A stretch of DNA of 64,000 nucleotides, taken from assembly GCA_003024785.1 (NCBI GenBank), contig PUQB01000255.1:156143-220142 (forward strand), read 5' to 3'. Shown one piece after another: positions 1-64,000 of this stretch (the first letter of the stretch is position 1; each line of letters starts with the position of its first letter). Source of the DNA: Selaginella tamariscina. Lineage: Eukaryota; Streptophyta; Lycopodiopsida; Selaginellales; Selaginellaceae. The notes beneath the pieces are model-generated. The model was not told the DNA's origin and ran no database searches. It worked only from the letters and a program-made list of their open reading frames with translations. The position numbers were made by a program, and so were the translations under genes.

Positions 1-59
1 GTTTACAAAATACCAATGGAGGGAACTGAGAAGGGTGGTGGGATTAATTTCACCATCCC

Positions 60-810
60 TTACATGGTGGGCGGGATTAATCCCGCCGCGTACGCATGCC
101 CTGCGCGGAATTGGGCGGGATTTATCCCGCCGCCATTGCCTGACTGAAGGGCCTAGGCGGCGGGATTAATCCCGCAAGATTTCGCACAGGGCATTGGCGT
201 TCGGCGGGATTAATCCCGCCGACTAAGGCCTGAGTGAAGGGCCTGTGACGCGGATTAATCTCGCCGCGTACGCATGCCCTACGCGGAATCGGGCGGGATT
301 TATCCCGCCGCATTGGCCTGCCTGAAGTGCCTAGGCGGCGGGATTAATCCCGCCCGATTCCGCGCAGGGAATTGGCGTCCGGCGGGATTAATCCCGCCGC
401 ATAGGGACCGAGTGAAGGCCCTGGGCGGCGGGATTAATCCCGCTGAGTCTTTAATGCCTGTGGAGGAAAGAATCCCGCCACCCTTCCTTTGTTTTCTCCA
501 TTGGTGAGTCGGACCAATCCCAAACGTTTCTGTCTGAGACGTAGAAGGTTTTCAACATACCAATGGAGAGAATTGGGAAGGGTGGGGAAATTCATTTAAC
601 CATCACTTACATGGTGGGCGAGATTAATCCCGCCCCCTTTCTGGAGTCACTGAAGGGGTGTGAGAAATAAATCCTGCCAGTTCTCTCTGAGACCGAGAAG
701 GGTGCAAGATTAATTTCGCACTCCCGTTCAAGGCCTCCAGAAAGGTGGCGAGATTAATCCCGCCCACTCTTTCAGGAGGCATTGAAGGGGTGGCGAGATT
801 AATCCCGCCG
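60..810. repeat. Palindrome array 1 (GGCGGGATTAATCCCGCC units) in A1
   Basis: About a dozen copies of the 18-bp perfect palindrome GGCGGGATTAATCCCGCC or near variants (GGGATTTATCCC, GGCGAGATTAATCCCGCC) recur every 40-60 bp. The spacers are themselves a few recurring segments, such as GCCTGCCTGAAGGGCCTAGG and GATTCCGCGCAGGGCATTGG, some of them present in both orientations. The array lies upstream of the A1 ParB-MTase start. It is not CRISPR: repeat and spacer are both repetitive, and the spacers are not unique. Confidence 0.9.
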
Positions 811-923
811 CACCTTCCATGTGAATATATATGTGTATTAGTATATATAAGTTGCATATCTCATTTTATTTACTTTTATCATCTTATCATAATATTTCGA
901 GTAAAAGCTAGGAATCTATGTAA

Positions 924-1010
924 AACTGTCCAGAGCTCACATTTGTGGTGGTTCTAAAACGAAATGTTATCTTTCTTTTGCACTAGCACAAATGTGAGCT
1001 TCGGACAGTT
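924..1010 (+). other. Long hairpin in the A1 leader
   Basis: Two 24-nt arms at 924-947 and 987-1010 are reverse complements apart from two bases (left arm AACTGTCC..AGCTCACATTTGTG), with a loop of about 39 nt. The same structure is present in A2 at 14594-14681 with a few more mismatches. It lies in what should be the leader intron of the ParB-MTase gene, 140 bases before the acceptor at TTTGCAG. Confidence 0.7.
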
Positions 1011-1152
1011 AATTACGTCTACTTCTCTCTGTGTATTATTTTTGTATATTCGGGTTTATACAAGTGTGTGTGCGTTTTTATATGATTTGTATTCATAGTG
1101 TATTATTTTGCAGAAGGACGATTTGATCAAACAAGGAGATCGAGTCATTAGT

Positions 1153-4100
1153 ATGAAGTCGTCGTCAAATTCTGGGTAAGAATTAAAATAAAATCTGTTA
1201 TACTCGGATACTTGAACTAATCATTTTGTATTCAGATGTGGAATTGAGGTGACTTAAAGACAAGAGCAGAAGAGATGGGCAGGGGGATTCTGGAATCACT
1301 TGGCCATATTTTAAGATAAATGGGAAGCGCATTGGAGCAACCATGGTTGCTGTCAAATTAACCTCTGTCACATCTCATGGACAAGCAAACAATGGAAAGT
1401 AGATTCGCTAGTCAAGCACCCGAAAGCAGGCTGCGAACCCAGATTGGACGATTCTCGACAGATATGCCTGTTCCATCCAATGTCACGTTCTCGATCCAGA
1501 GGTCATCAGTTACAACATTAATTTCGGTGGTTTTGTCGACTTGTGGATAATGACGTTCACGTGTTCACTAATGATGTTGACCTTGGAGTTCTTCTTCAAC
1601 TCAACGAAAGCCCATCTATGGAGGGATCCATCTGGATGTCTACTTCGAAGATCTTCAGACTCATCGAGTAGGTGTATTGTCAGGAGATATTGCTTCACAA
1701 TACAGAAAATCAGCAAGTGGAGCAATCTTCCCTCTTCACATTGAAGAAGAACACAGCGACATCATAAGGAGATTGAGAGGGGGCTCGGTCTCAGGTTCTC
1801 TACAGATCACGTTCAATTTGCTTAGGAACCTTCGGGAGCTGGAAGAGTGTGCCGAGAACACTAGAACAGCTGCAGTCGGGATCACACATGTTGATTCGGA
1901 TCGCAAAAGAAAATCATCAATCGTTTTGTCAACAGCACCTGTGGCATCTCATGTTGCAATAAGTACAAGGAAATGATGTTGATGAAAGATTTATCCTTGT
2001 AGGGTTAAATATTGCAGCGTCAACCCAAACTTCAATTACAGGCCACTCAACCAGGAACGTGTAGCTGAGCTCATGGAGAAGATGAAGGACGACAATTCTT
2101 ATACCGTTCCACATAATGCTGTTTGTGTCCATACTATGAAAGAAGAAGGCGCTGACAAAGTCTAGATCACAACACTAGAACAACTCATGAAGATTCAGAC
2201 GGAGAATAAAATCTATCAAGTACTACATCATTAGTGGCAGCACACAATAACGGTAGCCCAATGACTTCTCGATGAACACAACAAGAACGATGGCAACAAA
2301 ACTTTCCGAGCATACCCGTGAGAAGCTGACAAAAAGATCGGTGTTTTTAGCTAAGCCGAATCTCACAATCGAGCAGTACCATAAGTTATCGCGGAATGGG
2401 ACGCTGCCGACACCAACCACTACAACAGCAAAATATGGGAAAGTTTAAACACACGCGATCCGTGGGAATCTCTTCAGCGACCACAAAGAGCTACGCAGAA
2501 ATACACAATCTGCGAACTACCGGGTAAGCAAATTGTCTGGGCGGGATTTATCTCGCCGGTATATTAATCTGTCTTTTTTCTCAGAGAATTGAAGAAATTG
2601 CAGCAGTTGATTTTGCCCAGGTGGGCGGAAGGAAACATCCTTTCTGATATGTTGATTCTTGCCCCGAAGATAGGATCTTTGCCAAATGGTTGGGATTATA
2701 GAATCCTTTTTAAAAGGAACACTGAAGAAGAAGTAGACAAGTGAAGGGGAGCCCTCAGAAAAGTTGCAAAGAAACCCAGTAAGACGCCGAAGGCTAATCT
2801 GTTAATCTACAAAGGATGTAGACAACGATTTCAAGCTCACATGGTTGAAGCCTTTAAATGGAACAACGATGGAGGAGATGGAAGTCTTGGCTGATTGGTG
2901 ATCGATGGCAAACTACAAATAATAACAGCAGCCCAACCTCTCCTTTCATCTCAAGGCAATGGAGTTGAAACGGTCAGCATTTCAAGGATGGTTGGGAATA
3001 CACTGCCACAAACTGGTTGGACCTCGACCTCAACATATGAAGAGTAGCAATATTTGCATGTGACGAACGATGATATGCTTGTCGAATGGGTGAACCAATC
3101 GGAAGATCTGGGCAAGAATCTATTGCACGCCAATGCCAAAAAGGAGAACATTGGGATGACGCCTTCTCTTATGGCAGTCCTTCAGCAGCGAGAACCGAAT
3201 TGAACTTATAAAGGAGGATGCTACGAATCACGACAAGCCCTACAGATGTTTGTTGTTAGATTCGGAGACTTTATGGGGTAACATCACTGCTTGTAGGAAA
3301 CCGTTTCAATTGTTCGTGATGGATCGGCGGGTGTCAAAAAATCTTTCGACAGATAGGGCACTAGAGGATCTGGTGGAGAAACTTAGCCGTGCAAGCATAT
3401 ACATAGAAGGTATTTATTATTGAATTCATGCTTGCGCTCTTCACTGATACCTACTTTTTCAGGTATTTATTTCTTGATTCTTGCTCATGTCACCGATACT
3501 TTTGCCTTCGCCTTCGCCAAGAAGAATAGACATCGTTGGACAGGATTTTATATGAACGATGCTAATCCCAAGTGCATTGATACCGTTGTTCACTTGGTTG
3601 TTAGGAATGCGCCAAACAATTTCAAGCTTCCAAATGACTGGCCAGGCATCTGTTTGCACTCCAACGGCCCTGAACCTCCATCCGATACACCGATAGGTAT
3701 GAGTGACGTATTCGGCAATGTACGTTATCCAAACATTACAAGTCAAGCGGCACGGAGCATCGTCAACTTGATCAGGGGTCCTCACAGTGATGCGTGGGTT
3801 TTTGACTACTGCACTAGGGGGTCCGTCTTGAAGGAGTGTTACCTTCGGCATACATGTGTGTTTGCCGTTGAAAGGATAAGACCATGGTTGAGGACCTGAA
3901 CAAGTGGATAGATTGGGTCTCAACTGAGTACCCCAACGAATCCATAAAGGCGTATTTGAGAAAGTTCCCTCCAGATAAGTGCGATAGCTCTGAAGGTGAA
4001 TCTGGTTCAATCTCGGAGTCTGAGAACGAACTTCAATCAGATATTAGACCGGAAGTTATCTCGAGGAGTACAGAACATTCGCACACTCCAGGACCCATGG

Positions 4101-4207
4101 AAACATCAATAGAAGATGCAGAAGATCTTGAACCATCTCACAAGCGGCTTAGACCTTCTTCGCCTCACTCAGAAGGTAATAGCGAAGAAGAATTGATAAT
4201 GAATTGA
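1153..4207 (+). pseudogene. A1 ParB-like / DNA methyltransferase-like gene, decayed
   Basis: This is the A1 copy of the gene described at 14824. The start is ATG 1153 in the exon after TTTGCAG, with intron 1 directly after TCTGG and the next exon after GTATTCAG. The methyltransferase-like half is best kept here: NVRYPNITSQAARSIVNLI, then AWVFDYCTRGSVLKECYLR and VFAVE, which align with the motif X/motif I block of the element-B protein. The middle has an intron at about 2524-2584 that contains one GGCGGGATTTATCTCGCC palindrome. The C-terminal tail is acidic, ending in EEELIMN with stop at 4205-4207. Several frame breaks relative to A2 make a full product unlikely. Function is inferred only: a ParB-fold plus degenerate amino-MTase protein. 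Confidence 0.7.
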
Positions 4208-4479
4208 TAGAGTGATGAATAGTTGTAAATGAGTGTAACATAAGGCATTTTTGTATATTTCTTTTATATTTGTACAGAAAATAAATTCTCAAGGATTAAT
4301 GAAGCTTTTAGTTCAAACATGGGTCACACATTAACAAGGTAAATAATATACCTTGATAATTTTAAGGTCAGCTAATTATCATTTTGCAGATGTAATGAAA
4401 TAATTGAGAACATGGATTTTCAGCATTGCCATGAGGTAAGAGAGGGGTTTGGCGACAATTTCTTGTGCCACATGTCAGA

Positions 4480-5642
4480 ATGACAGAGTTCATGCAGGAA
4501 ATGGATAATAATGCAGCTCAAAACATCGTTACCATGGGGGCCACTTCATCATCATTTTTATTGGCTTCAGTTCCGAAATCAATTTCTTCAGCGCATGCAA
4601 TATCTGAATCTTGTAAGGATGATGTACAATTAAATGATGAAGGGATAGGCAACGAGATAGTGGCAACGGATAAATGTGAAAGGGAGCAAACAAGTGATTT
4701 GCAAAGTATTCAAGAGGCAACGCTATCTCATGTTACTCATGGCCATATTGTGTTGTTGGATGTCAATGGTGTTCTGCTTCATCGACAAAGGCCCGAGGAT
4801 AGAAAAAAGAAATCAAACAAGGAGATTTCATTCCTTGTCATGGTAAATTTCGATATGATATTATTTTTCGTCCAGGGTTGGATCGTCTCTTTCAAAAGCT
4901 TAAGGAGATGGGTGCGCTTGTGGGGATTTGGTCATGCATGCAGATTCATAACTTAACACCGCTGTTGAATTTACTTAAGAAACATTGTAGTGTTGCAGAA
5001 GAGGTGATTCGTAAAGATTGGATTTTTGACCAGCGAATGTGTTATAAACCTCTCGAATTTCACAATATAAGAAAGGAAAGCAAGCCATACTTCTTCAAGA
5101 ATGAAAGAATAATTGGGACTCATGGGGAGATCAGTCGCTTAAGGATAATGAAGAATGCACATATCTTAGTAGTAGACGACTCTCCTCAGAAGGCTATGCT
5201 CAACCAAAACATTGCTTGTATTCATCCAATCACTTTCGATCCATATTCTGATACCGATATCATGGATGAGCTAGTGAACTACTTGGATACGTGCCTCAGA
5301 AAGAAGAATCTCGAAAATTTTTGTGAGCAGTATCCACCGTATCATACATTTCCTGAAGCTTTTCTTTCTCGTGATATTGAATTTTATAAAATGAAGGATA
5401 GCAACCGGGCGCTTTATAATATTATTCTTAAGGAACGTCAGTTTTTAGATGAGCCTTTATGCAGACCTTCTCTTATCACATCTTATGTATTAACAAGGAT
5501 GGCAACTCCCAATTGCATTCGTGAGAGTGTTAAGTGGTGGCAACAACATCAAGATATTGACCAAAATGATTTGATTAATCCGGAGAGTGATGATTTAGAC
5601 AAAATGAAAAGATTTCTTTGTATGATAGGAAAGTATTTATAA
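4480..5642 (+). pseudogene. A1 FCP1/NIF-like HAD phosphatase gene
   Basis: FCP1-homology (SCP/NIF-type) HAD-fold protein of the plant subfamily in which motif I reads DxNG. Visible blocks: HIVLLDVNGVLLHRQRP (motif I, nucleophile Asp retained, second Asp replaced by Asn), then FRPGLDRLFQKLKEMGALVG and W at the FCP1-specific hairpin, then ILVVDDSPQKAML (motif III, DDSP) and NYLDTCL at the C end. A one-base difference from A2 in the run after GAGGATAG (about 4808) shifts the frame. The second half stays open to the TAA at 5642 and keeps a C-terminal tail that A2 has lost. It lies 270 bp downstream of the ParB-MTase gene and inside the right TIR, so it is element cargo. The DxN motif predicts weak or no phosphatase activity; a binding role is possible. 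Confidence 0.75.
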
Positions 5643-5904
5643 AAAATTAACATGTTGATAAGAAAATGATTTCATTTGTAATTATGTTTGATAGTATTTC
5701 TTCATTATTGTAAACTATTTTTAGAATAATATGAATATTCTAAGATATTTTAGGAATATTCCTTACTAAGTAAGGTTATTGAAGGATTAATTAATTAATT
5801 AATTAATATTTAAGGCTTAATTACATATTAATTAAATGATTAATTAATAATTAAAACTTAAGTATTAATTAGTAATTTATTTTATATTCCCATTTTCACG
5901 TATC
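5643..5904. other. AT-rich subterminal tail of A1
   Basis: No gene. Contains short palindromes around GAATATTC and a run of TTAATTAATTAATTAATTAA, identical in A2 at 19290-19540. It probably serves as the subterminal region of the element. Confidence 0.6.
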
Positions 5905-5929
5905 ATGCCCACTTTAGTACAACGTGCAT
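5905..5929 (-). repeat. Right terminal inverted repeat of A1
   Basis: Starts ATGCCCACTTTAGTACAA and ends GTGCAT. It is the A2 right end (19541-19566) with one base missing and one change. LTR sequence begins immediately afterwards. Confidence 0.85.
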
Positions 5930-6124
5930 CCGTACTCTAGGTCCCGTACCAGCAGTTGTCGCAACTACCTCTCAACCTTATCCATTCAATTACTGTAACT
6001 CTTATCCTTATCCAAACATGCCATACTCCGGGTATCATATTGTGATGATAACTCCTATTACGGTATTACGTTAGTAACTCGTACTCCGATATATCCTTCC
6101 CACTCTCGGTTTTCACCAATATAT
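5930..6124 (-). mobile_element. Segment of the Ty3/gypsy downstream LTR between the two A insertions
   Basis: Matches 27950-28143 of the intact LTR at about 90 percent identity, starting CCGTACTCTAGG. Many of the differences are C/T or G/A. The next LTR piece resumes at 19567. The outer part of this LTR would lie left of A1, outside the window. Fossil sequence. Confidence 0.9.
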
Positions 6125-6150
6125 ATGCATATTGTAACTAAAATGGGCAT
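6125..6150 (+). repeat. Left terminal inverted repeat of A2
   Basis: Begins ATGCATATTGTAACTAAA and ends ATGGGCAT. It pairs with 19541-19566; the only two mismatches are transitions. Confidence 0.9.
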
Positions 6151-7060
6151 GGCTATAGTCCCATTTCCTAATAATTAGCAATTTTAGCTATTTAATTAGC
6201 ATTTTCTAATATTAAAGGAATATTCTTTAGAATATATGTTTGAAAACAGAATATTCTTTAGAATATTCTATTTTGTATTCTACCCTTTAATAAATTATAG
6301 CATTCATTGAACAAAAATTAATAACATTATAAAAGTAGAATGTATTAAATTATATAATATATTGCCTAATATAACAATTAAGGAAGAGCATAAGAGGTAC
6401 ATTATATAAATATTGATGTTGTTATTAAAATATTAATATTTAAATATAACATTATTAATTAAAAATTTGTAGTAGTAATAATATATATATATAAAATCCT
6501 ATAATAATATAGTCAATCTTCCATATCATTTTTTAAATTTATATAGTTAAGTAAACAATTTGGTACTATTATTAAAGAGTTTATAATAATTATGAATATT
6601 AAATATATGATATTTATAATTTTTAATTGCTTTAAGCTTCAGAAAACATACATTCCCTTGCAGTTTTTTAATCGTGACTTTATCAACGCTTCTTGACATC
6701 CACCCATATCGAATGGATTTAACATTTATAAAACATGCTGGGTCTTTTTGATTGGGAGACCATGTTTTCTCTAGGCATCCATTATATCTTTCGCTCTCCT
6801 TCTCGTGTCGCCTTTTTTGTGGTTTGAACCATGCAACCTTAACAATATATTTTTTGTGATTACTTCAGGTGTGTCGATAATTTGACCCATCCAAATAGGC
6901 TGATTATATGACGCATCTGGAGTAATGAGAACCATCATTAGTTTTTGAAGATCCTGGCAGCAATCAAAGTATGCTTTAGGTTTTTGGTTCCTTTGTCCAA
7001 CAAAGTGTGGGTTTGCACTTCCACATCACTACTGGCTTCTATGTCGTCTGTGCTCAGTGA
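6151..7060. other. AT-rich subterminal region of A2, no gene seen
   Basis: Very AT-rich. Carries repeats of GAATATTCTTTAGAATAT near 6227-6275, resembling the GAATATTC palindromes at the other end. The last 400 bases, near the end of the minus-strand transposase gene, may be its 3' UTR. Confidence 0.6.
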
Positions 7061-7067
7061 TGTCATT

Positions 7068-9716
7068 TCAATCTCCTCTCGCCACTTGTTTTAGGCCAAA
7101 AGGGTGTTGCAATTCTGTACTTGTGACAGTAGGCCCTTCCAACTCTCGAACAACAGTCTCCCAATAGTCAACCACATGCTTATATAGTTCTGAGTAACCA
7201 GTTGCCTTATCAGAATTCTTTGGCATCGATTTTTGAACCCATGCCACATATTTTTTGATGCCATCAATAATAACCTCTTGTTCCTTGAGCTGGGCACTCA
7301 AATGGAATAGGGTCTGGTTGTCCTTCTGGGAGAAGTGGCTTTCCATTCTCTCCACTTTTGAAGAGCATTAACCCCTCTTTCGGTAACCACTCCTGCTCTG
7401 ATGGCCGTAACTTGTACTGCATAATAGGTATACCATCTCGTATGGAGAAAAAGAATTGTAGCGGCACAAGGTGACCAACTAAAGAATCACTCCCCTCTTT
7501 TATATACTCCTTGAGAAATTTTTTTAAGTCTGGCACCTCAGTCACAAGCAAAGCACAACTTTTTTTGGAGATGCAGTTTTCAAAAAGATTCATCATATGC
7601 GGTAAGGTAAGTGCACTTGTCCTTTTTGTAGAGTTGGAGACCTTATGAAGAATGCATCAATATCTTCATGAGTGTGACCAACCATAAGAAAACTGAGCGT
7701 GATTGTTTCAAACACACCTTTGGCAACAAGCATTGACAAGTATGCTAGCACATATCTAGAAAATAAAAGTAAGTATGAGCTTGAGAAACCCTTAAGTAAA
7801 ATGATTTACCTATTTTTGTTCTCGCCTGCACAATTATCCATCTGTAAAAGCAAATGACGAGGAAGCTTATTTGATGTTGAGGACACATGTACACTATTTG
7901 AGCTAGATCCCTCCACTGAACCTGAACTCTCAACAGGCCATCTGTTTTTTGTGCAGGCTGCTGACAATGCCTCTCATATTCCCAAGTAGCCTCAAGTGCA
8001 GACGTGTTCATGAGAGCATTATGTAAAGGTTGAAGGTGTTGTTTCTTCACTTTGAGATCACTGATAGGACTTGTCTGTGAGTGGGCTTCAAGGTTTTGAA
8101 ACACATGGCCAACACCCAATAGTGAAATTGGGTCGCTAGACCAATGTGGAAGTGAAAAGTGTCCATATGACTCACAACCGTGTCCATGTGTTAACACACC
8201 TGTCAATGAAATCGGAAGTTTCATGACATTTCCAAGGCACTTTGGTGTTGCAACGAGCTTTGGAATGCTGGTCTTTGAATGATCCATCTTGTCATGGATC
8301 AAGCACAGGTACTCTGATGGGCGTGACACAGAAAGCATGCGTGTGCATAGTACTGAGACCGGCAAGTTTGTTGTGCAATCATGTGGGCCTCCATCTTCTT
8401 TTGAATGGCAGTGATCTCCACCAAGGTTTTTGCACAAGCCTCTGCAGCCTTCAATGATGTACAAGTGTCACACTTGGAAAAGCTAGAGTGTTTTGCAATC
8501 TCCACATCTTTAAAATGAGTATTCCATATGTTGTTGAAGGTACCAGTGCAGATTGCTTGTAGCCCCATCAAGCTGAGGCACTTGTTCACATGTTCACACA
8601 GCTTCAATTGAGTGTAGATCGAAGGCAAAACCTTGAGATTTTCCCTGACCCCTGCATTTGTGGTTCGGCATTTGTGAGGCATCCTGTCTGCATTTGCTTC
8701 CACAAAAGCCTTGAGTATCTCTATGGCTGCCATAATGTGAGAGCGGGTTTTGACCAAGCCAGTGTTCCCATGTACTAAGGTTCGCGCTCCATCTAACCAC
8801 TCATCCCTCCGACGGTAGAACGTGGTCTTTGGGATCCCGTATATACTGTACCAAGCTTTGAAGCAGATGGCCACCTTATTAAATACCATGGATGTACTCT
8901 GATAACCTGTGTCCGAAGCCATTCCATCAATACACCCAGTTAGTGCAGCATATACAAACTCATGCCTTTGCTTTTGGGTGAGCGTACGAAAGACATGTCT
9001 ACATTGGGTAATTTCATTCCGGTCTGCCATCTGACAACACTTCTTCTTGCAGCAGTCAATCGTGGAAATGCTCGTAACACTTTCGGAAGATGTAGGATCC
9101 ATCTTCACCCTCTTGCTGAAACATGCAGGGGAAGATCTGCAACCCATGAATCGCCTTTTTCTTATAATAGGACCAATGCAAGGAACCTCTTCAAATATGA
9201 GTTGTTCTTCCGGGTTGTTATTATTGAAATCCAACCCAGAATATGTTGAACCATCTTGCCATCTTAATTCAGATGTTCGCACCTCACGAGGGATCCAGGA
9301 TGCAAAGTGCCATTAGGTGAAACCTCTGTCACAACTACACCCACGAAGTCGGACCCTAGTTTCTCTTCTGACACTGCTTCCATTGGATTTATAGCTGTGA
9401 TGATGCCTCTCCCAACCTCAATCTCATGAAGAAAGAGAATCACCTCATCCATCACAGCAGGCAAGCTATCATCTGGAAAACTCGTGCTACTGTTTGTTTG
9501 TGACTCTGTATATTCTGTGTCAGCCTTGACTTCATCCAAATTCCACAATACAGGAGAACCCTCCTCAAATTCCATTCCAGGAACCTCAACATGCTTGAAA
9601 ATGGTGTTCACCCATACGTACACACAAGATCCTTGGGCAATATTGTGACATGATGCATTATCATCTCGAACTTCACAGTTCCAGTGCCAACTATCTCGTT
9701 GTTCCGAAGAAGACAT
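7068..9716 (-). pseudogene. DUF7869-like transposase gene of element A
   Basis: Minus-strand, multi-exon gene starting at the ATG at 9716 (MSSSEQRDSWHWNCEV). The N-terminal part is acidic. A block at 9280-8460 holds a Cys-rich stretch (CCKKKCC), CRHVFRTLTQKQRHEFVYAAL, YGIPKTTFYRRRDEWL and SSFSKCDTCTSLK. The catalytic-fold part shows DKMDHSKTSIPKL, SLTGVLTHG, then LPRHLLLQMDNCAGENKNR, and after an intron at 7809-7756 (54 nt, GT-AG) YVLAYLSMLVAKG and GHTHEDIDAFF. These D / DNC.GENKN / GHTHEDID blocks are the hallmark of the large protein family usually labelled DUF7869, with an RNase H-like integrase/transposase fold. Frame changes near 9295, 8340, 7960 and 7350 are unexplained by obvious introns, so I call it decayed. 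It lies just left of palindrome array 2 and is divergent from the cargo genes; the natural role is mobilising element A. Confidence 0.75.
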
Positions 9717-9894
9717 ACTTTATCTCCAGTATTATACATATTGTCCTGCACATAAATAATTGTGTTATTTATGATATCTGTTTATGCAATATTTCTAAGA
9801 AATCATAACTGCGGTTGCTTAATAATATGCATGTGCAATAATACATAATTATGTATAAAGATAATATCTCATGCTTTATTAATATAACTGATGG

Positions 9895-10580
9895 GGGGAT
9901 TAATCCCGCTGCAGACTCTACCCTTCAGAGTGAGTCGGCGGGATTAATCCCGCCGTCGACTCTACCCCATCGGAGAGAGGCGGCGGATTAATCCCGCCAC
10001 GGGCTCCCTCCACGAGGAAGTACGGCGGGATTAATCCCGGCGGATCTTCCTGGTCTGTGAGACGGCGGGATTAATCCCGCCACATTCCTCCGACGAGGAG
10101 AGGGGGCGGGATTAATCCCGCCCAAACACTGACGACGGGAAGGCGGCGGGATTAATCCCGCCCACAACACTGACAACGGAGAATAGGCGGCGGGATTAAT
10201 CCCGCCCACAACTCTGACGACGGCGGGATTAATCCCGCCCACAACTCTCTCCGAAACTATGATTTCAAAGAGATTCGGATGAATTCTGCCCACAAATATT
10301 TAAAACAGGGAAGTATTGGCGAGATTAATCCCGCCACCCCTTCTCTGCCTCCTAAAATGGTTGGCGAGATTAATCCCGCCGACAACTCTTTCTAATAAAT
10401 TCAAGTAAATCATTATCAGTTAAGAGAGTTATCGGCGGGATTAATCTCGCCGCTCTTTTTAAAGGCGGAGAAGCATTGCCCGAACTTAATTCTGCCATAA
10501 TATGAAAGAGATGGTGGTGGGATTAATCCCGCCACCTCTTCAAAGAGGCAAAAAAAAATGGCCGGATTAATCCCGCGCCC
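9895..10580. repeat. Palindrome array 2, upstream of the transposase gene
   Basis: About 14 copies of GGCGGGATTAATCCCGCC and close variants, spaced about 35-50 bp, starting 180 bp before the transposase ATG. The spacers (ACTCTACCCCATCGGAGAG, ACAACTCTGACGAC types) differ from those of arrays 1 and 3, so only the palindrome itself is conserved between arrays. Confidence 0.9.
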
Positions 10581-11205
10581 CGGCTAACCGAGAATATTAA
10601 GTTAAAGGTATATTTAAACGGGATAAATCCCTAACAGAATATATTGTAATCCTAATGCATTCCTAAATCCCTAAATTCTAAAATTTAAGAGAAATGTAAG
10701 AGAGTGAATCTTTATAAATATATCTAAATTTGTTTATAATACTTACTTGTAAACAGCACTGAAGGCGCCGTGCTTTCCTATAAAACAATAGCGCACCCAA
10801 TTTAATGTCGCTCCTGAGCTGATCACTAAGAAGAAAAAAGAAAATTGAAGAGTGAAAAATAAAGAAGAAACCCTTGCGGAGAAAGAACCAGATCTGAATT
10901 TGAGTGGGAAATTAAATGTATTTTCAAATTTACATGTCAGACTGATAATACTTATGTCAGAAATTCGAAATTTTTGAAATAACAGAAAAGAAAATTTAAG
11001 ATGAGTTGAAACAAATAACCGACAGTCTGACATATATACTCTCCAATTCCAATGAGTGTTTTAAAATTGCATTTAATGTTATTCAAGTGCTTCAAGCTGT
11101 TTAATATTACGAAATTTTTGTATTATTCTACATTCTTAATATTCAAGTATATATTATTGAGTTTATATTATATATATACACTAATACAATAAATTAATTG
11201 ATATA

Positions 11206-11930
11206 TTATTATGTATCATTTAAAATATATTCATAGTCTGTTTTATTATTATTTTTCTTAATTACTCGAGTAATTAATTTACATTTCCTACTATTAATGG
11301 GATATTCTTTATTATTTTCTTAATATTGAAAGAATATTCCAATATTAAACCTGATTATCATAATTAAATTAGTCTTATTCTTAATTATCTCAGTAATTAT
11401 TCTACATTTGTATATATTAATAGGATTTTCTCAATTAATTTGTTATTATTTCAAGAATATTCCTATGTAAACCTTATTATCAATATTAAATTAATATATA
11501 TTATTAAAACTATATATGACTATATATTAGATAAAATGATGTATTATTATGTATAATTTAAAATATGTTCATAGTGTGTATATTAATTTCATTTTCTTAA
11601 TTACTTGAGTAATTAATCTTCTTTATATTATATGATATTCTTTATTATTTTCTTATTATTCCAAGAATATTTCAATATTAAACATGATTATCATAATTAA
11701 TTTAGTTAATTATTTCAATACTTGATCTACATTTGTATATATTAATGGGATTTTCTCAATTAATTTTTATTATTTCAAGAATATTCTAATGTTAAACCTT
11801 ATTATCAATATTAAATTAATATATATTATTAAAACTATATATTTAGATAAAATCATATATTATTATGTATAATTTAAAATATGTTCATAGTGTGTATATT
11901 AATATTATTTTCTTAATTATTCGATGTTTG
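11206..11930. repeat. Imperfect tandem repeat, unit about 320-340 bp
   Basis: The segment TATTATTATGTATAATTTAA followed by TATGTTCATAGTGTG recurs at about 11206, 11543 and 11862 in the same order, with matching ATTAATGGGATATTC, CCAAGAATATT and AAACCTTATTATCAATATT blocks between. Two full units and the start of a third. Confidence 0.75.
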
Positions 11931-12059
11931 TTTTGCACATATTATATATAAACACGATTATAAATTTATATATACACGTGCACACACATTAGAAGCACTT
12001 ACAAAGACACATATGCACACACATGCACATTGCCCTAAACCAAATTGAGAAATTATATG

Positions 12060-12760
12060 TTGCTTCTTTATTAAAAACATCATGTTCAACGCATGTATGA
12101 TTTATATGTACTCAATCTGTGTGTATGTAACACATTGAATTTACACATGTAATATATATGTATGTTGTGTGTATACACATGTGTATGTATATATGTGTAC
12201 TAATATATGCAATGTGTACGGTTTTCATTTGTTAACACTCTATCTCTTCTCTCATACATACACAGTGTCACCATGCATAATCCCTTCTCTCATACATACA
12301 CACCATGCATGATCATGATCCATAATATGTAGCCTGTCTCTTCTCTCATACATACACACCATGCATGATCCATAATATGTACTGATGTTACAATATTATG
12401 TAATATGTATAATGTATATCTGTGTATAACACTCACTCCTCTCATACATAAACACCATGCATGATCCATCCTAACCCTAAACCCTAAACCCTAAACCCTA
12501 TGTAACACATTGAATTTACACATGTAATATGTATGTATGTTTGTGTGTATACACGTGTGTATGTATATGTGTGTACTAATATATGCAATGACATTGTGTA
12601 TGAATTTAATTTGTTAACACTCTTTCTCTTCTCTCATACATACACACCATGTCCATGTAAATATGTATGTCTCTCTTCTCTCAAACATACACACCATGCA
12701 TGATCCATAATATGTATTGTCACTCTTCTCTCATACATACACACCATACATGATCATGTA
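12060..12760. repeat. Dispersed CA/TG-rich repeat copies
   Basis: Two copies (12060-12245 and 12498-12650) share CACATGTAATAT, GTATGTATATATGTGTACTA and ATATGCAATG blocks with a third at 33465-33720. They are interspersed with TCTCATACATACACACCATG units repeated five to six times. Confidence 0.65.
12470..12500. repeat. Interstitial plant-type telomere repeat
   Basis: About four consecutive CCCTAAA units (Arabidopsis-type TTTAGGG on the other strand). Embedded inside A2, so not a chromosome end. Confidence 0.85.
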
Positions 12761-12984
12761 CTCTGTCTCTCTAATATTAATATGTACTAATATGTATGTA
12801 TGTCTATGTGTATAATACTATGTGTGTATATATGTATCGCTGCACGTGAAACTTTAACACTCATGGACACACACGTGTTAAACCCTGCATATATTTATTC
12901 TTGGGGTGTATGTGATACACCCACGCACACGCACACGCTGATAATATAATGAAAGAATATTCGTTTAGGGCGAATCTATAGTTT

Positions 12985-13112
12985 ATTCTTTTTAGGGTTT
13001 AAGTATATTCTTAGAAGGAATATTCGATTAGGATTATATATATTCTATTCCTTTTAGGGTTTAAGTATATTCTAGGGTTTGTAAGGCGGCGGCGGTGAAA
13101 TCTCCTTCTCAG
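12985..13112 (+). promoter_or_regulatory. Telo-box leader and likely first exon of the A2 ParB-MTase transcript
   Basis: TTTAGGGTTTAAGTATATTC occurs twice, followed by CTAGGGTTTG, the plant telo-box typical of promoters and leaders. Then comes GGCGGCGGCGGTG and a canonical donor, TTCTCAG/GTGAGATC, with the exon ending at 13112. If the transcript starts here, palindrome array 3 falls inside the first intron, whose acceptor is TTTTGCAG before 14785. Confidence 0.45.
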
Positions 13113-13469
13113 GTGAGATCTTTCTCTCTCTCACACGCACACTCCTCTGAGTTTATTTATTTATTTTTATTCACATATATATTTATATGTGTGTGTATCT
13201 TAATAATATAATTTAGATCTCTATCTCTCGCACACACACGCACAACTCGTATACATATACACACACAGATATATAATATATATATATATATCTCCTTCTC
13301 TCTCTCTCTTCTCTATAGATCTCTATCTCTCGCACCACACGCGTATATACATATACATATACATATATATGTGTGTGTGTATCTGTATAATTTTATCTGA
13401 TTTGACTATCTCTGGCACACACACGCACTCTCCTACACACCATATACATATATATATCTGTGTGTGTGT

Positions 13470-14490
13470 GTGTAGCGGTGGGATTAATCCCGCCGCTATA
13501 TGGTGAGACGTGTGTAGCGGCAGGATTAATCCCGCCGCTATATAATTAGCCACTCGGCGGCGGGATTAATCCCGCCGCCATTTCAGGCTCGAGTGAAGGC
13601 CTGGGCAGCGGGATTTATTCCGCCGCCATTGGCCTGCCTGAAGGGCCTAGGCGGCGGGATTAATCCCGCCGGATTCTGCACAGGGCATTGGCGTCCGGCG
13701 GGATTAATCCCGCCGACTAAGGCCGAGTGAAGGGCCTGGGCGGCGGGATTAATCCCGCCGCGTACGCATGCTCTGCGCGGAATTGGGCGGATTTATCCCG
13801 CCGCAAAGGCCTTCCTGAAGGGTCTAGGCGACGGGATTAATCCCGCCGGATTCCGCACAGGGCATTGGCGTCCGGTGGGATTAATCCCGCCGACTAAGGC
13901 CCGAGTGAAGGGCCTGGGCGGCGGGATTAATCCCGCCGCGTACGCATGCTCTGCGTTGGAATCGGGCGGGATTTATCCGCCGCCAAAGGCCTGCCTGAAG
14001 GGCCTAGGCAGCAGGATTAATCCCGCCCGATTCCGCGTAGGGCATTGGCGTCCAGCGGGATTAATCCCGCCGCATAGGGACCGAGTGAGGGCCTGGGCGG
14101 CGGGATTAATCCCGCCAAGCCTTCAATACCTGTTGGAGGGATGAATCCCGCAACCCTTCCTTTTTTACTCCTTTGGTGAGTCGGACCAACCCCAACGTTT
14201 TATGTCTGAACGTATAAGGTTTACAACATACCAATGGAGAGGAATGGGAAGGGTGGCAAGATTCATTTCACCATCCCTTACATGGTGGGCGAGATTAATC
14301 CCGCTGCCTTTCTGGAGTCACTAAAGAGGTGTGCTAAATAAATCCTGCCAAGTTCTCTTGAGACCGAGAAGGGTGGCAGGGTTAATCCCGCACTCCCGTT
14401 CAGGGCCTCCAGAAAGGTGGCGAGATTAATCCCGCCCACTCTTTCAGGAGGCATTGAAGGGGTGGCGAGATAATCCCGCCGCACTTCCAT
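13470..14490. repeat. Palindrome array 3 in A2
   Basis: About 17-18 copies of GGCGGGATTAATCCCGCC or near variants, with the same recurring spacers as array 1 but a different number of units. Its right end (CCAATGGAGAGGAATGG, then GGCGAGATTAATCCCG units) aligns with 550-810 of A1. Array length therefore changes between copies while the palindrome is kept. Confidence 0.9.
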
Positions 14491-14823
14491 ATGAATATAT
14501 ATGTGTATTAGTATATATAAGTTGCATATCTCATTTTATTTACTTTTATCATCTTATCATAATATTTCGAGTAAAAGCCAGTAAACTATGTAAAACTGTC
14601 AAAAACTCACATTTGTGGTGGTTCTAAAAATAAATATTTATCTTTCTTTTGCACTAGCACAAAGGTGAGCTTTGGACAGTTAATTCCGTCCACTTCTCTC
14701 TGTGTATTATTTTTGTATATTCGGGTTTATACAAGTGTGTGTGCGTTTTTATATGATTTGTATTTATAATGTATTATTTTGCAGAAGGACGATTTAATTA
14801 AACAAGGAGATCGAGTCATTAGT
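14491..14823 (+). other. Leader of the A2 ParB-MTase gene
   Basis: Aligned with 811-1152 of A1. Contains the conserved hairpin (arms about 14594-14617 and 14658-14681) and ends with the acceptor TATTATTTTGCAG, then exon AAGGACGATTTAATTAAAC that leads to the ATG. Confidence 0.55.
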
Positions 14824-17800
14824 ATGGAGTCGTCGTTAAATTCTGGGTAAGAATTAAAATAAAATCTGTTATATTCGGATATGTGCTTGAAGAATAATCA
14901 TTTTTGTATTCAGATGTGGAATTGAGGTGGCATTAAAGACGAGAGCAGGAGAAGAATGGGCAGGGGGATTCTGGAATCAACTTGGCCATATTTCAAACTA
15001 AACGGAAGCGCATTGGAACAACCATGGTTGCTGTCAAATTAACCTCTATCACATCGCATGGACAAGCAAAATAATGGAAAGTGGGTGCTAGTTAAGCATC
15101 CGAAAGCATGCTGCGAACCCAGATTGAGCGATGCTTGAAACATATGCCTTGTTCCATCCAATGTCACGTTCTCGAATCCAGAGGTCAGTTACAACATTAA
15201 TTTCGGGTGGTTTTGTCGACTTGTGGATAATGACGTTCACGTGTTCACTAATGATGTTGACCGTGGAGTTCTTCTTCAACTCAACGAAAGCCCATCTATG
15301 GAGGGGATCCAACTGGATGTCTATTCGAAGATCTTCAGACTCATCGAGTAGGTGTATTCTCAGGAGATTTGCTTCACAATACAAAAATCCACAAGTGGAG
15401 CAATCGTCCCTCTTCACATTGAAGAAACAGCGACACATTAAGGAGATTGAGAGGGTGGCTTGGTCTCAGGTTCTTTATATCAGTTCAATTTGCTTAGCAA
15501 ATTTCGGAGAGCTGGAAGAGTGTGCCGAGAACATTAGAACAACATCAATCGGGGATCACACATGTTGATTCGGATCGTAGAAGAAAATCATTAGTCGTTT
15601 TGTCAGCTGCACCTATGGTGTCCCATGCTGCAATAAGCCACAAGGAAATGATGTTGGATGATAGGATTTACGAGTGTAGGGTTAAGTATTGCAGCGTCAA
15701 CCCAAACTTCAATTACAGGCCACTCAATCAGGAACGTGTAGCTGAGCTCATGGAGAAGATGAAGGACGACAATTCTTACACCGTTCCACATAATGCTGTT
15801 TTGTGCGCATCACGGACGGAGAATAATCAATCAAGTACTACATCATTAGTGGCCAGCACACAATAACGGCAGCCCAACGACTTCTCGAAACACAACAAAG
15901 GAACGATGGCAACAAAACTTTCCGAGCATACCCGTGAGAAGCTGACAAAAAGATCGGCGTTTTTAGCGAAGCCGAATCTCACAATCGAGCAGTACCATAA
16001 GTTATCGGCGGAATGGGACGCTGCAGACACCAACCACTACAACAGCAAAATATGGGAGAAGTTCAAACACACGCGAGCCGTGTGGGAATCTCTTCAGCGA
16101 CCACAAAGAGCTACCGCAGGGAATACACAATCTGCGGACTACCGGGTAAGCAAATTGTTTGGGCGGGATTTATCTCGCCGGTATATTAATCTGTCTTTTT
16201 TCTCAGAGAGTTGAAGAAATTGTAGCAGTTGATTTTGCCCAGGTGGGCGGGAAGGAAACATCCTTTTGATGATGTTGATTTCTTGTCCCGAAGATAGGAT
16301 CTTTGCCAAATGGTTGGGGATTATGGAATCCTTTTCAAAAGGAACACTGAAGAAGAAGCAGACAAGTGAAGGGAGCCCTCAGAAAGTCTGCAAAGAAACC
16401 CAGTAAGACGCCGAAGGCTAAGTCTGTTCAATCTATAAAGGATGTAGACAACGATTTCAAGCTCACATGGTTGAAGCCTTTAAATGGAACAACGATGGAG
16501 GAGATGGAAGTCTTGGCTGATTTGGTGATTGATGGCAAATTACAATTAACAACAGCAGCCCACCTCTCCTTTTCATCTCAAGGCAATGGAGTTGAAGACG
16601 GTCAGGCACTTCAAGGAGTGGTTGGGAATACACTGCCACAAACTGGGTTGGACCTCGGCTTCAACATACGAAGAGGTCAGCAAATATTTGCATGTGACAA
16701 CGATGATATGCTTGTCGAATGGGTGAATCAATCGGAAGATCTGGGCAAGAATCTATTGCACGCCAACGCCAAAAAGGAGAACATTGCGATGACGCCTTCT
16801 CTTATGGCAGTCCTTCAGCAGCGGAGAACCGAGTTGAACCTTATAAAGGAGGATGCTACGAATCACGACAAGCCCTACAGATGTTTGTTGTTGATTCGGA
16901 GACTTTATGGGGTAACATCACTGCTTGTAGGAAACCGTTTCAATTGTTCGTGATGGATCGGCGGGTGTCAAAAAATCCTTCGACAGACAGGACACTAGAG
17001 GATTTGGTGGAGAAACTTAGCCGTGCAAGTATGTACAAGAAGGTATTTATTATTGAATTCATACTTGCACTCTTGACTGATATCTACGTTTTCAGGTATT
17101 TATTTCTTGATTCTTGCTCATGTCACCGATACTTTGCCTTCTCCTTTGCCAAGAGAATAAACATCGTTGGACAGGATTTTATATGAATGATGCTGATCCG
17201 AAGTGCATTGATTCGTTGTTCACTTGGTTGTTAGGAATGCGCCAAACAATTTCAAACTTCCAAATGACTGGCCAGGCATCTGTTTGCACTCCAACGGCCC
17301 TGAACCTCCATCCGATACACCGATAGGTGAGAGTGACGTATTCGGCAATGTACGTTATCCAAACATCACAAGTCAAGCGGCACGGAGCATCGTCAACTTG
17401 ATCAGGGGTCCTCACAGTGATGCGTGGGTTTTTGACTACTGCACTAGGGGGTCCGTCTTGAAGGAGTGTTACCTTCGGCATACATGTGTGTTTGCCGTTG
17501 AAAAGGATAAGACCATGGTTGAGGACCTGAACAAGTGGATAGATAGGTTCAACTGAGTACCCCAACGAATCCATAAAGGAGTATTTGAGAAAGTTCCCTC
17601 CAGATAAGTGCGATAGCTCTGAAGGCGAATCTGGTTCAATGTCGGAGTCTGAGAACGAACTTCAATCAGATATTAGACCGGAAGTTATCTCGAGGAGTAC
17701 AGAACATTCGCACACTCCATTACCCATGGAAACATCAATAGAAGATGCAGAAGATCTTGAACCATCTCACAAGCGGCTTAGACCTTCTTCGCCTCACTCA

Positions 17801-17860
17801 GAAGGTAATAGCGAAGAAGAATTGTTAATGAATTGTAGAGTGACGAATAGTTGTAAATGA
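14824..17860 (+). pseudogene. A2 ParB-like / DNA methyltransferase-like gene
   Basis: Start ATG 14824 (MESSLNSG), intron after TCTGG with acceptor GTATTCAG. An N-terminal region of unknown fold is followed by a ParB/sulfiredoxin-like domain at 15660-15910: ECRVKYCSVNPNFNYRPLN, ERVAELMEKMKDD, then KYYIISGQHTITAAQRLLE, the ISGQHxxxAA form of the ParB GxHR box. An intron at 16146-16206 carries one palindrome. Downstream, FQLFVMDRR sits where beta-class MTases have DPPY. After an intron at 17043-17095 come FLILAHVTD, NITSQAARSIVNLI and AWVFDYCTRGSVLKE (motif I position) with VFAVEKD (motif II acidic residue). The C terminus is acidic with a KRLRP patch. Homology to the element-B gene is by domain order and motif spacing. 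The catalytic residues look lost, so DNA binding without methylation is possible. Frame breaks are present. Confidence 0.72.
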
Positions 17861-18106
17861 GTGTAACATAAGGCATTTTTGTATATTTCTTTATATTTGT
17901 ACAGAAAATAAATTCTCAAGGATTAATGAAGCTTTTAGTTCAAACATGGGTCACACATTAACAAGGTAAATAATATACCTTGATAATTTTAAGGTCAGCT
18001 AATTATCATTTTGCAGATGTAATGAAACAATTGAGAACATGGATTTTCAGCATTGGCATGAGGTAAGAGAGGGGTTTGGCGACAATTTCTTGTGCCACAT
18101 GTCAGA

Positions 18107-19280
18107 ATGACAGAGTTCATGCAGGAAATGGATAATAATGCAGCTCAAAACATCGTTACCATGGGGGCCACTTCAGTTTTTTCATCATCATTTTTATTGG
18201 CTTCAGTTCCGAAATCAATTTCTTCAGCGCATGCAATATCTGAATCTTGTAAGGATGATGTACAATTAAATGATGAAGGGATAGGCAACGAGATAGTGGC
18301 AACGGATAAATGTGAAAGGGAGCAAACAAGTGATTTGCAAAGTATTCAAGAGGCAACGCTATCTCATGTTACTCATGGCCATATTGTGTTGTTGGATGTC
18401 AATGGTGTTCTGCTTCATCGACAAAGGCCCGAGGATAGGAAAAAAGAAATCAAACAAGGAGATTTCATTCCTTGTCATGGTAAATTTCGATATGATATTA
18501 TTTTTCGTCCAGGGTTGGATCGTCTCTTTCAAAAGCTTAAGGAGATGGGTGCGCTTGTGGGGATTTGGTCATGCATGCAGATTCATAACTTAACACCGCT
18601 GTTGAATTTGCTTAAGAAACATTGTAGTGTTGCAGAAGAGGTGATTCGTAAAGATTGGATTTTTGACCAGCGAATATGTTATAAACCTCTCGAATTTCAC
18701 AATATAAGAAAGGAAAGCAAGCCATACTTCTTCAAGAATGAAAGAATAATTGGGACTCATGGGGAGATCAGTCGCTTAAGGATAATGAAGAATGCACATA
18801 TCTTAGTAGTAGACGACTCTCCTCAGAAGGCTATGCTCAACCAAAACATTGCTTGTATTCATCCAATCACTTTCGATCCATATTCTGATACCGATATCAT
18901 GGATGAGCTAGTGAACTACTTGGATACGTGCCTCAGAAAGAAGAATCTCGAAAATTTTTGTGAGCAGTATCCACCGTATCAACATTTCCTGAAGCTTTTC
19001 TTTCTCGTGATTTTGAATTTTATAAAATGAAGGATAGCAACCGGGCGCTTTATAATATTATTCTTAAGGAACGTCATTTTTAGATGAGCCTTTATGCAGA
19101 CCTTCTTATTACATCTTATGTATTAACAAGGATGGCAACTCCCAATTGCATTCGTGAGAGTGTTAAGTGTGGCAACAACATCAAGATATTGACCAAAATG
19201 ATTTGATTAATCCGGAGAGTGATGATTTAGACAAAATGAGGAGATTTCTCTGTATGGTTAGGAAGAAAGTATTTATAAAA
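18107..19280 (+). pseudogene. A2 FCP1/NIF-like HAD phosphatase gene
   Basis: Second copy of the gene at 4480. From the ATG at 18107 the frame stays open through all HAD motifs: HIVLLDVNGVLLHRQRP, GDFIPCHGKFRYDIIFRPG, GALVGIWSCMQIHNLTPLL, DWIFDQRICYKPLEFHNI, ILVVDDSPQKAMLNQNIAC and the C-terminal YLDTCLRKK helix. This is the full FCP1 homology domain of about 180 residues, preceded by about 95 residues of low-complexity N terminus. The frame shifts at about 18980 relative to A1, losing roughly 80 C-terminal residues. Motif I is DxNG, as in a plant subfamily of FCP1-like proteins, so the usual general acid is absent. The gene sits between the ParB-MTase gene and the right TIR in both A copies and is most simply a captured host gene. 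Confidence 0.78.
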
Positions 19281-19540
19281 AATTAACATGTTGATAAGAA
19301 AATGATTTCATTTGTAATTATGTTTGATAGTATTTCTTCATTATTGTAAACTATTTTTAGAATAATATGAATATTCTAAGATATTTTAGGAATATTCCTT
19401 ACTAAGTAAGGTTATTGAAGGATTAATTAATTAATTAATTAATATTTAAGGCTTAATTACATATTAATTAAATGATTAATTAATAATTAAAACTTAAGTA
19501 TTAATTAGTAATTTATTTTATATTCCCATTTTCACGTATC

Positions 19541-19566
19541 ATGCCCACTTTAGTTACAACATGCAT
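19541..19566 (-). repeat. Right terminal inverted repeat of A2
   Basis: Starts ATGCCCACTTTAGTTACAAC and ends ATGCAT. Reverse complement of 6125-6150 apart from two transitions. Confidence 0.9.
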
Positions 19567-19699
19567 ATATATTGTTTTTGGTATTTTCCCATTATATTGC
19601 CATGAAATAACAAAAAATCCTATCAATGTCTAACTATGGTCCTAACATCCCCCAGACTGGAGGTGTTGCATCGCCCCGATGCAACCTTATGATGTGCTT

Positions 19700-21990
19700 G
19701 TTGTTCCGCACATGGAAGTGACGAAGTTCTTCAGCTTGAGGTTCTCCTCGCGTAATTTTACGTACTTCGTCCGCATTGTCCGATGTTGGAGTAGCTGCTG
19801 GGTTGAACTCGCTCATCTTCTCATGGATATTACGAACTTGGTCAACTAGTGTGTGTACGGTGTCCATGAGTACCTTGTTCTGGTCATATAAACATCGTAT
19901 GAATGTTTGACTGCTCCAAGAATTGCTTGTCGATCATATTACAGCGGTCATGAAGTTGCTGACTGATAGTAGTGTCTGCTCGTTGAAGTGCTACTTGTTT
20001 TGACACTGCGAAGGTGGGAAAGCTGACCTTCAAGAGTAGTATCCTGTGGTGGGTCTTGCGGTGGTAGTCTGGGTGAAGCAATTTGATCACGAGTGTGCTT
20101 CGAACTCCTTGAGATGTCCCGGTGTTTGGTTCTGCTGAATCTGGTTCTTGTGCTGATTGTCGTACTGCTGACTCCGTACTTGCTGTGCTGGAGGTACTAC
20201 TTGTGGTGGTATGATATGAGAAGATGTACCTGCTGTAGTTTGATGTTGAACTAATGGTGGTGACGGATCTACGGTAGGGCCCGTATTGTCGAATGGCGCA
20301 GAATCCCCACATTCCATGGGTGTTGTTGAAGTTGGTGCTGGTGGACTAACTGTGATCCGGTAGTACAATCTGTGTGTGGTATAGAAGTTGATGCGTGGCT
20401 TGTTACGCATCCTTCGCTGGTCTCCTCGAGGTAAAGGTCTTCTCTACAATACTTGATCATCGTCTTCCTCTCGTCCACAAACTCGAGTATGATTTCGGGT
20501 TCCTTTGACTGCGGCTCTTCTGGCTTTCTTTGCTTGTGTACGTGGTCGTTTCTTCGGCTTAGTTGGTAGTGGTGCATCCAAATTACGGACGTCGAAAACA
20601 TTATTCGGGTACTGATTGGTAAGACCTAACCAAAAGCCCATCCTTGTTGTGAGTACCGGTGTACCTGTCGATGCTAAGTCCGCATGTGTAATGTTGAGAG
20701 TTGTTAAAATGTGATGAAGCCGGAAATATGGACGTCTCCTTTTCCTTGCTTTTGGGGTTGTGCAGAGTGTTCAGCTCACGTTGCTGGACAATCTACCAAG
20801 AACGACATCTATGATAAAGAACAGGACCGGCAGCAGCCCTATTCACCAATACAACAGATGGGACATCACGCTTCAGATCGTCAGGAGCAGCCCCACTACG
20901 ACTAGCTCCCTCCAATCCGGTTTCGGTCCCTGTTCAGATAGATGATACATACCCGATCTCTTTATTGAATCTTGCCGGTGTTTTGCGGAAAGCGAACGCA
21001 GTGGTGATAGCCTTAATACGACTCTTATGAGGTTCGTCGCAAAATTGATGTTGGTGCCTCATTCGCCGTCTTCTGCTTCTGGAGAAACTTGTCAAAATTA
21101 TCGGTGTAGTGATGGACGTATGTGTGGACTTGTGGAATTGGATCGTAGGAGATGTCTGGATCTGGGAATTCAAAAACATCTCGAATAAGCTTACTTGTGA
21201 ATGCAAATGCCCCGCCCTGTAGTTGTAGAGCCTTGTATTGCGGTATGTATGCCTTAATCGCCTGGTCAACTAAGTGTTCACCTTGTTGATCCAATCATTT
21301 GTGTATAAACGTTTCAAAATATATCTCCAACTGCATCCTTTGAATCCATTCTCATATGTCCGAGATGAGTGTTGGTGCCGGACGAACAATACTATAAAGT
21401 ACTGGCGTAAGAGGAATTGAAACTGTCGGTTCTGACTGGGATGCCGTATTGATCGCCGTTGCAGACATACTCCTTGTGTCGGTGTACTCATCCATCGATT
21501 CCATATGTGCCTGCCAAATAAAGAAGAAAAAGACAAAAGACTTGAAGATGGGAAAGAGGAAGAAACTAAAGAAGAATTCAGAAACCCTAATGTGTGTTGT
21601 CGGCTGAGTAGTGCTCCTATTTTATACTTAGAGAATTTATGGTCTGTCAGTCTCTACGGTGTTGAGTTCAGATTGGTTGAGTGTGTGAATACCTTGGTTT
21701 GTGCTAGATTTGACAGAGAATATCTCATCATTGGATTTTGTATTCCTTGGATTTGCCGATTTCTTGATTCTGTCATTCGCTCGTGTGAGTAATCCTGTCG
21801 ATGTTTCCAGAAGATTCTGCTAACGTTACTCGCCAAGAGGCCACATGCTTTTCCATGTCTTGCTCCACTTACGGTTTTGATCGTATTCTGAGCCACTGTT
21901 TAGTGCAGATGTTTCTGGGTCCATCGTATTGTGCAATTTGTACTCCGGGTCATTATCAAGATCTTCCTCTGGCTTGTTAGATGTATATTT
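19700..21990 (-). other. Fossil region between integrase and downstream LTR of the Ty3/gypsy element
   Basis: Sense-strand fragments with no family that I recognise. One includes a basic stretch, KPKKRPRTQAKKARRAA. Some plant Ty3/gypsy lineages carry an extra reading frame at this place; this may be such a frame. Broken. Confidence 0.4.
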
Positions 21991-21999
21991 CCGTATGCG

Positions 22000-23100
22000 A
22001 TTCGTATTTGTTGTAAGTAAGACTCGTGTTGTAGCATCCATAAGAGTGACGGTGTTGTTGTCTCGTATATCGGTAATAATATATGGTCCATACCATTTGG
22101 ACTTGAATTTATGACCAATGGGTCAAAGATTTCCTTGATAATGCCATACTATTTCTCCGACTCGGAATATGGGTTCATTGTACTCGTCGTAATCGATCGT
22201 GCCACGCCTTAATACGTGTTTGTATTGCTTGTATGTTGAAAACTGCTTGTTGTCGTTTCTCATCGAGTCTTTCAAGTTGTAATAGTCGTTGTTTAACTTG
22301 CTCTGCTTCCCAATGCCGTATTCAGTGACATCCACAATGATGGAATGATATACTTTATAGGCATAATAGCTTCTAATCTGTATGTAAGTTGAAATGGAGT
22401 GAACTTTGTCACTTTATATGTAGTACAGTATGCCCATAATGCTTATGGAAGTTTTTCATCCCAGTTTTTGCGATTTGTGTTTACTATCTTGGTTAATACG
22501 TCTTCAGTATTTTGTTAGTAGCCTCTGCTTGTCCATTGCCTTGCGGATAATACGCCGTGAAGTAATGCTTTACTAAATATTCGTTGCAAAGTACTTTGAT
22601 GACGTTGTTGACAAATGAGTTCCTTGGTCACTGATAAGTTCCATTGGAGCACCAAACGTACTACATATTCTCGTAGATAAACTTAGCTACACGTGTTGCA
22701 CGGCAATCCCGTAATGCGATAGCTTCTGCCCATTTAGTAAATAATCTGAGTACCAATATATATGATTCTTGCTGCTTTTAGGATTGATTGGTCCCATAAA
22801 ATCCATTCCCCATTTCATAAATGGAGCTAATGGTTCCGTTGGATGTAATGGTTGAACTTGATGGTGCGGAGCTGGTTGATGTTCGTTGCACTTCAAACAT
22901 CTTTGACAATATTCGATAGCATCCTTGAATAACGTGGGCCACCATAATCCGGACTGTAATATTTTTTTGTGTTAACGTTTTTGCAAAATGTCCACTGTTC
23001 CCCTGAGTGAGCTTCCCGTAATACAGCTGAACTTCTTCCATTGGCACACATTCTCCTTAAAACTTCATCTTTGCCCTTTTATATAGTATACCTACACCAT
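22000..23100 (-). other. Fossil integrase region of the Ty3/gypsy element
   Basis: Core block MKWGMDFMGPINP and the WYGPY (GPY/F) module near the C end are recognisable. I see no chromodomain after it. Broken. Confidence 0.65.
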
Positions 23101-23449
23101 GCAGTATGGCTTACATCATAAGACGAGTTGTTTACGTTGTTGCGTACTTATCTGGTGCTGTTCCAGTAGTTAAAAAGTGTTCAATATCTTGTAGATATCC
23201 TTTGTGATTTCCATGTTTTGGTTGTTGTTCTTGTTGTATCTGAAATAAGTTAGCATCTGGTAGTTCATCATTCACACAACACCTTCTTCATTCGTAATAC
23301 GGCTTAAAAAATCTTCTTGTTGGTGTAGTTTGCCTGGTTTATGGATGATTTGAAAGTCGAACTCCTTAATAATAAAAACCAGTGTACTAATCTTCCTTCG
23401 AGCTTAGCTTGCTTAGTAAGTGTGTAAGAGCTTGATGATTGACAATGAA

Positions 23450-24650
23450 TTTGACTTTGTTTGCTAGCAATTAATGTCGAAATTTCTTTACTGCATAAAC
23501 CATTCTGAGTGCCTCCTTTTCCGTAGTCGTATAATTTTCTTCTGCATGCTAACCGCCGACTCGCGTAATATAATGGTCGATCTTTTCCGTCTTCTTGGGT
23601 TTGTGTTAATATGCATCCGATAGCGTATGACGATGCGTCACTTGGACATGAAACTCCTTCCACCAATTTGGACTAGCTAATATGGGAGCCGTCATTAATG
23701 CTGCTTTAATGTATTGAAGCTCTGTTCGCATTGTGGATCCCATTTAATGGTTGTGTTTTCCTCAAAAGCATAGTTAATGGCTTCGCTATTGCTGCGTAAT
23801 TTTTGATAAATCTTTGATGATATCCATTTTCCCAAGAAGCCGTCGTACTCCACTTACGTCTTTAGGAGGTTGCATTGTTTGTATGACTTTGATTTTATCT
23901 TGATCCACCATTATTCCATCCTTGCATATATATGCCCGAGCAAAATTCCTGATCTGACGGAAAATATGCACTTCTTTGATTAAGAGCTATATTATTTAAT
24001 CGGCATTTCCCAAAACACTTCATTAAATAGTCCAGGTGTTTATCTTGTGCTCCATAAATGCTAAAATCATCCAAGAAAACTTTCATAAACGTGGTCAAAT
24101 AATCCCGGAATGTTTCACTAACCAAACGTTGGAAGGTAAATGGTGCATTGCATAGCCCAAAAGGCATAACGCATACGCATATGTACCCCAAAGACTAATG
24201 AATGCTGTTTTCGGTTGATCCTCTAGATCTACTTGCACTTGGTTATATCTTGAAAATCCATCCAAAAAGGAGTATATTTTGTGTCTTCTACTGTATCCAA
24301 CAATTCTTCAGTGAATGGTATTGGGTACGTATCCTTCATTACATTATTCAATTTCTTATAATTGACGCAGATACGTAATTTGCCATTCTTCTTTGGGACT
24401 ACGACAATTGGTGATAACCATTACGGGTTTTCAATTGGATATATGAATCCGGCCTGTAATAACTTGTCCACTTCTTCTCTAACTTTTGCCAAAAATGTTG
24501 GATTCATTCGGTATGCTTGCTGTTTCCTGGGGACTGCATATGGTAGTAGTTCTATCTTATGGGTACAAATTGTGGGTGGAACTCCCTTAAGATCTTCGTA
24601 ACTCCAAGCAAAAACATCTGCATTTTGACTAGTATCGCTATCAGCTGTCT
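23450..24650 (-). other. Fossil reverse transcriptase and RNase H region of the Ty3/gypsy element
   Basis: Recognised from FGLCNAPFTFQRL, VFLDDFSIYG (the xDD motif) and an RNase H start CPSDASSYAIGCIL. The FLDDFS form resembles non-chromovirus plant lineages more than chromoviruses; this is tentative. Broken. Confidence 0.8.
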
Positions 24651-25249
24651 TTGGTATTCCGGCTCGAGATCAACTGCTATTCGTACTTTTTGTGGTCCAT
24701 ATTCACTTGTTTTAATTTCAACTTCTTCAGTCTTCTCATTCGTCGTAATTTCTAGTTTTTGTTGAGTCCGTATTCTCTGTTCGTGCTCTGTCTCGAATTG
24801 TAACTGTTGTTGCAGAGGTTGTTTAAACTTATCCGTCAGTCCAGAGTATCCATATGTTGTTGTTTGTTGATTATGTAGCTGTCTTTTCTGGATTTTCCTC
24901 TTCTGTGTCATTTGGTATAAATCAGCTTGTGCTATCTCTACGAGGTCTGGATTACTTTCGAAAGGAGTTTTTCTTCTTCCTTGTTCAAGCCGTAATGCCA
25001 GTCGAAATCCTCCATTTGTAATGGTCGAGTTGGTTGTTCGATTGGCTTTTCTGTTGCATTCGAACGACTGCTTCTCATCATTCTTATAGAGTACCATTTC
25101 GTCGTGCTCCCAATTATGTCGTACTTTTGCATCTCTTAACCATGGTCTTCCCAGTAATATCTGGTATGGTTTGCTGTCTGCTCGATACGTAGTACGACCA
25201 AAGACACTTAAACTTGATTCCTGCAATTTTTACATACAGATCTGATTAT

Positions 25250-25520
25250 AAATGGGCCTACTTTCCTCTGATCAGCCATCCGTACCAAGAAGGGTGCATT
25301 TTCAATAGGCCCAAGACCAATTGTTTGCAAATCTGCTCTTCAATTATATTCACTCCTGAACCTCCATCAATAGGTATATTCTGAATATTGTTTTTGCCAA
25401 TTCGAGCCGTAATCATTGGCACTTCTTCATCCCAGTCCTTCTCGTTTGTAAGAACTTCCGTTGTATTCACTCCTACTTGACTTGTATCGGTTTGAATATT
25501 GCTCACGTCCAAAGCATTTG
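25250..25520 (-). other. Fossil protease region of the Ty3/gypsy element
   Basis: Aspartic-protease-like block IPIDGGSGVNII preceded by a beta-rich stretch, between gag and reverse transcriptase as expected. Broken. Confidence 0.6.
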
Positions 25521-25899
25521 TTATCTTGTTCGCAAAAATGGTGCTAATGTCAGTAACTCCCTTATAGTTAACTGTACAGGTTGTTGCAGAATCACAGCAA
25601 CAATACGATCTCCAAGTGGTACTGTTGATGTGGATTGCTGTGAATGCATGCTCATTTCATTAGTCATAGAGTCTTGATTTTCCTCTTGTTGCATTTTCTG
25701 AATTTGATCAGTCACTCTTTACTGTAGCCTTTTCTTTCTCCCAATTCTTGCGTATTGGTTCTTCTTTTGCTGGTTCACCCGTACTCGTTTGGCCCGTGTT
25801 ACCACATACATCTCAGTTGAGGGTAGTTCTGTATCTTGCTCCCATTTGCACTCGTAATTTTGTTCGTGATGGTCATCTCTAGATCATTCTCTTGTTGAA

Positions 25900-27500
25900 C
25901 TTCAATTCTTCGTGTCGCTGGTTCAATAGAAGATGTTCGGTGTTAAATTCGTATTGTGGACATTTGGTGAATAATGTCCCATCTCACCACATGTGTAACA
26001 GCGAATACTGTTGAGTTGATTACATTCAGTAGAATAGTGTCCTTTTTCTCCACATCTAAAACATGTCACATAGGATTCTGACCTCGTAATGCTGGTGGAG
26101 GTGGTATTGGTGGTAATAACAGTGGTCCTATCTGTGCTGGGGCTGGTAACAAAGATTGTCCCTACGTGACATTTCCGTATTATTACCTTGTCGGAAAAAT
26201 GTTTCGGATTCACGGGGAAATCTCCTTCCATTGCCATTCCTATGTTCCCCATTATATGCTCTTTGTGGAATAATCATATGAATTAGCATTTTGTGACTGT
26301 GAATAATCATATGAATTCGCATTCCGGTTATTGTTCCATCTGGGTGGTGGGAAAACTCTCAGTATGTCCCATCATTTGTTGGGTTTTATATCTAGTAGTC
26401 CGACATTGTCTCGCTTCATGTCTTATTCCTCCACACATCTACACTTGGGTATTCTACATTCAGAAGCATTATGTCCTTCATTTTTGCACGTTGTACAAAA
26501 TATTATTTTAGTTCTTGGCCGTATTTCTCTCCCTCCGATATTGTCTTCTTGATTCTCGTTCATCATCATCTATGTATCTTGGAGGTATCAACACTTCAAG
26601 TGTTCTGCTTCCTTAATTGTTTCACTTAAACCAAGTTTTTTATCAGTCGTACTTGAAGCTGTAAATTGTCCCGTAGTCCGTTTATATACCATTTCTTTGC
26701 CAATTTATCACTGACATCTTTGACCTCGCAACGGTTGTATAATCTTCAAAATTGTCAGTGTAATCTTCCACTGTCTCAGTAGGTCCCTGTCCGTATTTCC
26801 TGTAACTGCACTGTCGGGTCTCGCTTCCAATATTTTCGTACATAATAATTCCTGAATAGTGCAAGTAGTACACTGTACTTATCGATTGTGTTAGCATTTT
26901 CATAATACCAATCGTTAGCATCTCCTTTCAACGTAAATGGAAATATTCGTAGTCTATCATGTTCATCCGTGATTTCGTTAGCTTCACATGCCTTCTCAAA
27001 TTGCTGAATATGCCGATTCGTATTCTCATTCTCAAGACTTGAAAAAGTAGATGGTATGACCTTCCCCGTAATCGTTAGTGTTCCATCTCGTCAGGTAGTC
27101 CACTAACAACAAATCCCAGTTTCCTTGCATTGGTACATGTTGCCCGTGATCTTCACCCTCCTGATTAGTATCCTTTTCTTCTGTATCCGTTGTGCATCGT
27201 GTTGGTTGCTCTCCTCGAGCTTGAACTTGCTCCTTCCTTCTCTATTCCTCACGCTCTTCAATCCTCTTTCGTGTCTCTATTACTGCTTGTCGTCGTAAAT
27301 ATTGCTCCTCGCGCTCTCTTTGTTGTCTCTGCTTAATTTCTTCATATCTTTGGCGTTCTGCAAGAATACATCGATAATATCCATTCACTTACTACTATAT
27401 GCTGCAGGTCCATTCTCACGTGGTCTTTGGTGCACGTTCTTCCATTTCTGCAATAGTTCGCTGATCGTATAAGGACTCTCGCCTAGCCTCAATCTTTTTC
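25900..27500 (-). other. Fossil gag region of the Ty3/gypsy element
   Basis: Two CCHC-type knuckles, CFRCGEKGHYSTEC and CYTCGEMGHYSP, close the region at 25.95-26.08 kb. Charged coiled-coil-like Arg/Glu-rich sequence lies further upstream near 27.2-27.5 kb. Broken. Confidence 0.7.
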
Positions 27501-27621
27501 CTCAGTCACAATTTCTCTTTAAACTCCAACACTCCTTCGGGTATCGGTCTACCATCCTGATACATTTACAAACAAATTATCAGTTACCTACTAACACGAC
27601 CATCCCTCCGTGGTCGCCATA

Positions 27622-28225
27622 TGTTGAACCTTCAAATCCTACCATCTGCACATAGGTAAGATTGCCTTCGACAAACCCGTATTAAGGGTCTACCGGAATA
27701 AGATAGAGAAGAAATCAAACATCAGAAGGTCGGGAAAGGGTAAGGATGGCAAGGTGTATAGCAGGCAGCAGTACTATGGATCCTGTCACAGTACTGGAAA
27801 TAAGAATAGTATACCACATATCAGAAATACAAGTAAGAGATAGACGTATTGAGAGAGAAAGGAAACTTATATTATGTCTACGCACGGCACATGGTACAAA
27901 ATAACAGTATACTCGGAATACCCTTCTAGTCCATCTGGTCTATTTATACCCGTACTCTAGGTTCTGTCCTAGCAGTTATCGCAACTGCCTCTCAACCTTA
28001 TCCATTCAGTTACTGCAACTCCTTATCTTATCCAAACATGCCGTACTCCGCTAGTATCGTATTGCAATGATAACTCCTATTGCGGTATTACATTAGTAAC
28101 TCGTACTCCGATATATCCTTCCCACTTTCGGTTTTCAACAATATATATTGTTTTTGGTATTTTCCCATTATATTGCCCATGATTTAACAAGAAATCCTAT
28201 CAATGTCTTAACTATGATCCTAACA
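27622..28225 (-). repeat. Upstream LTR of the Ty3/gypsy element, uninterrupted
   Basis: On the plus strand it begins TGTTGAACC and ends CCTAACA (TG...CA), 604 bp. A primer-binding-like TGGCGACCACGGAGGG follows it on the element strand; I cannot assign the tRNA. It is the reference for the two split pieces of the other LTR. Confidence 0.85.
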
Positions 28226-28870
28226 CTACATTTTGAATGATGAATATGTTAAGTAGTTGGTTCGAAGATCCAATGTAATAAAAACTATTGTCTGATGTTC
28301 GCAATATTTTGATGACGCTAGTTACAAATAACATTAGGTGGAATAGTTTACTAAGTTCAAGTCACTGATTTGAACAAAGTACAACTTGAAACTTTAGTTA
28401 GTTGTAAGCACGCACTTTGTATTCAAGTTAGTTACTCGACTAACTTGATTATGAAGTTATCTCATGTGGGATCATAAGAATGGGATAGAATAATAGATGT
28501 TGGTAGTAGACGGATTTAATGTTGCATCACTATCAAGGTAGCTTTTGGGTAGATGGCATGATCTACTAGAAGAGTAATATTGGAAACATACGTTTACATT
28601 TTCAGTTTACTGAGTAATGAAGGACTTGCATAGTGAAGGCATTCAGCGCACACTTGTGCATTTTCATTTTAACTCTTTAAGTTTAAAATCTGTAATGTTG
28701 TTTACAATGTGGGGAGAATCTCTTGAACAAGGGTGATTCCTTGCTTAAAAAAGATTAGTTAAAAGGTTCTCCACTCAGCTTATTAACTAAGTAAGTTTCT
28801 TGCTAAGTTTGATAAGTTATGTTTGGGGATGTCAAATGAGCTAAAAGTTAGTCAGGTATACATTTTGCGG

Positions 28871-31800
28871 TTTATGTCAGAGTTTTTACTTGGTGCCACA
28901 AAGGCGGCTTGCCAGGTGCCAAACTGGATCCCTTCTCTAGAAACCCATGGAATCTGGTAAAGTAACTCGTATTAGGAACCCGACCTTTAGGAACTTAAGC
29001 CCTTAGCTGACCAAGTCCACGAACGAGGCTCACCTTGTGAATCAGGACACGCGGACTAGTCGAGCTACGGGTATTGTTCCAGCTTGGCATGTTAAGGGCG
29101 GAGCAAGGCCTCAACCTAGTTTTGTGGAATGAATCAGGCAACATTTGAGCTTGCGAGCAGGTCTTCAGGCCAAGGAATCTGACTAACTCCTTGGAAGCAA
29201 CGTACTCCATCACAAAGGCATGATCTTGCCAACAACAAGGATAGTCTAACCCAAAGGTGGGACGTACTCCTGTCGTATGGTAGTTAGGGCGGCACAATAG
29301 AGGGTTGCGCCTTGACGACACAAGCTTAGCTTGCACTAGTAGGAGGTTAACGAGCTTCTTTTGAACCCAGGAAGCCTACTACATATACTCTACCTTATTT
29401 ATGTGACGAACCCCCCCCCCCTGTTTACCTAAGTGAGTAAGTGGGCTAGCAAGGAAATGCCAGCCCTTAGAGAAAATAAGTTGTCCTAACTAAAACCCTA
29501 AACTAACCTCTAGGGGGGGGTTTAGGGCAACCCTAGGGTTAGGTCAACCCTAGGGGTGTCCCTAACCTTATTTTGACAAGCTATACTTTGCAAAGAACCC
29601 TAATTGGAATGCCAAAACAGGGGAGAGTTTCTAAAAGGTAAGTTCTAGCTTCGCCTAGAGTTTCTATAAATAACTAATGACATCCAGCTAAACCATCATA
29701 GATACCCAAGTGCACTAAACGGGCTTGTTTCCTACTACATCTAGGGTTCGTACACAACTCGGTAAGTAACAATAGTCAAACCCAAAGTAAAGGGTCGAGT
29801 CATAGTAAAAACTATGAGTTTAATTGCATGTACTTCCTCAGAGAGTCGATATTCGATGAGAATTAGAAGTTGATATTAATTTTCAATATCAATTTCATTT
29901 TAAAGTTGAATACGATTATTCAAAAGACGATTTCTTGACTTTGCATCATGGTCGAAAATGTGGGCACTCAGAGAACTTATCAAGTAGGTATCTTCAATTC
30001 TTTAGAATATCAAAAAATAGAACTATTCTTGACTCAAGGTTTGATTGTATTCCTTGGATTAGTTGTTAGTTCTATCTCAAGGTTTGATGGTGTTCCTTGA
30101 GTTAGTTTAATATTCTTGTAAGTATGATATTGAGTAGCGGGATTAGCTCAAGACGATGGTCTCCTTCTTTATGATCGTAGTTCAAAGTTCCTAACGTATG
30201 GTCCAAAATTCAGTTCAAGAATATGAGGTTTCCTATCATCTCATCATTGAGATATTCATACATTAGACTTCGGAAGGATTTGTTACAATCTTTTAAATTA
30301 ATTATAAATGACTTGTCAAAGTATGGTATGATATCTCTTTAATATTGAGTTTGGAACGCTCAATATCAAAATTTGGTTATGATCACATGAGGTGGCCATA
30401 ATCATATAATATAAAGATTCAAGCAGACTTGAGTTCGACACTTTGGTAAGGCACTACCTTAGTGTTATAACTTGAAACGTGTTTTCAAATTAATTGAGAA
30501 ATGAGGCATTTCTCAATACGGTGCTTAAAGAACAATGTGAATTGCTAGGTGTTTAAATGGATAATGTGTCTTAGTTCGACGTACTGAACTAGATATCTTA
30601 TTCATGTTTGGGGAGATCTGCTATAGTATAATATATAACTGAAACATGAAGTTATTGTGGCACTTTGGTGTCATGATGAAATAAATTAGTGTGGAAAATA
30701 ATATCTTACTAAAATCAGTTAGATGAACTAGACTTAATTCATGATTCCTTTTAGTCTCTGAACAAGTTCTTCAAAATACTGTCGTAACATTATATTTCAT
30801 CTTAAAACTGAAGTTCGTTCATGTAAACTAAACTATGTCTTATTATAGTTGTAGCATTTCGATAAATTGATATGATTGTAAGTTATATCCGCTAGTATAA
30901 CAACTAGTTGGTAAACTTAGGATTTGAACGTTAAAACATCGTTATCTGTTCGAGAGTATCAATCAAAATTGCAACTATTTATGGATTTAGGATTAGTTTG
31001 AAGTTGCTTGTTAAAAACACTAGTTACTCGAATTAGTGAAAATGCTATACGTTAGTATAGTGTTAGGGGACATTTACATAATTAGTTTGAGAGTTGGAAA
31101 TGAATATAATGTTACAAAGGTGTAGTATTTTGAGTTCAGGAAGACTCTTATCATGGAAACTAAATTTGAAATTCGGTATTTTTAAACTTAGTGAGATAAA
31201 GAGTTAGGAAGTATTGAACGGCATCTAGTATGATGTGCTCTTTAGGGAATGAGTACAATGAGAGTGACAATTAAGAGACGTGTTATTTAAAGGTCATCGA
31301 TTGAGGCACTAGAGATGGGTTGAATTTCTTGATTTCCACATTAATTTGTAAGAAAGGTATTTTGGCTTATTTGGTCCCTGAACTGGTTGGTGTTATGAAA
31401 GAGTACAAGCTAGGTTGTGAAAGACGAATGGTAGAGCTATCACATTAATTGTAGATTTGACTAAATTTGATTCCTATTGGAATAAATTATGTTACTGAAC
31501 ACCAAGTGGATGGCATTTGGCAGGTTGGCATGACTTATTGTATACATGTGTACACCATGCGCTCTGTGATCGCCTCTGGCCAGATTGACATGTTTACAAA
31601 GAACAGGGTTTCGAAAATAGTACTCTAGTATCGAAAAAGAGCTTGATTCGATAAAGTCTCATACCTAACTATATACTAAATGGCCTTTGTAAAGGGGTAA
31701 TGAGAAACACTAAGGGATGCAGAAATGTGAAGCTATAATATCGTAACATATGGAAATGTGGAACCATTGGAAATCAAAGAAACAAGAAGGCGTTTGGTTA

Positions 31801-32633
31801 AGCACTTAAGATGGACGTCAAAGTGCTTGTTGTGTGCTAAGACGACAGGGTCGTCAAACAACGTTTGATATTAAGGAATAAAGCAAGCCTTTATTTCTTG
31901 TTAACCAAGGGGCCGGAAGCAACACTAACTAGAGGCCTCAAATATAAATTTTAGTTAAATAAAGAAATTAACCATTGTGTTGTGTGCATTGGGTGACAGA
32001 CTTTACGACGTGCAAAAGGTCTCCAAATGACTTCATGTCGCAGGTGGTGCCTCCAGCAACTGGGTTTATGACTCACTGAACGACGGTTCTGAAGTACTTG
32101 GCTTCGCGTAATGCAAGGGGGGTAATGAAATTATGTGAGCTTTTAGCTAACTCCGCATAGAGTGATATGTTTGTTTGGTTTAGTTTTCTCTAACATTACC
32201 TAGTCTTGGAGTTGGACGTCAACGAGGACAATTGACATTTTCAAATGCCGTGGTTTAGGGTACCCTTGTCGCCCTAAAGGGGTTGTACTCTTGAATGAGG
32301 GTGATTCCTTAAAGGTAAGTGACGATGCCTTAGCTATGTCATGGGGTATGTGTGAGACACATCTCTTTTGTGGGGTTAGGGCATGAGCTTGTCTAGGTCT
32401 ACTGGGACAGGATTCTAAAGTCTACTCGATTTATCCTCTAGGGTTCAGGGGATGGTTATTCTAGGGGACTTAGGGTAGGATTCCAAGTCTTTTGCTTAAT
32501 TGGGCCATTGAGTTAAACTCTTAGGGTTATCTTGGAAGACTTAGCGTTGCTCACACAGGGTGATGAGCCGGATGGCCACTTGGCAGCCATGTGTTGCCAC
32601 GTGTTGGCCTTCGGATTAAAACTCTGACATAAA
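28871..32633. mobile_element. Possible non-autonomous DNA element bounded by inverted repeats
   Basis: TTTATGTCAGAGTTTT at 28871 is repeated in inverse at 32618-32633, and both arms continue inward with related GC-rich sequence (GGCTTGCCAGGTGCC against GGCTGCCAAGTGGCC). No coding content is visible between them. No convincing target duplication, so it could also be two copies of a dispersed repeat. Confidence 0.3.
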
Positions 32634-33464
32634 TAATGTTTAGGGGTTTAGCATCTAGCTTTATGTTTAGGGTTTAGGGTTTAAACTCCAAACCAAGCAT
32701 TTATCGTTACACACACTCTACATTGGGGCTTACATATATACACTCTACAATGGGGCTTACATATACACACATGAAATATTTATAGACTCAACACACGTGT
32801 TAAAACATCCAATTGTGAGGCTGTGTTTAGGGTTTTTACTAAAGAGCCTCCTTTCCTCCGATTCACAAGCTTCTCCGCATCTATATCCATACATATTGAA
32901 ATAAACGTATGTGTGTATGTGTGTGTGTAATATGCATGTGTATGAAACCCTAAACCAAGTTGATGTATAAAATTATGTTTAAGGTTAAAAGTAAATGTAT
33001 ATTAAATATTTGTTAAAATGTGCACAGATTTAATTTCTATGTCTTAAAGATTATATATACATTATATATATTATATGCTTTATTGCTTTAAAATATGTTT
33101 TAATATCACTATGTCATTTTAAATTACAATAGGGTAAATTTTAAATATATGTATATAATTTTAAATGCATTTTAAAATTAATTTTTTTAAAACTAATTTA
33201 ATAAATCACTAGAATGATTGGTGATATTAATAGCTATTGATATAATAATTCTTTACGCATGTTTTCTTGTGTATTTTTATAAGAATAATAGACTTTTTAT
33301 ATAGATATTAAAAATAATGATATGTGATGGTGATCATATGTCTAGTGTTGATAGTGTCAACAATTTTAATATTAGCTTACATATTATTTTACTACTCATG
33401 TGGATACCGAGATAAAATGATTGATTTGAAATGATATTGTTGGGTCTAGGCCAACTCGGGAATC

Positions 33465-33720
33465 TGTTGCTTCTTATCGAAAACATCATGTTACGCATGT
33501 ATGATTCATATGTACTGTGTGTATTGTATATAACATTCACACATATAATATGTATGTATGTATATGTGTATACATGTTGTATGTATATATGTGTACTAAT
33601 GTATGTAATGTGTGTAAAATTAATTTTTCAACACTCTCTCTCGCACACACCACATCGCCATCCATATGTACTGACATGACACAATACGTACTATGTGTGT
33701 ATGTGTGTATTGTGTGTACG
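33465..33720. repeat. Third copy of the dispersed CA/TG-rich repeat
   Basis: Aligns with 12060-12245: TTGCTTCTT..AAAACATCATGTT, then CGCATGTATGATT, ATATGTACT and the GTATGTATATATGTGTACTA block in the same order. Shows that a family outside element A shares this segment. Confidence 0.6.
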
Positions 33721-34639
33721 TGAAAACTTAACACACTCACAAACACATAGGAATGATCTGAGAATGTTTTAATAATTTAATATTTAAAATTGAATGGTGA
33801 GATTTCCTATTTTTACAGTTGAAACCAATAGTTTTAAATTTAAAGATTTGAAGACTACTTCCCATCCACTACTAGAACATTAGATCCATTATAAAAATAT
33901 AAAAGGAATCGTTAAGAAATCACTTAATTTTGCAATTCCCAATCTAGATCATTGGAAAATTAAAATTAACTCCTGTAAAAAAGAATCGCTAAAATCACTT
34001 GAATTACAATGTCTACTTGCTTATTTGACAAGATACTGATCCATTGACTTCTTACCTTGCATACCATGGTACCTTGTGCTTTTCACTTTACTCCTGCACC
34101 ACTTTACAACTTATCTTATATCTTTTTAATTAAAAATATTTTATTATATTTATGAAATAATTACTTAAACCAACCCTTGAGTGTAAAATATATTTTTAAA
34201 TTTTAGTGAATAGTTTTAAAATTTTTAATGGTGGTTTTATAAATAGGTTTAAATTTTAATGATAAATATAAAAATATTTTACAAAAATGTAATCATATTT
34301 TTAAAACTTTAGCCCTATGCTGATTTGAAGATGAAATTTTAAAATATGTTATGTAAATTTTTGTGAAAAATTATATATTGTTTTAATAAATGATGTTATA
34401 AAATTAATTTGAAAAATAAGTTTTAAGTTTAAATTGATTAGTTTAATTTTAGAAAGCCGTGTTTAATTTTAATTTTAAAGTAATGGTATGGTTTTATAAA
34501 CTGCATACTACTTAGAAACCTTCAGGTTTAACTATGCTGAGAAAACTAGAAATGTGGACGCAGTTCAAATAGCAGAGGGAAAGGATTGGCGCCTGGTAGC
34601 ATCTCGGCTGTCCATGTGCAAGAGCGCCCATTTCCTTTG

Positions 34640-35100
34640 ATTTTACTGAGGGAGTGCCGATGGCAGCGAGGCTGGGCTGGAAGATGTGAGGCTCCATCTC
34701 TCACGTGTACGGAAAGCTAGATGCTCGCAGTTGGACATGAGGAGAAAGCAGTCTCTGGATTTGTCGTAGGCCGGCAGCATGTCTGTATGTACCGAGAGTG
34801 CACAGGGCAATTCTTGGGGCTCTCGCTCGACGAACACACCCTAGGTCGGCTTCCACCTCAGCGGCACTGGAAGAACGTAGCAGTTGAGCAGCAGTTATGA
34901 TCAGGAAACTCGCTCCTCCTGGAAGTTGGGAAAAGCCTTGGTCACCACTAAGCATCTTCCGCAGAATTGGACAATATCATCTTCCTCAGCCACTGCTGGA
35001 ATGAGGTACAGATCGTTGTTCCACTGAATAAGCAGCGAATTTCCAAGACACCTCGAGGACCATCTACTATAACCACGCAACGACGACGAAGACCCCAAGG
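34640..35100 (-). other. Coding-like host flank left of B1, unidentified
   Basis: Base composition becomes balanced. A minus-strand frame is open over the last 200 bases up to the B1 target duplication (WNNDLYLIPAVAEEDDIVQF, then RCLVVTKAFPNFQEE). With B1 taken out, it would join sequence at 42666. I do not recognise the family. Probably part of a host gene or pseudogene hit by B1. Confidence 0.35.
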
Positions 35101-35211
35101 GGGTCTCGGCGGAAAAGGAGGCTCCGGCTCAAGAGGCTTCATTTATTCTAGTATATTCGCGGATATTCTTAGGGTTATTCTAGCATATTCTAGAATATTC
35201 TCAAGAATATT

Positions 35212-37873
35212 CTAGAATATATAAGTTTTTTTAATATGCCGACTGATTTGTCCTTCTGACCTCATCTTCGTTTCCTTGAGCACAGGCCAAACCGTTGGTG
35301 GTGTTGGATTCGTGACCGAAGAATTTTGCCGTTTGGCCGTGTGAAACCTCTGAATCTTTTGGGCAGAACCACACATCTGTTGTACATACTCCTCATTCCC
35401 CAAGGCATCAATGTACATTCGTTTTCCATAGAATCCTGGTGCTGGCACTCTGCTTGGATAACCGATTGGTTTTCCACACAGAGCAGTTCCTTCCTGATTC
35501 ATCCCCAAACACTTAACCTTACTGGATGCTCCGATTCGTCTGATGGCCCACTCTGTTTGAGCAATCTCTCTCTCCGAAACCTCTTCGAACCTTAACCTCT
35601 TTCTCCTGTTGTTTTGGACCACCCGCTCTGTGTACTCTACATCATGTCTGTGTGAACGTCGAGCATCAGACTGTTCTGTTCCTGTGACTGTTCTCCTAAC
35701 AGTTTGCACTCGAACGTTAGTGGTACTCGTGAACTCCGGGCTGGTCAAGTGTTCCTCGCCTTCCACCAGATTGATAATTGTTGATGGAGATACACTTTTC
35801 CCCTCAGAGAGTTTGCGTTGCACTCGTTTCAACAGAGTTTCCTTCGAAGGCCCTGACCCTGTATACCTCCCTTCTATTGCCGCTTTCACCTTCGCACTCT
35901 GCATAACTGCATCGGTGAGGTCTAACATTGTCGCCTCCAGCAGTGGTACTCTTTTGGCCAATCTTGCTCTTCTTGCTCTCGCGTGAATCACTTCAGCATT
36001 GTTTGTAGTTGGAACGCTCGCGAGTCCTTCTGTCATGTCTCCCAGTTCCGCCATGGAGATGTGGTCCTCATGCCTGATCCACCAAGACAGCCATGTCTTC
36101 AAAGCTCGAATGTTTGACGCTCGTCCTTCCCAAAAAGACTCGAGAATTGCCAGTTGTTCTTTCTTAGATTGTTCATTCAGTGCTGCAGGCCAGGCACGAG
36201 CAAGCTTCATGTGTTCTTCGCGATGTTCTTCTGCGATCCATTTCTTTGTCACCTGACGCACGGATTGCATAAAGTGAAACAGACAGCTTCTTTCCCTCCC
36301 TTTCATCTTTGCTCCGTTGTTGAATACTTGGCGCAAGGCTATCCATATCGCTCCAGCCTCATCCGACATGAAACCAGCAAAGTTGACATTCTCCAAACCC
36401 TGCTTCTTACAAACCTCTAGCATTGTGTTCAAGAACTTCAGCACTGCAACATTATCTTCGCGGCACATATCTGCGTAAGCTATAGTCACCATGGATCTGA
36501 CACTGCAAGAGAGCGTTAGATAACGAAGATTAGAAAGTGTTATGAAGAGTTTTACAACTTACAATGGGTCATAAAGGTGTATTCCAATTGTCGCCCAGTC
36601 TGGTATGCGGTGCGTGTGGTCCAGAACAACCCATTGATCATGAAGGTCTCCTCCACTTTGACACCTTCTGATGTACTCAACTCCTGAACCCGGTCCCTCA
36701 ACTGTCATTTTGAAGATCAGAGGCTGCTCCTCAGCACCATGCAGTTCCATCCCTGGAACATGTATGACGTGAATGAAAGGTATTGGCAGCTTTGTCTTCA
36801 GCTCCAGAAGACCCTCGTAACCCTCTCTAAAGTGTGTCTCCTTCTGTCTTGATTGTGTAATCCAGTCCCGAGTCCTAAAGAAAAGGTCACGTCAGTGTGT
36901 AGAGATCTAAAGAAAAATACCTTCGATGGTTTGTTAGAGGTTCAAGTTTTGAGAGTAAACCAGTGTACGAGACTTCTCCTTCTTCCTTGAAAAGTTCTTC
37001 AAAGATGAGCTCACGCGCGGCTTGAAACTCAATCACTCGTTGATTGGTTCGCGGACTGCTCTTTACCACGTTGCTGACACTAGATCTGGCTCGCTGAACG
37101 TTTGAAGCTGACACTGAGGGGCTGACTGGATGCTGATGAACACCTCTGTGAATGAACAACCTTGTAAAAGAAATGTCGTCTGGCAGAATGTAGTACACAT
37201 AAGCCGGACAAGTGTGCACCAGCAATGGCTCCTCTCCACAATGCTTACATTTCATGCCTATTACTTTGCCTGTCTCAGTTGTCTTTGCCTTCTCCACAGC
37301 ACCCTTGAAGTGACATTCATTTGCTTTCTTCTCAAAAGCCAAGTAGGGGCAGGTAGGATTGATGCATTGAGATGTCCGACACATGAACTTCGACTGACTC
37401 GCGCCGGAACATGCCAGTGTGTTGTGCTCGGGTGTGTCCAATGGTAGCAGCCATCCTTGCGATTCATCCCCGAGTACTTCTCTGTGCTTTCTGTCTTAGG
37501 GGGAAGTTCGTAAATGACATTTCCATTGTATATCTGCGGTAGTTCAGAGACTCGTTTAGATCCTTCCCTATCCTACATTTGTCTGCTCTTACACCAGCAT
37601 GGATTCCTCACGCTCCTCTGTCCGCAACCTGAACAACGGGCCCTTTGCCGGGCACAATGTGTAAAAGACAAACTGGTTTGATGCATTGCCTTCTGGTAAC
37701 AACTCCACATCTTCTCCAGAACTCGCAGAAACTGACATCAATTGAACCACATGTATACTGAACCAACAAGGAATGTTGAAAGCAATGTGAAGATCATGTT
37801 CAAACACAAAAGCATTTCCATCTTCATCGACTGGGAAATCTTTGTCAATGCCTTCATAGGTAACTCTGGCCAT
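35212..37873 (-). pseudogene. B1 Mutator-like (MULE) transposase
   Basis: Minus strand, start at 37873 (MARVTYEGIDKDFPVDEDG). Order of parts: N-terminal domain; a zinc-binding region with C, C..C and C..C..E pairs (CINPTCPYLAFEKK, MKCKHCGEEPLL) like the WRKY/FLYWCH-type fingers of MULEs; then WVVLDHTHRIPDW (first catalytic Asp), a 60-nt intron at 36562-36503, FAGFMSDEAGAIWIALRQVF (second acidic block), CLFHFMQSV and TTNNAEVIHARARR (the TNN.E signature). The last exon (36492-35212) is fully open for 426 residues. Unlike B3 it ends without the SWIM finger: sequence jumps from KETKMRSE into the terminal region. A short deletion near 37560-37600 breaks the N-terminal frame. Role: cut-and-paste transposition of element B. 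Confidence 0.85.
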
Positions 37874-38099
37874 GACAACGCAAGGAGAAAGCTCGGTGGT
37901 TTAGGAAAGCAAAGCAAAAGATTAAACACACTTTCCCTTACCAAAAAAAATTACAATCGTTAATAATAAACGTGAATACACGTTTGTATATAATTAATTC
38001 TATGCTGCCCAGCTCACAGTGTTCTTAATGATGTCCTCTCTAGTATCACCGATTTAATTTAATTTCTACCTTTTATGATTTGAAATATCTTCACATTTA

Positions 38100-38240
38100 C
38101 CAATTATTCACATATTTTAAAATAAACCCTAAATATTAATGTCACATTTATTCCGTAGGGTTCACTGTTTTCATTGCGGCTAGGGTTTTTTGGTAGATAG
38201 GGTTTACTGTTTCCATTGCGGCTAGGGTTCTTTCAATCTC
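38100..38240 (+). promoter_or_regulatory. Telo-box cluster between the divergent B1 genes
   Basis: AAACCCTAAAT, GTAGGGTTCAC and two near-identical TTGCGGCTAGGGTTTT / TTGCGGCTAGGGTTCT units. The same cluster occurs in B2 (47285-47395) and B3 (55015-55090). Telo-boxes are common in plant promoters and leaders; here they mark the probable start zone of the ParB-MTase transcript. Confidence 0.5.
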
Positions 38241-38329
38241 AGATCTGTTTCCACTGCGGCAGATCCGAGGGTTTCTTCAATCTCAGATCTCAGAGTTACG
38301 GTTTCCACTGCGGCGCCATCCATTTCGAC

Positions 38330-39188
38330 TCGATTCGTGCAGCCCCAAGTATATCAATGGAGATTTTGTGCCGATTTAGATTGTCGGCACCATCCTGCTC
38401 AGCCGGCGGCCACAAGGTATGTGTAATTTCTGTATTTTATGATTTGCGGCTCAAAGTATTTCTTTTTCAGAGATATAGGGTCTTCTTATTTGTGCCGACT
38501 GAGAGCGACGGCACCATCCTGGTTCAGTCGGCAAACACAAGGTATCGTCGATTTATTTATTTTTTTCCTTGCGGCTCAAGTATCGTGTCACAATGTTTTT
38601 TTTCAGAGTTAATGGGTCTTTCCATTTGTGCCGACTGAGAGTGACGGCACCATCCTGGTTCAGTCGGCAGCCACAAGGTATTTTCGATTTGTTATTTTTT
38701 GCTTTCTGGCTCAAGTATTCGTATCACAATTGTTTTTTTTCAGAGTTAATGTGTCTTCCCATTTGTGCCGACTGAGAGTGACGGCACCATCCTTTCAGTC
38801 GGCAGCCACAAGGTATTTTGAATTTGTTTATTTTTTGCTTTGCGGCTCAAGTATCCGTATACAATGTTTTTTTTTCAGAGTTATGTGTCTTCCCATTTGT
38901 GCCGACTGAGAGTGACGGCACCATCCTTCTTCAGTCGGCAGCCACAAGGTATTTTGAATTAGTTTTTTTTTTCTTTGCGTCTCAAGTATTTCTTTTAAAC
39001 AGTTAATGGGTCTTCCCATTTGTGCCGTCTGAGAGGGACGGCACCATCCTATCTCAGTCGGCACCATTATCTCTTCAGTGCCGTCTGACAAGGGTCGGCA
39101 CAAACTATCTCAGTCGGCAGGATTTGTTCTTCTACATCTCTGACTGAGAGGGTCGGCACCATCTAGCTTGAGTCGGCAGCCACAAGGT
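38330..39188 (+). repeat. Tandem mini-exon array in the B1 ParB-MTase leader
   Basis: Period about 136 bp. Units at 38471-38541, 38607-38677, 38744-38812 and 38879-38948 are each 69-71 nt, flanked by a pyrimidine tract plus CAG/AG acceptor and a CACAAG/GTATT-type donor. Each core holds GCCGACTGA and its complement TCAGTCGGC around GACGGCACCATCC. A related first unit ends at 38416 and a compound last unit ends with donor CACAAG/GTTAGT at 39188. The spacers of about 66 nt have the size and ends of introns in this gene. Confidence 0.85.
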
Positions 39189-39256
39189 TAGTCATCTTTG
39201 TTTGTTTTTTTATTTTGTCTCCTAATCAATTGACTTGTGTGTTTAGAGTTTACAAA

Positions 39257-42200
39257 ATGGTGAGAGCTTCAAAACGTCTACTAGAGACTGCGCCTGATGA
39301 AGAGCCACGGGAAGAGAAGAGGATATCGAAGCAGAAGCGAGGCAAGAGAGGAGAACCATCTAATGTAGCAAAGGAGGATCCTCCAGTGACTCAGTCTGGA
39401 GTAGTACAGTTGAGCAAGAATCCACCAACAATCACAGATTTCCCGGAGAGCTCGTCGCAGTTGCCTCCTTCATCCGCTGAGGTTGCAGTCCTGAACGAGC
39501 AAGTGCAGATGACAGAGGCAGTTGAAGCTAGCGAGGACGACTTGGAGGAGGCAGTCAGCAAAAAGAGAGGCCGCGGGAAAGCTGATTCAAAAGGCAAGAA
39601 GGCGAAGAGCGATAAGGAGCCGAAGGAGTTATACAGCATACCGGCGAGCCTGCATTTGGAGAGCTCAGCAAACCTGCTCGACAAAATTACTATCAAGGGA
39701 CTTGGTGATCCTCCTGATGTGCCCATCTGTAGAATACATTCGAACGAGGTGGTTCGACGAGTGAACCCAGGGGACTTGGACAGGCTGGTGTCATCGTTGA
39801 AGAAGGCTGGTTATCTACGCAACACGGCCTTGTTCATTCTGTCCATCGGAGATCGACTCACTGCTGAGGAGCTATCGGAGCTGTCGAAGGACACGATTCA
39901 GTACGAGCAGCACCGGTCTTTCGAGCAAGCTCTTACTCAGCCGGAGTACAAACAGTGGGCTTCAAGGCTCTCAAACAGGAAGTTTAGCTGCTGGGACGGG
40001 AACCATAGGCTACAGGCTTTGCAGAAGCTGTACCGAGAGGATGCAGAGGACAACCAGCGATGGGCTATTCGCGTTCGATCGAGTTTCATCTCCACGGAGA
40101 ACCTCGACATTCTTCAACTGGTTTCGATGTTCCAATCGATTAACATGTGAGTATTTTCTTTTCTTTTTGTTAAGAGTTTAGACTTACAGTTTCGTTGAAC
40201 AGATCTTCAGCAACATCTGTGGAAACAACGCTACCACATATTCTCCTCGCTGTAAAGGCGGTCTGCACTAGTACAGAAGGAACTCAGAAAATCCTCGAGT
40301 CACTCACGGAGGTTGATCGTCTTGAGGTGCGGAAGTGGAAGGAGAGTTCAGCAGGAAAGACGGCTTGGCATCCTCTTCCGAACCTGATCTGCGCAAAGAT
40401 CCTTTTCAAGGTAACCTCCGATTTAATTTATAGGAAAGAATTTTTAACTTATTCTATGTGCAGAACGAGATCGACGATGATCTCGACAGAGCAGTCACCA
40501 GTGCTAAGGGCAATTCACAGGTTGAGGTGAACCTGAAGCAGCTAGTGTACAAGAAGCATGACAAGCGTATGCACAAGTTCCTCTCCATCATAGACCCAGA
40601 CTTGGGGGAGGAGTGGTTCCAGAAGGTGACAAACATCTCTCATAAGCAGTGTCGCTGGATGGGCATTGAGAAGCTGTATGCGATGTCAAGGCGAAGATTC
40701 CAAACATGCTGCGACTCCGATACCTGAACAAGCTCACCCGTCTCGAATCCAAGGCAGAACAACAGACACTTGGGCTACCGGGCATGCAGGACAAAGAGTG
40801 GATCAAGTGGTTCACCTTGGACTTATATTGGAAGGCTGTGCGCGAGGAAGCCATTCAGATCCTTAAGGGGTTGCGAGAGGATGGTGAAGAAGTTGGAACG
40901 GATGTCGACTTCATGAGCTGGTTTGACGAGATGAGAACTCGGAGCAAGTGCCTGGTCTTTCAGCCCTTCCATGACTGCATACGGTTCACTTATTCGATGG
41001 AGCCGAATGAGTTTCTGGAGCGTGAGGAATCTGCGCGTCGGATGATATGGAGGTAAGCTTTCAATCCAGCATTGCTACTGTCTGACTTTGTGTTACAGGT
41101 TCATACTGGCGAAGCAAATGACACCGTCCCATACGATGAAGCTGTGGACAGATCATACAAGCGAGCCTCACATGTGGTCGAAGAGCAGAGGAGCTCTAAC
41201 ACCGTTCGAACGGGAGCATGTTCCATTCTGGCTCGACTGTCCGTCGCAACAGCCACCAGCTTGGGAGAGCTCACTATTCGACATGCACGGCAATGATCTA
41301 CCAGCGATTGTTTGGGAGCCAGAAGAAGTAGAGGCTATCAAGAAGAGCAAGATGAAGAAGACGGTGCGGAAGACAACTACACCTGCAAAGGGATCGGGAG
41401 CGGGACCAAGCTCTTCTACAGCACCTCCGCCGGCATTCGACTTTACAATCAATGAGGTACAGCCACTTGTAGCTAGTTTGGACATCAAGGACGACCTGAT
41501 GACCTTCATCCCGACCCTGGCTGCATCCCGTGGATCCTACGACCTAGCTGTGTGCGACATGGAGGAGATGAGCAGGTCTTTCTTCGAGCCGGGTGCTTCC
41601 CAGACAGAGGTGTACACCAAGCTCCGACAACAGGTTGACAGACTACATACGGTTGAGTCACAAACGGTGTTCCAGGAAGTGGTAGGTGAATACGGCTTCA
41701 ACCTCATCATCCTCGACTTGCCCAATGAGCTTGTATATGGAGGTGCTAGCATCAACAAGGACATTGTGCAGCTAGATCCGGTGAAGTTTGAGGAGGCCTT
41801 GCAGTTCAGTGGAATGCACTTGGCAGCGAGTGGTTTCATGGTCGTCTTCGCGAGTTCTCCTTCTGTTTCGGCGGTGATTCAGGCGGCTGCAGTAATCAAC
41901 TTGGAGGTTGCAGGGACTTACAGCGTCTACCGTGCACGAGGCTGGGGATACCGTGACAAAATTAAGGTAAGCTAGCTATTCAAGTTCAAGTTTAACTTGG
42001 TCTATGTGGCAGGATAACTTGTTAGTTCTCTTGGTGCTGCAAAGCTCTGAGAAGAAGTCGAAGAGGCCAAACCCTCTGGCGTTGACGAACACGATCCTCG
42101 TCGACACTGCCGACCGTTATCAGGAGGCTTGGTAAGGAAGTACTTTGCTATGTTTATCCTAATGGAAGTTTGTGCAGGATTATGATTCAACCGAAGAGTG

Positions 42201-42475
42201 TTCGACTCATGCAGCTTTTGATCGAGCGTCTCAGTAGACCTGGCGACCTAGTCTGGGATATTGGTTCCGGAACCGGGTCATCGTTGTTAGCTGCCGTCGA
42301 GCTCGGAAGGAATATTATAGGAACCGAGAAGAGTTTCGAACTCTCTAGGTTGGCAACAAACAAGCTTGCAGAGAACATTAGACCAGAAGAGTTACCTACT
42401 CAAACACCTCCACGTCCAAGCGTAACTGGTGGTTCGAGAACTGCAGCTTTACTTAAGATGAAGAAGAAACTTTAG
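39257..42475 (+). CDS. B1 ParB-like / beta-class DNA methyltransferase-like protein (about 990 aa)
   Basis: Six exons join in phase: 39257-40146, 40203-40410, 40464-41052, 41099-41966, 42013-42131, 42178-42475, with introns of 46-56 nt. The ATG 39257 follows acceptor TGTTTAG. N terminus: two basic nuclear-signal-like stretches (KQKRGKRGE; KKRGRGKADSKGKKAK). Residues about 150-260 form a ParB/sulfiredoxin-like domain: VPICRIHSNEVVRRVNPGDL and CWDGNHRLQALQKL (the DGxHRxxAL box). The C-terminal third is a beta-class amino-MTase fold: FNLIILDLPNELVYGG at motif IV, then QPKSVRLMQLLIERL and GDLVWDIGSGTGSSLLAAVE with GRNIIGTEK (motifs X, I, II). Motif IV reads DLPN instead of DPPY/W. One base appears missing near 40687 compared with B3; otherwise it is open. 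Likely nuclear DNA binding, with methyl transfer uncertain. Confidence 0.82.
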
Positions 42476-42541
42476 CTAATGTATATTGAGTAATAAATTA
42501 AGCTAATATAAAAAAAATAAGAAATACAACAGTTTTAATAG

Positions 42542-42665
42542 AATTCTTTTTTGCCGACTGAGGCCAATACTGCCGACCAGAAAGAATATTCCAAAATATT
42601 CTAGAATATTCTTGAATATTCGAGCCCAGGCCTCCTGGGCCCCAAGCCTCCAAAATGGCGACACT
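42542..42665 (-). repeat. Right terminal region of B1
   Basis: TTTGCCGACTGAGGCCAATA at the inner edge, a run of GAATATTC/TTCTAGAA palindromes, then GCCTCC..AAAATGGCGACACT at the outer end. The same order occurs at 50521-50620 (B2) and 59045-59130 (B3). Confidence 0.85.
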
Positions 42666-42673
42666 CCCCAAGG

Positions 42674-43640
42674 GTAGTACCCGATGAATCCTGTTGTCAT
42701 CACAAGGCCAATAAATCCACGAATTGCATTCCATACCCTGTCAGACTGGAAAGTCTGATCCTAGTGGATTTCTGAAGCCCACCTCAAACTGGAAAAATCC
42801 TTCCACCACTGCGTAATCGTCCTCGTGTGTGCCAAGCCATCCCGTAGAACATGCAGTAAATCTCTGCTCGTCTGTAGTAACTTCGACTGGCAGCATTGAG
42901 CGGATTGAAAACTGCAACTTTGGCTTGATCGAAGACTGCAACTAGTCCCTACGAAGATGCAGTCTTTAGTAGGATGAATGAAAACCACGCTCTAGACATG
43001 GATCAAAGCTGGCTGGGATGGAACAGCGAGAGCCTTAAAGCCCGACTGAAGAAGAACGGCAGCAAAATCCTGGAAGCCCGGGACCAAATTTGGAGCTGCA
43101 TCTAATTCCACGGCGTCTTCGTAATCTGCTATGATGTGTGATAATCCAATCGAAATCCAGTACCTGGCTCCAAACTTTGGCAGAAATTTTGACGCTAGAA
43201 GCATCATGAGAAATGGCTACCACCCCTGCTCCTGCTGCCGGTGTGTATCGGATTTTGAGAGGCAATGGACCTTCAAGATGTTGAGCCATGCTTTCTGCGA
43301 AGCTGATGGGTTACCTCGCAGAACAAAACAGCGCATTGCAAACAAGTCCAGGAACATTGCCGCCACGCTGCATTTGCTGATCTTCCATGGTACTGCACAT
43401 TGCGGGTGCAAATGCCTGCTCCTGTGGAAGAGCGCCTGAAGCAGATACACGAGGAGAAGAATGCAGCCCCTTCCTTATCTTCCATTCTTGAAATTTAGGG
43501 CGGAACAGGGGAAGCCCTGATTTTCCGCGCTCTCTGGTACCGACATCCATCTTGCTTGTGCAGTTCTCATTCTTGTGGTCCTACAAAGTGGGAGATCGTT
43601 TACATGGATACAGTCTGGTACGGTCCTCTTGTGGCCTGGT
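42674..43640 (-). other. Coding-like host sequence between B1 and B2, unidentified
   Basis: Balanced composition with several 60-80 residue open minus-strand frames (for example LKIRYTPAAGAGVVAISHDA; DYEDAVELDAAPNLVPGFQD; DEQRFTACSTGWLGTHEDDY) in differing frames, as expected for short exons or a decayed gene. No family recognised. It is continuous with 34640-35092 once B1 is discounted. Confidence 0.35.
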
Positions 43641-43919
43641 GCTTCATCGGGTCTCGGCGAAAAGGAGGCTCCCGCTCGTGAGGCTTAATAATATTCTAGT
43701 ATATTCACGGATATTCTAGGTTTATTTAGCATATTCTAGAATATTCTCAAGAATATTTTTTTGATATAAGGTTTTTAATATGCCTGACTGGCTTAATATT
43801 TACCGACCAACAAATAAATCATTTAAATTTTTTTTAAAAATTTGATTACTTTATAAAAAAGTTCAATAAGTTTACAAATAAGCATTTTTATGTATACTAT
43901 TTATCCTTGTAGCACCGGA

Positions 43920-46900
43920 CTCTGCTGCAATTCATTAGCAATGGTGGACCTCCATCTCACTGAGCGATCGGCTTTGTAGAAAGTATATGACATCCGGGTT
44001 CAAGCCAAGCACACGACTATAGACGAAGTACATGTGTACACATGGGCTCCAACTTTTGCTCTTCTGGAAAGTAGAAACAACTGCATGTAGGATAAGTGCT
44101 GATAGTCACCTTTGCAGAGTCATTTCCTGTCGACACAACGAAAGCCTCCTTCCGTCCTCTAACTGTCACTTCAACATTTCTCACTTGACCTAAAAATGTC
44201 TTGGCCTTGTGAAAATTCTTCTCTATTCCTTAACATTTTTGTTGGAGTTCGGACCATGTGTCCTTCGAAAGGTGAAATTGTTGTAGATCCAGCTCCACGT
44301 GGTGGCGATGGTGTTTTATCTTTTGTCCCTCATCTACTCTTCTTGCCGTCCCCTGTAAACCTTCTAGAACAAAGCCTGCATCCTGTAATTCTTTGACCTC
44401 CTCACTTGTCAGCTTCGTTTCCTTGAGCACAGGCCAAACCGTTGGTGGTGTTGGAATTCTTGACTAAAGAATTTTGCCATTTGGCCACATGAAACACCCT
44501 GAATCTTTTGGGCAGAACCACATCATTTGTTGTACATACTCCTCATTCCCCAAGGCATCACTGTACATTCGTTTTCCGTAGAATCCTAGTGCTGGCACTC
44601 TACTTGGATAACCGATTGGTTTTTCCACATAAAGCAATTCCTTCCTGATTTCATCCCCAACACTTAACCTTACTGGATGCTTTGATTCGTCTAATGACCC
44701 ACACTGTTTCTGCAATCTCTCTCCAAAACCTCTTCAAACCTTAACCTCTTTCTCCTATTGTTTTGGACCACCCGCTCTGTGTCATCATGTCTGTGTGAAC
44801 TTCGAGCATTAGATTGTTCTGTTCTTGTGACTGTTCTCTTGACAGTTTGCACTCAAACGTTAGTGGTACTCGTGAACTCCGGGCTGGTCAAGTGTTCCTC
44901 GTCTTCCACTAGATTGATAATTGTTGATGGAGATACACTTTTCCCCTCAGAGAGTTTGCATTGCACTCGTTTCAACAGAGTTCCCTTCGAAGGACCTGAC
45001 CTGTATACCTCCCTTCTATTGCCGCTTTCACCTTCGCACTCTGCAGAACTGCATCGGTTAGGTCTAACATTGTCGCCTCCAATAGTGGTACTCTTTTGGC
45101 CAATCTTGCTCTTCTTGCTCTCGCGTGAATCACTTCAACATTGTTTTGTAGTTGGAACGCTCGCGAGTCCTTCTTCTGTCATGTCTCCCAATTCCACCAT
45201 GGAGATGTGGTTCTCATGTCTGATCCACCAAGACAGCCATGTCTTTAAAGCACGAATGTTTGACGCTCATCCTTCCCAAAAGACTCTAGAATTGCTAGTT
45301 GTTCTTTTTTAGATTGTTCATTCAGTGCTGCAGGCCAGGTACGAGCAAGCTTCATGTGTTCTTCGCGGTGTTTCTTCTGAGATCCATTTCTTTGTCACTT
45401 GACGCACGGATTGCATAAAGTGAAATAGACAGCTTCTTTCCCTTCCTTTCATCTTTGCTCCGTTATTGAATACTTGGCGCAAGGCTATCCATATCACTCC
45501 AGCCTCATCCGATATGAAACCAACAAAGTTTACATTCTCTAAACCCTGTTTTCTTACAAACCTCTAGCATTATGTTCAAGAACTTCAGCACTGCAACATT
45601 ATCTTTGCGTGAGCTATAGTGACCATGGATCTGACACTGTAAGAGAGCATTAGATAACAAAGATTAGAAAGTGTTATGAAGAGTTATACAACTTACAATG
45701 GTCATAAAGGTGTATTCCAATTGTCGCCCAGTCTGGTATAACAGTGTGTGTGGTCCAGAACAACCCATTGATCATGAAGGTCTCCTCCACTTTGACACCT
45801 TTTGATGTAGTCAACTTCCTGAACCCGGTCCCTCAACTGCCATTTTGAAAGATCAAAGGCTGCTCCTCAACACCATGCAGTTCCATCCCTGGAACATGTA
45901 TGACGGAATGAAAGGTATTGGCAACTTTGTCTTCAGCTCCAGAAGACCCTCGTAACCCTCTCTAAAGTGTGTCTCCTTCTGTCTTGATTGTGTAATCCAG
46001 TCCCGAGTCCTAAAGAAAAGGTCACGTTAGTGTGCCGAGATCTAAAGAAAAATACCTTCGATGGTTTGTAAGAGGTTCAAGTTTTGAGTAAACCAGTGTA
46101 CGAGACTTCTCCTCCTTCCTTGAAAAGTTCTTTAAAGATGAGTTCACGTGCAGCTTGAAACTCAATCACTCATTGATTGGTTCGCGGACTGCTCTTTACC
46201 ACATTGCTGACACTAGATCTGGCACGCTGAACGTTTGAAGCTGACACTGAGGTGCTAACTGGATGCTGATGAACACCTATGTGAATGAACAACCTTGTAA
46301 AAGAAATGTCGTCTAGCAGAATGTAGTACACATAAGTCGGAAAAGTGTGCACTAGTAATGGCTCCTCTCCACAATGCTTACATTTCATGCCTTTTACTTT
46401 GCCTGACTTAGTTGTCTTCGCCTTCTCCATAGCACCCTTGAAGTGACATTCATTTGCTTTCTTCTCAAAAGCCAAGTAGGGGCAGGTAGGATTGATGCAT
46501 TTGAGATGTCCGACACATGAACTTTGATTGACTCGCACCGGAACATGCCAGTGTGTTGTGCTCGGGTTTGTCCAATGGTAGCATCCATCCTTCCGATTCA
46601 TCCCCAAGTACTTCTCTATGCTTTCTTTCTTTGGAGGAAGTTCGTAAATGACATTTCCATTGTATATCTGCGGTAGTTGAGAGACTCGTTTAACTTCATA
46701 CGAACCAATGAGATCCTTCCCTATCCTACATTTGTCTGCTCTTAGAAGACACACCAGCATGGATTCCTCACTCTCCTTTGTCCACAACCTGAACAACGGG
46801 CCCTTTGCCGGGCACAATGTGTAAAAGACAAACTGTTTAATGCATTGCCTTCTGGTAACAACTCCACATCTTCTCCAAAACTCGCAGAAACTGACATCAA

Positions 46901-47032
46901 TTGAACCACATATATATTGAACCAACAAGGAATGTTGAAAGCAAAGTGAAGATCATGTTCAAGCACAAAAGCATTTTCATCTTCATCAACTGGAAAATCT
47001 TTGTCAATGCCTTCATAGGTAACTCTGGCCAT
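43920..47032 (-). pseudogene. B2 MULE transposase, decayed
   Basis: Start at 47032 (MARVTYEGIDKDFPVDEDE). The zinc-finger exon is intact here (46928-46170), including the piece missing from B1: ADKCRIGKDLIGSYEVKRV, then GMNRKDGCYHW, SSCVGHLKCINPTCPYL and MKCKHCGEEPLLVHT. The catalytic exons are present but frame-shifted in several places. A degraded SWIM region remains at 43920-44200. Useful mainly to show the intact N-terminal layout. Confidence 0.8.
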
Positions 47033-47459
47033 AACAACGCAAGGAGAAAGCTCGGTGGTTTAAGAAAGCAAAGCAAAAGATTAAACACACTCTTGTTTGT
47101 CAAGAAAAATTATAATCGTTGATAATAAACGTGAACACACTTTTGTATATAATTAATTCTACATTGCCTAGCTCACAGTGTTCTTAATGCTATCCTCTTT
47201 AGTATCACCAATGTAATTTAATTATTACCTTTTATGATTTGAAATATCTTCACCTTTACCAATTATTCACATATTTTAATATTAACCCTAAATTTTAATG
47301 TCACATTTATTCCGTAGGGTTTACTATTTTCATTGCGGCTAGGGTTTTTTGGTAGATAGGGTTTATTGTTTCCATTGCGGCTAGGGTTTTTTCTATCTCA
47401 TTCTGATATTTGAAATCTGCTCCAAGGGGCCTGAGAGGAGCGGCACCATCCATTTCCAG

Positions 47460-50450
47460 GGAAAGCGAAGTATGAAGTAGTACCAATTGAGCAGGAGCAG
47501 CCTCCATCAACCATCAGAGATTTCCCAGAGAGCTCGTCGTAGTTGCCTCCTTCATCTACTGAGGTTGTAGTCTTGAACGAGCAAGTGCAGATGACAGAGG
47601 CAGTTGAAGCTCTTTCTTCTTTTAGTGAGGACGACTTGGAGGAGGTAGTCAGCAAAAAGAGAGGCCGTGGGAAAGCTGATCCAAAAGGCAAGAAGGTGAA
47701 GAGCGATAAGTAGCCAAGGAGTTATACAGCATATCGGCCAGCCTGCATTTGGAGAGCTTAGTGAACCTGCTCGACAAAATTACTATCAAGGGACTTGGTG
47801 ATCCTCCTGATGTGCCAATCTATAGAATGCATTCGAACGAGGTGGTTCGACGAGTGAACCCAGGGGACTTGGACAGCTGGTGTCATCGTTGAAGAAGGCT
47901 GGTTATCTACGCAACACGGCCTTGTTCATTCTATCCATCGGAGATCCACTCACTGCTGAGGAGCTATCGGAGCTGTCGAAGGACACGGTTCAATACGAGC
48001 AGCACCGGTCTTTCGAGCAAGCTCTTACTCAGCCAGAGTACAAATAGTGGGCTTCAGGCTTGTCAAACCAGAAGTTCAGCTATTGGGACGGGAACCATAG
48101 GCTACAGGCTTTGCAGAAGCTCTACCGGGAGATGTAGAGGACAACCAACGATGGGCTATTTGTGTTCGATCGAGTTTTATCTCCATAAGAACCTCGACAA
48201 TCTTCAACTGGTTTCGATGTTCCAATCGATAAACATGTGAGTATTTTCTTTCTTTTCGTTAAGAGTCTAGACTTACAGTTTCAATGAACAGATCTTCAGC
48301 AACATCTGTGGAAACAACACTACCACATATTCTCCTTGCTATAAAGGCGGTCTGCACTAGTACTAAAGGAACTCAAAAATCCTTGAGTCACTCACGGAGG
48401 TTGATCGTCTTGAGGTGCGAAGTGGAAGGAGAGTGCAACAGGAAAGACGGCTTGGCATCCTCTTCCAAACCTGATCTGCACAAAGATCCTTTTCAAGGTA
48501 ACCTTCGGTTTGATTGATAGGAAAGAAGTTTTTAACTTATTCTATGAGATCGACGATGATCTCACAAGCAGTCACCAGTGCTAAAGGCAATCCACAGCTT
48601 GAATTGAACCTGAAGCAGCTAGTGTACAAGAAGCATGACAAGCGTATGCACAAGTTCCTCTCTATCATAGACCCAGAGTTGGGGGAGGAGTGGTTCCAGA
48701 AGGTGACGAACATCTCTCATAAGTAGTGTCGTTGGATGGGCATTGGAAGCTGTACACGATGTCAAAGGCAAGATTTCAAACATGCTGTGACTCCGATACT
48801 TGAACAAGCTCACTCGTCTTGAATCCAAGGCAGAACAACAGACACTTGGGCTACTAGGGACAAAGAGTGGATCAAGTGGTTCACCTTGGACTTGTATTGG
48901 AAGGCTGTGCGCGAGGAAGCCATTCAGATCCTTAAGGGACTACGAGAGGATGGTGAAGAAGTTGGAAGGATGTCGACTTCATGAGCTGGTTTGACGAGAT
49001 GTGAACTCGAAGCAAGTGCTGGTCTTTCAGCCCTTCCATGACTGCATACGATTCACTTATTCGATGGAGCCGAATGAGTTTCTGGAGTGTGAGGAGTCTG
49101 CGCGTCGATGATATGGAGTAAGCTTTCATTCAACATTGCTACTACTAATTTGTGTTATAGGTTCATACTAGCGAAGAAAATGGCTCCATCTCAACATGAA
49201 GCTGTGGATAGATCATACAAGCGAGCCTCACATGTGGTCGAAGAGCAGAGGAGCTCTAACACCATTCGAACCGAGATGTTCCATTTGGCTCGACTGTCCG
49301 TCGCAGCAGCCACCAACTTGGGAGAGCTCACTATTCAAGTGCATGCCAATGATCTTCTAGCGATTGTTTGGGAGCCGGACGAAGTAGAGGCTATCAAGAA
49401 GAGCAAGATGAAGAAGACGGTGCGGAAGACAACTACACCTGCAAAGGGATCGGGAGCGGGACCAAGCTCTTCTACAGCACCTCCGCCGGCATCGACTTTA
49501 CAATCAATGAGGTACAGCCACTTGTAGCTAGTTTGGACATCAAGGACGACCTGATGACCTTCATCCCGACCCTGACTGCATCCCGTGGATCCTACGACCT
49601 GGTGTGTGCGATATGGAGGAGATGAGCAGGTCTTTCTTCGAGCCAGGTGTTTCCCAGACAGAGGTGTACACCAAGCTCCAACAACAGTTGACAAACTACA
49701 TACGATTGAGTCACAAACGGTGTTCCAGGAAGTGGCAGGTGAATACGGCTTCAACCTCATCATCTTCGACTTGCCCAATGAGCTTGTATATGGAGGTGCT
49801 AGCATCAACAAGGACATTGTGCAGCTAGATCCAGTGAAGTTTGAGGAGGCCTTGCAGTTCAATGGAATGCACTTGGCAGCGAGTGGTTTCATGGTCGTCT
49901 TTGAGACTTCTCCTTCTGTTTTGGCGGTGATTCAGGTGGCTGCGGTAATCTAGCTATTTATGTTCAAGTTTAACTTGGTCTATGTGGCAGGATAACTTGT
50001 TGGTTCTCTTGGTGTTGCAAAGCTCTGAGAAGAAGTCGAAGAAGCCAAACCTCTGGCATTGACGAACACGATCCTCGTCGATACTACCGACCATTTTAGG
50101 AGGCTTGGTAAGGAAGTACTTTCCTTTGTCTATCCTAATGGAAGTTTGTACAGGATGATGATTCAACCGAAGAGTGTTCGACTCATGCAGCTTTTGATCA
50201 AGCGTCTTAGTAGACTTGGCGACCTAGTCTGGGATATTGGTTCCAGAACTGGATCATCGTTGTTAGTTACCATCGAGCTTGAAAGGAATATTATAGGAAC
50301 TGAGAAGAGTTTTGAACTCTCTAGGTTGGCAACAAACAAGCTCGCAGAGAACATTGACCAGAGGAAATACCTACTCAGACACCTCCACGTCCAAGCCTAG
50401 CTGGTGGTTCGAGAACTGCAGCTTTACTTAAGATGAAGAAGAAACTTTAG
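47460..50450 (+). pseudogene. B2 ParB-MTase-like gene, decayed
   Basis: Aligned with 39400-42475 of B1 without its first about 50 codons. Stops and indels occur throughout the ParB half, for example TAG within the block for residues about 130-135 (47710). The methyltransferase half is better preserved: FNLIIFDLPNELVYGG, QPKSVRLMQLLIKRL, GDLVWDIGSRTGSSLL (one Gly of motif I changed to Arg). The terminal stop is at 50448-50450. Confidence 0.8.
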
Positions 50451-50628
50451 CTAATGTGTATTGAGTAATAAATTAAAGCTAATATAAAAAAGAATAAGGT
50501 AGAAATACAACGGGTTTTTTTTTTGCCGACTGAGGCCAATATTGCTAACCAGAAAGAATATTCTAAAATATTCTAGAATATTCTAGATTCGAGCCCAAGC
50601 CTCCAAAATGGTGGCACTCCGCTTCATC

Positions 50629-51379
50629 CATATTTGGCAGAACATTGGTCCAGAAACTAAGGCAGTTGTGATGTTGGTGAATCAGCAATTTTGTCTTGCT
50701 CAGGTATTTCTGTTATTCCAGATTGAAAAAAATTCACTATATGTTCCTTAGCGAACTCTTTTTGGGAGGTTCTAGCTGTTGGAACACAATGTGCTGTGTT
50801 ATACATATTCCTTTTCTTAAATTTCTTTCTTACATTTTTTCCACTGTTCCGTGTTAAGAATTTCTTCTGTGTGATGAAGCTCCCTTCAATCAGATAAGTT
50901 TTTTGTTTAATTGTTTGGTTTCTAAATAGCACATTGTATTGGAGCTTATAGACATGGTAATTTTATAAGGTTGTTCTTCGCAATTTGTATTCACTTTTGA
51001 TAATGTTTTGTTCATCAGGTTGAAAAACTATTTTCAACTGAACGTTGTGCACCAAATTCTTCCTGCGCAAGAAAAGCAATTAGCCGGGACTTGATTATGT
51101 TAAATCCACCCTGTGCAGTCTACAGCGGTCTCACAACATAAGAAGTTTGACACTAGTGGGCTTTTGAATAGGTTGTCTCTTCTTTTGTTAAGACAGTGTT
51201 TTTGACTTATGTGTATGTATTTGCCTTGCTGCTCGAGATTCTTTTCTATATATCCTAATGTGCAGCTTCCTCAACATTTTCCAGTTTCGCAGTCCACCAT
51301 ACTGCACTGGAACATTTCAATGCTTCAGCAGCCTACTATTATATAAAGCCAGCTTTTGTCCCTCGCTTCATCCAGCAAC
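50629..51379 (+). promoter_or_regulatory. Host DNA between B2 and B3: upstream region of the peroxidase
   Basis: No repeat of A or B type. It ends with a clear TATA box TATATAAA at 51340-51347, 33 bases before the peroxidase ATG, consistent with a transcription start around 51370 and a very short leader. The first 90 bases contain an open stretch (HIWQNIGPETKAVVMLVNQQ) continuous with 43600-43640 across B2; family unknown. Confidence 0.55.
51340..51347 (+). promoter_or_regulatory. TATA box of the peroxidase gene
   Basis: TATATAAA followed by GCCAGC; the ATG at 51380 is the first downstream. Confidence 0.6.
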
Positions 51380-51672
51380 ATGGCTTTCAAGCAGCATTTT
51401 GTTCGGGTCTCGGCGCTCCGGCTCAGGAGGCTTTGGAATATTCTAGTATATTCGCAGATATTCTGAGTATGTTCTAGCATATTTTAGAATATTCTCTAGA
51501 ATATTTTTTGATATAAGTGTTTTTAATATGCCGAATGGCTTAATATTTGCCGACCAACAAATAAATCATAAAGTTTTAGAATTTTTTTGAATACTTTATA
51601 AAAAAGTTCAATAAGTTACTATTCAAACAAAGCATTTTTATGTATACCATTTATCCTTGTAGCACTAGTGGG

Positions 51673-54600
51673 TCATGAACTCTGTTTGCAATTCACCAGT
51701 AAATGGTGGACCTCCGTCTCACTAAGCGAGTGCCTTTGTAGAAAGTATGTGACGTCCGAGTTCAAACCAAGCACACGGCTGTAGACAAAGTACATGTGTA
51801 CACATGGGCTCCAACTTTTGCTCTTTTGAAAGGTAGAACAACTGCATGTAAGATAAGTACTGATAGTCACCTTTGCAGAGTCATTTCCTGCTGACACAAT
51901 GAAAGCCTCCTTTTGTCCTCTAACTGTCACTTCAAATTCTCACTCGACCTAAAAATGTCTTGGCCTTGTGGAAATTCTTCTATTGTTCCTTAGACATTTT
52001 TGTTGGAGTCTAGACCATGCGTCCTTCGAAAGGTGGAATTGTTGTAGATCCAGCTCCACGTGGTGGCGATGGTGTTTTGTCCTTCTAACTCTCATCTACT
52101 CTTCCTGCCGTCCCCTGTAAACCTTCCAGAACAAAGCCTGCATCTTGTAGTTGTCTGACCTCCTAACTTGTCAGCTTCGTTTCCTTGAGCACAGGCCAAA
52201 CCGTTGGTGGTGTTGGAATTCTTGACTAAAGAATTTTGCCATTTGGTCGCATGAAACACCCTGAATTTCTTGGGCAGAACCACATCATCTGTTGTACATA
52301 CTCCTCATTCCCCAAGGCATCAATGTACATTATTTTTTCGTAGAATCCTGGTGTTGGCACTCTGCTTGGATAACCGATTGGTTTTCCACACAGAGCAATT
52401 CCTTCCTGATTCATCCCCAAACACTTAACCTTACTAGATGCTCTAATTTATCTGATGGCCCACTCTGTTTGTGCAATCTCTCTCTCCAAAACCTTAACCT
52501 CTTTCCTCTTGTTGTTTTGGACCACCTGCTCACATCATGTATGTGTGAACGTCGAGCATCAGACTGTTTTGTTCCTGTGACTGTTCTTTTGACAGTTTGC
52601 ACTCAAACGTTAGTGGTACTCGTGAACTCCGAGCTGGTCAAGTGTTCCTCGTCTTCCACCAGATTGATAATTGTTGATGGAGATACACTTTTCCCCTCAA
52701 AGAGTTTTCATTGCACTCGTTTCAACAGAGTTTTCTTTTGAAGGACCTGACCTTGTATACCTCCCTTCTATTGCCACTTTCACCTTTGCACTCTGCAAAA
52801 CTGCATCGGTGAGGTCTAACATTGTCGCCTCCAGTAGTGGTACTCTTTTTGCCAATCTTGCTCTTCTTGCTCTCACGTGAATCACTTCAGCATTGTTTGT
52901 AGTTGGAATGCCTCGTGAGTCCTTCTTCTATCATGTCTCCCAGTTCCACCATGAAGATGTGGTCCGCATGCCTGATCTACCAAGATAGCCATGTCTTCAA
53001 AGCACGAATGTTTAATGCTCATCCTTCCCAAAAAGACTCGAGAATTGTTAGTTGTTCTTTTTAGATTGTTCATTCAGTGCTGCAGGCCAGGCATGAGCAA
53101 GCTTCATGTGTTCTTTGCGGTGTTCTTTTGCAATCCATTTTTTTGTCACCTGACGCACGGATTGCATAAAGTGAAATAGACAGCTTCTTTCCCTTCCTTT
53201 CATCTTTGCTCCGTTATTGAATACTTGGCACAAAGCTATCCATATGCTCTAGCCTCATCCGACATGAAACCACAAAGTTTACATTCTCCAAACCCTGTTT
53301 CTTACAAACCTTTAGCATTGTGTTCAAGAACTTCAGTACTGCAACATTTCTTTGCAGCACATATATGCGTAAGCTATAGTGACCATGGATCTGACACTGT
53401 AAAGAGCATTAGATAACAAAGATTAGAAAGTGTTATGAAGAGTTATACAACTTACAATGGGTCATAAAGGTGTATTCCAATTGTCGCCCAGTCTGGTATA
53501 CAGTGTGTGTGGTCCAAAACAACCCATTGATCATGAAGGTCTCCTCCACTTTGACACCTTCTAATGTAGTCAACTCCTGAACCCGGTCCCTCAAATGCCA
53601 TTTTGAAGATCAAAGGCTGCTCCTCAGCACCATGCAGTTCCATCTCTGGAACATGTATGACGTGAATGAAAGTATTGGCAACTTTGTCTTCAGCTCCAGA
53701 AGACCCTCGTAACCCTCTCTAAAGTGTGTCTCCTTCTGTCTTGATTGTGTAATCCAGTCCCGAGTCCTAAAGAAAAGGTCACGTTAGTGTGCCAAGATCT
53801 AAAGAAAAATACCTTCCATGGTTTGTAAGAGGTTCAAGTTTTGAGAGTAAACCAGTGTACGAGACTTTTCCTCCTTCCTTGAAAAGTTCTTCAAAGATGA
53901 GTTCACGTGCAGCTTGAAACTCAATCACTCATTGATTGGTTCGTAGACTGCTCTTTACCACATTGCTGACACTAGATCTGGCACGCTGAACATTTGAAGC
54001 TGACACTGAGGGGCTGACTGGATGCTGATGAACACCTATGTGAATGAACAACCTTGTAAAAGAAATGTTGTCTGGCAAAATGTAGTACACATAAGCCGAA
54101 CAAGTGTGCACTAGCAATGGCTCCTCTTCACAATGCTTACATTTCATGCCTTTACTTTGCCTGACTCAGTTGTCTTTGCCTTCTCCACAGCACCCTTGAA
54201 GTGACATTCATTTACTTTCTTCTCAAAAGCCAAGTAGGGGCAGGTAGCATTGATGCATTTGAGATGTCCAACACATGAACTTTGATTGACTCGCGCCGGA
54301 ACATGCCAGTGTGTTGTGCTCGGTCTGTCCAATGGTAGCAGCCATCCTTGCGATTCATCCCAAGTACTTCTCTATGCTTTCTTTCTTTGGAGGAAGTTCG
54401 TAAATGACATTTCCATTGTATATCCGGTAGTTGAGAGACTCGTTTAACTTCATACGAACCAATGAGATCCTTCCCTATCCTACATTTGTCTGCTCTTAGA
54501 AGACACACCAGCATGGATTCCTCACGCTCCTTTGTCCGCAACCTGAACAATGGGCCCTTTGCCGGGCACAATGTGTAAAAGACAAACTAGTTTGATGCAT

Positions 54601-54786
54601 TGCCTTCTGGTACACAACTCCACATCTTCTCTAAAACTCGCAGAAACTGACATCAATTGAACCACATGTATATTGAACCAACAAGGAATGTTGAAAGCAA
54701 AGTGAAGATCATGTTCAAACACAAAAGCATTTCATCTTCATCGACTGGGAAATCTTTGTCAATGCTTCATAGGTAACTCTGGCCAT
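51673..54786 (-). pseudogene. B3 MULE transposase with SWIM finger
   Basis: Start at 54786. Same layout as B1 (zinc finger, WVVLDHTHCIPDW, SWIM at the C end). The SWIM motif is clear at 51.7-51.9 kb: CSCSTFQKSKSWSPCVHMYF, the CxC...CxH zinc ligands seen at the C terminus of many MULE transposases, followed by about 45 residues to the stop at 51673. Frame breaks in the central exons (52.2-53.4 kb) make this copy non-coding as it stands. Confidence 0.83.
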
Positions 54787-55199
54787 GACAACGCAAGGAG
54801 AAAGCTCGGTGGTTTAGAAAGTAAAGCAAAAGATTAAACACACTCTCGTTCGCCAAAAAAATTATAATCGTTGATAATAAACAAACACACTTTTGATATA
54901 ATTAATTCTATCGTCTTAATGCTGTCCTCTTTAGTATCACAGATGTAATTTAATTATTACCTTTTATGATATGAAATATCTTCACCTTTACCAATTATTC
55001 ACATATTTTAATATTAACCCTAAATTTAATGCCGGCTAGGGTTTTTTGGTAAATAGGGTTTACTGTTTCCATTGCAGCTAGGGTTTTTTAATCTCAGATC
55101 TGATATCTGAAATCTCCTCCAAGGGGCCTGAGAGGAGCGGCGCCATCCATTTCGAGTTGATTCGTGTAGCTCTCAAGTAAACCATTGAGATTTCTGAGT

Positions 55200-55780
55200 A
55201 TCCATATCACAATGTGTTTTTTTTTTATGTTAGAGTTAAAGGGTCTTCCCATTTGTGCCGTCTGAGAGAGATGGCACCATCCTGGCTCAGTCGGTAGCCA
55301 CAAGGTCTGTTCAATTTCTTTTTTTTTTAATTTATGGCTCAAGTATCCATATCACAATGTTTTTTTTTCTATGCCAGAGTTAAAGGGTTTTCCCATTTGT
55401 GCCATCTAAGAGAGACGACACCATTTTGGCTTAATCGGCAGCCATAAGGTTTGTTCAATTTCTTTTTCTTTAATTTTGACTCAAGTATCCATATCACAAT
55501 TGTTTTTTTTTATGCCAGAGTTAAAGGGTCTTCCCATTTGTGCTGTCTAAGAGGACGGCACATCCTAGCTCAGTCGACATGCTTCTTACATCATCTCGTC
55601 TATGCTGTCTGAGAGGGTCAGCACCAACCAGTCTCAGTCGTAGGTTTTGCTCATCTACTTTTCTGTGCCAACTGAGAGGGTCGGCACCATCTAGCCTGAG
55701 TCGGCAACCACAATAGTCATCTTTGGTTTTTGTTTTTCCTTTTGTCTCCAAATCAATTGACTTGTGTGTTTGCTTTCCAG
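55200..55780 (+). repeat. Mini-exon array in the B3 leader (three or more units)
   Basis: Units beginning AGAGTTAAAGGGTCTTCCC at about 55230, 55376 and 55517, period about 145 bp, each with the GTGCCGTCTGAGAGAGA...GGCTCAGTCGG core and CACAAGGT or CATAAGGT donor. Compared with B1 the stems are more degenerate and the unit differs slightly (GTTAAAGGG), so the array has evolved as a block within each copy. Confidence 0.75.
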
Positions 55781-55790
55781 AGTTTGCAAA

Positions 55791-58700
55791 ATGGTGAGAG
55801 CTTCAAAAAGTCTACAAGAGACTATGCTTGATGAAGAGCCACGGAAAGAGGAGGATATCGAAGCACAAGCGAGGAAAGAGAGGAGAACCATCTAATGTAG
55901 CAAAGAAGGATCCTCCAGTGACTCAGTCTCAAGTAGTACCAGTTGAGCAAGGAGCAGCCTCCATCAACCATCACAGATTTCCCGGAGAGCTCGTCGCAGT
56001 TGCCTCCTTCATCCGCTGAGGTTGCAGTCCTGAACGAGCAAGTGCAGATGACAGAGGCAGTTGAAGCTAGGAGGACGACTTGGAGGAGGCAGTCAGCAAA
56101 AAGAGAGGCCGGGAAAGCTGATCCAAAAGGCAAGAAGGCGAAGAGCGATAAGGAGCCGAAGGAGTTATACAGCATACCGGCTAGCCTGCATTTGGAAGCT
56201 AGCGAACCTGCTCGACAAAATTACTATCAAGGGACTTGGTGATCCTCCTGATGTGCCATCTGTAGAATGCATTCGAACGAGGTGGTTCGACGAGTGAACC
56301 CAGGGGACTTGGACATGCTGGTGTCATCGTTGAAGAAGGCTGGTTATCTACGCAACACGGCCTTGTTCATTCTGTCCATCGGAGATCCACTCACTGCTGA
56401 GGAGCTATCGGAGCTGTCGAAGGACACGGTTCAGTACGAGCAGCACGGTCTTTCGAGCAAGCTCTTACTCAGCCGGAGTACAAACAGTGGGCTTCGAGGC
56501 TCTCAAACAGAAGTTCAGCTGCTGGGACGGGAACCATAGGCTACAGGCTTTGCAGAAGCTCTACCGGGAGGATGCAGAGGACAACCACGATGGGCTATTG
56601 TGTTCGATCGAGTTTCATCTCCACGAGAACCTCGACAATCTTCAACTGGTTTCGATGTTCCAATCGATAAACATGTGAGTATTTTCTTTTCTTTTTGTTA
56701 AGATTCTAGACTTACAGTTTCAATGAACAGATCTTCAGCAACATCTGTGGAAACAACACTACCACATATTCTCCTCGCTGTAAAGGCGGTCTGCACTAGT
56801 ACGAAGGAACTCAGAAAATCCTCGAGTCACTCACGGAGGTTGATCGTCTTGAGGTGCGGAAGTGGAAGGAGAGTCAACAGGAAAGACGGCTTGGCATCCT
56901 CTTCCGAACCTGATCTGCAAAGATCTTTTCAAGGTAACCTTGATTTGATTGATAGGAAAGAAGTTTTTAACTTATTCTATGTGCAGAACGAGATCGACGA
57001 TGATCTCGACAGAGCAGTCACCAGTGCTAAGGCAATCCACAGCTTGAACTGAACCTGAAGCAGCTAGTGTACAAGAAGCATGACAAGCGTATGCACAAGT
57101 TCCTCTCTATCATAGACCCAGAGTTGGGGGAGGAGTGGTTCCAGAAGGTGACGAACATCTCTCATAAGCAGTTCGCTGGATGGGCATTGAGAAGCTGTAC
57201 GCGATGTCAAAGGCGAAGATTTCAAACATGCTGCGACTCCGATACTTGAACAAGCTCACTCGTCTCGAATCCAAGGCAGAACAACAGACACTTGGGCTAC
57301 CAGGCATGCAGGACAAAGAGTGGATCAAGTGGTTCACCTTGGACTTATATTGGAAGGCTGTGCGGAGGAAGCCATTCAGATCCTTAAGGGTTGCGAGAGG
57401 ATGGTGAAGAAGTTGGAACGGATGTCGACTTCATGAGCTGGTTTGACGAGATGCGAACTCGGAGCAAGTGCCTGGTCTTTCAGCCCTTCCATGACTGCAT
57501 ACGGTTCACTTATTCGATGGAGCCGAATGAGTTTCTGGAGCGTGAGGAGTCTGCGCGTCGGATGATATGGAGGTAAGCTTTCATTCCAGCATTGCTACTC
57601 TAACTTTGTGTTACAGGTTCATACTGGCGAAGAAAATGGCACCGTCTCAGACGATGAAGCTGTGGACAGATCATACAAGCGAGCCTCACATGTGGTCGAA
57701 GAGCAGAGGAGCTCTAACACCGTTCGAACGGGAGCATGTTCCATTTGGCTCGACTGTCCGTCGCACAGCCACCAGCTTGGGAGAGCTACTTCGACGTGCA
57801 TGCCAATGATCTTCCAGCGATTGTTTGGGAGCCGGACGAAGTAGAGGCTATCAAGAAGAGCAAGATGAAGAAGACGGTGCGGAAGACAACTACACCTGCA
57901 AAGGGATCGGGAGGGGACCAAGCTCTTCTACAGCACCTCCGCCGGCAATCGACTTTACATCAATGAGGTGCAGCCACTTGTAGCTGGTTTGGACATCAAG
58001 GACGACCTGATGACCTTCATCCCGACACTGGCTGCATCCCGTGGATCCTACGACCTGGCTGTGTGCGATATGGAGGAGATGAGCAGGTCTTTCTTCGAGC
58101 CGGGTGCTTCCCAGACAGAGGTGTACACCAAGCTCCGACAACAGGTTGACAAACTACATACGGCTGAGTCACAAACTGTTCCAGGAAGTGGTAGGTGAAT
58201 ACGGCTTCAACCTCATCATCCTCGACTTGCCCAATGAGCTTGTATATGGAGGTGCTAGCATCAACAAGGACATTGTGCAGCTAGATCCGGTGAAGTTTGA
58301 GGAGGCCTTGCAGTTCAGTGGAATGCACTTGGCAGCGAGTGGTTTCATGGTCGTCTTGCGAGTTCTCCTTCTGTTTCGGCTGATTCAGGCGGCTGCGGTA
58401 ATCAACTTGGAGGTTGCAGGGACTTACAGCGTCTACCGTGCACGAGGCTGGGGATACCGTGACAAAATTAAGGTAAGCTAGCTATTCAGTTCAAGTTTAA
58501 CTTGGTCTATGTGGCAGGATAACTTGTTGGTTCTCTTGGTGCTGCAAAGCTCTGAGAAGAAGTCGAAGAGGCCAAACCCTCTGGCGTTGACGAACACGAT
58601 CCTCGTCGATACTGCCGACCATTTTCAGGAGGCTTGGTAAGGAAGTACTTTGCTTTGTTTATCCTAATGGAAGTTTGTGCAGGATGATGATTCAACCGAA

Positions 58701-58979
58701 GAGTGTTCGACTCATGCAGCTTTTGATCGAGCGTCTCAGTAGACCTGGCGACCTAGTCTGGGATATTGGTTCCGGAACCGGATCATCGTTGTTAGCTGCC
58801 GTCGAGCTCGGAAGGAATATTATAGGAACCGAGAAGAGTTTCGAACTCTCTAGGTTGGCAACAAACAAGCTTGCAGAGAACATTAGACCAGAGGAAATAC
58901 CTACTCAGACACCTCCACGTCCAAGCCTACTGGTGGTTCGAGAACTGCAGCTTTACTTAAGATGAAGAAGAAACTTTAG
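55791..58979 (+). pseudogene. B3 ParB-MTase-like gene
   Basis: ATG 55791 after acceptor TTTCCAG. Aligned with B1 along its whole length, same intron positions, stop TAG at 58977-58979. Some segments are better than B1 (for example AMSKAKISNMLRLRYLNKL continuous across the site where B1 lost a base), but there are about ten small indels elsewhere, so it is probably not functional. DGNHRLQALQKL, LDLPNELVYGG, QPKSVRLMQLLIERL and DIGSGTGSSLLAAVE are all retained unchanged from B1, including the DLPN form of motif IV. Confidence 0.83.
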
Positions 58980-60003
58980 CTAATGTGTATTGAGTAATAA
59001 TATAAAAAAGAATAAGGTAGAAATACAAGTTTTACTAGAAAAAATTTGCCGACTGAGGCCAATACTACCGACCGAAAGAATATTCTAGAATATTTGAGCC
59101 CGGCCCCAAGACTCCAGAATGGCGGCACTCTTTTGTTCTCATGCTTCTCATTGCAACAGCTTGTTCTTTGTTAGTTCAAGGTGGTTCATTCCACAGCTAC
59201 GCTTCGACGTGCCCCACAGTCGAGAGTGTGATCAAAAGCACAGTAGAAGTAGCAACAACAAAAGACCCAATGATCCCAGTCGGTCTTCTACATTTGCATT
59301 TCCATGATTGCTTTGTTGAGGTAATGAGCTTCTTGTCCATATTCTCTTGTGGATTTCTAAGCTTGTTTGATCTTCGATGTAACTCGATGTTATCACCAGG
59401 GGTGTGATGGATCAATCTTGCTGGAATCTACTCCCACTAATGGCAGAGATGTAGAGAGATTTGCTCAAGGAAATAACAATTCTGTTCGAGGCTTCGAAGC
59501 CATTGCAGAAGCTAAAACTAAGCTGGAAGCAATGTGTCCGGGAGTTGCTGACATACTCGCAATAGCAGCCAGAGACTCTTTTGTCTTCGTAAGTTGTTTG
59601 CTTAACCTTGACTTATGGTTTCATCTTTTGTGCGTTTCTTGTTTTATTTCAATCAATATGGAGGTTTGTCATACACGGTCCCAACTAGTCGTTTTGATGG
59701 GCGAGTCTCGAGCAGAACAACTGCAGATGCCAAGCCGAGTCTATTCTTCACATATGCACAGCTCAAGAGCAACTTTGCTAAGAAAGGACTATCCATTCCC
59801 CACGACCTTGTTGTGCTCTCATGTACCATTTTTCATGAGCTCTTGGTTCTTGCTTACAAATGCTTTAGTAAACTCTCTTGCTTAGAATCCAGGTCCATGT
59901 TTGCACAGTCGATGATCAACATGGGAAACATTGGTAGAAAACAAGAGAAATTGGGGCACGGCGAAATTCGAGCGCAGGTCAACGAGCTTGACCAAGATTC
60001 ATG

Positions 60004-60360
60004 AATATTCTTGAATATTATGTTGTTCCGTACAATTTCCATCTAGATATTCTTGAATATTCTGTACAAAAAATTTTTGTACTGCCAAGTGTACAGATAA
60101 TTGGACCTTCCAAAATCTTCAAGAATATTCTAGAATATTCTAGTGCGGAGGCTGCGTACAAAATATGGTAGTATATTTTGATTGTATTTGAAGGAATATA
60201 CGTTAAATTACTTAAAAATATGCTAAGCATAAAATTACCATTAAAATTTATATTGAAAATTATAAGTTTGAAATAGCAAGTATAAAATCGAAGCAGTTTG
60301 AAAACAAATCAAACACATTAAATAGATGGTGGAGGATGGAGGTTCCTTAGTAGCATTAAT
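60004..60360. other. Putative left end of element C
   Basis: Rich in AAGAATATTCTAGAATATTC palindromes like the B ends, plus GTACAAAAAATTTTTGTAC, an inverted repeat at about 60063-60081. No GGGTCTCGG start is present, so the boundary is not fixed. It directly follows the peroxidase stop. Confidence 0.4.
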
Positions 60361-60367
60361 AAAGAAC

Positions 60368-63300
60368 TCAGTTCACGGGTGCAAGTGTACGACATTGCAA
60401 ATGCTTGACAACTTGAGGATCAGCTCCTAGTACACACTTGTAAACAAAATACATATGTTTGCAAGGCACCCACTGACGACCATTGCAAAACTCCAAGCAT
60501 GAACAAGATGGTTTGTTGCAAATGACAACCCAAGCAGATGTATGGTCATTGTCACATAGTGCATGTTGGAGGATCAACCACGTCAACTTCTGTGACATAT
60601 GCTCCCAACATCAGACATGCTTCAAAACTTACCTGCTGTTTCTTAGACATCCCTGAAGGTGTTCTTGTTGCACGACCACTTGCAGGAACAAGAGGTCCAC
60701 AAATTTGTGCAGGGGGTGTTGAAAATCCCATGACTCCAACAAGAACTGAAGGAATATGAGGTGTTGAAAACCTGGCACTTCTGCATGAGCTGAAGGAAGC
60801 CCAGCTAGCATAAAACTCGATCTTGCCAGATCATTGGATGTCTGCTGCAGAGCATGTTTGTTGGACAAAAATACATCATTTGTGAGCAAAAGCATTCTTC
60901 ACCAGTTTCTTTGTCATTGTATCTGATCCTTCCGAAAAAATGAGCAGCCACTCGATTACCACTAGGACTGATCTTTTTGTCACAAGCACTCCACTGACCT
61001 CATGAAGAGGGAAAGCCTGCCAGACATTTCACAGAACTTCTTTCACCGCATCTTCTAATCACCCATTGTCCAGGTGTAACATCTTGTTCTTCAACCAAAA
61101 CATATTCTTCATGTTCTTCTACAACCGGAAAATCCAACCATCGCTTCCGTCTACACTATGTTGGAATAACCTGTTTGCTATAGAAGATGTCCGATCAGTG
61201 GGATCGTTCAGCCTCTGACCCCATATTTCTTTGCACAGTGCGATGTTCAACATTCGTGGCAGCCACAAAAGCAGTATCCTGCATGCTTGATGGAGCAACA
61301 TCTTCAACTAAGTCAATGATAACCTTTGCTGTAGGTGTTGTTGAGTTAGCATTTGACATTCTTCTCTTGAACCTTGCTGAGAGCTCCTCTGAAGTCGGCC
61401 TAGAACCACTATACCTTCCATCTCTAAAGCCTTCACAAGAGCACATTGTCACACTGATTCAGTTAGGTCGTGGATTGTAGCTTGGTACAATGAAATGTAT
61501 TTTGAATATCTAGCCCTCCTCCATCTTCCGTGAACAGACTCCAACTGGTTTGTCATGGGCACAACCTTTGCAGCATTCTCCGGCATGCTTTCAAGAACAA
61601 CATTTGAAATATGATTCTTATGTCTTTCCCACCATGAAAACCACATCCGCATAACTCCAACATCCTGCACATTTTCATTCCAAAAGCAGAAAAGATTATT
61701 TTCAATTTTTTCACAATCAGTTGTTGATGTGGCTGTTGGCCACGATCTCAAAAGTTGAAGATGTTGTTGTTGATATTCAAGAGGGACCCACTTCCTTGTC
61801 ACACATTGTATGGCTTGTTCATAGTGAAAGATACAGCTCCATTCACATCCAAGAATTTCTTACCCATTAAAGAACACACTCATGATTGCTTGCCAGATCG
61901 CTCCTACTTCATCGGACATAAACCCAGCGAACTGCACATTGTAGATTCCCTTTTCGGAATAGACATCCAACATAGCATGAAAAACTTCTCCACAGCTCTA
62001 GCCGTTTGTCTCTTCATGTCACCGTAAGCAATGGTGGATAGTCAATGTACACTATAAATAATCAAAGAGTTAAGCAAACCACAAAAAGATAACATTTACT
62101 TTGGGTCGTAAACGTGCAATGCCAGAGTGATTCACTTATTAACAACACGGTGTGTGTGATCAAGTAGAACCCAACTCTTCTGCAAAGGGCCAAGAGGAGG
62201 TTGGCACATCCTTACGTAATCGATTCTAGAACATGGCCCTGAAACCATCATCTTAAAAACTAATGCTTGGTCGTCTGAACCACAGAAATTCATCCTAGGA
62301 TAGTGAATGACGTGGATGAATGGGATAGACAACCTTCGTTTTAGCTCCAACAATCCATCAATATTCTCTGGCATTTCAGCAGCAGCTCTCTTTGCAGACG
62401 CTACCCATTGACGAACTTTGCATCAAAGGTATTATCAAAGAATGCTCATCACAAAGTAAAACTCTAATTGTACCTTCGATTGTTTGATAACGGTTGAAAG
62501 TGATCCATGAGCTTATCCCAACTTCTAGACTCAAAATTATCTAATAGGAAACCAAAGATAGCATCTTTATATGCTGCCATTTCAATGACTCTTGGACTAG
62601 CTCTAGGAGTTCTTTCTGTTGCATTCTGGACCGCTAGATGCATTTCTTCTCTGCTTGATGCAGAAACACCATCACCACTGGATGTGAATGTTTTCCCTAG
62701 TGGATAAACAATCTAGTCTTGGTTATGTCGTCTAGGAAAATGCAAAACGCCACAGCATGACATACTTCAAGGCACAATGGATTTTCTTTACAGAAAAACA
62801 TGTCAATCCTTTTGCCAGTTTGTGAAGGTGGGGAAACAATACATCCTTTTCATTTAGTGCAGTTCAAAAATCTTGCCTTAGAAGCAGGGCAGTCCGGGTT
62901 GATACAGCAAAGGCTCTCAACACATCTGCTCCTGGACACCCTCACTTGGAAATTCCAGTTGCTGGTCGTTCCTGCATATATGTCCATCCTCTTTCCGATT
63001 CATTCCTTTGTATTTGTATTCAGAAGGAGGGAGCTCAAAAATAACATCCCCATCATATGCAATAGGCAATTCATTTGTATGAATGATCATGGAGCCCTCA
63101 ATAAGAATTCTTCCCTTTTTGCAGGTATTAGAAGTGAAAAGGTCCTTCAACGTTGAGTATTTAGAGTCATAAGCAACGACAAGCTTAAACAAAACATATC
63201 CCGGATTATCCTTCCCCCAGCATCTTAGTCCTCGTTTATTTTAATCTCTAAAGCAAATTGTCCATGGAGAAGTTTAAAAAGGCAAACACTTTGCCAACCA

Positions 63301-63419
63301 AAAATGCCAAAGAACTTTCTAATCTGATTAGTAAGAACGATTCCAACACCATCTAACACAGGAACATCGTGATCTAAATTGCCGTAAACAATCCTGGCCA
63401 TTGTGCAAACAGTTACCAC
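60368..63419 (-). pseudogene. Element C: diverged MULE transposase related to element B
   Basis: Same domain order as the B transposase but clearly different sequence. Start near 63419 region (MARIVYGNLDHDVPVLDGVG, compare MARVTYEGIDKDFPVDEDG), YKGMNRKEDGHICRND, then WVLLDHTHRVVNK (first Asp), VQFAGFMSDEVGAIWQAIM, PMTNQLESVHGRWRRARYSK (TN..ES signature) and a SWIM finger CSCLEFCNGRQWVPCKHMYF ending at 60368. Frame breaks are present in the middle. By analogy with B, a ParB-MTase gene would be expected on the plus strand to the right, beyond the window; AGGGTTTAGGG telo-box DNA at 63920-63950 fits the B intergenic pattern. Confidence 0.75.
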
Positions 63420-64000
63420 AAACGTGACAGAAAAACAACAGCATTACCTAATCATCTTTTGGTAAATATCGGATATTATCGTTCCAAGAATTCACAATCA
63501 TGACTCAACGTGGGTGGATATTTAATTCGAGGAAACATATAGATCTTAGATGCTAATATAGTATAGCACTTCACGTAGAGATAGAGCAATCTTTATTGTC
63601 TTTTAAATAAATGTGTGTTTAATTTACATTCATCTGACATATTTATGACTTGTTTATATTCTGTTACTTTATTTACTATAATTATATAGCCATTTGAACC
63701 AATATTTTATATAAATGTGTACTATTGTAAACATTATAAATACATATTTTTACACAAATATTTGTTTAATTATATAATAATATGTTTTTTTAACATACAA
63801 ATCTTTACTTAAATATGTGTTTGTATTTGTCCTTTTGTATAGTACGTTATTTATTGCATGTATATACTGTTGCATGGTTTGATTAAACACAGTTTTATGG
63901 TTAAGGGTCAAAGGGTTAAGGGTTAGGTTTTAGGGTAAAGGTTTAGGGCCGCCCACTCTTCTTCTTCATTCTCCATTGACAAGAGGGCACTTTTGTTCTT
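63420..64000. other. Upstream region of the element C transposase, no gene seen
   Basis: AT-rich DNA, then GGTTAAGGGTTAGGTTTTAG and GGTTTAGGGCCGCCC at 63900-63955, resembling the telo-box cluster between the two genes of element B. Confidence 0.5.

Follow-up and report, generated by a model that had tools for sequence, protein, structure and literature searches.

Insertions of a two-gene element

Three related DNA segments, denoted B1, B2 and B3, lie within the window analysed here (a 64,000-nucleotide stretch of the Selaginella tamariscina genome), each with a transposase-like gene on the minus strand and a gene for a ParB- and methyltransferase-like protein on the plus strand. The question raised by this locus is whether the two genes move as one unit and what the second gene does for that unit. 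The three segments had been predicted to be independent insertions of a transposon that includes both genes, and this holds: each copy is flanked by its own exact 8-bp target duplication (Table 1). The left-end sequence GGGTCTCGGCG occurs at positions 35101, 43649 and 51405, in agreement with the coordinates given before, and the copies are 90-93% identical in long common blocks and 83-86% identical in the first 120-150 bp. The flanks (four stretches of ~0.8-1 kb, with the B1 right flank and the B2 left flank being a single interval) show no mutual BLASTN similarity, on which grounds segmental duplication was rejected.

Table 1. Coordinates of the elements and their features in the window
Feature	Coordinates	Strand	Copy
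Left target-site duplication CCCCAAGG	35093..35100	.	B1
Element, 7565 bp, both genes	35101..42665	+	B1
Left subterminal 10-bp array TATTCTAGAA (GAAnnTTC-type)	35144..35220	.	B1
Transposase exon 3 (D2, CxxH, TTNNAE); C-terminal SWIM part missing	35212..36502	-	B1
Transposase exon 2 (first Asp, DHTHR)	36563..36874	-	B1
Transposase exon 1 region; frame-broken here, open in fetched copy L013	36887..37900	-	B1
Central tandem array of 136-bp units (3.9 copies) with AGTCGGCA/TGCCGACT motifs	38463..38990	.	B1
Second gene exon 1; encodes a basic/low-complexity N-terminus and the region with ParB-like motifs	39257..40146	+	B1
Second gene exon 2	40203..40410	+	B1
Second gene exon 3, frameshift	40464..41052	+	B1
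Second gene exon 4, with motif-IV position DLPN	41099..41966	+	B1
Second gene exon 5	42013..42131	+	B1
Second gene exon 6; encodes the SAM-binding half of the N6/N4 methylase domain	42178..42475	+	B1
Right subterminal TGCCGACTGAGGCCAATACTGCCGACC motif pair	42552..42578	+	B1
Right subterminal 10-bp array AGAATATTCT	42583..42621	.	B1
Right target-site duplication CCCCAAGG	42666..42673	.	B1
Left duplication GCTTCATC	43641..43648	.	B2
Element, 6972 bp, decayed copy	43649..50620	+	B2
Right duplication GCTTCATC	50621..50628	.	B2
Left duplication TTTTGTTC	51397..51404	.	B3
Element, 7726 bp, decayed copy	51405..59130	+	B3
Central array of 144-bp units (2.7 copies)	55197..55576	.	B3
Right duplication TTTTGTTC	59131..59138	.	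B3

Among the 14 elements for which both ends are present (B1-B3 and 11 of 20 copies fetched from the genome), the 8-bp duplications are exact in 7 and differ by one mismatch in 2; without B1-B3, the respective fractions are 4/11 and 2/11. In the control, where the left flank of one element was paired with the right flank of another, there were 0 exact and 1 one-mismatch duplication in 182 pairings, so that chance was rejected as the source of the duplications in B1-B3. Three copies (L017, L023 and L028) possess both ends and no good duplication (3-5 mismatches). Neither of the outcomes that would have undone the original prediction, namely chance duplications or a host gene copied by segmental duplication, was encountered in the material examined. 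None of the three window copies is intact. In B1, exon 3 of the second gene is frameshifted, and ~0.6 kb is absent close to the left end, where other copies encode the transposase C-terminus; the second genes of B2 and B3 contain stops and indels.

Across the genome, the exact left end is found 311 times (39 for the reversed control). The second gene is present in 14 of the 20 fetched copies; 6 have none within 10 kb, and 2 more hold only part of it. An exact left end is located 4.6-5.7 kb upstream of the second-gene match in at least 29 cases among the 54 matches listed, and at least 32 of the 95 listed transposase matches have a divergent second-gene match within 8 kb, 32 being a lower bound because the two lists cover only those of the 2315 and 1771 candidates that were scored. 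For 60 of the 95, there is no second-gene match among the matches listed; among the 63 that are outside the divergent arrangement, 3 have a second-gene match within 15 kb in another arrangement. Taken across these many insertions with 8-bp duplications, the mobile unit comprises both the minus-strand transposase and the plus-strand second gene, as proposed, and the family consists of two-gene DNA transposons with divergently transcribed genes. In 14 copies, the transposase half agrees only weakly with the second-gene half (Mantel r 0.40, a value that 151 of 2000 permutations reached), and the element copies therefore seem to recombine.

A diverged family in the same genome has the same two-gene layout, seen in two copies with the duplications TTTCGAAG and ATAATTTT. 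Between the families, the transposases are 68% identical and the second proteins 60% identical across 807 codon pairs retained by a local-identity filter, with pN of 0.26 versus a saturated pS of 0.82; by these comparisons, both genes are conserved across the two families.

The transposase

The predicted transposase contains DDE-like residues in a four-sequence alignment made by eye (first D in 3/4, second D in 4/4, E in 3/4, the exceptions being sequences that do not reach the site or diverge there) and a CxxH between the second D and E in 4/4, also assigned by eye, without profile support. In three sequences, a SWIM finger (PF04434) close to the C-terminus scores 15.1-17.5 bits, short of its cut-off of 19.6. 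No Pfam MULE family, such as the transposase domain PF10551, was listed for pieces of the transposase from either family or for the relatives P0001-P0003, of which P0002 comes from Adiantum nelumboides. The target duplications of MULEs are ~8-11 bp long, a range that includes the 8 bp found here, and 8 bp is compatible with further superfamilies too, among them Zisupton. The terminal inverted repeats are only short and imperfect (~20-25 bp); MULEs without such repeats exist (PMC6446971). The DDE-like residues, the sub-threshold SWIM finger and the duplication length fit the assignment to MULEs made in the original prediction, for which no Pfam MULE family is listed; the assignment is plausible but unconfirmed.

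The second protein

The exon layout of the second gene is common to the 14 aligned genes (11 fetched copies and B1-B3), decayed copies having lost some of the splice sites. One of the 14 genes, that of L020, reads through, encoding 992 aa, and has GT-AG introns throughout; L020 is an element with exact duplications. The dN/dS values in the 28 pairs computed range from 0.12 to 0.54, mostly near 0.3, and these coding sequences indicate that the accessory protein is under purifying selection.

The protein proved to be methyltransferase-like as predicted: its C-terminus matches the N6/N4 DNA methylases (PF01555) with 35.7 bits for the whole protein and 38.6 bits for the exon-6 open reading frame, above the cut-off of 26.7, the match being confined to the final quarter of the profile. 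Both families retain motif I (WDIGSGTG). In contrast, at motif IV, which in N6/N4 methylases is typically (D/N/S)PP(Y/F/W), all 14 aligned B copies and both second-family copies have DLPN (assigned by eye), and catalysis is therefore doubtful. A counterpart in the wider methylase class is METTL14, an inactive member in which EPPL replaces DPPW.

The 'ParB' part of the description stands as a resemblance in motifs (WDGNHRL and VPICRI..NE), whereas the predicted ParB fold did not gain support. Searches of this region in Pfam, PHROGs, NCBIfam and PDB sequences returned no significant match, and the weak matches look like chance, such as one to a PHROG of unknown function (E 0.0076) in a low-complexity part. 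The ParB N-terminal domain (PF02195) had no match in protein scans or in the whole genome, in a scan that gave control matches in 10 of 14 known genomes. An AlphaFold model from four near-identical sequences is meaningless (pLDDT 37) and lends the fold no support.

Subject to the word limits of the search, a database of 5.8 billion proteins yielded no relatives of the second protein at E 0.001 (one of these searches scored the 8000 candidates sharing most words), and viral contigs contained none for two pieces of the protein; a prokaryotic or viral source of the gene was accordingly set aside. Weak matches occur in 265 phage records (best listed E 3e-4), and the 20 that are listed all fall within residues 837-986, the methylase end.

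A conserved motif in unrelated arrays

The commonest 8-mer is AGTCGGCA in the one counted member of each family, and the motif that the element carries in its intergenic tandem array is CAGTCGGCA. In the four elements tested, TGCCGAC/GTCGGCA has 14-23 matches (shuffle means 0.5-0.6); 12 of the 14 B-family copies contain 11-28 matches, and 40 kb of the window outside the elements contain 1. Intact motifs number 1 in B2 and 5 in B3. In both families, the motif is concentrated in the central region separating the divergent genes, with further copies in subterminal positions at both ends. The repeat units that make up the central arrays are unrelated between the families (136-144 versus 39-40 bp), and the number of units varies between copies (4.2 and 7.8); the motif is thus conserved while the surrounding repeat units differ. 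The second family also has the palindrome AGTCGGCATGCCGACT, of which the genome contains 1142 occurrences, against 0 for the reversed control. A reading of the array as in-frame protein repeats was dropped upon inspection by eye, as a stop interrupts the unit frame leading into the gene; the array may comprise tandem noncoding exons.

Possible functions of the accessory protein

With middling confidence, we propose a MULE-like transposon of two genes, one for a DDE/SWIM-type transposase and the other, divergent, for an accessory protein of ~990 aa that combines a region of ParB-like motifs with an N6/N4-methylase-like domain at the C-terminus. The accessory protein would bind the motif array, perhaps in dimeric form in view of the second family's AGTCGGCATGCCGACT palindromes, distinguish the element copies from host DNA and, by analogy with VANC of VANDAL elements, keep these copies transcribable, with or without DNA methylation. 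Its role would most likely be self-recognition, as an anti-silencing-type factor at the array.

Alternatively, the transposase could be the binder, since motif copies are also present near both ends; the accessory protein would then be a cofactor of transposition, as mudrB of maize may be, and not an anti-silencing factor. This is possible but on the unlikely side: the subterminal copies in both families and the second genes of MULEs with roles in integration or DNA binding (PMC6446971) are consistent with it, but the mostly central location and the variable number of motif copies in arrays are closer to the layout of VANC targets than to end-binding sites. A narrower variant of the self-recognition reading, which we consider unlikely, is that a fusion of a ParB-like region with a pseudo-methyltransferase (DLPN) binds arrays of CAGTCGGCA half-sites in a centromere-like manner, loads onto them and shields or marks the element against silencing by the host, having evolved independently of VANC. 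Still less probable is an active methyltransferase depositing 6mA or 4mC on the transposon, a proposal made by the authors of PMC12477816 for the algal proteins; the above-threshold methylase match and the retained motif I point in this direction, whereas the invariant DLPN and the METTL14 precedent argue against it. That the second gene is a mere passenger of host origin, whether taken up by the element or multiplied through segmental duplication, is very improbable even though MULEs tend to pick up fragments of host genes (PMC6446971), given its same place in 14/20 copies, common exon layout, dN/dS, constraint between families with ~60% identical proteins, and duplications that differ among insertions.

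Relationship to known systems and implications

In the open-licence literature, we found no report of such an accessory protein in a MULE or in a land plant. The claim that the accessory protein is without precedent does not hold: ParB-methyltransferase genes are described in Sola1-1_Ec32 of Ectocarpus and in similar transposons of green and red algae (PMC12477816, which cites Iyer 2011 and Petroll 2025). As in these elements, the accessory protein, which in algae has ~1000-1100 aa, is encoded on the strand opposite to the transposase and combines ParB-like and N4/N6 methyltransferase regions; of these features, the divergent arrangement and the methylase match are present here, and the ParB likeness is by motif only. 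The elements described here differ in the MULE-like transposase with 8-bp duplications, the plant-like genome, the DLPN at motif IV and the documented conserved motif array; the likeness is one of described architecture.

VANDAL21 of Arabidopsis, a MULE with the accessory gene VANC, resembles the present elements in that an element-specific short motif is embedded in dynamic noncoding tandem repeats (PMC5735166). The word methyltransferase is absent from the main text of PMC5735166, whereas the protein described here is methyltransferase-like. In VANC-type systems, the protein binds the motif and causes hypomethylation; the parallel seen here lies in the motif arrays. Genes for chromatin- or DNA-modifying enzymes of other families are also carried by fungal DNA transposons with TET/JBP, which belong to another superfamily, and by oomycete MuDR elements with SET (PMC12730594), as well as by retrotransposons with DNMT, likewise of another superfamily (PMC5890265); DIRS elements encode a Dam-like adenine methyltransferase, comparable to the domain found here, but are retrotransposons with another architecture (PMC5890265).

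What is new here is that AGTCGGCA ranks first among the 8-mers in the member counted from each family, within arrays of unrelated repeat units. The presence of a conserved methyltransferase-like gene and a dense array of one motif beside a transposase suggests a transposon able to recognise and manage copies of itself. The function of the algal accessory proteins has so far been guessed; two diverged multi-copy families with a selected protein and a conserved motif offer an obvious candidate target, which makes the vague idea of self-binding or self-modification directly testable by binding. If true, this would be a second, independent case of sequence-specific self-recognition by a transposon beside VANC.

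Mobility and genomic distribution of the two-gene elements

The two-gene unit is mobile, its accessory protein is under selection, and a short motif has been kept in differing surroundings within the elements. The three insertions of this transposon family (the B family) in the window, B1, B2 and B3, all start with GGGTCTCGGCG, have a related right-end sequence (...CTCCAxAATGGxGxCACTC) and are each bracketed by two copies of their own 8-bp word. In the genome searched (300.7 Mb, 1391 contigs), the 11-bp left end has 163 + 148 exact matches, compared with 20 + 19 for the reversed motif. The element left end was matched in all of eight 3-kb left-end loci, six of which encode the transposase within reach, and element sequence is present at the left end in 20 of 20 fetched 10-kb loci (the first 21 of the 100 left-end places listed, minus the very first). 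The second gene is found in 14 of these 20 loci, at 99% or more of its length in 12 (including L019, where it is interrupted) and partially in two.

Target-site duplications were assessed for B1-B3 and the 11 fetched copies with a located right end (n = 14). The 8-bp duplication is exact in seven copies and has one mismatch in two, two mismatches in two, three in two and five in one; by eye, the L014 locus shows an apparent exact duplication offset by two bases. When flanks were crossed between different elements as a control, none of 182 pairs was exact and one had a single mismatch. The original prediction that the moving unit includes both genes and leaves differing 8-bp duplications is supported, with the second gene in 14/20 loci and exact duplications in 7/14 copies. 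An exact left end is located 4.6-5.7 kb upstream in 29 of 54 second-gene matches, with a chance expectation of ~0.004 each (these being the matches listed on contigs wholly covered by the left-end list, with a fragment on contig C477 left out). Co-inheritance of the transposase half and the second-gene half is not strict among the copies; their comparison, in which segments are shifted by deletions, gave a Mantel r of 0.40, reached by 151 of 2000 permutations.

Because the same left-flank 8-mer is found in L017 and L023 (AATACGAG) and in L009 and L016 (CACACGTG), some B-family copies may not be independent insertions but the product of local duplication or of alternative assembly. Within the window, we also observe a ~6-kb duplication, 90-96% identical between its two parts, and ~89-bp tandem repeats; these contain GGGCCTAGGCG-like words whose similarity to the left-end motif is fortuitous.

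Features of the window and of the elements
Feature	Coordinates	Strand	Remarks
B1 element	35101-42665		
B2 element	43649-50620		
B3 element	51405-59130		
Transposase		minus	three exons
Central array of the B family	38365-39190		
Subterminal GAATATTCTAGAATATTC-like arrays	35144-35220, 42583-42621		also at ends of B2, B3, L020, L029/L030, L031
~6-kb duplication	70-5929, 13742-19566		
~89-bp tandem repeats	13643-14099, 70-443		

The transposase and the accessory protein

Of 5789 candidates, three proved to be relatives of the transposase (E 5e-60 to 1e-33); the fern Adiantum nelumboides is the source of one. Relatives that include a fern sequence, together with the GT-AG introns noted below, are consistent with a plant genome. 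In an alignment of four sequences, the D of DHVHR is present in three, the D of FMxDEA and the CxxH in all four, and the E of TTNxAE or SINFSE in three; a SWIM-like finger at the C-terminus is sub-threshold and missing from B1. The transposase appears to be MULE-like, an assignment to superfamily that is provisional because neither the MULE nor the KDZ family was listed for it in Pfam.

The second gene consists of six exons. Among 14 aligned genes (11 fetched ones and those of B1-B3, excluding the partial or interrupted L015, L019 and L021), an uninterrupted reading frame is found only in L020, an element with exact target duplications; it encodes 992 aa, with GT-AG at 5/5 introns. The remaining genes contain indels or stops, some of which may stem from assembly errors. 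With codons containing gaps or stops removed, dN/dS is 0.12-0.54, mostly near 0.3 (28 pairs computed of 91 possible), despite neutral decay after insertion.

The C-terminus of the protein matches PF01555 (35.7 bits, cut-off 26.7), PHROG DNA methyltransferases (best E 7.5e-12) and, weakly, MboIIA among PDB sequences (E 0.0021), and the SAM motif reads WDIGSGTG. The position of catalytic motif IV, assigned by eye, is DLPN in 14/14 aligned copies and also in the second family described below. Upstream of it, both families contain VPICRI..NE.VRRVNP.DL..L..S.KKA and WDGNHRL, which we take to resemble ParB/sulfiredoxin motifs; library and PDB searches all gave no significant match for this ParB-like region, and a structure model of the protein was uninformative.

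A diverged second family

The lowest-identity non-fragment among the 95 transposase matches listed led to a diverged family with the same layout, at L029/L030 and then at L031. Its transposase match at L029/L030 has 69% identity and a 630-aa open frame, and a divergent second gene is present in both cases (tblastn pieces 35-65% identical, some spanning introns). Between the families, the second gene is 60% identical over 807 codon pairs, a value inflated by the local-identity filter that these pairs passed, with pN 0.26 and a saturated pS of 0.82. An exact 8-bp duplication flanks each insertion, TTTCGAAG (found by eye; it occurs twice in 10.6 kb) in one and ATAATTTT (chosen from a list of candidate pairs) in the other. 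These duplications are supported by the alignment between the insertions, which breaks off within 2-5 bases of them. Of 2725 candidates for the second-family transposase, 70 were scored; more than 30 of these share 98% identity with the query and lack stops, suggesting a recent burst.

A shared motif and repeat arrays

There are 18 occurrences of the TGCCGAC/GTCGGCA motif in B1, 23 in L020, and 14 and 22 in the two copies of the second family that were counted; shuffled versions of these four elements average 0.5-0.6, with at most 3-4. Twelve of 14 B-family copies contain 11-28 occurrences (the decayed B2 and B3 have 1 and 5), and there is a single occurrence outside elements in 40 kb of the window. 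In both families, the motif is also present close to both element ends. The array unit is 136-144 bp in the B family; the second-family array comprises 39-40-bp units based on CCCAGTCGGCATGCCGACTGGG (4.2 of them in one copy, 7.8 in another), and plus-strand BLASTN of one such copy against L020 gave no alignment between their arrays. The top 8-mer is AGTCGGCA, found 19 times in L020 and 13 times in the second-family copy, where it is tied with the overlapping CAGTCGGC. A 16-bp palindrome of the second family occurs 1142 times in the genome, versus 0 for the reversed control. Its first 50 places listed all fall within runs of three or more (eight arrays), of which at least two, on contigs C69 and C90, are 2.0 kb from a second-family transposase match.

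By eye, the B-family central array units have a GC-richer core with polyT-CAG before it and AAG|GTAT after it, so that the array might represent a series of noncoding exons preceding the second gene. The subterminal arrays, with a ~10-bp period, are found at both ends in both families and fit the heat-shock-element pattern GAAnnTTC; they would suggest stress-responsive elements, though each gene has them on its 3' side.

Predicted recognition of the motif

We infer that the motif would be recognized by the accessory protein. The published parallel is VANDAL21 (PMC5735166): the motif YAGTATTAY, to which VANC21 binds, has built up there in dynamic tandem repeats of noncoding regions, and these motifs lose methylation. 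In the main rival explanation, the transposase and not the accessory protein would bind the motif. That the accessory protein is an active methylase is less likely because of DLPN at motif IV.

For this type of accessory gene, an Ectocarpus paper that reports ParB-methyltransferase genes in algal transposons (PMC12477816) is prior art; in PMC6446971, PMC12730594 and PMC13317346, the word ParB is absent from the main text. In the open-licence literature, no earlier report was found for this host group, nor probably for this transposon superfamily, and the candidate target motif makes recognition by the accessory protein testable.
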